Below, piece by piece: positions 1-50,704 of a DNA stretch of 50,704 bases. How positions within the stretch are numbered: position 1 is the first letter of the stretch; each line of letters starts with the position of its first letter. The translations under genes and the position numbers were made by a program. The stretch is taken from NCBI GenBank assembly GCA_944387505.1, contig CALXFG010000009.1:1-50704 (forward strand). The letters are read 5' to 3'. Below the pieces are notes generated by a model. The model was given only the letters and a program-made list of their open reading frames with translations, was not told the origin of the DNA and did not search any database. Source of the stretch: an uncultured Clostridia bacterium. Lineage in GTDB: Bacteria > Bacillota > Clostridia > TANB77 > CAG-508.

Positions 1-90
1 GAAGAAATACCAAAAATAAAAAAGCAATTGGAAGAAATACCAAAAATAAAAAAGCAATTGGAAGAAATACCAAAAATCAAAGAAGAATTA
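1..90 (+). repeat. 30-bp in-frame tandem repeat
   Basis: Bases 1-30 and 31-60 are identical, and 61-90 is a diverged third unit. Each unit encodes EEIPKIKKQL or a close variant. The array may extend left of the window. Such coding repeats can change copy number by slippage, which would alter coiled-coil length. Confidence 0.85.
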
Positions 91-357
91 ATACCTACAA
101 TGCAACAAGATATATTGCAAATTAAAGAAATTTTAAAGGAAATACCAGAAATTAAACAAGAATTACGTAATATTAGTGGATCTGTTGCTAGAATAGAAGT
201 TGAACATGGCGAAAAGTTAGCAATTTTATTTGATGCATTTAAAGTAAATACAGAAAAAATCGAAGAACAAGATAAGCGAATTACAAAATGTGAAAACACA
301 ATAGAAAAACATGATGATCAAATTTATATTTTAAATTCAAAAATTCAAAATACATAA
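1..357 (+). CDS. Coiled-coil protein, 3' part (5' end outside window)
   Basis: The frame is open from base 1 and ends at TAA 355-357, so the start lies upstream. The protein begins with near-identical ten-residue units (EEIPKIKKQL twice, then EEIPKIKEEL) encoded by a 30-bp tandem DNA repeat at 1-60 and a diverged third unit. The rest is charged heptad-like helix (SVARIEVEHGEKLAILFDAF, then TEKIEEQDKRI), typical of a long coiled coil. No enzymatic motif is visible. Similar short coiled-coil proteins occur in phage and mobile regions and as cytoskeletal-like proteins, but nothing here decides the role. Function unknown. Confidence 0.7.
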   Translation, partial: EEIPKIKKQLEEIPKIKKQLEEIPKIKEELIPTMQQDILQIKEILKEIPEIKQELRNISGSVARIEVEHGEKLAILFDAFKVNTEKIEEQDKRITKCENTIEKHDDQIYILNSKIQNT

Positions 358-397
358 AAGCCTATTAGTGTGCTTTTATAACTAACAGGCTTTTATG
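356..397. terminator. Bidirectional hairpin between convergent genes
   Basis: AAAAGCCTATTAGT pairs with ACTAACAGGCTTTT (one mismatch) around a short loop. It lies between the stop of the coiled-coil gene and the stop of leuS, with a short T run on either strand, so it could terminate both. Confidence 0.6.
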
Positions 398-404
398 AAA
401 TCAA

Positions 405-2828
405 TTATTTTACAACAATATTATAAATTTTATTTTTAACATAAATTTCTTTTATAATCGTTTTATTTTCCAATTTATCACTAACCGCTTTATGTACTTT
501 TTCTTTAACACTTTCTTCAACTTCATCTAAAGAAATGGTAATGGTTGCTTTCAATTTACCATTAAATTGTATAGGTAATGTAATTTCATCAGCAATTGTT
601 TTTTCTTCATCATATGTAGGCCATTCCATATATGCTAGCATTTCTGTGCCACCTAATACAGTCTGCCAAAGTTCTTCTGTCATATGTGGTGCAAAAGGAT
701 TTAGCAATTGTAAAAAGGTTTTAAACTCTGCTTTATTAATTTTCTTTTCTTTATAAAAATCATTTACTAGAGTCATAAAAGTTGAAACAGCAGTGTTAAA
801 TTTCATTTCTTCAATATCAGAAGATACTTTTTTAATAGCTCTATGCATTTCTTTTTCGAATTTTGAAGAATATTCTTCACCATCTACTAATAAGTTCTGA
901 AGATTCCAAACTCTGTCTAAGAATTTTGCACAACCTCTAATACTTTCCATAGACCATGGAGCTGTTTGATCAAAAGGTCCCATAAACATTTCATAAACTC
1001 TAAAAGCATCTGCACCAAATTCATTAACAATGTCATCTGGATTTACAACATTACCTTTAGATTTAGACATCTTTTCTCCATTGCTTCCAAGAATCATTCC
1101 GTGAGAAGTACGTTTTTGATATGGCTCTTTTGTTGGAACAACACCTATATCATATAAGAATTTGTGCCAAAATCTTGAATATAGTAAGTGAAGTGTGGTG
1201 TGTTCCATACCACCATTATACCAATCAACAGGTGACCTATATTCCAAAGCTTCTTTTGAAGCCAAAGCTTTATCATTATGAGGATCCATATATCTTAAAT
1301 AATACCAAGAAGATCCTGCCCATTGAGGCATTGTATCTGTTTCTCTTTTGGCTTTTCCACCACAATGAGGACAAGTCGTATTTACCCATTCTTCATGTCT
1401 TGCAAGAGGAGATTCTCCATTTTCACCTGGTTCATAATCTTCAACATCAGGTAATTTTAGAGGTAATTCTTCTTCTGGAACAGGAACCCAACCACATTTT
1501 TCACAATAAATCATAGGGATTGGTTCTCCCCAATAACGTTGTCTAGAAAATACCCAATCACGTAATTTATAATTTACTTGTTTTTTACCAATGTGATGAT
1601 CTTCTAAAAAGCTAATTACTTTTTTCTTAGCTTCTACAACTGGTAGATCGTCTAAAAATCCGGAATTGATTAATATACCAGTTTCTACATCTGTAAAAGC
1701 CTCTTTATCAATATCACATTCCATTGTTTCATGGGCAGGTTTAATAACTTGAACAATTGGTAAATGGAATTTTTTTGCAAATTCATGGTCACGTGTATCG
1801 TGTCCAGGTACAGCCATGATGGCACCTGTACCATAAGTAATTAGAACATAATCAGAAATCCAGATAGGAATTTCTTCATTTGTTAATGGATTAATGGCTT
1901 TAATTCCTTTTATTTCACAACCAGTTTTCTCTTTATTTAATTCTGATCTTTCAAAATCAGATTTTAAAGAAGCTTGATGTTTATATTCTTCAATTTCATC
2001 CATATTGGTAATTTTATCAGAAAGTTTGTCAATTATAGGATGTTCTGGAGCAACAACCATATAGGTAGCACCAAATAAAGTATCTGGTCTTGTTGTATAA
2101 ACTGTTAATGTTTCATCAGAATCAGCAATTTTAAAGGTAACTTCTGCACCTTCAGAACGACCAATCCAATTTCTTTGTTGTGCTTTAATTTTATCTAAAT
2201 AATCTACATCATCTAAATCATCAATTAATCTTTGTGCATATTTTGTAATTCTTAACATCCATTGACTTTTTTCTTTTTGAACTACTGGACTTCCACATCT
2301 TTCACAAACACCATTGACAACTTCTTCATTAGCAAGTCCTACTTTACAACCTGTGCAGAAGTTAATAGGCATTGTTGCTTTATATGCCAATCCATGTTTG
2401 TATAATTGAATAAATATCCATTGTGTTCATTTATAATAATTTGGGTCAGTGGTATTAATTTCTCTTGACCAATCAAAAGAAAAACCAATTGATTTTAATT
2501 GTTCTCTAAAATGGTTAACATTTTTCTCAGTGGTTATCTTTGGATGAATATGATTTTTAATAGCATAATTTTCAGCAGGTAATCCGAAAGCATCAAATCC
2601 AATTGGGAATAATACATTATATCCTTGCATTCTTCTCTTTCTTGCAATGATATCTAATGCAGTATAACTTCTAGGGTGCCCTACATGAAGACCTTGACCT
2701 GATGGATATGGAATTTCAATTAATCCAAACCATTTTTTCATAGTGAAGTCATCTTTTGCATTAAATGTTCCTTCAGCATACCATTTGTCTTGCCATTTTT
2801 TTTCAATTTCTTTAAAGTTATAACTCAT
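405..2828 (-). CDS. leuS: Leucyl-tRNA synthetase interrupted by an in-frame UGA
   Basis: Class I aminoacyl-tRNA synthetase that charges tRNA-Leu in the cytosol; about 807 codons, normal for bacterial LeuRS. The start ATG at 2828 has AAAGGATGG upstream. HVGH (HIGH box) lies at residues 48-51, KMSKS near 586-590, with the CP1 editing insertion between and a zinc-knuckle CTGC/CERC pair. Codon 134 is TGA (2427-2429) in TDPNYYK-[TGA][10 protein letters not shown]. LeuRS families commonly carry tryptophan here (YYKWTQW), from memory. Reading stays in frame across the stop and everything else looks intact. Possible explanations are recoding or readthrough, a recent nonsense mutation, a sequencing error, or a split enzyme. 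A restart at TTG 2390 would lack a good ribosome binding site. No T-box consensus was seen upstream. Confidence 0.9.
2427..2429 (-). other. In-frame UGA at a tryptophan position of leuS
   Basis: The minus strand reads AAA TGA ACA CAA TGG ATA, encoding K-stop-T-Q-W-I. A single G-to-A change from TGG gives TGA. No frameshift accompanies it. Confidence 0.9.
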
Positions 2829-2932
2829 GCTTCTAATCCATCCTTTCAAATGTTTTATAAACCGTATTATATAACAAAAAACTATGAGTTTCAAGAGAAA
2901 AAGGCGAAGTCATATAGATAATAGATAATCTT

Positions 2933-3164
2933 GTTACTGTTCAGACCTTCTTTAGCTAAGAGGAATAATATGTTATCATTTTAGGGTTCTCGGCTACCCT
3001 TCAATTCCCGTTTAAGAAATTCTAATATCTAAATCGTAACGATACCCGGAAACAGGACCCTTTACGACTTATATATAAGAATTTCTAAAACGATTCCGGT
3101 CGCATTCGAACCCTAAAATGATAACATATTATTCCTCTTAGATGAAGAAAGTCTTAGCAGAAAC
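2933..3164 (+). repeat. 232-nt two-stem element, family 1, copy 1
   Basis: Lies between divergent leuS and the HD gene. Outer arms 2933-2989 and 3108-3164 are complementary, perfectly so over 2959-2989. An inner stem pairs 3011-3039 with 3062-3090 around the apical loop 3040-3061 (ACCCGGAAACAGGACCC). Internal loops are TCGGCTACCC... at 2990-3010 and CGATTCCGGTCGCATTC at 3091-3107. Core bases match copies at 19876 and 31205, whereas the outer arms differ but remain self-complementary. The remaining bases of the 2829-3217 gap show no other feature. Confidence 0.9.
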
Positions 3165-3217
3165 TAATCTTGAAATAAAAGGAGAAAAATGATAGAATGC
3201 ATAACGAGGTGAATATC

Positions 3218-3994
3218 ATGATTGATATACTAAGAGCAAAGAAAGTATTTGCAGAATATGTAAAAGCATATGATGCAAAAAATGATAAAATAAAAATGAA
3301 AATAGAACATATAGAAAGAGTTTCACAAGTGGCAAAAAAATTAGCAACAAAGTTAGAACTTGATGAGGAAGATATAAAATTAGCAGAATTAATAGGTTTA
3401 CTTCATGATATAGGAAGATTTGAACAAATAAAAAGATTTAACACATTTAATGATAGAAAAAGTGTTAATCATGGAGAATATGGTGTGCATGTGTTATTCA
3501 ATAAACAAGATGGAATGATTCGAAAATTTATAGAGGATAATCAATATGATCATATTATTAAAAATGCCATTTATTATCATAATAAAGATAAATTAGATAT
3601 CCCGGATAACTTAACAACTAGGGAATTATTACATATTAAAATCGTAAGAGATAGTGATAAGATTGATATATTAAATATATTAACATATGAAAAAAAGGAA
3701 ACTGCTTGGGAAAAAGCGGATTTATCAGATGATGTCATTACTGAAGAAATTTATAACGAATTTATGGAAAATGGAAGAATTGATTATCACAAGAAAAAAA
3801 CAAGTGCAGATAGTTTAGTAGGACACTTTGCATATATTTTTGACTTTAATTTTCCAGAAAGTATTCAATTTGTAAAACAACAAAATTATGTGGAAAAAAT
3901 ATATAAACGATTTGTATTCCATGATTCAAAAACAATGGAACAATATCAAAAGATATACAATAAAGTTCAAAATTATATGAAAACAATTTTATAA
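3218..3994 (+). CDS. HD-domain phosphohydrolase
   Basis: Metal-dependent hydrolase of the HD superfamily, probably acting on a nucleotide or phosphoester; substrate unknown. The early part contains IEHIERVSQVAKKLA followed by LLHDIGRFEQ, the conserved HD pair, then NHGEYGVHVL with another metal-type histidine, YYHNKDK, and IVRDSDKIDIL with the closing aspartate. That is the full H...HD...D pattern. The start chosen is ATG 3218 because GAGGTG sits six bases upstream; an upstream ATG at 3197 would add seven residues. The gene stands alone, downstream of the family 1 repeat. Confidence 0.85.
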   Translation: MIDILRAKKVFAEYVKAYDAKNDKIKMKIEHIERVSQVAKKLATKLELDEEDIKLAELIGLLHDIGRFEQIKRFNTFNDRKSVNHGEYGVHVLFNKQDGMIRKFIEDNQYDHIIKNAIYYHNKDKLDIPDNLTTRELLHIKIVRDSDKIDILNILTYEKKETAWEKADLSDDVITEEIYNEFMENGRIDYHKKKTSADSLVGHFAYIFDFNFPESIQFVKQQNYVEKIYKRFVFHDSKTMEQYQKIYNKVQNYMKTIL

Positions 3995-4142
3995 AAGATG
4001 GAATGAAAACAATGAGAGGGTTAAAATATTTTCATTAAACCATGCGTTTTATATAAAATATAAGAATGAATAGGAATAAAAATAATATTAAGAAATATTT
4101 TATTAGATTTGTACTATTTTCAGAAAGGAAAGAAAAACAAAA

Positions 4143-6137
4143 TTGAGCAAAAAATTAATCATAACAGAAAAGCCATCTGTGGCAATGGAATTTGCAAAAG
4201 CATTAAAAATCACAACGAGTAGAAAAAATGGTTACTTAGAATCCAACGATTGGATTATTACATGGTGTGTAGGACATTTAGTTACCATGAGTTATCCAGA
4301 AAAATATGATGAAAAATTAAAATTTTGGAGATTAGATACTTTACCATTTATTCCGAAAGAGTGGAAATATGAAATTATACCACAGGTACAAAATCAATTT
4401 AACATTGTACAACAATTATTGCAAAGAGAAGATATAGAAGAAATATATAATGCCGGAGACTCTGGAAGAGAAGGAGAATATATACAAAGACTTGTCTTTA
4501 TGATGGCAAAACCAAATCCAAAAGCAAAAATGAAAAGAGTATGGATAGATTCACAGACAGAAGAAGAAATTTTAAGAGGAATTCGAGAAGCAAAAGATAT
4601 GTCAGAATATGATAGTTTATCTGATAGTGCTTATTTAAGAGCAAAAGAAGACTACTTAATTGGAATTAATTTTTCTAGGTTATTATCTATCATATTTGGA
4701 AGAAGATTGGCACAAAATATTCATGAAGATAGAGCTTCTATTTCTGTAGGAAGAGTCATGACTTGCGTATTAGGAATGGTCGTATCTCGTGAAAGAGAAA
4801 TTCGAAATTTTGTGAAAACAAAATATTATAAAATTATGGGAGAATTTGGAGAAGAACAATCTTCTTTTAAAGCAGATTGGAAGGCAACAGAAAAATCGAC
4901 TGTATGGGAATCTCCTAAACTATATAATGAAACAGGATTCAAAAAAGAAAACGATGCGAAAGATTTTATTGCAAGTTTAAGTCATAAAAAAGCAGTTATC
5001 ACAGAATTAAAAAAATCAAAACAAAAAGAAAATGCACCATTGTTATTTAACTTAGCAGAAATCCAAAATGAATGTACCAAACGATTTAAAATCAAACCTG
5101 ATGAGACATTGGAGATTATTCAAAATCTATATGAGAAAAAATTAGTTACCTATCCTAGAACAGATGCGAGAGTATTATCAACAGCAGTTAGCAAAGAAAT
5201 TAATAAAAATTTAAATGGAATTGCAAAAGGTTGTAAAGACGAAGAAATACAAGGATATATTAAAAAAATGGTAGAAGAAAAGTATTCTACAAATTTAGCA
5301 AAAACAAAATATGTCAATGATAGTAAAATCACAGACCACTATGCCATTATTCCAACAGGGCAAGGATATGAAAATTTTAATAATTTACCACAATTACAAA
5401 AAGATATTTATTTAGTCATTGTAAAACGTTTCTTAGCCATTTTCTATCCACCAGCAGAATATAATAAAGTTCAATTAACAATTGAAGTAGAAATGGATAA
5501 AGAGAAAAAAGAAACGTTTACAACAAGTGGAAGAGTATGTATCAATCAAGGATTTTTAGAAATCTTAAAACCAATAGATAAAGAAAATAAAAAGAAGAAA
5601 TCCACAAAAGGTGAGCAAGATGTGGAAAATAAAGAGGAAGAAAACAAAAATAGTGAAAATAAAACAACTGATTTAGAAATCTTAAAGAAATTGAAAAAAG
5701 GACAAGAAATATTGATTAAGAATTTCGAAATCAAAGAAGCAGAGACCTCACCACCAAACAGATATAATTCAGGTTCCATTATTCTAGCGATGGAAAACGC
5801 AGGAAAGCTAATCGAAGAAGAGGAACTAAGAGAACAAATAAAAGGTGCTGGAATTGGAACAAGTGCCACAAGAGGAGAAATTATAAAAAAATTAGAAAAG
5901 ATAAATTATATAGAAATTAATAATAAAACTCAAATTATTACACCAAGTCAAAAAGGAGAATATATCTATGATATTGTCATGCAATCTATGCCAGATATGT
6001 TAAATCCAAAATTGACAGCTAGTTGGGAAAAAGGCTTAGATATGGTAGCGAAAAAAGAAATTAAGCCAGATGAATTTATGACAAAATTAGAGAATTATAT
6101 CAATAGTAAATTTAACAAACTAGTAGTGAAAATGTAA
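4143..6137 (+). CDS. topB: DNA topoisomerase III (type IA)
   Basis: Type IA topoisomerase that cuts one strand through a 5'-phosphotyrosine link and decatenates DNA. 664 residues. The Toprim domain starts at LIITEKPSVAMEFAKAL and includes NAGDSGREGEY, where the DxGREGE spelling is the one I associate with Bacillus-type TopB. The catalytic tyrosine is Y337 in TYPRTDAR. A lysine/glutamate-rich linker around residues 480-510 (KENKKKKSTKGEQD) interrupts the core. There is no C-terminal zinc-finger domain, consistent with TopB rather than TopA. The start is TTG 4143, preceded by AAAGGAAAG. It appears monocistronic. Confidence 0.93.
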   Translation: MSKKLIITEKPSVAMEFAKALKITTSRKNGYLESNDWIITWCVGHLVTMSYPEKYDEKLKFWRLDTLPFIPKEWKYEIIPQVQNQFNIVQQLLQREDIEEIYNAGDSGREGEYIQRLVFMMAKPNPKAKMKRVWIDSQTEEEILRGIREAKDMSEYDSLSDSAYLRAKEDYLIGINFSRLLSIIFGRRLAQNIHEDRASISVGRVMTCVLGMVVSREREIRNFVKTKYYKIMGEFGEEQSSFKADWKATEKSTVWESPKLYNETGFKKENDAKDFIASLSHKKAVITELKKSKQKENAPLLFNLAEIQNECTKRFKIKPDETLEIIQNLYEKKLVTYPRTDARVLSTAVSKEINKNLNGIAKGCKDEEIQGYIKKMVEEKYSTNLAKTKYVNDSKITDHYAIIPTGQGYENFNNLPQLQKDIYLVIVKRFLAIFYPPAEYNKVQLTIEVEMDKEKKETFTTSGRVCINQGFLEILKPIDKENKKKKSTKGEQDVENKEEENKNSENKTTDLEILKKLKKGQEILIKNFEIKEAETSPPNRYNSGSIILAMENAGKLIEEEELREQIKGAGIGTSATRGEIIKKLEKINYIEINNKTQIITPSQKGEYIYDIVMQSMPDMLNPKLTASWEKGLDMVAKKEIKPDEFMTKLENYINSKFNKLVVKM

Positions 6138-6140
6138 AAA

Positions 6141-6188
6141 AATGCAAATAGTCGGCTATATAGCTTAGTTGACTGTTTGCATTAAAAA
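6141..6188 (-). terminator. Rho-independent terminator of the SDR gene
   Basis: AATGCAAATAGTC (6141-6153) pairs with GACTGTTTGCATT (6171-6183). Read on the minus strand the stem is followed by seven Ts at the end of topB, so it fits the SDR transcript. On the plus strand no T run follows. Confidence 0.7.
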
Positions 6189-6229
6189 GTTTAGCTAGAT
6201 AAATTTTTATTAAAATGTACGAATAAAAT

Positions 6230-7129
6230 TTAAACAATGGTACCACCATTAACATGAATAATTTGACCAGTGACATAGCGAGAATCATCAGAAGCTAAAT
6301 ATAAATAAGCAGGGGCAAGTTCAAAAGGCTGACCTGCTCTTTTTAATGGCGTTTCTGTACCAAAAATAGAAACTTCTTCTGCCGTAAAAGAAGCAGGTAT
6401 TAGTGGTGTCCAAATAGGACCTGGTGCTACAGCATTTACACGGATTTTGCTATCTGCCAAAGATAAAGCCAATGACTTTGTAAAAACAGTAATGGCACCT
6501 TTGGTAGAAGAGTAATCAATTAAATTTTTCTTTCCAGCAAAAGCAGTAATAGAAGAAGTATTAATAATACTAGCATTTGCTTCCAAATAAGGAAGTACGG
6601 CTTTTGTTAAATAGAAAAATGAAAAAATATTGGTTTCAAATGTATTTTTTAATTGTTCTGCTGTAATATCTAATATACTATTTTGCGAAAATTGCACACC
6701 ACAATTATTTACTAAGATATCCACTTTTCCAAAAGTTTTCAGAGTTTCATTAATGACTTGTGTAGAACTTTCTTCTTTTCGTAAATCACATGCAATTAAT
6801 AAACATTTTCTACCATAATATTCAATAACTTCTTTAGTATAGTTAGCATCTTCATGTTCATTTAAGTAAGCAATGACAATATCGCAACCTTCTTTTGCAA
6901 ATAAAATACTAACAGCTCTACCGATACCACTATCACCACCAGAAATGATAGCAACTTTCCCTTGAAGTTTTCCACTTGGTATATCATTTTGATTATCAAA
7001 AATAGGAAGTGGATTCATTTGGTTTTCTATTCCTGGTTGTACGGACTGATGTTGAGGAGGAAAAGTAATAGGTTGTTGTTTACAAACTGTTTCAAAGTTG
7101 TAATAGGGAATAAATGGATAATCATTCAT
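6230..7129 (-). CDS. Short-chain dehydrogenase/reductase
   Basis: NAD(P)-dependent oxidoreductase of the classical SDR family; substrate unknown. A roughly 55-residue N-terminal extension rich in Pro/Gln precedes the Rossmann fold. The nucleotide motif is GGDSGIGRAV, then NNCGVQ, catalytic Ser in INTSSITAF and YSSTK for the Tyr-Lys pair. PGPIWTPLIPA closes the active site. The extension and motif spelling resemble the general-stress SDR group (Bacillus YhdF/YhxC-like, YghA-like) from memory. The start ATG at 7129 has AAAGGAG upstream. It is divergent from mfd. Confidence 0.88.
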   Translation of the reverse strand: MNDYPFIPYYNFETVCKQQPITFPPQHQSVQPGIENQMNPLPIFDNQNDIPSGKLQGKVAIISGGDSGIGRAVSILFAKEGCDIVIAYLNEHEDANYTKEVIEYYGRKCLLIACDLRKEESSTQVINETLKTFGKVDILVNNCGVQFSQNSILDITAEQLKNTFETNIFSFFYLTKAVLPYLEANASIINTSSITAFAGKKNLIDYSSTKGAITVFTKSLALSLADSKIRVNAVAPGPIWTPLIPASFTAEEVSIFGTETPLKRAGQPFELAPAYLYLASDDSRYVTGQIIHVNGGTIV

Positions 7130-7246
7130 AATAACATTCTCCTTTATACAATAGTTTCCATAGTGGTTATTATATGCAATTCTTTTATATTTATGCCTAT
7201 AAATAAGTCGATATTAAATAATAAAGAAATATATTTACAAAAACTA

Positions 7247-7275
7247 TTTATATTTTCTAAAAAAAGTAGTATAAT
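7247..7275 (+). promoter_or_regulatory. Putative sigma-A promoter of mfd
   Basis: TTTATA (7247-7252) and TATAAT (7270-7275) with a 17-bp spacer, about 40 bp before the mfd start. The -35 is weak, the -10 is consensus. Confidence 0.5.
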
Positions 7276-7317
7276 ATAGAAATCAGATTTATGCTTCAAG
7301 GAAGGAATGCAAGTAGA

Positions 7318-10300
7318 ATGAATACCATATTAGGAGAACTTGGAAAATCTCAAAAGTTTGTAACATTGGTAAATCAAATAGAAAAAGAAAAAAGTCCGAT
7401 AATGTTATCGGGCTTAACTGGCGTGGGAATGGTAGAGTTATTAGTTGGTATCAATGAATATGCCAAAAGACCAATTTTAATTGTTACATACAATGAAATT
7501 CAAGCAAAACAAATATCAGAAAATATAAAAGCATTTATAGATAAAGGAGATATTTTCCCTAAAAAAGAAATTGTCACTTATGACTATATTGCAGAAAGTA
7601 AGGACTTACCTTATGAAAGAATAGAAGTTTTAAGTAAAATCAAAGAAAAAAGAAATCCAATCATAGTAACAACGATAGAAGCTTTAATGCAAAAATTACC
7701 ACCAAAAGAAGTACTGTTTAAAAACTTATTACATTTCAAAGTAGGAGATATCTATTCATTAGAAGATATAAAGAAAACACTAGTAAATCTAGGATATGTG
7801 AGATGTGACTTAATAGAAGGAAGAGGTCAATTTAGTATTAGAGGTGGCATTTTAGATATTTCTGTTTCTGACAAAATAGGTGTGAGAATTGAATTCTGGG
7901 GAGATGAAGTGGACTCTATTAGAAATTTTGCCATTGTTAGCCAAAGGTCAATCAATACTTTAGAAAAAGTAGAAATTTATCCAGCACATGAATACATATT
8001 AGAACAATCCATAGAACAAGTCTGCAAAAATATCAGAAATTTAAGTGTAACTGAAGCACAAAAAGAAATTTTAGAAGAAGATATAGAGCAAATTATTGCT
8101 GGAAACTATATTAGTAAAATTGATAAATATTTTGATTGTTTTTATACAAATTTTTCTACATTATTAGATTACTTATCAGATAAATATATTATTGCATTAG
8201 ATGAAGAAAGAAAAATAGAGCAAAGAACAGAAAATATTAAACAAGATAGAAAAAATCTAATCGATGCTTTGGTGGAAAAAGAAAAAATGATTCCACAAGC
8301 ACTAGAAGATAATGTCGAATATGAAGAAATCGAAGATATCTTAGAAATTGGAAAAAGAAATGTAATCTATTTAGAAAAACAAGATAGTGTAACCAATAAA
8401 CAAGCAGAAAAATATGTTTTTGAATATAGGGAAGTCAATTTCTATAAAAGTGAGATTGAAAACTTATTTGAAGAATTAAAAGAAGCCTTAAAGCAAAAAA
8501 AGAGTGTATATGTATTAGTTGAGAATAAGGAAAAGGCGAAAAAACTAAAGGAAATATTAGAAAAAGAAGAAATTATTTGTAAGATAGAAGAAAAACTAGA
8601 CAAAACCATTGTCGTAAAAACAGTAGAAAAAGTCGTTACTATTGGAATTGGAAAAATATCTGCAGGATTTGAAAACTATGAAATTAATCAATTGGTTATT
8701 TCAGCAGATGAATTAATTAGTGGAGAAAAGAGAAAAAGAAAAGCTGTTCATTCTGCCTACACAGAAGGGGAAAAGGTTGTATTTGCTGATTTAAAAATAG
8801 GAGATTATGTGGTTCATAAAACCTATGGAATTGGTATCTATATAGGTGTCAATACCATTAAAGCAGATGGAACGATTAAAGACTATATCAAAATCAAATA
8901 TAAAAATGATGATATTTTGTATGTACCAACAAACCAAATGGACATGATTCGAAAATATGTTGGTGGAGATAAAATTAATCCAAAAATCAATCGATTAGGT
9001 AGCAAAGAATGGGAAAATACCAAAACAAGGGTTAAGAAAAACTTAAGAGAAGTGGCAACAGAGTTAATAGAGCTATATGCCAAAAGAGAAAAATCACAAG
9101 GTTTTGCTTTTAGTAAAGATACCCCTTGGCAAAATGAATTTGAAGCAAAATTTCCATATCAAGAAACAGATGACCAATTACGTTGTATAGAAGAAGTTAA
9201 AAAAGATATGGAATCTAATAGACCAATGGATAGATTATTATGTGGTGATGTTGGATATGGTAAAACAGAAGTAGCCATAAGAGCAGCATTTAAGGCTGTG
9301 ATGGACCAAAAACAAGTAGCGTATTTAGCACCTACAACCGTTTTAGCAGAACAACAATATCAAGAATTTAAAGAAAGAATGAAAGATTATCCAATCAAAG
9401 TAGAAATTTTGAATAGATTTAAGTCTGCAAAATATCAAAAAGAAGTTATCAAAGGTTTGAAATTAGGAGAAGTCGATGTTGTGGTTGGAACCCATAGAAT
9501 TCTTAGCAAAGATGTGGAATTTAAAGATTTAGGCTTATTAATTATCGATGAAGAGCATCGATTTGGTGTAAAAGATAAAGAGAAAATCAAACAATACAAA
9601 ACCAATGTAGATGTTTTAACAATGACAGCAACACCAATTCCAAGAACTTTACACATGTCTATTGTAGGTGTAAGGGATATGTCTGTTATCTATGAACCAC
9701 CACATAATAGAAGACCTGTACAAACTTATGTATTAGAATATGATAGAGAAGTGATAAAAGAAGCGATTACAAAAGAATTAGAAAGAGACGGGCAAGTATT
9801 TTACATCTTTAATAATGTGGAAAATATCCAAAGAAAAGCGGATGAAATATCAAGACTAGTGCCGGAAGCAGAAGTTTCTTATGCCCATGGACAAATGTCA
9901 GGAAATCAGATTGAAGAAATCATGAATGATTTTATACAAAAGAAATCAAATGTGTTAGTTTGTACAACGATTTTAGAATCTGGAATTGATATTCCAAATG
10001 CCAATACGATTATAGTTGAAAATGCAGATAGAATGGGATTAGCACAGTTATATCAAATACGAGGAAGAGTAGGAAGAAGTGATAGGCAGGCTTATGCATA
10101 TATTACCTATAAACGAGATAAATTGCTATCAGAAGTAGCAGATAAGAGGTTAAAAGCCATAAAGGAATTTACAGAATTTGGTTCAGGATTTAAAATCGCG
10201 ATGCGTGATTTAGAAATCAGAGGAGCAGGAAGTTTACTTGGGGAAATTCAATCAGGACATTTAGAACAAGTAGGATATGATACCTATTGTAACTTGTTAG

Positions 10301-10833
10301 ATGAAGTCATCAAAGAAATGAAAGGAATCGAAGTAAAAACAGAAGTGGATATTCAAATAGACTTAAATGTAACTAGCTATATTCCAGATGACTATATCTC
10401 AGATGCTAACCAAAAAATCGAAATTTATCAAGATATTGCACTATGTAAAAATGAAGAAGATATTCAAAACATCATTGATGAAATTATTGATAGATTTGGT
10501 AATATGCCAGCAGAATTAGAAAACTTAATTGACATTGCAAGAATTAAATATTTAGCAAAAGCGTTAAATATATCCAAAATTGCAAGTAAGAAAACAGCTG
10601 TTGTATTTACATTTGAAGAAAGCCAATTTCCATATGATGTCGCACAACTTGTAAAGGAATATGGAAATAGATTAAAATTTTCAGCAGGCATTAAACCTAT
10701 GATTACATTAGAGATTGGTACAGATAATGAAATGAAAATTTTAAATGATGTAACAGAGTTTTTAAAGACATTAACGAAATATAAAAAAGAAGAAGATAAA
10801 GAAGTTATTGACAACCCAAATAAAGGATTATAG
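7318..10833 (+). CDS. mfd: Transcription-repair coupling factor
   Basis: ATP-driven translocase that removes stalled RNA polymerase and recruits UvrA for nucleotide excision repair. About 1171 residues, the usual length. A UvrB-like N-terminal region (LSGLTGVGMVELL, lacking a true Walker A) is followed by the polymerase-interaction domain near residue 490 (IGDYVVHKTYGIGIY). The RecG-like helicase motor has Walker A GDVGYGKTE near 643, DEEH near 744, TMTATPIPRT and GRVGRSD, and a C-terminal TRCF domain ends the protein. ATG 7318 is preferred to ATG 7291 because AAGGAAGG lies upstream of it and nothing suitable precedes 7291. Confidence 0.96.
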   Translation: MNTILGELGKSQKFVTLVNQIEKEKSPIMLSGLTGVGMVELLVGINEYAKRPILIVTYNEIQAKQISENIKAFIDKGDIFPKKEIVTYDYIAESKDLPYERIEVLSKIKEKRNPIIVTTIEALMQKLPPKEVLFKNLLHFKVGDIYSLEDIKKTLVNLGYVRCDLIEGRGQFSIRGGILDISVSDKIGVRIEFWGDEVDSIRNFAIVSQRSINTLEKVEIYPAHEYILEQSIEQVCKNIRNLSVTEAQKEILEEDIEQIIAGNYISKIDKYFDCFYTNFSTLLDYLSDKYIIALDEERKIEQRTENIKQDRKNLIDALVEKEKMIPQALEDNVEYEEIEDILEIGKRNVIYLEKQDSVTNKQAEKYVFEYREVNFYKSEIENLFEELKEALKQKKSVYVLVENKEKAKKLKEILEKEEIICKIEEKLDKTIVVKTVEKVVTIGIGKISAGFENYEINQLVISADELISGEKRKRKAVHSAYTEGEKVVFADLKIGDYVVHKTYGIGIYIGVNTIKADGTIKDYIKIKYKNDDILYVPTNQMDMIRKYVGGDKINPKINRLGSKEWENTKTRVKKNLREVATELIELYAKREKSQGFAFSKDTPWQNEFEAKFPYQETDDQLRCIEEVKKDMESNRPMDRLLCGDVGYGKTEVAIRAAFKAVMDQKQVAYLAPTTVLAEQQYQEFKERMKDYPIKVEILNRFKSAKYQKEVIKGLKLGEVDVVVGTHRILSKDVEFKDLGLLIIDEEHRFGVKDKEKIKQYKTNVDVLTMTATPIPRTLHMSIVGVRDMSVIYEPPHNRRPVQTYVLEYDREVIKEAITKELERDGQVFYIFNNVENIQRKADEISRLVPEAEVSYAHGQMSGNQIEEIMNDFIQKKSNVLVCTTILESGIDIPNANTIIVENADRMGLAQLYQIRGRVGRSDRQAYAYITYKRDKLLSEVADKRLKAIKEFTEFGSGFKIAMRDLEIRGAGSLLGEIQSGHLEQVGYDTYCNLLDEVIKEMKGIEVKTEVDIQIDLNVTSYIPDDYISDANQKIEIYQDIALCKNEEDIQNIIDEIIDRFGNMPAELENLIDIARIKYLAKALNISKIASKKTAVVFTFEESQFPYDVAQLVKEYGNRLKFSAGIKPMITLEIGTDNEMKILNDVTEFLKTLTKYKKEEDKEVIDNPNKGL

Positions 10834-10875
10834 AATAATAATGATAATGAATATTAAATAGAAAGAGGGAAAAAC

Positions 10876-11994
10876 ATGGGAAAATCAAAAGTATATTTTG
10901 CAGACTTTAGAGCAAGACCAGGATATAATTTATTACAAAAATTAGAAAAATTAATGAAAAAAGCAGGAATTGAAAATATTGATTTTCAAAATAAATATGT
11001 AGCCATCAAAATTCACTTTGGTGAACCAGGAAACTTAGCATATTTAAGACCAAACTATGCAAAAGTGGTTGCAGATGTTGTAAAAGAATTAGGAGGAAAA
11101 CCATTTTTAACAGATTGCAATACATTATATGTTGGTGGAAGAAAAAATGCGTTAGACCATTTAGATGCAGCATATGTAAATGGATTTAGTCCATTTTCAA
11201 CAGGTTGCCATGTAATTATTGCAGATGGCTTAAAAGGAACAGATGAAGCCTATGTAGACATTAATCAAGAATATGTAAAAACAGCAAAAATAGGAAGGGC
11301 TATTATGGACGCTGATATTGTCATATCTTTAAACCATTTCAAAGGACATGAAGGAACAGGATTTGGTGGAGCTATTAAAAATATTGGAATGGGTTGTGGT
11401 TCAAGAGCTGGAAAAATGGAAATGCATAGTAGTGGAAAACCAGAAGTTCTTTTAGAAAAATGTAAAAAATGTAAACAATGTATCAAAATTTGTGCACATG
11501 GTGCCATTTCCTATAATGAAGAAGGAAAAGCAGTGATAGATCATAATAAATGTGTTGGTTGTGGTAGATGTATTGGAATTTGTAATTTTGATGCAATCGA
11601 ATCACCAAATGATGAAGCAGCAGACATTTTAAATAAAAAGATGGCAGAATATGCACTAGCAGTTGTAAAAGATAGACCACAATTTCATATTAGCTTAATT
11701 TGTGATGTTTCACCAAACTGTGATTGTCATGCGGAAAATGATGCACCAATTGTTCCCAACATTGGTATGTTAGCTTCATTTGACATGGTTGCATTAGATA
11801 AAGCTTGTGCAGATTTAGTGAATAAACAAGAAGTATTCCAAAATAGTGCATTAGGAGAAAATATAAAGAAAAAAGTAGAAGGACATGACCATTTCCATAT
11901 TAATCATCCAGATACGAATTGGGAAAGTCAAATTGAACATGGAGAAAAAATTGGATTAGGAAGTTCAGAATACGAATTGATTGAAATGAAATAG
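10876..11994 (+). CDS. DUF362 protein with two 4Fe-4S clusters
   Basis: 372-residue iron-sulfur protein of the DUF362 family; biological role not established. Residues 1-185 form the DUF362 domain (AIKIHFGEPGN, LTDCNTLYVGGRKN, ISLNHFKGHEGTGFGGAIKN, GMGCGSRAGK). Two ferredoxin motifs follow: CKKCKQCIKIC and CVGCGRCIGIC, each a CxxCxxCxxxC site. The C-terminal part has further Cys/His residues (CDVSPNCDCH). The start has a GAGGG ribosome site. It lies 42 bp after mfd and may be co-transcribed. An electron-transfer role is inference. Confidence 0.88.
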   Translation: MGKSKVYFADFRARPGYNLLQKLEKLMKKAGIENIDFQNKYVAIKIHFGEPGNLAYLRPNYAKVVADVVKELGGKPFLTDCNTLYVGGRKNALDHLDAAYVNGFSPFSTGCHVIIADGLKGTDEAYVDINQEYVKTAKIGRAIMDADIVISLNHFKGHEGTGFGGAIKNIGMGCGSRAGKMEMHSSGKPEVLLEKCKKCKQCIKICAHGAISYNEEGKAVIDHNKCVGCGRCIGICNFDAIESPNDEAADILNKKMAEYALAVVKDRPQFHISLICDVSPNCDCHAENDAPIVPNIGMLASFDMVALDKACADLVNKQEVFQNSALGENIKKKVEGHDHFHINHPDTNWESQIEHGEKIGLGSSEYELIEMK

Positions 11995-12046
11995 AAATAT
12001 AATAAAATTTATAAAAATGGAAATTATATTTATTAAAGAGCGAAAA

Positions 12047-12085
12047 ACACACCACATTTCCTTGGTTTTACCATATAAGGTGTGT
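12047..12085 (+). other. Hairpin in the leader of the SpoU methyltransferase gene
   Basis: AACACACC pairs with GGTGTGTT around a loop that contains CCTTGG. No T run follows on the plus strand, so it is not a clear terminator. It sits 20-60 bp before the start codon and could be an attenuator or an mRNA-stability stem. Confidence 0.35.
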
Positions 12086-12104
12086 TATAAAACTGGAGGC
12101 ATTT

Positions 12105-12914
12105 ATGCAAGTAATATCGAGTAAAGATAATGAATTTATCAAACATATCAAAAAATTAAAAGACAAAAAATATAGAGACTTGAACAATGAATATATCATT
12201 GAAGGTATCAAAATTATAGAAGAAGCCATCAATGAAAAAGCAAATATCAAACAAGTCGTTATTTGTGATGATTGTGAAAAAACATCTAATATTCCAAAAG
12301 AGCTTATGTATGAAATTGCCAAACAAGAATGTGTCTATGTTACAAGTAAGTTATTTGAAAGTTTAACAGATGTGACAAACCCACAAGGTATATTAGCTGT
12401 TGTAGAAAAAAACACAATGAAATCAGCAGTTGTAGGTAGTGAAGAAATTGATTATGACCAAGATATGATAGTAGCCTTAGATGATATTCAAGATCCAGGA
12501 AACTTAGGAACCATTTTAAGAACAGTAGATAGTATAGGAATTAATCAAATCCTAGTATCAAAAGGAACAGCAGATGGTTACAATCCCAAAGTGGTTCGTT
12601 CAACAATGGGGGCTATATTTCGAGTAAAAATCATAGAATGTGAAGATTTAGAAAAGACATTAAAAGAAATCAAAAAACACAAATTTGAAATTGTTGTCAC
12701 ATCATTACAAACGGAAAATAGTATATATGATATAAATTATAAGAAAAAAGTCATTGTCATAGGAAATGAAGCAAATGGAGTAGAAGAAAAAATACAAAAA
12801 CTAGCAGATAAAAAAGTAAAAATACCAATGCTAGGAAAAACAGAAAGCTTAAATGCTTCTGTTGCAACAGGCATCATATTATATGAATATGTTAGACAAA
12901 AAATTGAACGATAG
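12105..12914 (+). CDS. SpoU-family (TrmH/RlmB-like) RNA 2'-O-methyltransferase
   Basis: SAM-dependent methyltransferase that modifies ribose in rRNA or tRNA; the exact target is not determinable. 269 residues. An N-terminal substrate-binding domain (NEYIIEGIKIIEEAI) precedes the SPOUT knot with the three SpoU motifs: DDIQDPGNLGTILRT, VIGNEANGV and PMLGKTESLNASVATGI. The overall shape matches the YsgA-like group (Bacillus, upstream of pheS), but no pheS is adjacent here. The start ATG at 12105 has CTGGAGG seven bases upstream. A REP-like element immediately follows the stop. Confidence 0.9.
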   Translation: MQVISSKDNEFIKHIKKLKDKKYRDLNNEYIIEGIKIIEEAINEKANIKQVVICDDCEKTSNIPKELMYEIAKQECVYVTSKLFESLTDVTNPQGILAVVEKNTMKSAVVGSEEIDYDQDMIVALDDIQDPGNLGTILRTVDSIGINQILVSKGTADGYNPKVVRSTMGAIFRVKIIECEDLEKTLKEIKKHKFEIVVTSLQTENSIYDINYKKKVIVIGNEANGVEEKIQKLADKKVKIPMLGKTESLNASVATGIILYEYVRQKIER

Positions 12915-13058
12915 GGACGTGCCAAAATGTTGCCAAAGGGGACGTGTTAAAATGGCAACATTTTTCTTATTCAAGAACATTGAGAAGTTCTAAAAAATAA
13001 TAATAGAATATATTCAAAATCAATGTTGCCATTTTAACACGTCCCCTTTGGCAACATA
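12914..13058. repeat. Paired REP-like hairpin element (GGGGACGTG type)
   Basis: A 36-bp perfect inverted repeat at 12927-12962 and 13022-13057. Each arm is itself a hairpin (ATGTTGCCA ... TGGCAACAT) whose loop carries GGGGACGTGTTAAAA. A further partial unit (GGGACGTGCCAAAATG) begins at 12915. It fills the gap between the SpoU gene and trmL and ends just before the trmL ribosome site. The architecture is that of a BIME, two REPs in inverted orientation. Confidence 0.8.
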
Positions 13059-13073
13059 AAAGGAGATTTAAAA

Positions 13074-13571
13074 ATGAAATTACATGTTGTATTAGTTGAA
13101 CCAGAAATACCTCAAAATACAGGAAATATTGCAAGAACTTGTGCTGCGATTGGTGCTAAATTGCATTTGGTACATCCTTTGGGATTTAGTATTTCAGAAA
13201 AAGCTGTAAAAAGAGCAGGATTAGATTACTGGGATAAGCTAGATATAGAAGAACATATATCTTTTAAAGAATTTTTAAATACATATAAACCAGAAGAACA
13301 TAATATGTTTTTTGTAACAACAAAAGGAAAACATGTGTATTCTGAACCAGATTTTAAAAATATGGAAGAAATCTTTGTACTATTTGGAAAAGAGACAAAA
13401 GGTTTACCAGAAGATGTTTTACAAAAATATATAGACAAAACGATTCGAATTCCTATGAGACCAACTTTAAGGTCATTAAATTTATCAAATTCAGTGGCAA
13501 TTGTTGTATATGATATTTGTAGGCAAAAAGATTTTGAAGGATTAGAAGAAATTAGTAGTTATTTTGATTAA
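13074..13571 (+). CDS. trmL: tRNA (cytidine/uridine-34 2'-O)-methyltransferase
   Basis: SPOUT-family enzyme that 2'-O-methylates the wobble base of leucine tRNAs in the known family. 165 residues, a single catalytic domain. It opens with LHVVLVEPEIPQNTGNIART, the TrmL signature, then LVHPLGF, LDYWDKL, FGKETKGLPE and IPMRPTLRSLNLSNSVAIV, which form the SAM-binding trefoil knot. The AAAGGAG site lies directly after the REP-like element. It follows a second SpoU methyltransferase, so two RNA methyltransferases are adjacent. Confidence 0.95.
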   Translation: MKLHVVLVEPEIPQNTGNIARTCAAIGAKLHLVHPLGFSISEKAVKRAGLDYWDKLDIEEHISFKEFLNTYKPEEHNMFFVTTKGKHVYSEPDFKNMEEIFVLFGKETKGLPEDVLQKYIDKTIRIPMRPTLRSLNLSNSVAIVVYDICRQKDFEGLEEISSYFD

Positions 13572-13639
13572 AAATTATTCAAACAGTTATTGAGAGTATG
13601 ATAAAACTAGAAGTTCTTCAACAAAATATAAAAAAAGGA

Positions 13640-13668
13640 TTGAAAAAATTTTTAATACACTATATAAT
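13640..13668 (+). promoter_or_regulatory. Sigma-A promoter of the S1-domain gene
   Basis: TTGAAA (13640-13645), 17-bp spacer, TATAAT (13663-13668), about 34 bp before the start codon. Confidence 0.75.
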
Positions 13669-13701
13669 AAGCTAAAACACGTAAGATAAAGGAGAAAACA
13701 A

Positions 13702-14499
13702 ATGAATACATTTCAATTTGTGCCAGAGGGATGGAATGAAGAGGTTGAAAAATTAAATCTACAAAAGATACAAGAATACAAAGAAGAAAATAAGACTGTA
13801 CAGGGAATTGTACAGAGTTGTGATGAAAAATATAATTTACATATTCAGTTAGGTAATCAAATAGAGGGAATTATCCCAAGATGTGAAGTAGAAGATATTC
13901 AACAAGGACTACCAGACGAAAGATTATGTACAGGAAAAGTACATAAATATGTACAATTTAAAATAGAAAATATTGAAAGTAATAATATGGTGTTATTATC
14001 TAGAAAAAGTGTGCAACATGAAGCTTTGCAATATATAAAAAATACCATGAAGGTTGGAGAACAAGTCATAGGAATCGTAAAAAATATTAGACCATATGGA
14101 GCATTTATAGAAATAGGAGGAGGCATTGTTGGTCTAGCACATATAGAAGATTTATCTGTTGCAAGGATAAAAACACCATATGAAAGACTAAAAATTGGAC
14201 AAAAAGTAAAAGTTGTGGTAAAATCTATAGATAGGTATACAGGAAAAGTTAATTTGTCATATAAAGAAACCTTAGGAACATGGGAAGAAAATGCCAAAAA
14301 ATTCTCTACAGGTATGAAAGTTGAAGGGATTATCAGAGAAACAGAAAAAAATAAAAATGGTATTTTTATTGAATTAACACCAAATTTAGTAGGAATGGCA
14401 GAATATACTGAAGGATTTGAATATGGACAAAAAGTCAATGTGTATATCAAAAAAATAGATAAAGAAAAGAAAAAAGTCAAATTGTTGATTGAACAATAA
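13702..14499 (+). CDS. Three-S1-domain RNA-binding protein (RpsA-like)
   Basis: 265 residues made almost entirely of S1 OB-fold repeats. The first (residues 33-100) begins VQGIVQSCDEKYNLHIQLGN; the second (115-190) has the textbook S1 form VIGIVKNIRPYGAFIEIGGG ending VNLSYKE; the third (205-265) begins VEGIIRETEKNKNGIFIEL. It is shorter than Gram-negative S1 but like the reduced S1 homologues of Firmicutes. It probably binds mRNA at the ribosome or acts as a general RNA chaperone. Its own promoter lies upstream at 13640. Confidence 0.85.
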   Translation: MNTFQFVPEGWNEEVEKLNLQKIQEYKEENKTVQGIVQSCDEKYNLHIQLGNQIEGIIPRCEVEDIQQGLPDERLCTGKVHKYVQFKIENIESNNMVLLSRKSVQHEALQYIKNTMKVGEQVIGIVKNIRPYGAFIEIGGGIVGLAHIEDLSVARIKTPYERLKIGQKVKVVVKSIDRYTGKVNLSYKETLGTWEENAKKFSTGMKVEGIIRETEKNKNGIFIELTPNLVGMAEYTEGFEYGQKVNVYIKKIDKEKKKVKLLIEQ

Positions 14500-14555
14500 T
14501 GTAGTTTATAATTAAAAATTATAGATAATTCTAAATTTATAAGGGGGAAACAAAA

Positions 14556-15491
14556 ATGGTAGAAGATAATGAAATCAAGGCACAAGTATCTCCATTTGCT
14601 ATCAGAGAAGGTGAAATTAAAACTTTTGATGGAAAAGATGGGTATGTGTCAATGAATCAAATCGTACATAAGATTAATATTGGACATATTAATGAAATCC
14701 ATTTTGCAATTTTAGACTTAGTAAATGAATTTGAATTTATTACATCAAGACAATTATATCAAATGTTAGAAATCAAAGGAATTGATCCTAAGTCACAAGA
14801 CAAATTAAATAACAAGCTAGATCAACTAGTAAAATCTAAAATTTTAACAAGATATTACTTTACTTCTGATGAGGGTAAAGGAATTTATAGAATTTACTGC
14901 TTAGAGAAGATGGGAAAATATTTATTAAATTCAAAAGAGATTGAATGTAAATGGCAACCATCTGATAATACAAAACCAGTACCAATGATCAAAAAAAGAT
15001 TAGCTGGAAATCAAACATTAATTGCTTACTTGAGAAAAGTAAAAGCATTTGATAGTTATATTGTAAAACCAGCCATTACTGCCAAAGTATCAGGAAAATT
15101 ATTTAAAGCAAGTGGTGGAGCTGTTAAGCTTACAAAAAATAAAAAATCAATTCAATTTGTTTTTGAAGTTATCAGAAGAGAACCTGATTGGGAGAAAAAA
15201 TTAGTTGAAAGAATGAGATTATATAAAGAATTCTATGAAAACTATGTTCCAGGTGATTCAGGATTTGCAGCAATGCCACAATTGATATTAATCTGTGAAG
15301 ATGAAAAACATATGGCAGAAACATTTAAAGAAATTGTTAAAAATAAATTGGAAATTCCACAAATCAAATTATATTTTACAACTGATTTAAGACAAAATAA
15401 AGAAACACTAGAAGATACACTAGTTGATTTTAAATTAGTAAATGGAAAATATAAAATGGAAAATGTAGAATTAAAATTATTAGGAATGTAA
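14556..15491 (+). CDS. Winged-helix protein of unknown function
   Basis: 311 residues, not recognised with certainty. Residues 45-130 resemble a winged-helix DNA-binding domain (HFAILDLVNEFEFITSRQLY, then KLNNKLDQLVKSKILTRYY, then a hairpin ending YRIYCLEKMG). The C-terminal half alternates strands and helices (IQFVFEVIRREPDWEKKLVE, MPQLILICEDEKHMAETFKE), a pattern that could be a nuclease-like fold. The organisation recalls replication-relaxation-type proteins of mobile elements, but that link is weak. The ribosome site is AAGGGGG. It lies next to a REP-like element, and no partner gene suggests a role. Confidence 0.7.
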   Translation: MVEDNEIKAQVSPFAIREGEIKTFDGKDGYVSMNQIVHKINIGHINEIHFAILDLVNEFEFITSRQLYQMLEIKGIDPKSQDKLNNKLDQLVKSKILTRYYFTSDEGKGIYRIYCLEKMGKYLLNSKEIECKWQPSDNTKPVPMIKKRLAGNQTLIAYLRKVKAFDSYIVKPAITAKVSGKLFKASGGAVKLTKNKKSIQFVFEVIRREPDWEKKLVERMRLYKEFYENYVPGDSGFAAMPQLILICEDEKHMAETFKEIVKNKLEIPQIKLYFTTDLRQNKETLEDTLVDFKLVNGKYKMENVELKLLGM

Positions 15492-15494
15492 CAA

Positions 15495-15805
15495 AAAAGG
15501 GAAATCGGGGACGGACTCATTTTTCCCTTTTTGTTAATTAGAAATAAGAAAAAATATAGAATATAAAAAAATGAAACAATTTTGCGTATCTAAATTTGAA
15601 TTTAGAAATTCTAAAATAAAAAAGTGAGGAAAGCTCATTTTGCTGATGATTTATAGCAACAATGAGAGAGGCTCACTTTTTTATTAAAGAATTTCTATGA
15701 AAATTTAGCTTATACAAAATTGTGTAATGACTTTATATTCTATATTTTTTAAGTGTCTTACAATACAAAAAAGGGAAAAATGAGTCCGTCCCCGATTTCC
15801 CTTTT
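15495..15805. repeat. REP-pair (BIME/MITE-like) element, family 2, copy A
   Basis: Occupies the gap between the winged-helix gene and pflA. The core 15507-15793 (287 bp) begins GGGGACGGACTCATTTTTCC and ends with its reverse complement. Each end forms a small hairpin (AAAAGGGAAA ... TTTCCCTTTT) with GGGGACGGACTC in the loop. Between the ends the whole element folds into one long imperfect stem, capped near 15615-15675 by GTGAG...CTCAC. An apparently identical core lies in opposite orientation at 26486-26772. A degenerate extra end follows at 15806-15830. Confidence 0.9.
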
Positions 15806-15827
15806 CGTCCGTCCTCAATTTCCTTTT

Positions 15828-16583
15828 TTAGCTGATTCCTAAAATTGTTTTTGCACGTTTGACATCATCGCTAGTAGCATCTTTTATATCTTCTAAATCA
15901 TATTTTAAACCTAATTTTGTCCATTTATATTTGCCAATACTGTGATATGGTAAGATTTCTACTTTTTGAACTGTATTTAGGCTAGAAATAAATTCTTTTA
16001 GTTTTCGTAAATCTTTTTCATCGTCTGTATATCCAGGAACCAATACTTGTCTAATCCAGATAGGAATATTATTTTCATTTAGATATTTGGCAAATGCTAA
16101 TTCTAGTTTGTTGTCAAATCCAACTAAATCTTTGCATTTTTCACTATCAATATGTTTAATATCTAATAGAACTAAATCCGTTAAAGTTAATAATTGTTTA
16201 ATGTCTTCTGTTAAAGCAACCATTCCTGAAGTATCAATACAAGTATGAATTTTTTTCTTTTTTAATTTTGTAAATAATTCAATTAAAAATTTTACTTGTA
16301 ATAAAGGTTCTCCACCTGAAACAGTCACACCACCATTTGGAGTGATATAATTTTTATATTTTAAAATCATCTTATAGATATCATCAACAGATTGATATTT
16401 TCCTTCCTTCATATCCCAAGTATCACGATTATGACAATATTTACATTGTAAATGACAACCTTGAAGAAATAATACAAAACGAATTCCTGGACCATCAACA
16501 GCTCCAAAGGTTTCTATTGAATGTACTTTTGCATAATATCTTAAATCTTTTTCATTATTTTGTGTAGTTTTATTATTTTCCAT
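15828..16583 (-). CDS. pflA: Pyruvate formate-lyase activating enzyme
   Basis: Radical-SAM enzyme that installs the glycyl radical on PflB. 251 residues. An N-terminal stretch (residues 1-18) is followed by VHSIETFGAVDGPGIRFVLF, then the cluster motif C43HLQC47KYC50 (CxxxCxxC), the GGVTVSGGEP SAM motif, and DTSGMV and LLDIKHI strands. Length and motifs match PflA rather than the larger activases of other glycyl-radical enzymes. The start ATG at 16583 has AAAGGAGTC upstream. It lies downstream of pflB on the same strand, separated by 221 bp that include a stem-loop. Confidence 0.95.
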   Translation of the reverse strand: MENNKTTQNNEKDLRYYAKVHSIETFGAVDGPGIRFVLFLQGCHLQCKYCHNRDTWDMKEGKYQSVDDIYKMILKYKNYITPNGGVTVSGGEPLLQVKFLIELFTKLKKKKIHTCIDTSGMVALTEDIKQLLTLTDLVLLDIKHIDSEKCKDLVGFDNKLELAFAKYLNENNIPIWIRQVLVPGYTDDEKDLRKLKEFISSLNTVQKVEILPYHSIGKYKWTKLGLKYDLEDIKDATSDDVKRAKTILGIS

Positions 16584-16752
16584 AATGACTCCTTTAATTA
16601 ATTATATTATTAAAATATAAAGTTTTATCTAAGAAATTGTTGTTTTAAATAAAAATAATAATCTCTAAAAATCTCTGCTTTTCCTAGTACATGTTTTTCA
16701 TGGTATTGTTAAAAAATATTTAATATATTGAAAATATAATTTACTAAGAAGA

Positions 16753-16790
16753 GAATAGGGATTAAAGGAGAGTCCTTCAATCCCTTATTC
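16753..16790 (-). other. Stem-loop between pflB and pflA
   Basis: GAATAGGGATTAAAGGA (16753-16769) pairs with TCCTTCAATCCCTTATTC (16773-16790) around a 3-nt loop, with few mismatches. No clean T run follows on the minus strand. It could be a leaky terminator or a 3'-stabilising stem that sets the high pflB to low pflA ratio common in such operons. Confidence 0.55.
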
Positions 16791-16804
16791 AATCCATTAA
16801 AAGC

Positions 16805-19042
16805 CTAAATTTTTTCATGAATTGTTCTATTAATAACATCTAATTGTTGTTCTCTTGTTAATTTTGTGAAGTTTACAGCATATCCAGATACTCTGATGGT
16901 TAATTGAGGATAATTTTCTGGATGTTCCATAGCATCAATTAATAAGCTTCTATCGAAAACATTTACATTGATATGATGTCCTGTTTGTTTGAAATATCCA
17001 TCTAACATATTAACTAAGTTTGTTACTCTAGTATCTTCATCTTTTCCTAATGTTTTTGGTGTGATTGAGAATGTGTATGAAATACCATCTTCTGCAGAAT
17101 CAAATGGTAATTTTGCAATAGAATTCATAACAGCTAAAGCACCATTTGTATCTCTTCCATGTAATGGATTGGCACCAGGTCCGAATGGAGCTCCCATTCT
17201 TCTTCCATCAGGAGTATTTCCTGTAGCTTTTCCATAAACGACGTTTGATGTGATTGTAAGAATAGATAAAGTATGTTTAGAATTTCTATAAGTTGGATAT
17301 CTTCTTAATTTATTCATAAATGTTTTTACGATGTCAACAGCGATACTGTCTACTCTTTCATCATCATTACCGAATTTAGGATAATCTCCTTCTATTTCAT
17401 AATCAACAGCTAGTCCAGTTTCATCTCTGATTACTTTTACTTTTGCATATTTGATTGCAGAAAGTGAATCCGCAACAACAGATAAACCAGCAATACCGCA
17501 AGCCATTGTTCTGATAATATCTTTATCATGAAGAGCCATTTCAATTGCTTCATAACAATATTTGTCATGCATATAGTGAATAGCATTTAATGCTTTAATA
17601 TAAATTTTAGCTACATAATCCATCATTTGATTGAATTTTTCCATAACTTCATCATAATCTAAATATTCAGAAGTAATTGGAGCAAATTTTGGAGTAACTT
17701 GTTTTCCAGACATTTCGTCTCTACCACCATTGATAGCATATAATAAAGTTTTTGCTAAGTTTGCTCTTGCACCAAAGAATTGCATTTGCTTACCAATTTT
17801 CATTGGAGAAACACAACAAGCAATTCCATAATCATCTCCTAATGTGATTCTCATTAAGTCATCACTTTCATATTGAATAGAAGATGTTCTGATAGATAAA
17901 TCTGTTGTATATCTTTTAAATCCTTCTGGTAAATTGACAGACCATAAAACAGTTAGGTTTGGTTCTGGAGCTGGTCCTAAATTTTCTAGTGTATGAAGAA
18001 TTCTAAAAGAGTTTTTGGTAACTAAAGTTCTTCCATCGATTCCCATACCACCAATACTTTCTGTTACCCATACAGGGTCACCACTAAATAATTCGTTGTA
18101 TTCAGGTGTTCTCAAGAAACGAACTAATCTTAATTTCATAACAAAATGGTCCATGATTTCTTGAACTTCTTCTTCTGTGATGGTTCCATTTTCTAAATCT
18201 CTTTCAAAATAGATATCTAGGAAAGTAGAAGTTCTACCAAGACTCATAGCTGCACCATCTTGAGATTTTACAGCACCTAAATATCCAAAGTATAACCATT
18301 GAACAGCTTCTTTACTGTTGTTTGCAGGTTTAGAAATATCAAAACCATATTTTAAAGCCATTTCTTTTAAATCATTTAAAGCTTTGATTTGTTCACTAAT
18401 TTCTTCTCTTTCACGAATGACTTCTTCAGTTAAACAATCCACATTTAATATGTCTAAATCTTTTTTCTTTTCTTCAATTAATACATCAACACCATAAAGG
18501 GCAACTCTTCTGTAATCACCAATAATTCTTCCTCTACCATATCCATCTGGTAATCCAGTAAGTAAGTGAGAACTTCTAGCAGCTCTAATATCTGGTGTGT
18601 ATACACTAAATACACCATCATTATGTGTTTTTCTATAGTTATGGAATATTTCTTCTACTTTATCATCTACTTTTCTATCATAAGCCGCACAGGCTTTTTC
18701 AACAATACGAATTCCTCCATAAGGCATAATTGCTCTTTTTAAAGGTGCATCTGTTTGAAGTCCTACGATTTCTTCTAAATCTTTATCAATATATCCAGGT
18801 TCATAGGCATTAACACTAGAAATTGTTTTTGTGTCTATATCTAGTACACTGCCTTTAGAAGCTTTTTCTTTTTTGTAAAGTTCTAGTACTTCGTCCCACA
18901 ATTTTTTTGTTTTTTCTGTAGGTCCAGCCAAAAATGTTGCATCTCCTTCATAAGGTGTATAGTTTCTTTGAATGAAATCTCTTACATTGATTTCGCTTTG
19001 CCAATCACCTTTTTCAAATCCTTCCCATTGTTCAAATTTCAT
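16805..19042 (-). CDS. pflB: Pyruvate formate-lyase (formate C-acetyltransferase)
   Basis: Glycyl-radical enzyme converting pyruvate and CoA to acetyl-CoA and formate, the anaerobic entry to mixed-acid fermentation. 745 residues, typical length. The adjacent catalytic cysteines C409-C410 lie in [12 protein letters not shown], and the radical glycine is G720 in RVSGYAVNF, 25 residues from the C-terminus. Other family stretches include [15 protein letters not shown] and [11 protein letters not shown]. The start ATG at 19042 is preceded by AAGGAGGG. The promoter is at 19157-19185 and the leader is about 110 nt. Works with pflA downstream and adhE at 21.6 kb. Confidence 0.97.
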
Positions 19043-19086
19043 AATATTAAAAACCCTCCTTAATTAAGAATAAAATGAAATATAAT

Positions 19087-19101
19087 TAATAATCATTATT
19101 A
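19087..19101. promoter_or_regulatory. Palindrome in the pflB leader
   Basis: TAATAATCATTATTA is a perfect odd palindrome between the inferred pflB start site and its ribosome site. It resembles half of an iron-regulator (Fur-type) box. This may be only AT-richness. Confidence 0.3.
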
Positions 19102-19156
19102 GCAATTCCATTTAAATTTTTCCTATTTTTTAGTATTATCATTTTGACCACATAAT

Positions 19157-19185
19157 ATGATACCATATCTGAGAAATATAATCAA
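19157..19185 (-). promoter_or_regulatory. Putative pflB promoter
   Basis: On the minus strand TTGATT (19185-19180) and TATCAT (19162-19157) are separated by 17 bp. The rest of the 19043-19371 gap holds only the palindrome at 19087 and AT-rich sequence. Confidence 0.6.
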
Positions 19186-19371
19186 TCCAAAATGAAAATA
19201 ATTTATAAAGCTGTAAAATTCTGTCGATATAAGGAAAATATTATGGCATAATTTCTATCAAATTTAAACAGTATATCTTTTGTATGAAGATAATAGATAA
19301 TTTCTATTATTAATTACATTTGCAAATTAATCATATGGATAAATTTTAAAAAAATCTGTTGCAAAAGCAAC

Positions 19372-19404
19372 AAAAAACCAATATTTTTTCAATATTGGTT
19401 TTTT
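19372..19404. terminator. Symmetric terminator downstream of the xre gene
   Basis: AAAAAACCAATATT pairs with AATATTGGTTTTTT around a short T/C loop. On the minus strand it follows the Xre stop at 19413 and isolates that gene from pflB. A second small stem (GTTGC...GCAAC) adjoins at 19357. Confidence 0.8.
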
Positions 19405-19412
19405 ATATGAAT

Positions 19413-19739
19413 TTATTCAGATTCTGCAATGATTTTTGCAATTTTATAAATTAATCTTTGTTTATGGGCTGGGCAACTTTTTAATAAGTCAGAGAACTCT
19501 TTGGATAGATAATTTTCTGAATCACTAGAAGTACCACTTAAAATATATCCTTCTGAAACATCTAATAAATTACAAATTTGTGTTAATCTTTTTAAATTGA
19601 TATGAGAATTTCCTCTTTCAACTCTACTTAAGAATGCAACAGAAACATCTATTTTTTCTGATAATTCTTCTTGTGTATAGTTTTTAGCAAGTCTTGCTTG
19701 TTTAATTCTTTGACCAATAATATTATAATCTAATGCCAT
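19413..19739 (-). CDS. Xre-family transcriptional regulator
   Basis: A 108-residue single-domain DNA-binding protein. Residues 5-62 form a Cro/C1-type helix-turn-helix (IGQRIKQARLAKNYTQEELS, then VSVAFLSRVERGNSHINLKR, then LTQICNLLDVS). The C-terminus is helical (SKEFSDLLKSCPAHKQRL), probably for dimerisation. ATG 19739 is chosen because AGGAAGGTG lies six bases upstream; GTG 19748 overlaps the site. A promoter and dyads precede it, suggesting autoregulation. Its position between pflB and an M23 peptidase does not identify the targets. Confidence 0.85.
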   Translation of the reverse strand: MALDYNIIGQRIKQARLAKNYTQEELSEKIDVSVAFLSRVERGNSHINLKRLTQICNLLDVSEGYILSGTSSDSENYLSKEFSDLLKSCPAHKQRLIYKIAKIIAESE

Positions 19740-19772
19740 ATATATCACCTTCCTATTTTATTACTAACAAAT

Positions 19773-19797
19773 GTAAAGTATATGTTTACTATATAGT
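19773..19797. promoter_or_regulatory. Possible Xre operator dyads
   Basis: GTAAAGTATATGTTTAC (19773-19789) is an imperfect inverted repeat, overlapping ACTATATAGT (19788-19797), a perfect palindrome. Both lie just downstream of the xre start site, a usual place for an autorepressor. Confidence 0.4.
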
Positions 19798-19807
19798 CTA
19801 CGATGAT

Positions 19808-19836
19808 ACTATATAATAATAAATTGAAAAAGTCAA
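19808..19836 (-). promoter_or_regulatory. xre promoter
   Basis: Minus strand TTGACT (19836-19831), 17-bp spacer, TATAGT (19813-19808). The transcript would have a leader of about 65 nt. Confidence 0.65.
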
Positions 19837-19875
19837 GGTTTTTATGTTAAAAGCTAAAAATAGAAATGAATTTTC

Positions 19876-20107
19876 GTTACAATTCAAATCTTTCTCATTA
19901 AGAGGAACAATATGGTAGATTTTTAAAGTTCTCGGCTACCCTCCGATTCCCGTTTAAGAAATTCTAATATCTAAATCGTAACAATACCCGGAAACAGGAC
20001 CCTTTACGACTTAGCTATAAGAATTTCTAAAACGACTCCGGTCGCATTCGAACATTTAAAAATCTACCATATCGTTCCTCTTAATGAGGGAAGGTCTGAA
20101 CTATAAC
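19876..20107 (+). repeat. 232-nt two-stem element, family 1, copy 2
   Basis: Same layout as the copy at 2933. The core begins CTCGGCTACCCTCCGATTCC, the inner stem is TTTAAGAAATTC.../...GAATTTCTAAAA, the apical loop is ACCCGGAAACAGGACCC, and the right internal loop is CGACTCCGGTCGCATTC. The outer arms (AGAGGAACAATATGGTAGAT and its near-perfect complement ending CGTTCCTCTT) differ from copy 1 but still pair, with about two defects. It lies between divergent xre and the M23 gene. The rest of 19749-20307 holds only promoters; a 41-codon frame from 20083 starts inside the arm and is not credible as a gene. Confidence 0.9.
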
Positions 20108-20245
20108 GCATTTAAAAAATATATAGAAAATCAAGAAAAAATTAGTAAAAAAGAGAATTTAAGAGAAAAAATACTAATAGAAGTGAAAGAAAATAAAAAA
20201 TTATGAAAAATTTTGGTTTTTTATTCAAAATTATGTATACAAAGT

Positions 20246-20274
20246 TTGAAAAAGTGCAGAATATATAGTATAAT
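20246..20274 (+). promoter_or_regulatory. Sigma-A promoter of the M23 peptidase gene
   Basis: TTGAAA (20246-20251), 17-bp spacer, TATAAT (20269-20274). It lies downstream of the family 1 element, so that element is not in this transcript's leader. Confidence 0.75.
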
Positions 20275-20307
20275 ATAGATTAGTCGCGCAAAAAAACATA
20301 AAGGAGA

Positions 20308-21315
20308 GTGGATTTTATTTTAAAAAAGAAACTAAAATTTTACACAAAAGAGTTTCTCAAATTTTTTAACATGACAATGATAGCTTTGGGGATTATTATC
20401 GCGATTATTTTAATAAAATATAAACCAATGTATAAAGTAAGTATTTCTGGTGAAGAGCTAGGATATGTAGAAAATAAACAAGCATTAGAAGAAACATTAA
20501 AAGAGGAGATTACAGAAAGTTCTGATAAAACAATTGAAGATATTAGCTTAAATCAAGAACCAGAATATGAGTTAAAATTAGTAAGTAGGACAGAAAATAC
20601 AGAGGAGAAAGAGGTTATACAAGAATTAAAAGAAGAAACAACAGTTACTTATAAATATTATGAGATAGCAGTACAAGAAAATGTTGTTGAAAAAGTAAAT
20701 ACAAGTGAAGAAGCAGAAGAATTAGTAAATGAAATAAAAGAAGAAAATAATAGTGAAGAAATTGATTTAAGTATTGTAGAAAAATATACACAAAACGAAG
20801 AAGAAGCAGATACATCAGATTTAGAAGTAGCAAAGGTAAATGTTCAAGAAACAATACAAACTGCTATACAAGAAATCGAACAACAAAAAGAAGAGGAAGA
20901 AAGATGGAATGCATTACCAAGCATTCATGGTATCAAATTAGCAGTAACACCAATTGAAGGAACAATTACTTCTAGATATGGAGTGAGTAGTAGAATTAGA
21001 AAATCAACACATACAGGATTGGATATTGCAGCAGTAACTGGTACAGATATAAAAGTGGTAGCAGATGGTACTGTCATTAGTGCAGGATATAGTGGATCTT
21101 ATGGATATCTAGTAAAAGTAGACCATGGAAATGGCGTAGAAACTTGGTATGCCCATACAAATAAAATGTATGTAAAAAAAGGAGATACTGTAAAAGCTGG
21201 AGATGTTATAGCAGCAGTTGGTTCAACAGGAAATTCAACAGGACCACATTTACATTTAGAAATTAGAGTTAATGGAGAACATGTTAACCCACAAGATTAT
21301 TTATATAAGGATTAA
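20308..21315 (+). CDS. M23 family metallopeptidase, membrane-anchored
   Basis: Probable peptidoglycan endopeptidase or a LytM-type activator acting at the cell surface. Residues 18-38 form one membrane segment (MTMIALGIIIAIILI). A long Glu-rich, partly coiled region (50-200) follows. The C-terminal LytM domain has STHTGLDIA (zinc His and Asp), WYAHTNKM and GPHLHLEIR with the closing histidines. All zinc ligands are present, so it should be catalytic. Start choice is difficult: GTG 20308 is only one base from AAGGAG, whereas an in-frame ATT at 20317 is ideally spaced. Transcribed from the promoter at 20246. Confidence 0.88.
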   Translation: MDFILKKKLKFYTKEFLKFFNMTMIALGIIIAIILIKYKPMYKVSISGEELGYVENKQALEETLKEEITESSDKTIEDISLNQEPEYELKLVSRTENTEEKEVIQELKEETTVTYKYYEIAVQENVVEKVNTSEEAEELVNEIKEENNSEEIDLSIVEKYTQNEEEADTSDLEVAKVNVQETIQTAIQEIEQQKEEEERWNALPSIHGIKLAVTPIEGTITSRYGVSSRIRKSTHTGLDIAAVTGTDIKVVADGTVISAGYSGSYGYLVKVDHGNGVETWYAHTNKMYVKKGDTVKAGDVIAAVGSTGNSTGPHLHLEIRVNGEHVNPQDYLYKD

Positions 21316-21346
21316 AATACAAGTATGAAAATGCTTGTATTTTTTG
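21314..21346 (+). terminator. Terminator of the M23 gene
   Basis: AAAATACAAG pairs with CTTGTATTTT, followed by Ts. Confidence 0.8.
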
Positions 21347-21349
21347 TGG

Positions 21350-21430
21350 TTACAATTCACAGCTAATAGTATTTTATATCTCAACATTCTAATTAGTATC
21401 TATTTAAAGCTGTGAATTGTAAGTTTTTTG
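21350..21430. repeat. Long-loop inverted repeat upstream of adhE
   Basis: TTACAATTCACAGCT (21350-21364) and AGCTGTGAATTGTAA (21408-21422) are a perfect 15-bp inverted repeat around a 43-nt AT-rich loop, followed by GTTTTTTG. It could be a second terminator or a decayed hairpin element. Confidence 0.55.
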
Positions 21431-21463
21431 TCAAAAAAACTGAAAAATATCTTTTGGTTATTA

Positions 21464-21491
21464 TTGACATTTCATTCCAATCATATATAAT
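21464..21491 (+). promoter_or_regulatory. adhE promoter
   Basis: Consensus TTGACA (21464-21469), 16-bp spacer, consensus TATAAT (21486-21491). The leader is about 80 nt. No clear Rex-type operator was recognised. Confidence 0.8.
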
Positions 21492-21577
21492 GGTTTTGTT
21501 GAAATCTTTTATAAGAGAGTAATAGAAGGTTTTATAAAACACAGAGCAAATTTTTATTGTTCAAAAGGAGGTTATTT

Positions 21578-24190
21578 ATGAGTGATAACGTAAATGAAGA
21601 GCAAGAAATTAAACAAATGATTGATGATTTAGTACAAAAGGCAAAAGTAGCATCTCAAGAATATTTGAAATTAGACCAAGAAACAGTAAACAATATTACA
21701 AAAGCAATGGCAATGGCAGGTCTTGAGAATCATATGAGATTAGCAAAAATGGCGGTTGAAGAAACCAAAAGAGGAATTTATGAAGACAAAATTACAAAGA
21801 ATATGTTTGCAACAGAATATATATATCATAGTATCAAATATGAAAAAACAGTCGGTATTATAGATGAAAATATAGAAGACGATTATGTAGAGATTGCAGA
21901 GCCAATTGGAATTATAGCAGGAGTTACACCTGTTACTAATCCAACATCAACAACCATGTTTAAATCTATCATATCTGCAAAAACGAGAAATGTTATTATA
22001 TTTGGTTTTCACCCATCTGCACAAAAATGTAGTGTAGAAGCAGCTAGGATTTTAAGAGATGCAGCTATAAAGGCAGGTGCACCAGAAAACTGTATTTTAT
22101 GGATTGAAAAACCAAGTATTACAGCGACAAGATTATTAATGAACCACCCAGATGTTAACTTAATCTTAGCAACAGGTGGGACAGGTATGGTTAAATCAGC
22201 ATATTCTTGTGGAAAACCAGCATTAGGTGTAGGACCTGGAAATGTTCCATGCTATATTGATAAAACAGCAAAATTAGAAACATCAGTAAATGATTTAGTC
22301 ATGTCAAAAGCATTTGACAATGGTATGATTTGTGCATCAGAACAAGCGGTTATTATTGATAAAGAAATCCAAAAAAGATTTGAAGAGTTAATGAAAAAAG
22401 CAGGTTGCTATTTTGTAAATAAAGAAGAAAAAGAAAAACTAGCAAATAGTATGTTTGAAAAATTAGAAAATGGAGATTACAAATTAAAATCACATGTACC
22501 AGGACAATATCCTCATACAATAGCCAAAGATGCTGGATTTGAAATTCCAGAAGATACAAAAGTAATCGTTGTGCCTGAAACAGGAGTTGGAAAAGAATAT
22601 CCATTCTCAAAAGAAAAATTAAGCCCAGTATTAACATATTATGTTGTAAAAGATGAAAATGAAGGAATACCATTAGCAGAAAAATTACTAGAATTTGGTG
22701 GATTAGGACATTCAGCTGTTATTCATTCTGAAAATAAAGATACCATTTTAAGATTTTCAGAAACTATGAAGGCAGGAAGAATTATCGTAAACTCTCCATC
22801 AACACATGGTGCAATTGGTGATATATATAATACTAATATGCCATCATTAACATTAGGTTGTGGTTCATTTGGTGGAAACTCAACAACAGCCAATGTATCA
22901 TCAGTAAACTTAATTAATATAAAAAGAGTTGCAAATAGGAGGGTTAATATGCAATGGTTTAAAGTTCCAGAAAAAATATATTTTGAAGCAGGTTCAATTG
23001 CTTATTTAGAGAAAATGCCAAATATTGAAAGAGCATTTATTGTAACAGATCCAGGAATGGTAAAATTAGGATATGTAGATAAAATCTTATATCACCTAAG
23101 AAATCGACAACATTATGTGCATTCAGAAATCTTTAGTGAAGTAGAATCAGACCCATCATTTGATACCATCATGAAAGGTGTTGAAGCTATGAAAAACTTC
23201 AAACCAGATGTCATTATTGCGTTAGGTGGAGGAAGTCCAATTGATGCAGCAAAAGGAATGTGGTTATTCTATGAACATCCAGAAGCAGATCCAGAAGGAT
23301 TAAAATTAAAATTTATGGATATCAGAAAACGTACATATAAATTCCCTAAATTAGGAGAAAAATGTCAAATGGTAGCTATTCCAACAACATCAGGTACAGG
23401 TTCAGAGGTAACATCATTTGCCGTTATCACAGATAAAGAGAAAAACAAAAAATATCCATTAGCAGATTATGAATTAACACCAGATGTAGCAATTGTAGAC
23501 CCAGACTTAGTTATGAGTTTACCAAAATCTATTACAGCAGATACAGGTATGGATGTGTTAACACATGCGTTAGAAGCATATGTTTCAAACATGGCATCAG
23601 ATTATACAGATGGACTAGCTGAAAAAGCAGTAGAATTGGTATTCCAATACTTAGAACAAGCATATGATGATGGAACCAATAAATTGGCTCGTGAAAAAAT
23701 GCATAATGCAAGTACAATTGCAGGTATGGCTTTCACAAATGCCTTTTTAGGCGTTAACCATTCAATGGCACACAAAATTGGTGCAGAATTCCATTTACCA
23801 CATGGAAGAATTAATGCGATATTATTACCATATGTGGTAAGATATAACGCTACAAAACCAACAAAATTTGTTTCATTCCCTAAATATGAATATTTCATTG
23901 CTGATAAAAAATATTCTGAAATAGCAAAAAAAGCAGGATTAAAAGCAAAAACAGTTGAAGAGGGAATTAGTAGCTTAATTGAAAAAATTAAAGAAATGAA
24001 TGAACATATGAATATTCCAAAATCATTTAAAGATGCTGGAATTGATGAACAAGACTTTTTGGCAAAAGTGGACATGTTGGCAGAAAGAGCTTTTGAAGAT
24101 CAATGTACAACGGCTAACCCAAGGGTACCACTAGTGTCAGAAATAAAACAAATCCTATTAGATAGTTATTATGGAAATGAAGTAAAATAG
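21578..24190 (+). CDS. adhE: Bifunctional acetaldehyde/alcohol dehydrogenase
   Basis: Reduces acetyl-CoA through acetaldehyde to ethanol, regenerating two NAD+ per acetyl unit; forms filaments (spirosomes) in known relatives. 870 residues. Residues 1-440 are the CoA-acylating aldehyde dehydrogenase, with catalytic C252 in NGMICASEQAV. From about 465 on is the iron-dependent alcohol dehydrogenase (IIALGGGSPIDAAKGMW, TSGTGSEVTSFAVI, DVLTHALEAYVS, HSMAHKIGAEFHLPHGRINA) carrying the iron-binding histidines. ATG 21578 is chosen because AAAGGAGG sits seven bases upstream; ATG 21557 would have no site. It consumes the acetyl-CoA made by pflB nearby. Confidence 0.97.
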   Translation: MSDNVNEEQEIKQMIDDLVQKAKVASQEYLKLDQETVNNITKAMAMAGLENHMRLAKMAVEETKRGIYEDKITKNMFATEYIYHSIKYEKTVGIIDENIEDDYVEIAEPIGIIAGVTPVTNPTSTTMFKSIISAKTRNVIIFGFHPSAQKCSVEAARILRDAAIKAGAPENCILWIEKPSITATRLLMNHPDVNLILATGGTGMVKSAYSCGKPALGVGPGNVPCYIDKTAKLETSVNDLVMSKAFDNGMICASEQAVIIDKEIQKRFEELMKKAGCYFVNKEEKEKLANSMFEKLENGDYKLKSHVPGQYPHTIAKDAGFEIPEDTKVIVVPETGVGKEYPFSKEKLSPVLTYYVVKDENEGIPLAEKLLEFGGLGHSAVIHSENKDTILRFSETMKAGRIIVNSPSTHGAIGDIYNTNMPSLTLGCGSFGGNSTTANVSSVNLINIKRVANRRVNMQWFKVPEKIYFEAGSIAYLEKMPNIERAFIVTDPGMVKLGYVDKILYHLRNRQHYVHSEIFSEVESDPSFDTIMKGVEAMKNFKPDVIIALGGGSPIDAAKGMWLFYEHPEADPEGLKLKFMDIRKRTYKFPKLGEKCQMVAIPTTSGTGSEVTSFAVITDKEKNKKYPLADYELTPDVAIVDPDLVMSLPKSITADTGMDVLTHALEAYVSNMASDYTDGLAEKAVELVFQYLEQAYDDGTNKLAREKMHNASTIAGMAFTNAFLGVNHSMAHKIGAEFHLPHGRINAILLPYVVRYNATKPTKFVSFPKYEYFIADKKYSEIAKKAGLKAKTVEEGISSLIEKIKEMNEHMNIPKSFKDAGIDEQDFLAKVDMLAERAFEDQCTTANPRVPLVSEIKQILLDSYYGNEVK

Positions 24191-24231
24191 AATAACATGA
24201 TGAAAAAAGTAACAGTAAAGGAAGGAATGCA

Positions 24232-25539
24232 ATGATATTTTCACAAAAACGAGTTAAAAAAGTATTAGAAACAGTTGAAAACGCAAAAGGAAAAAAATTA
24301 AGCCCAGCAGAAATTAATAAAATTGCAAAAGAAATGGTAAGACAGATAGAAGAATGCCCAGAATTATTTGAAGAAGTTTTGAAACAATCCTATGAAAAAG
24401 GATTAGAAATATTACCACCTGACTTAAGAGCAGAATTACCAGCAGAATTGATAAAAGAGGGATCTAAAAGTGATAAAGTACCGGATGAAAATGTGGTTAA
24501 GGCAACAAAAGCAATAGCAGAAAATTTACCAGATGATACGGTAGTTCAATTGGCAAGAAAAGCTGAGTTAGGAATAAAAGAAAAAAATGCGATAGTAGAA
24601 GCAGGTATATCTGATGAAGAAAGAAAAAGAGAAGAGAAAGTAAGTATTGCTATTGATAATTTGCATAAAATATACGAATCTTTGGAAAGTTTAATTAGTG
24701 ATAGAGATATAGTGCAGATGATATCTAAAATCATGAATAATCTTCCAAAAACGAACCAATCAGAACAACTAAAAATTAATCAATTAGTGAACAATATCAT
24801 TGCAAAACAAATGATGCAAAATTATTCGAGAATTGCTACAATCAAATTCCAATCTTTTTATGCAATTCGAACACCAGAGGAAATGTTTGCTATGAATATT
24901 CCACAATTGATTAAATGTGAATATAAAAAAATTCCAACAAAAGTTAGAGAACAGAATAAAAAAGAATATAAAGAAGAAGATTGCCGAAGAGAATTACTTG
25001 GTATTATAGCCAATCATGTTGCAACAAAATACATACAAGATGGATCCAAAAAAATAGTCATCCCACAATCAAAAGAAATGAAAGACATAAGCGAAGGAGA
25101 GGAACAATATTTTTTAGAGCAAATAAAACAAACAGTAGAGGCGTTAAATGGAAATATAGATTTATTGACAGAGATAGATATAAAAGAACAAATCAGAGGA
25201 AATGTAAAAGCTGCTGAAAAAGTGGAAGAATATGTTGCTACAATGGACCAATTACCAGCAGATACCAAAGAAACTTTTATTCAACAAGGCCAAGAAATTA
25301 TGTCAGATAAAAATTTGCTAGAAATTAGTGATTATTGTAATCAAGTGGGATTATATCAAGCATTAGCTAGTTTAGGAGTAGATAAAGCAAAAAAATTAGT
25401 AGACACAGTAATTCTTAGCATAGAAAAAAGAAAGCACAAAATAGTTAGTAGAGAGAATACGCCTAAAGTAGTAGAAACAAAATTTGAAAAAAAGAATAAG
25501 GATTCAAAAACACCACTTGACGATAATGATGCAAGATAA
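24232..25539 (+). CDS. Hypothetical all-helical protein
   Basis: 435 residues, no family recognised. Predicted almost wholly alpha-helical and acidic/lysine-rich. The first 100 residues include LSPAEINKIAKEMVRQIEEC and repeated short PDDL/PDDT-type turns; no signal peptide, membrane segment or catalytic motif is seen. The C-terminus is a charged tail (KNKDSKTPLDDNDAR). AAGGAAGG precedes the ATG. It starts 41 bp after adhE without a terminator, so it may be read from the adhE promoter. A scaffold or regulatory protein is conceivable, but function is unknown. Confidence 0.75.
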   Translation: MIFSQKRVKKVLETVENAKGKKLSPAEINKIAKEMVRQIEECPELFEEVLKQSYEKGLEILPPDLRAELPAELIKEGSKSDKVPDENVVKATKAIAENLPDDTVVQLARKAELGIKEKNAIVEAGISDEERKREEKVSIAIDNLHKIYESLESLISDRDIVQMISKIMNNLPKTNQSEQLKINQLVNNIIAKQMMQNYSRIATIKFQSFYAIRTPEEMFAMNIPQLIKCEYKKIPTKVREQNKKEYKEEDCRRELLGIIANHVATKYIQDGSKKIVIPQSKEMKDISEGEEQYFLEQIKQTVEALNGNIDLLTEIDIKEQIRGNVKAAEKVEEYVATMDQLPADTKETFIQQGQEIMSDKNLLEISDYCNQVGLYQALASLGVDKAKKLVDTVILSIEKRKHKIVSRENTPKVVETKFEKKNKDSKTPLDDNDAR

Positions 25540-25578
25540 TAAATTAAGAATTTAGAACTTTAGAGACAGTGAAGTGAA

Positions 25579-25622
25579 CCCTTCTTATTAAACAGAAAAG
25601 TTTAATAAGGAGGGATATTTTT
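25579..25622 (+). terminator. Terminator after the helical protein gene
   Basis: CCCTTCTTATTAAAC pairs with GTTTAATAAGGAGGG (one G-T wobble) around AGAAAA, followed by ATATTTTT. Confidence 0.75.
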
Positions 25623-25738
25623 GGTTAATAGAAAAATCATTTTTTCTTTTGAAAATATAAAATTTTTCCTATACAAAGAGGATTTATAAGTTCATAAAAA
25701 AAACACAATATAAATATTTTTTAGAAACAATTATGGGA

Positions 25739-25756
25739 TAGTATATGCATATACTA
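25739..25756. promoter_or_regulatory. 18-bp perfect palindrome upstream of the alarmone synthetase
   Basis: TAGTATATGCATATACTA lies 44 bp before the start codon. It could be an operator or a small leader hairpin. Confidence 0.4.
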
Positions 25757-25800
25757 AATAGGAACAAACATAAATATCCTATGAGGAGTTGTGATGAAAT

Positions 25801-26463
25801 ATGAAAAAAAATAAAGTGAAAGAACTAGGAATTGTGGAGATGAAGAACTTTTTGAGTTATGATGAAAAAATAGAGGAAAAGACAAACACATTTGAAAAAA
25901 TAATGACCATTTATGAAATGGCTATTACAGAGTTAGAAACCAAAATGAATATATTACAAAAAGAATTTAAAGTATTTTATAATTATGATTTAATTGACCA
26001 TATCAATACAAGGATAAAACAACCAGATAGTATTGTAAATAAAATGAAGAAAAAAGGATATAAGCTTACATATAAAGAAATGATAGAAAATATCAATGAT
26101 ATTGCAGGTGTTCGAGTGATATGTCAGCTAAAAGATGACATATTTAAAATAAGAAATTTAATTGAAGAAATACCAGGAATGCAAATTGAAAAAGAAAAAG
26201 ACTATGTAAATCATCCAAAAGAAAGTGGATATGCAAGTTATCATATGATTGTAAAAGTACCAGTAACCTTATCAAAGCAAACCATATATGTAAAAGTAGA
26301 AATACAGATACGAACAATGGCAATGGATTTCTGGGCTAGTCTAGAACATAAAATGAAATATAAAACAGATAAAGAAGTGAATAAGAAAACTTCAAAAGAA
26401 TTAGTCAACTATGCAAAAATTGTGAATAAAATGGATAATAAGCTCATGTTAATGAATAATTAA
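25801..26463 (+). CDS. Small alarmone synthetase (RelQ-like GTP pyrophosphokinase)
   Basis: Makes (p)ppGpp from ATP and GDP/GTP. 220 residues, synthetase domain only, with no HD hydrolase, TGS or ACT domain, as in RelQ/YjbM and RelP/YwaC. Signature stretches are NINDIAGVRVICQLKDDIF, DYVNHPKESGYASYHMIV and VEIQIRTMAMDFWASLEHKM. The N-terminal helix and helical C-terminus fit the tetrameric SAS fold. GAGGAG precedes the start. It has no (p)ppGpp-degrading capacity of its own. A family 2 repeat follows the stop. Confidence 0.92.
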   Translation: MKKNKVKELGIVEMKNFLSYDEKIEEKTNTFEKIMTIYEMAITELETKMNILQKEFKVFYNYDLIDHINTRIKQPDSIVNKMKKKGYKLTYKEMIENINDIAGVRVICQLKDDIFKIRNLIEEIPGMQIEKEKDYVNHPKESGYASYHMIVKVPVTLSKQTIYVKVEIQIRTMAMDFWASLEHKMKYKTDKEVNKKTSKELVNYAKIVNKMDNKLMLMNN

Positions 26464-26477
26464 AAAATTGAATTTGA

Positions 26478-26780
26478 GGAACATTGGGGACGGACTCATT
26501 TTTCCCTTTTTTGTATTGTAAGACACTTAAAAAATATAGAATATAAAGTCATTACACAATTTTGTATAAGCTAAATTTTCATAGAAATTCTTTAATAAAA
26601 AAGTGAGCCTCTCTCATTGTTGCTATAAATCATCAGCAAAATGAGCTTTCCTCACTTTTTTATTTTAGAATTTCTAAATTCAAATTTAGATACGCAAAAT
26701 TGTTTCATTTTTTTATATTCTATATTTTTTCTTATTTCTAATTAACAAAAAGGGAAAAATGAGTCCGTCCCCAATGTCCC
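26478..26780. repeat. REP-pair (BIME/MITE-like) element, family 2, copy B
   Basis: The core 26486-26772 is 287 bp and, by eye, the exact reverse complement of 15507-15793. Outside the core the flanks differ (GGAACATT here), marking the mobile unit. It lies between the alarmone synthetase and dnaG. A degenerate relative (AACGTCCCCAAAAGGAC) follows at 26789. The rest of 26464-26898 is AT-rich with no gene. Confidence 0.9.
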
Positions 26781-26898
26781 AAACAGAAACGTCCCCAAAA
26801 GGACATTTTTTTTAAATAAAGAGAAGGATTTATGTAAAATACGTCGAATAATATAATTATGTATAGTTGTGTGAAATATTTTAAGAAAGGAGAAAATA

Positions 26899-28689
26899 AT
26901 GGCAAGATATAGTGATGAAATCATTGATGATGTAAGGCAGTCTAATGATATTGTAGATGTGATATCACAATATGTAAGACTAAAGAGAAGTGGCAGAAAT
27001 TATTTCGGTCTATGTCCTTTTCACAATGAAAAATCACCTTCATTTTCAGTATCTCCAGAAAAACAAATATTTCATTGCTTTGGTTGTGGCGTTGGTGGAA
27101 ATGTATTTACATTTTTGACAAAGATTGAAGGTATCAACTTTGTGGAGGCGGTTCAACAGTTAGCAGAAAGAGCTAATATACAATTACCAACATTAGAAAA
27201 TAATGTAGATTCAGCAAAAGAGGCTTTAAAAGCGAAGGTATATAAAGTAAATGAATTTACAGCTAAATATTATCATGAAAATTTATATAGACCAGAGTCT
27301 AAAATCGCTCAAGAATACATAAAGAAAAGAAAATTATCAAATGAAACATTAAAATCTTTTCAAATTGGATTTTCAGGAAAATTTGATGAATTATACAAAG
27401 AATTAAAAAAACAAGGATTTGAAGATAGGGAAATTTTAGAGTCTGGCTTAGTGAATAAAAATGAAAGAGGTCAATTTATTGATCGATATCGTAACAGATT
27501 AATGTTTCCTATATGTGATGTAAGAGGAAGAGTGATTGCGTTTGGAGGAAGAGTGTTAGATGATTCCAAACCTAAATACATAAACTCTCCTGAAAATGTT
27601 GTATATAGTAAGGGAAGACACCTATATGGATTAAATGTTGCAAAAAAATATGATATCAAAAAAAGACTACTGATTGTAGAAGGATATATGGATGTGGTTT
27701 CTCTTCATCAAAGGGATATTCATAATGTAGTTGCCTCTTTAGGAACAGCACTAACCCAACAACAGGGATATTTGCTTCGAAATAATACAGAGCAAATTAT
27801 TCTAAGTTATGATTCAGATGAAGCTGGACAAACTGCCAAAGTAAGAGCAATGGAAATATTGCAAAATATGGGGTGTGATATTCGAGTTTTACAAATGGAA
27901 GGTGCAAAAGACCCTGATGAATATGTTATTAAATTTGGAAATGCAAGATTTCAAAATCTAGTTGACAAAGCAATTTCCGTTATTGAATTTAAAGTCAAAA
28001 TCTTAAGACAATCTTTAAATCTAGAAAGTACCAATGACAAAATAAAGTTTTTAAACGAAATAGCAAAATTAATTTCAAAAATTGATAACAGCATGGAAAG
28101 AGAAGTCTATATAGAAAAAATAGCTAAAGAATATGATGTTTCAAAAGAAGCAATTTATGCAGAAGTAAACAAATTGACATATAAAGAAAGTAAAGATGAA
28201 AAAGTATTAAGCAAAACAAGACCAGTTGTAAGACACATAGAAAAAAAAGAAACAGACAATGTATCAGAAGCCACAAAACGAAGAGAAAATACAGTTTTAG
28301 CGATTTTACTTTCAGGAGATAGAAATATTTATGAAATTATCAAACAAAATATTGCCATTAAAGACTTCAAATATGAAATAGATAAGAAGATTGCTGAAAA
28401 ATTGTATGAAGAATTTGAAAATGGAAATAGTAATATAAATAGCATCATTGATGAACTATCAGAAGAAGAACAAAATCATATAACTATGATAATGGCAGAA
28501 GATTATGGAATCGATGATGTAGAAAAAGCAATTGATGATATCATACAAAGTTATGAAAAAGATAAATTAAATGAAAGAAAACTCGAAATTTTGGAATTAC
28601 TAGAAGAAAATACAACTGAAGAAAATAAAAAGAAAGAATTGGAAAAAGAGCTAAATGATATTATTATCAGATTAGCAAAAATTAGATAG
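26899..28689 (+). CDS. dnaG: DNA primase
   Basis: Synthesises RNA primers for replication. 596 residues. The N-terminal CHC2 zinc ribbon has C39, H42, C60 and C63 (LCPFHNEK and FHCFGCG). The Toprim catalytic core follows, with [15 protein letters not shown] and [13 protein letters not shown], and the helical C-terminal region binds helicase. AAAGGAG lies upstream. Its stop is 14 bp before the rpoD start, the conserved dnaG-rpoD arrangement. Confidence 0.97.
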
Positions 28690-28703
28690 GGGTGAATAGA
28701 AAA

Positions 28704-29936
28704 ATGGCAAAACAAGAAGAAAATAAACAAGAAGAATTAAAACAAGAAGAAAAAATCGAAAAAATTGAAAAAGTAAGAAAAAAGGCACATAAGAAAGCAG
28801 AAGAGGTAGAACAAGCTAAAAAAGAAGAACATATAGAAGAATCAGAAGAAACAAAAAAATTAAAAGAAGAAAAAGTAAATAATATATTAAAAAAAGCAAA
28901 AGAAAAAGGAAAAATTACCTATGGGGATTTGGCATCTGAATTAGATGATGTAAATCCAGACCAAATTGATAAAGTTTTTGATGCTTTTGAAGAATTAGGC
29001 GTTGATTTATTACAAGATGATATGGATGAAGAACCTGATATTGAAGACTTAAAAGAAGTTGAGGATCTAAAATTAGACCAAATTACAGATACCAGTTATG
29101 AAGGAATCAATGTAGATGATCCTGTCAGAATGTATCTAAGAGAAATTGGAAGAATTCCACTTTTAACTTATGATGAAGAATTAGATTTAGCCAAGAAAGT
29201 ACTAGAAGGTGATGAAGAAGCAAAACAAAAATTAGCAGAATCAAATTTAAGATTAGTGGTAAGCATTGCTAAAAAATATGTGGGAAGAGGTATGCTATTC
29301 TTAGATTTAATTCAAGAAGGAAATATGGGATTAATCAAAGCTGTTGAAAAATTTGACTATACAAAGGGATTTAAATTTAGTACGTATGCAACTTGGTGGA
29401 TTAGACAAGCGATTACAAGAGCTATTGCAGACCAAGCAAGAACCATTAGAATTCCTGTACACATGGTAGAAACTATCAATAAATTAATTAGAACGTCTAG
29501 ACATCTATTACAACAATTAGGTAGGGAACCAACCCCAGAAGAAATTGCGGCTGAAATGGAAATACCAGTGGAAAAGGTAATAGAAATTCAAAAAATTGCA
29601 CAAGACCCAGTATCTTTGGAAACACCAATAGGTGAAGAAGATGATAGCCATTTAGGTGATTTTATACAAGATGATGATTCTCCAGCACCTCAAGATTCTG
29701 CAGCTTATACAATGCTTAGAGAACAATTAGAGGAAGTTATGAATACTTTAACACCAAGAGAGGCAAAAGTATTAAAATTAAGATTTGGATTAGAAGATGG
29801 TAAATCAAGAACACTAGAAGAGGTTGGAAGAGAATTCCAAGTAACTAGAGAAAGAATTAGACAAATTGAAGCAAAAGCTTTAAGAAAATTAAGACATCCT
29901 AGTAGGAGTAAGAAGCTTAGAGATTACATGGGATAA
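28704..29936 (+). CDS. rpoD: RNA polymerase primary sigma factor (sigma-70/A)
   Basis: Housekeeping sigma factor. About 410 residues. A Lys/Glu-rich low-complexity head (residues 1-70) precedes region 1.2 ([20 protein letters not shown]). Region 2 ([40 protein letters not shown]) binds the -10. Region 3 contains [19 protein letters not shown], and region 4 ends [23 protein letters not shown] 28704 is chosen because AGGGGTGA overlaps the stop of dnaG at the right spacing; GTG 28692 is too early. Matches the TTGACA/TATAAT promoters found in this window. Confidence 0.96.
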
Positions 29937-29943
29937 AATTGAA

Positions 29944-30057
29944 AGATAACCGCCATTTGGCGTTGTTGACCTAAATTTTAAATTTAATTCAACGTACAAA
30001 GAGTACGTCTCATAAATTTTAAATTTGGTTGCCTAGCCAAATACCGATTCTCTTCCA
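29944..30057. repeat. Nested inverted-repeat structure after rpoD
   Basis: An outer stem (ATTTGGC with GCCAAAT) encloses an AT-rich inner stem (ACCTAAATTTTAAATTTA with TAAATTTTAAATTTGGT) capped by ACGTAC-AAAGA-GTACGT. No T run follows, so it is not a standard terminator. It resembles the two-stem layout of the repeats at 2933 and 43640, but the sequence is different and only one copy is seen. Confidence 0.55.
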
Positions 30058-30089
30058 AATTAAATTATAATAAAATATTGGAGGATAGT

Positions 30090-31154
30090 ATGGAGCAGTT
30101 AGTTGATTTTTGGAACAGACTAACATCTATAGAAATTGTAGATATTATAATAGCGATTGGAATTATTGTGTTTTTTAGAATATTTAGTGGTACATTTTCC
30201 TATATGATTATAAAAATATTTAAAATAAAAAGTAAAAAGGCAAAAGAAATAAAAGAAAGTGCGTTTTTTAAGCCACTAAAAGTATTTTTTATCATTTTAG
30301 GAATTTACATAGCCATTGTATTTTTAAGAGTACCTTTACAAATAAATGAACAAGTAATGGATATCGTGACAAAAGCTTTTAAAATTATTAGTGTAATAGA
30401 AATTGCGGTAGGATTAGCAAATAGTTTTACTTCAAAAACAATCTTAGGAAAAAAATTAAGAAAAAGCTTAAGCGAGAAAATGGATGATACCGTATTTGAA
30501 TTTGTATTAAAAATTGTAAGAGTGTTAATTTATATCATTGCTATATTTTTAGTATTAGCAATCTTAGAAATTAATCTAACAGGACTCATTGCAGGTTTAG
30601 GCTTAAGTGGTGTCATTGTAACACTTGCTGCACAAGATACTGCAAAAAACTTATTTGGTGGAGCAATGATTTTCATTGATAAACCATTTGTGGTTGGTGA
30701 TTGGATTGAAATGGATAATTATGAAGGAACCATTGAAGACATTACTTTTAGAACAACGAGAATTAGAACATTTGAAAATGCATTAGTTAATATCCCAAAT
30801 GCTATGATTGCAGATGCTTCTGTAACAAATTGGAGCAAAATGGAAAAAAGAAGATATAAAACAAATTTATGTGTAGAATTAGACACACCTTTAGAAAAAT
30901 TAGAATTATTAAAAGCAAGAATTGAAAAAATGTTACAAGAAAGAGAAAGTGTTTTTGACGATTCAATTATTGTAAGATTTGATCAAATAACAGATAATGG
31001 AATTAATCTTCTAATTTATACATATACAAATTCTGTTAGTTATGCAAGTTATTTAAAAGAAATAGAAGACACCAATATGAAAATCATGAAAATATTAAGA
31101 GAAGAAAATATTGAATTAGCTTATGATACAAAAACGGTCTATGTGAAACATTAA
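30090..31154 (+). CDS. MscS-family mechanosensitive channel
   Basis: Membrane channel releasing solutes on hypo-osmotic shock. 354 residues. Several N-terminal membrane segments (IVDIIIAIGIIVFFRIF, FFIILGIYIAIVFL, then one near VLIYIIAIFLVLAIL) precede the pore helix LIAGLGLSGVIVTLAAQDTA. The beta domain includes FVVGDWIEMDNYEGTIEDI and NIPNAMIADASVTNWS, and the alpha/beta C-terminus ends in KTVYVKH. ATG 30090 is favoured because GGAGGAT precedes it; TTG 30078 overlaps that site. Confidence 0.92.
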   Translation: MEQLVDFWNRLTSIEIVDIIIAIGIIVFFRIFSGTFSYMIIKIFKIKSKKAKEIKESAFFKPLKVFFIILGIYIAIVFLRVPLQINEQVMDIVTKAFKIISVIEIAVGLANSFTSKTILGKKLRKSLSEKMDDTVFEFVLKIVRVLIYIIAIFLVLAILEINLTGLIAGLGLSGVIVTLAAQDTAKNLFGGAMIFIDKPFVVGDWIEMDNYEGTIEDITFRTTRIRTFENALVNIPNAMIADASVTNWSKMEKRRYKTNLCVELDTPLEKLELLKARIEKMLQERESVFDDSIIVRFDQITDNGINLLIYTYTNSVSYASYLKEIEDTNMKIMKILREENIELAYDTKTVYVKH

Positions 31155-31161
31155 AAAAATT

Positions 31162-31192
31162 ACTACACTAAATGTTAGTGTAGTTTTCTTTT
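31162..31192 (+). terminator. Terminator of the mscS gene
   Basis: ACTACACTAA pairs with TTAGTGTAGT around ATG, followed by TTTCTTTT. Confidence 0.85.
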
Positions 31193-31204
31193 ATTTGTAT
31201 TGCA

Positions 31205-31436
31205 GTTATTATTCAGACTTTTTCATCTAAAAGGAGCAATTGGTTATATGATTAAGGTTCTCGGCTACCCTCCAATTTCCGTTTAAGAAATTCTAATATC
31301 TAAATCGTAACAATACCCGGAAACAGGACCCTTTACGACTTAGATATAAGAATTTCTAAAACGATTCCGGTCGCATTCGAACACTTAATCATATAACCAA
31401 TTGCTCCTTTTAGATGAAAAAGTCTAAACAGTAGCA
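31205..31436 (+). repeat. 232-nt two-stem element, family 1, copy 3
   Basis: The core is nearly identical to the copies at 2933 and 19876, in the same orientation. The outer arms (AAAAGGAGCAATTGGTTATA and its complement) are different again, yet pair almost perfectly from 31205-31261 to 31380-31436. It lies between the mscS terminator and the response-regulator promoter and fills most of the 31155-31533 gap. Confidence 0.9.
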
Positions 31437-31473
31437 TAAGGTAAACTGAAAAAAATAAATTTTTTTCACACTA

Positions 31474-31503
31474 TAGACATAAAACCTATGTATAATATAT
31501 AAT
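31474..31503 (+). promoter_or_regulatory. Promoter of the two-component operon
   Basis: TAGACA (31474-31479) and TATAAT (31498-31503) with an 18-bp spacer; a second TATAAT overlaps at 31491. Downstream of the family 1 element. Confidence 0.5.
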
Positions 31504-31533
31504 AAAAAAGAGAAAAAAATAGGAGTGATAAAT

Positions 31534-32211
31534 ATGGTAAATAACTGTATTTTAGTTGTAGATGATGAACAAAGAATGAGAAAATTAATAAAAGATTTCT
31601 TAGCAGCAAAGGGATACAGTATATTAGAAGCAGAAGATGGTGAAAAAGGATTAGAAGTTTATGAGGAAAACAAAAATAAAATTAGCTTAATTTTATTAGA
31701 TGTTATGATGCCTAAACTAGATGGTTGGTCAGTATTAAGACAAATTAGACAAGATTCCAAAGTACCAATTATCATGCTAACAGCAAGAGGAGAAGAACAA
31801 GATGAATTATTTGGGTTTGAACTAGGTGTTGATGAATATATTTCTAAACCTTTTAGTCCTAAAATTTTAGTGGCACGTGTAGAAGCTATATTAAAAAGAA
31901 CAAATCCAGATGAAAAAGAAGTCAAAGATTATGGTGGCATTGAGATTGACAAAGAAGGAAGAACGGTCAAAGTAGATGGAAAACCAATTGAATTAAGTTT
32001 AAGAGAATATGAATTATTAACCTATTTAGTGGATAATGAAAATATAGCTCTATCAAGAGATAAAATATTAAATAATGTATGGAATTATGATTATTATGGG
32101 GATTCTAGAACAATTGATAGTCATATTAAGAAAATAAGACATAAATTAGGAAAAAAAGGAAAATATATTCAAACAATGAGAGGTGTCGGATATAAATTTG
32201 AAGTGAAGTAG
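31534..32211 (+). CDS. OmpR-family response regulator
   Basis: 225 residues. The receiver domain has the acidic pair D10-D11, phospho-acceptor D56 in LILLDVMMPK, and the conserved lysine in YISKPFSP. The C-terminal winged helix contains LSLREYELLTYLVDNENIAL and SRTIDSHIKKIRHKLGKK, ending GVGYKFEVK. AGGAGTGA precedes ATG 31534, which is favoured over GTG 31525. It pairs with the histidine kinase that follows. Targets are unknown; nearby surface-protein genes are candidates only by position. Confidence 0.95.
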   Translation: MVNNCILVVDDEQRMRKLIKDFLAAKGYSILEAEDGEKGLEVYEENKNKISLILLDVMMPKLDGWSVLRQIRQDSKVPIIMLTARGEEQDELFGFELGVDEYISKPFSPKILVARVEAILKRTNPDEKEVKDYGGIEIDKEGRTVKVDGKPIELSLREYELLTYLVDNENIALSRDKILNNVWNYDYYGDSRTIDSHIKKIRHKLGKKGKYIQTMRGVGYKFEVK

Positions 32212-32291
32212 ATTACTTAAGGATGGAAATAAGGTTGAAAACTGAATTCTTTTCCAACCAAGTTTATGCTGTAGAAAAGGAATGAGCAGAA

Positions 32292-33785
32292 ATGGAAAAA
32301 CTAAGAAATGCTTTAAAATCAGTAAGAGTTAAATTATTTTTGATGTTATCATTAATTATATTACTTATCATATTATTTTTAATTTTAGTAAATAATTTTG
32401 TATTTGGACAATTTTATTTATATAGTAAAACAAAAGATTTAATAGAAGTATATGAAGTAATTAATGATTATTATAATGCGCAAACAGATATAGATATTAA
32501 TTCTGAGCTAGAAAAATTAGCAATAAACAATAATTTTGATATTTTAATAAAAGATGATGATGATATTAATGTGTTCACATCAAATAAAGATTTTTTATCC
32601 ACTTTTGGTGAAATGAATGCTATGACAAATGCGATAAATGCAGGAGAGCTAATAGAGGAAAATGAAAAATTTATTATTAGAAGATTAAAGGAGAGTAAAA
32701 CAGGAATTTCGTATATTTTATTATCAGCTAAATTAGATAATGATTATTTGTTATATATTCGAATACCGGTTTCTTCAATACAAGAAAGTGTAAAAATATC
32801 AAATAATTTCTTATACTTAATTGCAGGTTTTACAATTTTAATTTCAGCAGTCATTGTTAATTTTGTTAGTAGAAAATTTACAGAACCAATATTAGAGTTA
32901 AATACAATTGCGAAAAATATGTCTAATTTGGACTTTAGTCATAAATATCGAATAACAGATGCAGATGACGAAATCAATAATCTAGGAAAAAGTATTAATT
33001 TAATGTCTGATAAATTGGAAAGTACGATTAAACAATTAAGAAGAACCAATATAGAGCTAGAAAGGGATATAGAAGAAAAATCTAAAATAGATGAAATGAG
33101 AAAAAGTTTTATATCAGATGTATCACATGAATTAAAAACGCCAATTGCTTTGATACAAGGATATAGTGAAGGATTGCTAGAAAATGTTAATACAGATGAT
33201 GAAAGCAGAAAATTTTATGCAGAAGTTATCTTAGATGAAACCAATAAAATGGATAGATTAGTAAAACAATTATTAGAATTAATGAAACTAGAATACGGAA
33301 AAAGAGAATTTTCTGACAAAGAATTTAATATAGTCGAATTAGAAAAAGAAGTTATCAGAAAATCAAAAGTTATGCTAGAAGAAAAACAAGTAGAAGTAGA
33401 GTTAAAATCTCCAGAGGAAATTGATGTGATTGCAGATGATTTCTATATAGAGCAGGTCATTACAAATTATTTAACAAATGCGATTAAACATGTTGAAGAA
33501 GTAGATGGAGAGAAAAGCATTGTTATAGAAAATGTGGTCAATGTAGAAAAAAACAAAGTAAAAATTAAAGTATTTAATACAGGTATTAATATAAAAGAAG
33601 AAGATTTAGCAAGAATTTGGAATCGTTTTTATAAAGTGGATGAATCTAGAAATAGAGCAGATGGTGGAACAGGTATTGGTTTATCATTTGTAAAGGCTAT
33701 TATGAGTAATTATAAAAATGATTATGGCGTTATCAATAAAGATAATGGAGTAGAATTCTATTTCGAATTGGATTTGAAGATATAG
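32292..33785 (+). CDS. Sensor histidine kinase
   Basis: 497 residues. Two membrane segments (near 17-37 VKLFLMLSLIILLIILFLIL and near 175-195 LYLIAGFTILISAVIVNFV) flank a roughly 135-residue extracellular sensor. A HAMP linker follows (VSRKFTEPILELNTIAKNM). The phospho-acceptor is H279 in SDVSHELKTP. The ATPase domain has the N box QVITNYLTNAIKHV and the G box DGGTGIGLSF. Transcribed after the response regulator with an 80-bp gap holding a small stem (GGTTG...CAACC). Cognate partner of that regulator by position. Confidence 0.95.
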   Translation: MEKLRNALKSVRVKLFLMLSLIILLIILFLILVNNFVFGQFYLYSKTKDLIEVYEVINDYYNAQTDIDINSELEKLAINNNFDILIKDDDDINVFTSNKDFLSTFGEMNAMTNAINAGELIEENEKFIIRRLKESKTGISYILLSAKLDNDYLLYIRIPVSSIQESVKISNNFLYLIAGFTILISAVIVNFVSRKFTEPILELNTIAKNMSNLDFSHKYRITDADDEINNLGKSINLMSDKLESTIKQLRRTNIELERDIEEKSKIDEMRKSFISDVSHELKTPIALIQGYSEGLLENVNTDDESRKFYAEVILDETNKMDRLVKQLLELMKLEYGKREFSDKEFNIVELEKEVIRKSKVMLEEKQVEVELKSPEEIDVIADDFYIEQVITNYLTNAIKHVEEVDGEKSIVIENVVNVEKNKVKIKVFNTGINIKEEDLARIWNRFYKVDESRNRADGGTGIGLSFVKAIMSNYKNDYGVINKDNGVEFYFELDLKI

Positions 33786-33787
33786 TT

Positions 33788-33816
33788 TTGACATAAGAAC
33801 TATGAAGTGATACAAT
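33788..33816 (+). promoter_or_regulatory. Promoter of the 76-residue gene
   Basis: TTGACA (33788-33793), 17-bp spacer, TACAAT (33811-33816), starting two bases after the kinase stop. Confidence 0.7.
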
Positions 33817-33863
33817 ATTTGTGAAAACACCAAGTAGAGATTCACAAAAGGGAGAGAGACATT

Positions 33864-34094
33864 ATGATGAAAAAGGATCAGAAATATGAAATGTTAAAAA
33901 ATGAGATAAATACTTTATATTGCAGATGTGGAAGAATATATAGGAATTTACCTCAGGAAGAGAATCCGGAAAAACAAATAGAGATTCTTGAGAAACGGAC
34001 ATTTATCGAGTTAAAGAAATTTTTTGATGATCCCAAAGACAATATGGATACCATAAAATCTAGGATTAAATGGTTTTGTGATTTCCTGATGTGA
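33864..34094 (+). CDS. Small hypothetical protein, the only UGA-terminated gene here
   Basis: 76 residues with its own promoter, a GGGAGAGAG ribosome site and a terminator right after the stop, so it is probably a real gene. Mostly helical and charged, with a CRCGR motif near residue 20 and a tryptophan near the C-terminus. No signal peptide or known domain recognised. The stop is TGA 34092-34094, and the terminator stem begins 10 bases later, which argues UGA does stop translation here. A role linked to the upstream two-component system is only positional. Confidence 0.7.
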   Translation: MMKKDQKYEMLKNEINTLYCRCGRIYRNLPQEENPEKQIEILEKRTFIELKKFFDDPKDNMDTIKSRIKWFCDFLM

Positions 34095-34103
34095 AAAAAA
34101 GAG

Positions 34104-34136
34104 AAAGGCTTCCTATTCCAGGATAGCCTTTTTTCT
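34104..34136 (+). terminator. Terminator of the 76-residue gene
   Basis: AAAGGCTTCCT pairs with AGGATAGCCTTT, followed by Ts. Confidence 0.85.
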
Positions 34137-34150
34137 TATTATTCAAATTA

Positions 34151-34190
34151 GAAAAAAGGAAAAAATGAGTCCGTCCCCAATTTCCCTTTT
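34151..34190. repeat. Solitary REP-like end of family 2
   Basis: Contains ATGAGTCCGTCCCC inside a small stem (AAAAGGAAA ... TTTCCCTTTT). It matches one terminus of the elements at 15495 and 26478 without the internal part. Confidence 0.65.
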
Positions 34191-34381
34191 CTTTCCTAAA
34201 TGTCGAATTTTGCGATGAAAAGTTCTTTACAAATGGAAAAAAATGTATTATTATATACATGTAACATGTTATATATATTTTTATATCAAATATTTAAAAT
34301 CAAAAAATTTAATCAAGAGATTTAATCTAATTAAATTTCCAAACTAAGTCAAGATATATTTTTTAAAAGGAGAGCGTATTT

Positions 34382-34990
34382 ATTATTATATATACTAGTA
34401 AATTTATAAATGTATTGTCTTTCATTATTTCCATCATATTATATTTAGTCATAAATGTTTTATTTAGTCACAATATATTTGAAACAGAGAAAATAGAATT
34501 TAAAGTCAGTTTCACAGCACAAGAAAATTTTATTCAAAATCAAACCGTTGATTCAAAAAATTTAACGAATGATGATGCTAGCATTTTAAATGAAACAAAT
34601 AAATTAAATAATTGGTATATACAAATAGATAAGATATCATTAGAAGCGCCCATACAAGAAGGAACAAGTAAGAAAATATTAGATGATTATGTGGGACATT
34701 TTGAGGAATCCTCTAAAGATTTAGGAAATATATGCTTAGCTGCACATAACAGAGGGTATAAAAATAATTATTTTAGTCGACTAAAAGAATTGCAGGAAGG
34801 AGATGAAATTAAATATACCTATAACGATATAGAAAAAACATATATTGTAACAAAACATGAGATAATTCAAAATACAGATTGGAGTAATTTAGAACCAACA
34901 GAAGAAAATACAATTACATTAATTACCTGTGTCGAAAATGAACCAGAATACAGAAGATGTATACAAGGAATGGAAAAATCTATAGAATAA
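34382..34990 (+). CDS. Sortase
   Basis: Membrane-anchored transpeptidase that cleaves LPxTG-like signals and attaches surface proteins. One N-terminal membrane segment (IISIILYLVINVLF) precedes the sortase barrel. Numbering from the TTG at 34415, the catalytic residues are H111 (CLAAHNRG), C172 (TLITCVEN) and R180/R181 (EYRRC). Small size and spacing suggest a class B/D-type enzyme, but the class is not certain. Start: AAAAGGAG at 34365-34372 is best placed for ATT 34382; TTG 34415 has no site. The next gene carries an LPVTG motif and is the likely substrate. Confidence 0.85.
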   Translation: MIIYTSKFINVLSFIISIILYLVINVLFSHNIFETEKIEFKVSFTAQENFIQNQTVDSKNLTNDDASILNETNKLNNWYIQIDKISLEAPIQEGTSKKILDDYVGHFEESSKDLGNICLAAHNRGYKNNYFSRLKELQEGDEIKYTYNDIEKTYIVTKHEIIQNTDWSNLEPTEENTITLITCVENEPEYRRCIQGMEKSIE

Positions 34991-35043
34991 TTAAGAAAAA
35001 GGCGATTTTTCCTATATAATTAAGAAAAGGATGTGAAAATAAT

Positions 35044-36315
35044 TTGTATAAAATAAAAAAAGGTATCAAAATTTTATGTATCATATTTGCTATCATTATA
35101 TTAAATTTTTTAAATTTTACCAATTCTGTTATAGCAAGTAATATCGATGCGGCGAATGTATATGCAGTAGGAGATTGTGGAAGTTTACTAACATATAAAG
35201 GAACGACGGTAAAAACAACATATATTGAATATCAAAATGGTGGAAAAGTATATCCTGCTTATTGTTTGGATAAAACAAAACCAGGAGCTGAAGAAGGAAA
35301 TTATACGGTTTCTGTAGAAAAGGCAGTAAAAGATGTAATGCTTTGGAAAATTGTAACAAATGGTTATCCATATAAAACAATCCAAGAATTAGGAGTTGCA
35401 AATGAAAAAGAAGCTTTTACAGCAACCAAACATGCCATTTATAGCTATATTCATGGAAATCAATTAAGTGATTATGGTGCCATAGGAGAAGCAGGACAAA
35501 GAACATTAAATGCAATGTATCAAATTATCAATGATGCCAATAACTCTACTGAAGTACAGATTTCTAATAAAGTAGATATTCAAAAACTACAGGAAACTTG
35601 GAAGCAGGATAGTGTGACATCTCAATATGTTTCTAAAACATATAAAGTAACAGCCAAAACCAATATAGATAAATACACAGTACATGTAACAGATGAAAAA
35701 GGTCAGGAGATTGAAGGAATAAAGATAACAGATAAAACAAATCAAGAAAAAGAAGAATTTAATTCTGATGAAGTATTTAAAATATTGATTCCAATTAAAC
35801 AAATGACAGAAAATAGAAGTATTAAAATTAATATAGAAACCAAAGTAGAGACAAAACCAATATTATATGGAAAAGCACCAAATTCCAATTTGCAAGATTA
35901 TGCATTAACAGCATCAACTTATGAAGATGGAACAGGAGAAACACAAGATAATTACAGTAAAAATAAAACAAAACTAATCATTATAAAACAAGATAAAGAA
36001 ACGGAAGAAAAATTGCAAGGTGTGCAATTTCAATTGTTAGATGAAAATAAAAATGTAATTTACACAAATTTAGAAACAGATGAGAATGGGAAGATAGAGG
36101 TAGAAAATCTAATTCCAGGAAAGTATTATATAAAAGAAACAAGAACAATTAGTGGTTATGAACTGTATAAAGATTTAATTGAAGTAGATATAAATCTAAA
36201 TGAAGAAATGACGGTAACAGTGAATAATCATGAAGAAGAAATTCCAGAGATTGAAAAAACAACAGATAACAAAGAAGTGACAAGTAAACGAATTTTACCA
36301 GTGACAGGGATGTAA
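35044..36315 (+). CDS. Surface protein with thioester-like and SpaA domains, LPVTG at the extreme C-terminus
   Basis: 423 residues. A signal peptide (IKILCIIFAIIILNFLNF) starts the protein. Residues 45-160 resemble a thioester adhesin domain, with C74 in YPAYCLDK; the usual TQxAIW glutamine position appears as K129 (TATKHAIYSY), so a Cys-Gln bond is doubtful. A prealbumin-like SpaA/CnaB domain lies near 315-395 (VQFQLLDENKNVIYT, PGKYYIKET). It ends KRILPVTGM-stop, without the hydrophobic helix and basic tail of a normal sorting signal. No neighbouring frame restores them. The start is TTG 35044. It follows the sortase by 53 bp. Confidence 0.85.
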   Translation: MYKIKKGIKILCIIFAIIILNFLNFTNSVIASNIDAANVYAVGDCGSLLTYKGTTVKTTYIEYQNGGKVYPAYCLDKTKPGAEEGNYTVSVEKAVKDVMLWKIVTNGYPYKTIQELGVANEKEAFTATKHAIYSYIHGNQLSDYGAIGEAGQRTLNAMYQIINDANNSTEVQISNKVDIQKLQETWKQDSVTSQYVSKTYKVTAKTNIDKYTVHVTDEKGQEIEGIKITDKTNQEKEEFNSDEVFKILIPIKQMTENRSIKINIETKVETKPILYGKAPNSNLQDYALTASTYEDGTGETQDNYSKNKTKLIIIKQDKETEEKLQGVQFQLLDENKNVIYTNLETDENGKIEVENLIPGKYYIKETRTISGYELYKDLIEVDINLNEEMTVTVNNHEEEIPEIEKTTDNKEVTSKRILPVTGM

Positions 36316-36330
36316 TATAGGAGATGTATA

Positions 36331-36359
36331 AAAGGGAACTTTATAAGTTTCCTTTTTTT
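36331..36359 (+). terminator. Terminator of the sortase-surface protein unit
   Basis: AAAGGGAACTT pairs with AAGTTTCCTTT around TATA, followed by seven Ts. Confidence 0.85.
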
Positions 36360-36463
36360 CTATGGAGAAACATTATAAAACTATTGAATAAAAAAATAAA
36401 CTTTGATAGAATATACAAGAAAAGTAAATAATAAAAAAGAGAAACAAAAGGAGCGTATATTTC

Positions 36464-37789
36464 ATGTTTTCACAATTAATTGTATTAGTGATATTAATTT
36501 TATTAAATGCCTATTTTGCAGCAAGTGAAATTGCATTTATATCTTTGAATGATGCAAAAATAGAAAAGCAAGCAAAAGAAGGAAATAAAAAAGCAAAGCA
36601 AATAGAAAAAATGCTAAAAGAACCAAGTAAATTTTTAGCAACGATACAAATCGGAATTACACTTGCTGGATTTTTATCAAGTGCTTTTGCATCAGAAACA
36701 TTTGCAGATATGTTAGCACCAGTATTAAATAGTTGGATACCGTCAGTTAGCATAGGGGTATGGAAAAGTATATCCATCATTATTATTACCATCATATTAT
36801 CTTTCTTTACATTAGTTTTTGGGGAATTAGTACCAAAAAGATTAGCAATGAAACATTATGAAAAAATATCATTTGCAACCATTGGAGTGATTAGAGCGAT
36901 TTCCATTGTGACAGCACCATTTGTAAAATTATTAACAGTGGTTACAAATGCAATATCAAGAATATTTGGTGTTGGAGAAAATGAAGAAGAAACGGTTACT
37001 GAAGAAGAAATTAAAATGATGGTAAATCAAGGGGAAGAAAAGGGAACCATTAAAGAAGAAGAAAAAGAATTAATTAATAATGTATTTGAATTTAATGACA
37101 TTACCGTATCAGAAATTATGAGACATAGGAAAGATATTTTCGCGGTAGATATTAATATTAGTAATGATGAATTATTAGATGAATTATCAAAAGAAGAATA
37201 TCGATATAGTAGAATACCAGTATATGATGAGACCATTGATGAAGTAAAAGGTATTTTATATGTAAAAGATGTATTAAAAAATATTAATAAAAAAAGCTTT
37301 AAAGTAAAGAACTTGATGAAAGAAGCATATTTCGTATCACAAAATCGATTAATCAATGAAGTATTCAAAGAATTGCAAAAAAATAAGATGCAGATAGCAA
37401 TTATTGTTGATGAATATGGTGGAACAGCAGGATTGGTTACAATGGAAGACATATTAGAAGAATTGGTAGGAGACATATATGATGAATATGATAAAGAAGA
37501 AAAAGAGTATGAAAAAATAGATGACAATACGTATATGTTATCAGGAAGCTTACCGATTTATGATGTCAATAAATTGTTAGATGCGGGAATTCCAGAAGGA
37601 GATTATGATACCATATCCGGATTTTTACAAGAAGAATTGGGAAGAATTCCTGAGGATGAAGAAAAACCAGTAATAGAAACGGAAAAAGTAACTTATAAAA
37701 TAGAAGAATATGAAGATAAAAGAATATTAAAAGTAAAAGCGTGTAAAAATAATGTCATAGAAACAGAAGAAGAAAAAAACGAAGAATAA
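36464..37789 (+). CDS. CNNM/CBS-domain membrane protein (hemolysin C family)
   Basis: 441 residues; relatives export magnesium or act in divalent-cation balance. The DUF21/CNNM membrane domain covers about 1-185 (LILLNAYFAASEIAFISLND, TIQIGITLAGFLSSAFASE, FFTLVFGELVPKRLAMKHY). A CBS pair follows (VSEIMRHRKDIFAVDINI; IIVDEYGGTAGLVTMEDILE). The CorC/HlyC C-terminal domain contains LSGSLPIYDVNKLL and ISGFLQEELGRIP. AAAAGGAG precedes the ATG. Possibly co-transcribed with the next gene. Confidence 0.93.
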   Translation: MFSQLIVLVILILLNAYFAASEIAFISLNDAKIEKQAKEGNKKAKQIEKMLKEPSKFLATIQIGITLAGFLSSAFASETFADMLAPVLNSWIPSVSIGVWKSISIIIITIILSFFTLVFGELVPKRLAMKHYEKISFATIGVIRAISIVTAPFVKLLTVVTNAISRIFGVGENEEETVTEEEIKMMVNQGEEKGTIKEEEKELINNVFEFNDITVSEIMRHRKDIFAVDINISNDELLDELSKEEYRYSRIPVYDETIDEVKGILYVKDVLKNINKKSFKVKNLMKEAYFVSQNRLINEVFKELQKNKMQIAIIVDEYGGTAGLVTMEDILEELVGDIYDEYDKEEKEYEKIDDNTYMLSGSLPIYDVNKLLDAGIPEGDYDTISGFLQEELGRIPEDEEKPVIETEKVTYKIEEYEDKRILKVKACKNNVIETEEEKNEE

Positions 37790-37803
37790 GGTAGGGAATG
37801 AAT

Positions 37804-39543
37804 ATGAAGAAAAAATATATTGCCATGATAGTGATAGCATTATTAATTATTATTGCAATTGCAGGTTGGTTTATTTATAAACAAATTGAGAAAAAAGGAA
37901 GAGAATATGAAATAGAAAAAATTTCAGTGGAAAATTATGCATATTTTATTTTAAGACAAGATGGAAAATATGGTGTTATTAACAAAACGGGAGATATAGT
38001 TATTCATCCAGAATATAAAAATGTGATTATACCAAATCCACAAAAAGCGGTTTTTATATGTTATGATGAAAACAATGAAACAAAAGTATTCAATCAAAAT
38101 AATGAACAAATATTTTCAGAATATACACAAATAGAACCAATTAGATTAAAAAATATTGCAAGTGATTTAATGTATGAAAAAAATTTATTAATTTATCATC
38201 AAGATGAAAAACTAGGAATAATTAACTTAGAAGGAGAAGTAATTGCAGATCCTATATATGAATCAATAGAAGGTTTGCCATATAAAGAGGGAGAATTATT
38301 AGTGAAATTAGACGGAAAATATGGCGTTATCAATAATAAAGGAAATTACTTAGTTGATCCAGAATATGACCAAATTACTGTAGATAATTACACAACACAA
38401 GAAGATGGATATAAACGAGCAGGGTATATTGTTTCAAATACAACAGAAGATGGATATCGATATGGATATGTAGATATTAATGGAAATGTTATATTAAAAC
38501 CTGAATATACAGAAATTTCTAGAATTACGGATATAAAAGATAATGATCATATTTATTTAATTGTTGCACAAAATGGACAATATGGCATGATGAAAAATCA
38601 AGAACAAATTATAAAAAATGAATATCAATCTATATCTTATAATAGTGAAAGCAATACATTAACATTAGAAAAAACAAAACGATATGGAGTAGCAAATTTA
38701 GATGGAAAAGTGGTTATACCAGTAGAATTTACACAAATTGATAGCACGGGGAAATATATATATGCTACAGATGTAGATGAGAATGTAGAAGTATATCAAG
38801 CAGATGGAAATCCAGCTGGAATAGAGAGTAATATATATATATTAGAAACAGGAAATGAAAATTATCAAATTAAAATAGATAATTCACAAGATTCAGCATA
38901 TAGTATTATTAATAAAAATGGCGAACAGATAACCACACAAAATTATGCATATATAAATTATTTGTATGATAATTATTTTATTGCTTCAGTAGCAGGTGGA
39001 AAAGTAGGGGTTATCAATGATAAAGAGGAACCGATGATAAACATACAATATGACTCTATAGAAAAAGTAGAAGGAACAAATTATTTCATTACAAGATTAT
39101 CAGAAAATAATTCAACACAATTATATGATAAGAATTTTAAACAATTATGTGAGATGACAAATGCTATTGTTCAAACTAAAGAAAATTATGTGAAGGTATA
39201 CAATGATACAGAAACAAAATATTTTGATTTAGAAGGAAATGAAAAACAAAATACAGAAATATTCCCTGATAATCAAATTTATGCAAAATCTCAAGATGGA
39301 AAATGGGGATTTGTGGATAAATCTGGAAATGTTGTTGTAGACTATATATATGATAAAGCTACTGACCTAAATTCTTATGGATATGCAGGAATTAAATTAG
39401 ATGGTAAATGGGGCGTTGTAAATACAGATGGTAAAGTGATAGTAGAACCAAAATACACATTTAATTTACAGGCAGAACCAGAATTTATAAAAGATTATTA
39501 TAAAGTGGAATATGGATATGGAGAATTTTATTATACAAAATAA
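37804..39543 (+). CDS. WG-repeat protein with N-terminal membrane anchor
   Basis: About 579 residues. One membrane segment at the start (IAMIVIALLIIIAIAGWFIY) suggests an anchored extracellular protein. The rest is a string of about nine or ten WG-type beta repeats, such as DGKYGVINKTGDIVIHPEY, DGKYGVINNKGNYLVDPEY, DGKWGFVDKSGNVVVDYIY and DGKWGVVNTDGKVIVEPKY. Such repeats probably form a beta scaffold for binding; no enzyme motif is seen. ATG 37804 fits the GTAGGG site better than ATG 37798. It starts 15 bp after the CNNM gene. Confidence 0.88.
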   Translation: MKKKYIAMIVIALLIIIAIAGWFIYKQIEKKGREYEIEKISVENYAYFILRQDGKYGVINKTGDIVIHPEYKNVIIPNPQKAVFICYDENNETKVFNQNNEQIFSEYTQIEPIRLKNIASDLMYEKNLLIYHQDEKLGIINLEGEVIADPIYESIEGLPYKEGELLVKLDGKYGVINNKGNYLVDPEYDQITVDNYTTQEDGYKRAGYIVSNTTEDGYRYGYVDINGNVILKPEYTEISRITDIKDNDHIYLIVAQNGQYGMMKNQEQIIKNEYQSISYNSESNTLTLEKTKRYGVANLDGKVVIPVEFTQIDSTGKYIYATDVDENVEVYQADGNPAGIESNIYILETGNENYQIKIDNSQDSAYSIINKNGEQITTQNYAYINYLYDNYFIASVAGGKVGVINDKEEPMINIQYDSIEKVEGTNYFITRLSENNSTQLYDKNFKQLCEMTNAIVQTKENYVKVYNDTETKYFDLEGNEKQNTEIFPDNQIYAKSQDGKWGFVDKSGNVVVDYIYDKATDLNSYGYAGIKLDGKWGVVNTDGKVIVEPKYTFNLQAEPEFIKDYYKVEYGYGEFYYTK

Positions 39544-39571
39544 AAAAATGATTGTTTAAGATAATAAAAGA

Positions 39572-39622
39572 AAAATAGATTCAATTTTTTGGGGGTTATA
39601 CAAATTTTGAATCTATTTTTTT
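39572..39622 (+). terminator. Terminator of the WG-repeat gene
   Basis: AAAATAGATTCAA pairs with TTGAATCTATTTT, then Ts. The following 39623-39830 stretch is AT-rich with no feature identified. Confidence 0.8.
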
Positions 39623-39830
39623 GTAATAGAGGAAAAATATGAAATTTTCTTTATCACAAAAAATAATGCTATTCATTCCTAACATATACAAAGTGTTAGC
39701 CATGAATATTCTGCAATAAATGATTAACAAATTTTAAAATCTTAAAAAAATTCTGATTTTACACGAGAAAGACTGATTAAAATATTCCAAAATGTAAATA
39801 CTATATAAAAAATGAGAAAAGGTGAAAAAG

Positions 39831-40685
39831 GTGAAATTAGGAATTGCATTATCAGGTGGAGGCATTAGAGGAATTGCACATGCAGGTGTGTTAAAAGCTT
39901 TGGAAGAAAGTGGTATACAAATAGAAGCAATAGGTGGGACAAGTTCAGGAGCCTTAATTGCAGGATTATATGTTTTAGGATATTCTCCAGAAGATATGTA
40001 TCATTTATTTAAAATACATGCAAAAGATATAGTGGGAATGGGAGAAAATTCTATATTTTCAAGAATACATCAAGTATTTAAAAAAGATAATACAGGATTT
40101 CGAAAAGGAGAAAATATAGAAGAATTATTTAATAAATTGGCAAAGGAAAAAGGAATAGAAACCATTTCTCAAATCACAAAAATGCCTATATCCATACCAG
40201 CTGTAGATATAAAAGAGGGAAAAGAATATATATTTACGAATCATATTCCAGATGAAAAAAGTCCATATAAAAAATACATAGGAGATATTCCTATTGGAAA
40301 AGCATTAAGAGCAACAAGTAGTTTTCCTGCTGTATTTTGTCCATGTGATTTTGAAAAACACAAATTTTTAGATGGAGGAGCTTTAGATAATGTGCCAGTA
40401 TTAGAAGTAAAGAAACAGGGAATGGAAAAAGTATTAGCTGTTAATTTTAAAGCAGATGATATAACAGAAGATAGCAATTATATGGATATAGCAATGAGAA
40501 CAATTGATTTAATGGGAAGTAAAATAGCGGAAGAAAATTTAAAACAAAGTGATTATATATTAACAATCAGAACAGATAAAACAGGATTGTTAGATGTAAA
40601 AAAATTAGATAGCTGTTATCAATATGGATATGAAACAACGATGAAAGAGATAAATAAGATAAAGGAAATAATCCAAGAAAAGTAG
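39831..40685 (+). CDS. Patatin-like phospholipase
   Basis: Acyl hydrolase, probably acting on phospholipid or lipid esters. About 284 residues. The oxyanion motif SGGGIRGIAHAG is followed by the nucleophile elbow GGTSSGA (GxSxG) and the catalytic aspartate in FLDGGALDN. The bacterial RssA/YlbK-like group has this compact form. GTG 39831 is chosen because AAAAGGTGA lies six bases upstream; GTG 39822 has no site. Likely cytosolic, since no signal peptide is present. Confidence 0.92.
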   Translation: MKLGIALSGGGIRGIAHAGVLKALEESGIQIEAIGGTSSGALIAGLYVLGYSPEDMYHLFKIHAKDIVGMGENSIFSRIHQVFKKDNTGFRKGENIEELFNKLAKEKGIETISQITKMPISIPAVDIKEGKEYIFTNHIPDEKSPYKKYIGDIPIGKALRATSSFPAVFCPCDFEKHKFLDGGALDNVPVLEVKKQGMEKVLAVNFKADDITEDSNYMDIAMRTIDLMGSKIAEENLKQSDYILTIRTDKTGLLDVKKLDSCYQYGYETTMKEINKIKEIIQEK

Positions 40686-40698
40686 CATAAAATAAGAT

Positions 40699-40731
40699 AA
40701 AGAGTTATAAACAATAACTCTTTATGCTTTT
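40699..40731 (+). terminator. Terminator of the patatin gene
   Basis: AAAGAGTTAT pairs with ATAACTCTTT around AAACA, followed by ATGCTTTTT. Confidence 0.8.
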
Positions 40732-40821
40732 TGAGAAATTAAATAAATGTAGTTGAATCAGGAAAGTCGAGAAAGGTTCTCACGAAGCGAAATTTATCCT
40801 ATCAAGAAAGGAAGAAGTAAC

Positions 40822-41967
40822 ATGAAGATAAGATATTTTGATAATGCAGCGACGACGAAGGTAAAAAAGGAAGTAGTAGATAAAATGTTCCCCTATTTTG
40901 TAGAATCCTATGGGAATCCATCATCATTATATACATTAGGAAGAATGGCAAAGGTAGGAATAGAAGAAGCAAGAAAACATGTGGCAAATTTAATTAACTG
41001 TGACAAAAATGAAATTTATTTTACAAGTGGAGGAACTGAAAGTGATAATACAGCATTAAAAGGAATTATGTATTTGAATAAAAACAAAGGGAAACATGTA
41101 ATAACAACGAAAATAGAACATCATGCCATATTAAATACTTGCAAAACACTAGAAGAAAATGGATGTAAGGTAACTTATTTAAATGTGGATAAAGATGGAA
41201 TTGTCAATTTAGAAGAACTAGTAAATGCCATAACAGAAGATACGATATTGATTAGTGTGATGTTTGCTAATAACGAAATAGGTTCTATTCAACCAATCAA
41301 AAAAATAGGAGAAATTGCAAAAGAAAAAGGGATTATTTTTCATACAGATGCGGTTCAAGCTTGTGGAAATGTAAAAATTGATGTGAAAGAAATGAATATT
41401 GATATGTTGTCTTTGTCAGGACATAAAATAGGAGCACCTAAGGGAATAGGTGCACTATATGTCAATAAAAATATCGAATTTAAAAATTTAATTGATGGAG
41501 GACATCAAGAAAGGGACAAAAGAGCAGGAACTGAAAATGTACCTGGAATGATTGGATTAGGAGAAGCTTGTAAAATGGCAAAAAACAATATGGAAACACA
41601 TGTTAAAAAATTAAAAGAACAAAGAGATATGTATTTTTCTAAAATACAAAATCAGATTTCAAATATAAAAATAAATGGTTCTATGGAGTATCGATTACCA
41701 GGAAATAGCAATATATCGTTTAAAGGCGTAAATGGTAGTGAATTACTAATGAAATTGGATGAAAAAGGTATTTGTGCATCAGCAGGCAGCGCTTGCTCTT
41801 CAGGAAGTAGTATGCCATCACATGTATTAACAGCCATTGGATTACCAAGTGACTATGCAGAAGGAACCTTACGAGTGACTTTTGGAGATGAAAATACGAA
41901 AGAAGATGTAGAATATTTAGTAGAAAATTTGACGCAAATTGTAAAAGAAATAAGGGCTAATCCATAG
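40822..41967 (+). CDS. nifS: Cysteine desulfurase (NifS/IscS family)
   Basis: PLP enzyme that removes sulfur from cysteine for Fe-S clusters or tRNA thiolation. 381 residues from ATG 40822, where AAAGGAAG supplies the ribosome site; an upstream ATG at 40753 has none. It opens with RYFDNAATT and contains SGGTESDN, FHTDAVQACG, the PLP lysine in LSGHKIGAPKG and the catalytic cysteine in SACSSGSSMPSH. The RAGTENVPG motif is present. No iscU or thiI is adjacent, so its partner is not known. Its last 11 bases overlap the tail of the convergent FAD gene. Confidence 0.93.
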   Translation: MKIRYFDNAATTKVKKEVVDKMFPYFVESYGNPSSLYTLGRMAKVGIEEARKHVANLINCDKNEIYFTSGGTESDNTALKGIMYLNKNKGKHVITTKIEHHAILNTCKTLEENGCKVTYLNVDKDGIVNLEELVNAITEDTILISVMFANNEIGSIQPIKKIGEIAKEKGIIFHTDAVQACGNVKIDVKEMNIDMLSLSGHKIGAPKGIGALYVNKNIEFKNLIDGGHQERDKRAGTENVPGMIGLGEACKMAKNNMETHVKKLKEQRDMYFSKIQNQISNIKINGSMEYRLPGNSNISFKGVNGSELLMKLDEKGICASAGSACSSGSSMPSHVLTAIGLPSDYAEGTLRVTFGDENTKEDVEYLVENLTQIVKEIRANP

Positions 41968-43561
41968 CCCCTAAGATTGCTAAACTTGTTTTTATTCCAT
42001 CAACAGCAGCAGACATGATACCACCAGCATATCCAGCACCTTCTCCACAAGGGTAAATTCCCTCTAAATTAGATACAAACTTGGTATTTCTAGGAATCTT
42101 TACAGGCGAAGAACTTCTGGTTTCAACACCAGTTAAGATACTATCAGGATGAGCAAATCCTTTTAGTTTTTTATCAAAATACAAAATACCTTCTTTTAAG
42201 GTGGAAGAAACAAATTCTGGAAGAATTTCATTTAAATTTGATAAGGTTGTTCCAGGCAAGTAAGAAGGAGTAACTATTCCAATGGTAGAAGATTTTTGAT
42301 TATTTAAAAAATCTTCTACTTTTTGAATAGGTGCATAATAATTAGAACCACCTAAGATAAATGCTTTTTCTTCTAAATCTTTTTGAAAATAGATACCAGC
42401 TAAAGGAGAGGCATCTGCAAAATCTTCTGGTGTCACATTGACTAATAAAGCAGAATTGGCATTTTTACCATTTCTTAAATAAGTACTCATACCATTTGTA
42501 ACAATGGTATGTTCTTCACTAGAAGAGGCAATAACGGTTCCTCCTGGACACATACAAAATGTGTAACAAGAACGACCATTTAGTGAATGGTATGCTAATT
42601 TATATTCAGCAGGAGGTAACTGTAATTTTGGATTTTCTCCATATTGTGCTTGATTAATCATTTCCTGAAGATGCTCAATTCTCACACCTACAGAAAAGTT
42701 TTTCTTTTCCATCATGATTCCATTTTTGTATAATAATTCAAAAGTATCTCTAGAACTATGTCCAATTGCTAAAATTAAATGATTGGTTACAAGTTCAAAA
42801 TTTGTATGATCTTCTAAACTTTTTACTAATACAGAACATATTTTATTGTTTTTAACAGTAAAATTAATGAATTTTGTATTGAAATAAAATTTACCACCTT
42901 TTGATATTATGTAGTTTCTCATATTTCGAATAATATCAATCAATTTGTCTGTTCCAATATGTGGTTTAGACAAATATAAAATTTCTTTTGGTGCTCCAAA
43001 ATTCACAAATTCTTTTAATACTTTTTGGCATAATGGATTGTGAATTCCAGTTGTTAATTTCCCATCGGAAAAAGTACCTGCACCACCTTCACCAAATTGA
43101 ACATTAGAAAAAGGATTTAATTGTTTATTATGTAGAAAACCATCTACATCGAGTTTTCTATCATCAACTGTTTTTCCTTGTTCAATAATAATAGGTGCTA
43201 TACCATGTTGGACAAGTGTTAAAGCAGAAAATAGACCGGCAGGACCTGCTCCAACAATGACAGGAGAAGGACAAGTTTTTAAAGTATTTAAAAAAGTTAA
43301 TTGAATACGATTTTTTATATCTTTCTCAATATCTGATATTTCCACTTTTTGTAGATTGGAATACTTAGATTCATCTTTTACTTGAATATCAATCGTATAA
43401 TTAAAAAATATATCATTTTTCTTTCTAGCATCAATTGATTTCTTAGAGATATTCCACTCTAGCATATCAGAAGGACGAATATGATATTTATGAAGAATAA
43501 AATCAATTAATTCTTCATCAGATATATTTTTTCTGATTTTTATATTGTGAATTCTTAACAT
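41957..43561 (-). CDS. FAD-dependent dehydrogenase (COG2509-like)
   Basis: 534-residue flavoprotein of uncertain substrate. An N-terminal region of about 100 residues precedes the dinucleotide fold PVIVGAGPAGLFSALTLVQH. Then follow RKLDVDGFLHN, FGEGGAGTFSDGKLTTG, LAIGHSSRDTFELLY and, near the C-terminus, GIYPCGEGAGYAGGIMSAAV, the second FAD contact. The motif set fits the COG2509 family from memory. The start ATG at 43561 is followed upstream by AAAGGAG. Its 3' end overlaps nifS by 11 bp. Confidence 0.88.
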   Translation of the reverse strand: MLRIHNIKIRKNISDEELIDFILHKYHIRPSDMLEWNISKKSIDARKKNDIFFNYTIDIQVKDESKYSNLQKVEISDIEKDIKNRIQLTFLNTLKTCPSPVIVGAGPAGLFSALTLVQHGIAPIIIEQGKTVDDRKLDVDGFLHNKQLNPFSNVQFGEGGAGTFSDGKLTTGIHNPLCQKVLKEFVNFGAPKEILYLSKPHIGTDKLIDIIRNMRNYIISKGGKFYFNTKFINFTVKNNKICSVLVKSLEDHTNFELVTNHLILAIGHSSRDTFELLYKNGIMMEKKNFSVGVRIEHLQEMINQAQYGENPKLQLPPAEYKLAYHSLNGRSCYTFCMCPGGTVIASSSEEHTIVTNGMSTYLRNGKNANSALLVNVTPEDFADASPLAGIYFQKDLEEKAFILGGSNYYAPIQKVEDFLNNQKSSTIGIVTPSYLPGTTLSNLNEILPEFVSSTLKEGILYFDKKLKGFAHPDSILTGVETRSSSPVKIPRNTKFVSNLEGIYPCGEGAGYAGGIMSAAVDGIKTSLAILGAMD

Positions 43562-43639
43562 GTAAAACTCCTTTTATTTGTATACTTTTAACAAGTTAAT
43601 TATATACTAGGCAAGCTGAATAATCAAGTTATCAAGAAT

Positions 43640-43862
43640 TTCCATTCCGATTTCCAGACCAAGGGTGGTAGGTATTATTTTTTCATTATTTCCTCAGCTT
43701 GCTACATAGATTATAAATTCTAAGTTTTAAATAAACGAGCCTCTCGCTGTTCGCGCTTCCTCATTTATTTAAAACTAAGAATTTATACATCTATTCCACG
43801 GCACATTCGTCAATAATTCAAAAATAATACCTACCACCCTTGGTCTGGAAATCGGAACGGAA
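43640..43862. repeat. 223-nt two-stem element, family 3
   Basis: Outer arms 43640-43681 and 43821-43862 (TTCCGATTTCCAGACCAAGG and its complement) pair with one mismatch over 40 bp. An inner stem pairs 43706-43735 with 43764-43794 (TATAAATTCTAAGTTTTAAA) with one bulge and one mismatch. The apical loop 43736-43763 is GC-rich (GAGCCTCTCGCTGTTCGCGC). The layout matches family 1 but no sequence is shared. It fills the divergent gap before the membrane-protein gene. Confidence 0.85.
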
Positions 43863-43923
43863 AATAAAAAGTATTTACAAATGTATGATAATATTATAAA
43901 ATAAAAGAAAATAAGAAAAGGAG

Positions 43924-44784
43924 TTGAGTACAATCAAAATAAAACAAAGTTCTTTTTTATTTAGATATGGAGCAATATTAATCATATTTACAGAATTATT
44001 GATGATTTGTACAATTACAGTATTATTATCTACAAATGCGCATATTCCTACTTTTATTATGCTATTTGTATCTCCATTATTGGGAAGTATAATAGCAGGA
44101 AAAATATCTAAAAAAAATAAAAGTGTAGTATTTAAAGAAACATTTAATAGAAATTTTATCATAATGAATATTGTAATATATATATTAATTTACTTCTTCA
44201 ATTTTCAATTTAATATTATCATGATAATAATATATGGTATAGGAGCATTGATTGGATTTTTTTATGCTAACAAAACTATTAAAAATTTTAAAGAAAATAT
44301 GAAAATAGAAGAATCGGACACAGAAATCATTACAAAAGGAGAAAAAATTCCCATTCAAGAATTTAAATTAGGAAAAATTAATGGAGAAAGTATTAGAGAA
44401 TTTTTAAAAATGAATCATTTAAAAGAAGAAAACTATTTATTGGCAGAAATGAGTTTAACAGCTAAAGAGTATATTATAAAGGAGATGTATTCTTTATCAA
44501 AAACGATACCCTATATAGTATATTTTGATGATGAAAAATTATATTTTTTTGAATTATCTAAATTTGGTAGAAAAATTATAAAAAATGGATTTTTTGTAAA
44601 ATTTGATGATTTAAAAATTAGAAAGTTGAAAAAACGTTTGATAACATATAAAATACAGCTAGAATTTCAAGATAAAAGCGTAAATAATGTACAAATTATT
44701 AAAAAAGTACCAAGATTATTTTTACAAAAACAATATAGTGAAACATTATATAATAAACTTTTAGAATTAAAAAATAAAGAATAA
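43924..44784 (+). CDS. Membrane protein with a cytosolic C-terminal domain
   Basis: 286 residues, family not recognised. Four membrane segments are visible (FRYGAILIIFTELLMICTITVL, TFIMLFVSPLLGSIIAG, IIMNIVIYILIYFF, IIMIIIYGIGALIGFFYA). The second half is soluble, with alternating strands (PYIVYFDDEKLYFFELSKFG, YKIQLEFQDKSVNNVQIIKK) that resemble a PH-like barrel. The ribosome site AAAAGGAG directly abuts TTG 43924; an in-frame ATC at 43933 is better spaced. Near tcdA, which starts 14 bp later. Confidence 0.75.
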   Translation: MSTIKIKQSSFLFRYGAILIIFTELLMICTITVLLSTNAHIPTFIMLFVSPLLGSIIAGKISKKNKSVVFKETFNRNFIIMNIVIYILIYFFNFQFNIIMIIIYGIGALIGFFYANKTIKNFKENMKIEESDTEIITKGEKIPIQEFKLGKINGESIREFLKMNHLKEENYLLAEMSLTAKEYIIKEMYSLSKTIPYIVYFDDEKLYFFELSKFGRKIIKNGFFVKFDDLKIRKLKKRLITYKIQLEFQDKSVNNVQIIKKVPRLFLQKQYSETLYNKLLELKNKE

Positions 44785-44798
44785 GAAAGAAGAGACAG

Positions 44799-45488
44799 AT
44801 GGAAGAAGAATGGAATTCAAGAACAGAATTATTAATTGGAAAAGAGAATATACAAAAATTAGCTAATAGCAAAGTGATTGTATATGGAATAGGTGGTGTA
44901 GGTTCATTTGCAGTAGAAGGATTAGTAAGAGCAGGAATCGAAAATATCATTTTGGTAGATAATGATGTGATTGCGCCTAGTAATTTAAATAGACAAATCC
45001 ATGCAACCATTTCGAATATAGGAAAATTAAAAGTAGATTGTATGAAAGAGAGAATTTTATCCATCAATCCTAAGGTAAATGTAGAAACATATATACCACA
45101 AAACATAGAAAATGGGGAAGAAACACTGATAGATGATACCATAGATTATGTGGTGGATGCTGTAGATACGATTACAACAAAATTAAAATTAATTCAAAGA
45201 GCAAAAGAAAAACAAATTCCTATTATTTCTTGTATGGGAACAGGAAATAAATTAGATCCAACTAGATTTGAAATAGCAGATATTTATAAAACATCCGTAT
45301 GTCCACTCGCAAAAGTCATGAGAAAAGAATTAAAGAAAAGAGGCATACAGGATTTAAAAGTTTTATATTCTAAGGAAGAACCAATTAAACATGATATGGA
45401 ATCTAGAACACCTGCTAGTATATCTTTTGTTCCATCTGTTGCAGGTATGATGATAGCAGGAGAAGTAATTAAAGATATTATTAAATAA
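44799..45488 (+). CDS. tcdA: tRNA threonylcarbamoyladenosine dehydratase
   Basis: E1-like enzyme that cyclises t6A37 to ct6A37 in ANN-decoding tRNAs, using ATP. 229 residues. The Rossmann motif VIVYGIGGVGSFAVEGLVRA opens the fold, then LVDNDVIAPSNLNRQIHAT, the adenylation signature, DYVVDAVDTITTKLKLI and a C-terminal PSVAGMMIAGEV helix. Single-domain length and motifs fit TcdA/CsdL. Probably co-transcribed with the preceding membrane-protein gene. Confidence 0.94.
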   Translation: MEEEWNSRTELLIGKENIQKLANSKVIVYGIGGVGSFAVEGLVRAGIENIILVDNDVIAPSNLNRQIHATISNIGKLKVDCMKERILSINPKVNVETYIPQNIENGEETLIDDTIDYVVDAVDTITTKLKLIQRAKEKQIPIISCMGTGNKLDPTRFEIADIYKTSVCPLAKVMRKELKKRGIQDLKVLYSKEEPIKHDMESRTPASISFVPSVAGMMIAGEVIKDIIK

Positions 45489-45542
45489 AGCATTTAAAAA
45501 CGTTCCATAATGTTTGAGTGCTTTATTTTTTGTTAAGAATTA
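45484..45542 (+). terminator. Terminator of tcdA
   Basis: AATAAAGCA, overlapping the stop codon, pairs with TGCTTTATT, followed by Ts. Confidence 0.75.
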
Positions 45543-45623
45543 ACATTTGAGTTTTAGATATCACAAACAGAAAAATGATTTTTTATGGTATAGGAAAAAT
45601 CAATTAAAGGAGATTTTAGGAAA

Positions 45624-46505
45624 ATGGTAAATTTAGAATTATATAAAATATTTGTAACAGTAGCAAAGGAAGAGAATATAACAAAAGCAAGTCAAAAATT
45701 AAATTTAACACAACCAGCAGTAACGAAACATATGAAAAATTTAGAAAGTTTATTAGGAACAAAATTATTCATAAGAAGCAATCATGGCATAAAATTAACC
45801 CAAAAAGGAGCGGAATTGTATGAAGATATAAAAGATTCTGTGGATGTATTAATAAATGAAGAAAATAAATATTTAAAAATAAAAGACATTAATTTAGGAA
45901 TACATTCTACCATATTAAACAAGATATTTAGTGATTGTATGAGTGAATATTATATTAAAAATACAAATTCTAAAATAAATGTATTCAATCAGGATAATGA
46001 ACAAATGCTTTTAGAATTAAAAAATGGAGTATTAGATATCATTTTTTCTAAAAAAATATATACAAAAACGAATGATAAAAATATCAAATTTATAAAATTA
46101 GGAGAGTGGAATGAAGTTTTAATTGCCAATCAAAATTATAAACCAAAAAATAAGCGAATGACTTTAAAAGATATAAAAAACACGACTATATATATGCCAA
46201 AAAGAACATCTGCGACATCACATAATTTTTTTGAATCACTAAATTGTAAATATGAAGATTTTAAGGATATAAAACATGCAACCTATAAAACCATAACAGA
46301 AATTATAAAAAATAATGATGGGGTGGGATTAGTTACAAAAGAATTTGTTGAAGAAGAAATGAATAAATACAATTTATGCATAGTAAATACTCAATTTCAT
46401 ATAAAACCAATTGAATTTGGAATATATATTAATCGTGAAAGAAAATTCAAAGAATTAAATACATTTATACAAATCATTGAAAATCATTTTAGACTTGAAA
46501 AATAA
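45624..46505 (+). CDS. LysR-family transcriptional regulator
   Basis: 293 residues. The N-terminal winged helix-turn-helix is NLELYKIFVTVAKEENITKA, then LNLTQPAVTKHMKNLES and LFIRSNHGIKLTQKG. A linker helix leads into a periplasmic-binding-like effector domain (IKFIKLGEWNEVLIANQNYK, NDGVGLVTKEFVEEEM). AAAGGAG precedes the ATG. It lies 95 bp upstream of the phosphoglycerate-mutase operon in the same direction and may control it, but that is inference; LysR proteins more often regulate divergent genes. Confidence 0.93.
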   Translation: MVNLELYKIFVTVAKEENITKASQKLNLTQPAVTKHMKNLESLLGTKLFIRSNHGIKLTQKGAELYEDIKDSVDVLINEENKYLKIKDINLGIHSTILNKIFSDCMSEYYIKNTNSKINVFNQDNEQMLLELKNGVLDIIFSKKIYTKTNDKNIKFIKLGEWNEVLIANQNYKPKNKRMTLKDIKNTTIYMPKRTSATSHNFFESLNCKYEDFKDIKHATYKTITEIIKNNDGVGLVTKEFVEEEMNKYNLCIVNTQFHIKPIEFGIYINRERKFKELNTFIQIIENHFRLEK

Positions 46506-46550
46506 TTTTAAGAAATAACTTCGAGTAATAACTAAAACAAAATGATTCAT

Positions 46551-46579
46551 TTTACACTAAAAAAATTGCATGATATAAT
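46551..46579 (+). promoter_or_regulatory. Promoter of the nucleotidyltransferase-apgM operon
   Basis: TTTACA (46551-46556), 17-bp spacer, TATAAT (46574-46579). Transcription would start near 46586, leaving only about 15 nt before TTG 46601. Confidence 0.65.
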
Positions 46580-46600
46580 TTAATAGAAAGATGTGAACAT

Positions 46601-47089
46601 TTGATTATAGGAATTTGTAATCCAGAACAAGATTTAACCAAATATACATCAACTAATCCACATAGATCTAAAAGAAGTTCAAATCCACTTACCTATTTTG
46701 AAAGAATGGAATGTATAAAATACTCTCTAATAGAAGCAGGCGTTAATCAAGCAGAATTTGACATAGTTCCATTTCCTATCAATTTCCCAGAAAAGATATT
46801 TAATTATGCACCATTAAATGCCAAATATTATATGACAATATATGATCAATGGGGAGAAGAAAAATTAAAAATGTTGCAAGAAGATTTAAAACTAGATGTG
46901 GAAGTATTGTGGAGAGTTCCACTAGAAGATAAAGGAATCAGTGCATCTGACATCCGTAAAAATATTCAAGAGGGAAAAGAATGGAAACAGTATGTACCAA
47001 ATTTTGTTTATCATTATATGATAGAAAATCAATTAGATAAAAGGATAAAAGCATTATTGGATGAAGAAGAAAAAGATAAGAGAGGTTAA
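46601..47089 (+). CDS. NadM-like nucleotidyltransferase lacking its N-terminal HxGH region
   Basis: 162 residues. It resembles adenylyltransferases whose members begin with a GRFQPxHxGH ATP-binding segment. Here the frame begins at IIGICNPEQDL, the second strand, so the HxGH motif is missing. The C-terminal ISASDIRKNIQEGKEW motif (ISxxxIR) is intact, as is NPLTYFERMECIKYSLIEAG. In-frame homology seems to run upstream through IERCEHL to a TGA at 46571. The promoter overlaps that region, so TTG 46601 is the practical start. Could be a decayed gene or a repurposed fold. It is 5 bp upstream of apgM. Confidence 0.7.
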   Translation: MIIGICNPEQDLTKYTSTNPHRSKRSSNPLTYFERMECIKYSLIEAGVNQAEFDIVPFPINFPEKIFNYAPLNAKYYMTIYDQWGEEKLKMLQEDLKLDVEVLWRVPLEDKGISASDIRKNIQEGKEWKQYVPNFVYHYMIENQLDKRIKALLDEEEKDKRG

Positions 47090-47094
47090 AGATT

Positions 47095-48372
47095 ATGCAT
47101 ATTTATATGGTTATCTTAGATGGGGCAGCAGATAGAAAAATAACGGAACTTGGAAATAAGACACCTTTGCAAGTGGCTAATACACCACATATGAATATAT
47201 TGGCACAAAGAGGTGCTGAATCCCTTATTACAGTTATAGATGAGAATATAACGCCAGAATCTGATTCAGGAAGTATGGCGTTACTATCATATGACCCAAA
47301 GATATACTATCCAGGAAGAGGGACATTAGAAGGATTAGGAACAGGATTTATTCCCGAAGGATATCATTATGTAGCTTTTAGAATCAATTTTGCTTCATAT
47401 GATGAAACATTAGGAACATTAGACAGAAGAACGGCCAGAGGATTAGAAGATGAAGAATTACAATCTTTGGCTAAAGAAATAACAGAAAATGTAACTTTAT
47501 CTAAGTATGGAGTTGATTTCAAATTACTGGCATTTGGACATCACAGAGGAATTCTAGTCATGTATAGCAAACATGTAAAACTTTCTGGAAATGTATCTAA
47601 TACAGATCCAGGCTTTAAGAAGGATGGTGTTTGGGGAAAGCCAGTAAAAAATTATAAACCAAAACCTTTAACATGTGTATCATTGGATGAGAAAGAAGAA
47701 AGTAAAAAAACAGCAGAAATGGTAAATGATTTTATCAAACAATCTAATAAAATCTTATCCAAAAGTGAAGTAAATCGTAAACGAATAGAAAAAGGTGAAA
47801 TGCCTGCTAATTATTTAATTTTCAGAGATGGAGGAACAGCTCCTAAGAAAATGCCACATTTTCAAGATAAATTTGGACTAACGCTTTCTATGTATGGTCA
47901 ATTACCTGCTGAAAATGCAATAGCAAAATTGATTGGTGCCAAATTTACATTTTCCAAATCTTTAGATTTGCAATTAGATAAAGATTTCATGATAAATGCA
48001 GAGAAAATTTTGGTACAAGATAAGGCAGATGTTAAATTTATACATATTAAAGGCCCAGATGAACCAGGACATGATAATAAACCTAAAGAAAAGGTTGAGG
48101 CAATTGAATTTATAGATAAATATTTTATTGCAGGATTAGTAAAAGATATAACAGATGAGGATATTGTTGTTATTACATGTGATCATGCAACTCCATGTGA
48201 ATTAAAAATTCATTCTACAGATAAAGTTCCTGTTCTGATTGCGGGAAATCAATGTATAAAAGACGGAAGCATAAAATTTGATGAAGAAAGTGCAAAAAAA
48301 GGAAAATTACCAATTCAAAAAGCAATTGATATTTTTCCATATATCATAAAAAATTTGCACAAGGAGAATTAG
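47095..48372 (+). CDS. apgM: Cofactor-independent phosphoglycerate mutase, archaeal type
   Basis: Alkaline-phosphatase-superfamily enzyme that interconverts 3- and 2-phosphoglycerate in the known family. 425 residues. Metal and catalytic residues are in VILDGAADRKITELGNKTPL, PESDSGSMALLSYDPKIYY (phospho-serine), HIKGPDEPGHDN and VITCDHATPCELKIHST. The central insert domain is IPEGYHYVAFRINF. It is distinct from the GpmI type. The stop codon directly abuts the enolase-like ATG. Its position next to an enolase homologue suggests consecutive glycolytic-type steps. Confidence 0.9.
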   Translation: MHIYMVILDGAADRKITELGNKTPLQVANTPHMNILAQRGAESLITVIDENITPESDSGSMALLSYDPKIYYPGRGTLEGLGTGFIPEGYHYVAFRINFASYDETLGTLDRRTARGLEDEELQSLAKEITENVTLSKYGVDFKLLAFGHHRGILVMYSKHVKLSGNVSNTDPGFKKDGVWGKPVKNYKPKPLTCVSLDEKEESKKTAEMVNDFIKQSNKILSKSEVNRKRIEKGEMPANYLIFRDGGTAPKKMPHFQDKFGLTLSMYGQLPAENAIAKLIGAKFTFSKSLDLQLDKDFMINAEKILVQDKADVKFIHIKGPDEPGHDNKPKEKVEAIEFIDKYFIAGLVKDITDEDIVVITCDHATPCELKIHSTDKVPVLIAGNQCIKDGSIKFDEESAKKGKLPIQKAIDIFPYIIKNLHKEN

Positions 48373-49533
48373 ATGATAAAAATAAAAGAAATTAAAATAA
48401 GAAACATATTAAATTCAGAAGGAAGAGATGCACTAGAAGTAGAGATGCTAACAGAAGATAATATAAAAGCAATTGCATCAAGTCCATCTGCCATTATTCC
48501 TGGAAGAAGAGAAGTTATAACAACAAGTCATATTCATACAAATATTTTAAATCAAATGATAGAAGAAATCTATTGTAAAGAATTTAAAAATCAAGGTGAG
48601 TTTGATAATTTTTTGAATCAATATATAGAAAAGTTAGGGACAAATGTGTGCTTACCATTTTCGTTAGCATATGCAAGAATATGTGCTAAAAATCAGGATA
48701 TGACATTAGTGGAATATATAAGAAAAATAGCAAATTATCATATAAAAAATCCATCACCAATTCCGCTAGTTGCCATCTTTTCAGGAGGCGTACATAATCA
48801 ACAAGAAAAAGGGTCTATTCAAAATATTATGATAGCAGTTGATATACATCCATTTTCAAAATCTGTACCTGTGATTACCCCAATTTATACAGAAATAGAA
48901 AATGAAGTAAAAAGAAAAAACATTTTAAAATATTATGGCGCTTCTAGTGGAATGATTGTTCAAGGATTAACCGTAGAGGAAAAAATGAAAATGCTTAAAG
49001 CCACGATAGAAAGACTACACTACGAAAAATATGTAAGTATCGCAATAGATGTTGCAGCAGAACATTTTTACAAAAACGAACATTATGAATATAATGGGCA
49101 AATTTTAAATTCCCAAAAATTAAATGATATATTGATGGGATATATACAGAAATATAATATAACATATGTAGAAGACCCGTTTGATCCAGATGATATACAA
49201 TACTGGAAATTAATCAAATTGCAAAATTCCAACATAGCGATTGTTGGTGATGATTTATTTGCTACACAAGATAAATACATAGATTCTGAATTAGCAAATG
49301 GTATCATCATCAAAATGAATCAAGTAGGAACGTTAACAAATACAATAAACGCTTTTTTAAAAGCCAAAAGAGAAAATATGGTAACTTGTGTATCACAAAG
49401 ATCAATAGAAACGGAAGATACATTTATGTGTGATTTAGCAGTTGCGTTAGGCTCTACATATATCAAAATAGGTGGACCTAGAAGAGGAGATAGAATTGCT
49501 AAATATAATCGTTTATTAAGATTAGAAGAATAG
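48373..49533 (+). CDS. Enolase-family protein with altered catalytic residues
   Basis: 386 residues, shorter than canonical enolase (about 430). Family motifs retained are ILNSEGRDALEVEM, DVAAEHF, VEDPFDPDD, VGDDLFATQ, IIIKMNQVGTLTN and IKIGGPRRGDR, so the metal-binding D/E/D and both active-site lysines appear present. The SHRSGETED loop is SQRSIETED here, with Q342 replacing the histidine, the GDEGG catalytic loop is not found, and QEFMI is replaced by QNIMI. True 2-phosphoglycerate dehydration is therefore doubtful. Starts immediately after apgM. Confidence 0.85.
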   Translation: MIKIKEIKIRNILNSEGRDALEVEMLTEDNIKAIASSPSAIIPGRREVITTSHIHTNILNQMIEEIYCKEFKNQGEFDNFLNQYIEKLGTNVCLPFSLAYARICAKNQDMTLVEYIRKIANYHIKNPSPIPLVAIFSGGVHNQQEKGSIQNIMIAVDIHPFSKSVPVITPIYTEIENEVKRKNILKYYGASSGMIVQGLTVEEKMKMLKATIERLHYEKYVSIAIDVAAEHFYKNEHYEYNGQILNSQKLNDILMGYIQKYNITYVEDPFDPDDIQYWKLIKLQNSNIAIVGDDLFATQDKYIDSELANGIIIKMNQVGTLTNTINAFLKAKRENMVTCVSQRSIETEDTFMCDLAVALGSTYIKIGGPRRGDRIAKYNRLLRLEE

Positions 49534-49550
49534 GATGTGAAGTGATAAAA

Positions 49551-50456
49551 ATGATTGTTGTTACATCTGGTAATAAATATATAGATATAGATGCTTATGC
49601 AAGTTGTATAGCTTATGCCAATTTGTTGAATTTGAAAGGGCAAAAAGCAAAAGCTGTATCTAGTGCAAAGCCAAATGAAAGTATTCCATCAAGTTTATTA
49701 AAATTGAATATGGGATTAGATCATTATGAACCTTCTAAAGAAGATGAATTTGTCATTATAGATGTCTCTAATAAAGCATATTTTGATAAAATTGTAAATG
49801 AAGATAAGATAATCGAAGTCATAGATCATCATGCGGGATATGAGGAATATTGGAAAAATAAACTTCAAGATAAAGCGAAAATAGAATTTCTAGGTTCAGT
49901 AGCAACACTCATTGTAGAGCTTTATGAAAAAGAAGGTTTAATGCATAAAATTACGAAAGAACTAGCCATTTTATTGATATCAGCGATTTTAGATAATACT
50001 TTAAATTTGAAAGCAAAAGTAACTTCTAAAAGAGATATAACTGTTTATGAAAAGCTAGAAAGAATCATTCAAGATAAAAAGTATCCAGAAAAATATTTTC
50101 TAGAATGTCAATCAAAAATCAATAAAGATTTAAAATTAGCTATAGAAAATGATACAAAAGTAGAATATGTTAGCCAAATATTACCACCAATTTTTAGTCA
50201 ACTAACAATATGGGATAAAGAAATTGTTTTAAGAAATAAAGATGTCCTATATACGGTATTGAACAATATGGGAGATAAGTGGATGTTAAATCTTATCTGT
50301 TTAAAGGATGGAAAAAGTTATCTAATAGCAAAAGATTTAGAAGTACAAAAAAATTTAGAAAAGTTATTTAATAAAAAATTTAAAGCAGATACGATGGAAT
50401 TAGATAATGTCTGGCTTAGAAAAGAAATTATGAAAATTTCACAAGAACAAAAATAA
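49551..50456 (+). CDS. DHH-family phosphoesterase
   Basis: About 301 residues. The DHH domain has the metal motifs GNKYIDIDAYAS (DxD), FVIIDVSN and VIDHHAGYEEYW (DHH), followed by SVATLIVELYE and ISAILDNTLNLKAKVTSKRD. This order resembles manganese-dependent inorganic pyrophosphatase (PpaC type), but the C-terminal half is divergent, so the substrate is not certain. ATG 49551 is favoured because the family starts at the IVVTSGNKY strand; GTG 49542 is possible. It follows the enolase homologue by 17 bp and closes the operon. Confidence 0.85.
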   Translation: MIVVTSGNKYIDIDAYASCIAYANLLNLKGQKAKAVSSAKPNESIPSSLLKLNMGLDHYEPSKEDEFVIIDVSNKAYFDKIVNEDKIIEVIDHHAGYEEYWKNKLQDKAKIEFLGSVATLIVELYEKEGLMHKITKELAILLISAILDNTLNLKAKVTSKRDITVYEKLERIIQDKKYPEKYFLECQSKINKDLKLAIENDTKVEYVSQILPPIFSQLTIWDKEIVLRNKDVLYTVLNNMGDKWMLNLICLKDGKSYLIAKDLEVQKNLEKLFNKKFKADTMELDNVWLRKEIMKISQEQK

Positions 50457-50462
50457 AGAAAG

Positions 50463-50525
50463 TTCTAACTCATAAAATACAAGAATACAATTAAACAAAA
50501 GTATTCTAAGTAAAAGGAGTTAGAA
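50463..50525 (+). promoter_or_regulatory. Nested hairpin that covers the spoIIID-like ribosome site
   Basis: TTCTAACTC (50463-50471) pairs with GAGTTAGAA (50517-50525), which includes part of the AAAAGGAG site. An inner stem pairs AGAATAC (50482-50488) with GTATTCT (50501-50507). Folding would hide part of the ribosome site of the gene starting at 50529. Confidence 0.5.
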
Positions 50526-50528
50526 TAG

Positions 50529-50704
50529 ATGAAAGGTATATCAATAGAAGAACGTGCAATAGAACTTGCACAGTATATTATAGACTCAAAAGATACAGTA
50601 AGAGGTGCAGCAAAAAAATTTGGAATAAGCAAAAGTACAGTACACACCGAAGTAACATTCCAGAACGGTAAAAATAAATCACCTATAATCCCAGAAAGTA
50701 TTGA
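50529..50704 (+). CDS. SpoIIID-like sporulation regulator, 5' part (3' end outside window)
   Basis: The frame from ATG 50529 runs off the window edge. The first 39 residues (MKGISIEERAIELAQYIIDS, KDTVRGAAKKFGISKSTVHT) closely resemble SpoIIID, the mother-cell transcription factor, including its helix-turn-helix. The expected continuation is a TERLP-type stretch; here it reads VTFQNGKNKSPIIPESI, which differs and may reflect compensating indels. The ribosome site AAAAGGAG is ten bases upstream. Its presence is the best sign that the lineage sporulates or once did. Confidence 0.75.
   Translation, partial: MKGISIEERAIELAQYIIDSKDTVRGAAKKFGISKSTVHTEVTFQNGKNKSPIIPESI

Follow-up and report, generated by a model that had tools for sequence, protein, structure and literature searches.

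Inverted-repeat elements in the window

The window, by which we mean the whole stretch of 50,704 nt that was analysed, carries four copies of an inverted-repeat element with long outer arms and a distinct core. The features are as follows.

2933..3164, + strand (orientation of the original prediction): element copy 1, type A, with arms of 57 + 57 nt and core at 2990-3107
2990..3107, − strand: core of copy 1, proposed structured RNA
2933..2946, + strand: IS66-type terminal inverted repeat GTTACTGTTCAGAC, left end of copy 1
2926..2932, no strand: left target-site duplication of copy 1, TAATCTT, 7 of the family-typical 8 bp
3165..3171, no strand: right target-site duplication of copy 1, TAATCTT
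19876..20107, + strand: element copy 2, type A, core at 19932-20049, right terminal inverted repeat at 20094-20107
19932..20049, − strand: core of copy 2, proposed structured RNA
31205..31436, + strand: element copy 3, type A, core at 31261-31378, degenerate terminal inverted repeats at 31205-31218 and 31422-31435
31261..31378, − strand: core of copy 3, proposed structured RNA
43639..43863, + strand: fourth element, type C, apical sequence CGAGCCTCTCGCTGTTCGCGCTTCCTCA, arms of 55 + 55 nt
43694..43808, − strand: core of the fourth element; the minus strand folds 7.8 kcal/mol better than the plus strand

The original prediction had described three copies of 232 nt in one common orientation, with near-constant loops and with outer arms that diverge between copies yet pair within each copy, and all of this was borne out in all three. 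The element at 43639-43863 is an additional copy with a different apical type. No listed open reading frame of at least 80 aa overlaps any of the four copies, and the genes adjoining them are unrelated. No target duplication was seen at the flanks of copies 2 and 3. The duplication at copy 1 (TAATCTT) covers 7 of the 8 bp usual in the family.

Family size and distribution

Fifteen distinct copies were found in the same genome by blastn, a sixteenth row being copy 3 matched to its own reverse strand. A covariance-model search of related genomes, which had been proposed with the original prediction, returned further copies: within the genus, 119 of 194 genomes had elements (the source genome among them), and in the order elements turned up in 16 of the 48 sampled genera. 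As many as 68 matches were obtained in one genome, although per-genome counts are upper bounds: the model (R1) derives from plus-strand sequence, and a palindrome can be hit again on its reverse strand. In the two genome surveys, the second at order level, at most 16 and at most 8 candidates were scored per genome under stricter filters, so that genomes with weak copies may be missed. One search used 80 of 103 core-pattern loci, and later analyses used all loci then collected; among 26 weaker loci (L215-L240), the element detector found nothing or only a spurious element at 5.

Element length had a median of 232 bp (10th-90th percentile 185-283, maximum 434; 192 elements), with outer arms mostly of about 30-70 bp, a core of 113-140 nt and an apical domain of several types (A, B and C). 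The elements are intergenic, only 1 of 123 lying inside an open reading frame. Plasmid and phage collections gave no match by blastn with one copy as query, and none was found in viral contigs searched by core pattern. No Rfam (release 15) family was matched at its gathering score, including within the window. Matches below gathering were present in 14 loci (six loci with an E cutoff of 5, eight more with a cutoff of 2) and carried the names mir-367, Corona_pk3, MIR2646, MIR9486, SNORD44 and CRISPR-DR45. The strongest, MIR2646 in L175 (E = 4.8e-12), scored 65.7 bits against a gathering score of 245 and probably reflects the long hairpin itself; a second match to this family, in L224, scored 40.3 bits (E = 1.6e-5) against the same threshold. 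In the accessible portion of open-access PMC text we recognised no paper describing the family, which is not proof of its absence in print.

Ends, target duplications and empty sites

The terminal inverted repeat GTTACNRTTCAGAC is common to the elements and to IS66-family insertion sequences (ISs), the shared end being about 13-16 bp. It occurs at 32 places, 9 of them at contig ends, and these 9 contig ends carry both ends of what seems to be a single collapsed IS. A complete IS of 1672 bp encodes an IS66 transposase (PF03050, E = 9.5e-29) and has the direct repeat ATAAAATC; a second IS66-family IS has the direct repeat CAATATTT. The IS loci L060 and L214 each contain one transposase of 496-497 aa and 8-bp direct repeats. 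The hairpin elements themselves lack a transposase gene, and nothing in their interior is recognisably IS66. Comparison with the IS showed no sign that the interior arose from it by deletion: when 192 elements were aligned to the IS by blastn, end matches spanned 10-24 bp (mostly 13-15), and matches away from the ends were short and weak (best E = 6e-5).

Near the left outer end, GTTANNRTT was present in 52 of 100 high-scoring elements, the remaining 48 having no clear GTTA end. Fifty of the 192 elements had GTTA-type sequence at both ends, and in 28 of these the flanks formed target duplications matching at 7 or more of 8 bases; 200 partner shuffles gave a mean of 0.865 and a maximum of 4. 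Insertion was also apparent from the orthologous site of copy 1, where 14 of the 30 fetched loci were inspected, one being the source locus. Among the 13 relatives, 12 had no core and one had a different element nearby. Only in G027 and G067 was the flank joined directly to the gene: G027 (L304) lacks copy 1 and has a single TAATCTT, as expected of an empty site, and G067 has a similar empty site.

The elements are non-autonomous, MITE-like mobile elements with IS66-family ends, and from these shared ends we infer that an IS66-family transposase moves them in trans. The original prediction had named a match to a known IS end as evidence against itself. The ends are those of an IS66-family element, which explains mobility but not the conservation of the core. 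An IS66 transposase was visible in 2 of 18 genomes, a rarity that plausibly reflects the collapse of multicopy ISs in these assemblies. A search of the source genome for a PF01609 transposase found none. Repetitive extragenic palindromes (REPs) served by a Y1 (RAYT) transposase were also rejected: a REP is described as a 20-40 bp palindrome with a GTAG/CGTC-type tag (PMC3733652), whereas the present elements have a median length of 232 bp and often end in IS66-type sequence.

Outer arms and core inversion

Within a copy, the two arms had a median Watson-Crick fraction of 0.97 (102 elements), a value inflated because arms were extended as far as they pair, while ungapped left-arm identity between copies was 0.425 (102 elements). 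Mismatches in the arms were strand-symmetric, with 75 G.U against 88 A.C in 129 elements and 61 against 65 in an earlier set of 102; counts were restricted to arms with a score of at least 30 and a length below about 100 nt, which retained 129 of 192 and 102 of 142 elements. Fold energy did not distinguish the strands either (median difference 0.00, p = 0.27), and this comparison served as the control for the core. Across 12 independent close pairs there were 26 paired double changes and 32 single changes, where about 1.1 doubles would be expected by chance, though two of the pairs showed mostly single changes (3:0 and 7:1). One single-base indel was mirrored in both arms (L277/L294), and another arm indel (L112 versus L191) was unmirrored.

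These patterns fit the homogenisation by template switching that had been offered as an alternative in the original prediction. Selection for a fold, to which the prediction had attributed the covariation, is not needed in the outer arms, where changes are strand-symmetric and require no RNA, and it holds for the core (below). One study documents that template switching homogenises inverted-repeat arms and turns spacers around (PMC8604942), and another that it maintains RNA hairpins (PMC8794818); replacement of inverted repeats by IS1272 (PMC5678879) might also bear on arm exchange. The outer arms appear to be kept complementary by DNA-level copying from arm to arm, most likely through template switching.

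The core also inverts as a unit between the arms. When each flank had to align over 150 nt or longer with an identity of at least 75%, the whole core was inverted in 5 of 20 orthologous-site groups, corresponding to 14 flipped and 26 same-orientation pairs out of 40. Looser flank criteria gave 57 same-orientation, 32 flipped and 2 mixed pairs, with flank identities of 77-98%. Both orientations were compared between assemblies rather than within one population. Apart from the ends and an AT box adjoining the core, the arm sequences of different copies have no site in common.

Fold and strand of the core

In 32 representatives, 98.5% of core cells were paired; shuffled controls reached 83.2%, and sliding the partner gave no more than 54.4%. 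Core covariation was 0.437 against 0.136 in the shuffled control, which leaves phylogeny in, and 18 of 30 core pairs had changed on both sides (controls passed; the test is not phylogeny-aware). The loops were nearly invariant while the stems varied.

Unlike the arms, the core was strongly asymmetric. Read on the plus strand, 53 representatives of the 117 unique type-A cores contained 56 A.C mismatches and 7 G.U. An A.C on the plus strand is a G.U on the minus strand, so the mismatches favour the minus strand for the core fold. This strand folded better in 53/53 of these representatives, by a median of 8.6 kcal/mol, and in a second set it was favoured in 33/33 type-A and 19/19 non-A representatives (drawn from 163 and 29 elements, respectively). 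The A.C:G.U ratio shrank with thinning, to 22:4 (n = 22), 13:4 (n = 12) and 10:4 (n = 11), so few independent changes carry the excess; every representative nonetheless remained minus by energy. Among whole hairpins inspected, 20 of 21 folded better on the minus strand, L217 being slightly better on plus. DNA folding parameters also favoured the minus strand in the three copies tried.

On the minus strand, the two basal loops pair together (columns 9-10/120-121 and 13-14/115-116), forming a double loop that, we assume, resembles a G-bulged (loop-E-like) motif; its GA/GUA element is presumably an RNA-like module. The right-loop bases covary with the other basal loop instead of with the apical GACC. 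The pairing of apical GACC with right-loop GGTC that had been suggested gained no support from variation, since these positions are (nearly) invariant and carry no information on it. The prediction of selection for a fold with conserved unpaired bases thus holds in the core but on the opposite strand to the plus strand on which it was read. Judged by its sequence, the core resembles an RNA under selection on the minus strand.

Neighbouring genes and promoters

Of 106 cases with tandem neighbours, the minus strand runs anti-sense to the genes in 76 (76:30, p = 9e-6), and for this reason the core RNA would not be a leader of the flanking genes. At divergent gene pairs, considered with respect to replication as the cause of this bias, the surrounding genes agreed with the core in 17 cases and disagreed in 12. 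Promoter-like sequences were scored against a consensus. No excess of scores pointing into the element was found on the two sides of 174 elements (0.00 and 0.19), so no promoter could be assigned to the minus-strand RNA. Scores pointing away were in excess on both sides (1.28 and 1.09). Within the arms, they were 0.28 and 0.31 above shuffles in 129 elements, with arms and strands alike.

Origin of the covariation

The covariation has two sources, each acting on its own part of the element. We consider it probable that these are MITE-like hairpins with IS66 ends, whose arms are homogenised at the DNA level and whose core is selected as a minus-strand RNA fold. The ends would be recognised in trans by an IS66-family transposase, and each element is one long hairpin. 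Copying from arm to arm, most likely by template switching during replication, would keep the outer arms complementary and would also invert the core between them at a fixed site. The core would be under selection for a minus-strand RNA fold, comprising the covarying inner stem, the typed apical domain and the basal double loop, and it is most likely the gene of an independent structured small RNA that the element carries.

Homogenisation is fully adequate for the outer arms, where it accommodates the symmetric mismatches, the excess of paired doubles and the mirrored indel, and for core inversion; arm correction, spacer inversion and hairpin upkeep all have precedent in the template-switching literature cited above. 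Extended to the core, so that the whole element would be a selfish MITE with no RNA function, it is improbable: it predicts neither strand asymmetry nor preserved unpaired loops, and the core has both an A.C excess with a uniform minus-strand preference and near-invariant loops on changing stems. A strand bias in mutation, such as deamination linked to transcription or replication, would yield A.C on plus through C-to-T and A-to-G changes on minus, and the cores do have an orientation bias, but the outer arms of the same elements are symmetric in both mismatches and energy, which makes this source of the excess hardly credible. Inversion of the core by a site-specific recombinase, or by RecA acting between the arms, as in an inverton, is possible if doubtful. 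It would account for the inverted whole cores seen between aligned flanks at 5 of 20 orthologous sites; however, the arms differ widely, share no recombinase site beyond the ends and AT box, and are homogenised along with the inversion.

A strand-specific single-stranded DNA hairpin bound by a protein, in the style of integron attC sites or IS200/IS605 ends, would also be compatible with a mobile element, with G.T pairs being tolerated in DNA and with the DNA folding preference noted above. We regard it as unlikely. IS66-family transposases belong to the DDE class, which acts on double-stranded ends, and the IS66-type ends and 8-bp duplications point to such an enzyme; the GA/GUA motif is presumably RNA-like; and the plus strand is mostly the coding strand in tandem contexts, so that minus would not be the lagging-strand template if genes follow replication. 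A cis-regulatory RNA on the plus strand (leader, attenuator or terminator of the downstream gene) would fit the intergenic position and the co-direction of plus with tandem genes in 76/106, but mismatches and energy favour minus in every core representative, orthologous cores invert and the neighbours in the window are unrelated, so this role is very unlikely.

If a minus-strand RNA is made from the core, it may bind a protein or act in trans to the benefit of the element, a suggestion we make tentatively. Equally tentative is the broader idea of a transposable, invertible RNA gene: a superfamily with exchangeable apical domains and borrowed transposase ends, spread across a family of gut Clostridia, whose members would switch direction relative to the host genes by inverting between self-correcting arms. 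Were this so, each insertion would be a potential on/off switch for the RNA. The elements constitute a large unnamed family of RNA-like cores, mobile and flipping in place, in 16 of 48 sampled genera. Within one element of 230 bp, template switching and RNA-fold selection can be separated by a strand test (G.U versus A.C), which also serves as a warning that covariation in long hairpins is not proof of RNA structure.

Comparison with known systems

RUP and IS630-Spn1 of pneumococcus (PMC2229807) exemplify bacterial MITEs that a resident IS mobilises. RUP is likewise short, non-autonomous, intergenic and multicopy, with terminal repeats shared with a full IS, and the available text of the review gives it no further signature of structure or function. 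Here, only about 13-16 bp are shared with IS66, and the interior is a conserved, strand-specific RNA-like core of several types. ERIC/IRU and Correia (NEMIS) repeats are similar in being short (about 107-155 bp) with stem-loop RNA forms; the orientation of ERIC matters for its effect on mRNA, and RNase III processing has been proposed for Correia (PMC2229807). Those repeats act within the mRNA of a neighbour. The present elements differ in having hypervariable arms, a core that inverts and an RNA strand that mostly runs anti-sense to its tandem neighbours. The bcr repeats of the Bacillus cereus group, from the part of the source available (PMC6542083), are comparable in size (100-400 bp), and bcr1, present in tens of copies per genome, has features of a mobile element, but bcr mobility is tied to TTTAT motifs rather than to an IS66 end with variable 8-bp duplications.

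Arm homogenisation with spacer inversion recalls template-switched inverted repeats, which the consulted sections report in yeast genes, with spacer changes of 2-5 bp, and in RNA genes (PMC8604942, PMC8794818); compared with the yeast cases, what flips here is a conserved core of about 118 bp. IS66-family ISs (PF03050) provide an autonomous partner with the same ends (L060, L214).

Copies and distribution of the family

The original prediction of three 232-nt elements in identical orientation was confirmed, and each copy was found to form a single long hairpin in which left and right outer arms flank a core. Cores were typed by apical domain. A fourth element, with a differing apical part and ends of TTTCC-R-TTCCGATTTCC instead of GTTAC, belongs to the same superfamily.

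Elements and other features of the window
2933-3164, plus strand: copy 1, type A
19876-20107, plus strand: copy 2, type A
31205-31436, plus strand: copy 3, type A
43639-43863: fourth element, type C
21349-21362: lone IS66-type end (GTTACAATTCACAG), with no hairpin core detected
405-2894, minus strand: two adjacent ORFs

The upstream ORF of the 405-2894 pair (155 aa) resembles a class I tRNA synthetase over the N-terminal region of that enzyme alone, so this gene may be frameshifted or mis-assembled. Searches of the window found no Rfam family reaching its threshold and no tRNA.

Analysis by blastn identified 15 distinct copies in the source genome (1.86 Mb in 65 contigs) and matches in 12 of 55 genomes, its own included, every one within the genus; none of 20 genomes from other genera matched. 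The covariance-model search proposed originally, using a model (R1) built from 36 copies, recovered further copies: 119 of 194 genus members, the source genome among them, carry the family, as do 110 of 385 genomes in the order. Across the order 16 of 48 genera were positive, 15 of these in the same family. Deeper scoring of 20 chosen genomes gave at most 68 hits in one genome, to be read as an upper bound since a palindrome may be hit on either strand, and 21 of 26 weaker loci inspected showed the hairpin architecture. A pattern scan of named genomes returned 103 stretches, all titled Clostridia bacterium, Clostridium sp. or Eubacteriales bacterium, with goat, buffalo, chicken or rabbit as sample source in several record names.

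Ends and mobility

The elements end in GTTAC-N-R-TTCAGAC. This end occurs 32 times in the source genome (≤1 mismatch), nine times at contig ends. Behind these nine terminal inverted repeats lie two kinds of inner sequence (five versus four), corresponding to the two ends of a 1672-bp element found complete in genome G006, which encodes an IS66 transposase (PF03050, 9.5e-29) and is flanked by an exact 8-bp direct repeat. A second IS copy, in G106, is flanked on both sides by CAATATTT. The original prediction had named a match to a known IS end as grounds for refuting it; such a match was found, the ends being those of an IS66-type element, which accounts for the mobility and not for the core.

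GTTA-type sequence was present at both ends of 50 of 192 hairpin elements, and 28 of the 50 had a target duplication of at least 7 of 8 flanking bases (200 shuffles: mean 0.865, maximum 4). The site of copy 1 is empty in relative G027, with a single TAATCTT versus two in the window, and G067 resembles G027 there. The core was absent from this site in 12 of 13 relatives inspected, most with diverged flanks. The family thus carries a mobility signature: given the shared ends, target duplications and empty site, the element is MITE-like (a non-autonomous mobile element), probably served by IS66. Since the match to the IS was confined to 10-24 bp at the ends, mostly 13-15, a deletion derivative of the IS was rejected; the element is classed as a MITE in a working sense, with an interior not derived from a parent IS.

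Variants of this arrangement were also seen. Two solo palindromes of the source genome, of 58 bp (L055, contig C59:3789-3846) and 40 bp (L057, C16:16137-16176), are barely more than two IS66-type ends; flanking bases of the latter match at 6/8. Locus L182 (5708-5849) keeps intact GTTAC ends and has very long arms that pair almost perfectly, but the left half of its core is missing. At L224 (1449-1695), L227 (231-479) and L238 (near 1449) the palindromic repeats that frame the core are of other kinds, with GGGGACACATC or GGGGACGTTTC sequences; ends other than those of IS66 thus occur as well. Within one IS66 end, TTATCCACA, which we take to be DnaA-box-like, occurs at L060 (2572-2580) and at five of the nine repeat-bearing contig ends.

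Core inversion and outer-arm homogenisation

Of 20 orthologous sites, 5 had the whole core inverted between its arms; counted as pairs whose flanks align on both sides, 14 of 40 were inverted, as between L277 and L294 (flank identity 98.0% and 93.7%). In one five-member orthologous group, two assemblies had one orientation and three the opposite, which speaks against random misassembly. At six loci (L021, L032, L095, L106, L217, L220) the core sits within a longer palindrome, and the arms of these palindromes carry an apical motif like GAGCCTCTTTCAC that belongs to another type, which suggests core-into-hairpin insertion or loop exchange.

The covarying arms had been attributed to selection for a fold, with template-switch homogenisation as the alternative. 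Left arms differ between copies (median identity 0.425, first 40 nt), and arms within a copy are 0.97 Watson-Crick over the length to which they were extended. RNA-fold selection predicts more G.U than A.C mismatches on the selected strand. No such excess was present in the outer arms, where G.U:A.C was 61:65 (102 elements) and 75:88 (129 elements); the arms are strand-symmetric. Twelve independent close pairs showed 26 paired doubles (about 1.1 expected by chance), 2 unpaired doubles and 32 singles, two of the pairs having mostly single changes. A one-base indel was mirrored in both arms of L277/L294, and an indel in L112/L191 was confined to one arm. Paired doubles, symmetric mismatches and core inversion fit the alternative, and arm homogenisation together with spacer inversion is known to be left behind when inverted repeats undergo template switching (PMC8604942; PMC8794818). 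We infer that this mechanism produced both. The covariation of the outer arms needs no fold selection; such selection is supported for the core, which has a strand-specific fold.

Strand-specific fold of the core

In 53 non-redundant type-A cores, the inner stem had 56 A.C versus 7 G.U mismatches on the plus strand, and therefore G.U on the opposite strand; harder thinning gave 22:4, 13:4 and 10:4. The minus strand folded better in 53/53 (median 8.6 kcal/mol), likewise in every thinner set, and in 19/19 cores of other apical types; the outer-arm control gave a median strand difference of 0.00 (p = 0.27, 102 elements). RNAalifold scored 117 unique cores at -12.7 (plus) versus -33.2 (minus). Of 21 whole hairpins folded, 20 favoured minus and L217 slightly plus.

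In the minus-strand structure (32 sequences, with controls), 98.5% of cells were paired and 18 of 30 pairs had changes on both sides. The loops originally called internal are partly paired with each other. Covariation was seen at basal pairs 10:120 (C-G 16, U.G 9, U-A 5, 2 others) and 14:115 (C-G 25, U-A 5, U.G 2), which surround an invariant GA facing mostly a GUA strand, a pattern resembling a G-bulged, loop-E-like motif. The core probably folds as RNA rather than as single-stranded DNA.

Gene context and orientation

Genes on both sides were called for 163 elements; these genes were co-directional in 106 cases, divergent in 43 and convergent in 14. The 432 intergenic gaps at the same loci included 82 divergent and 46 convergent. 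In tandem contexts the sense strand was plus in 76 cases and minus in 30 (p = 9e-6), so the proposed RNA strand, minus, is mostly antisense to its neighbours. Because cores invert, this persisting bias is likely maintained by selection or by direction-dependent inversion. Promoter-like signals pointing into the element showed no excess. Genes adjoining the window copies (HD-domain protein, M23 peptidase, MscS channel and response regulator, among others) are unrelated to one another, a pattern more in keeping with insertion than with a regulon. A selected RNA-like core and its inversion set the family apart from other MITEs.
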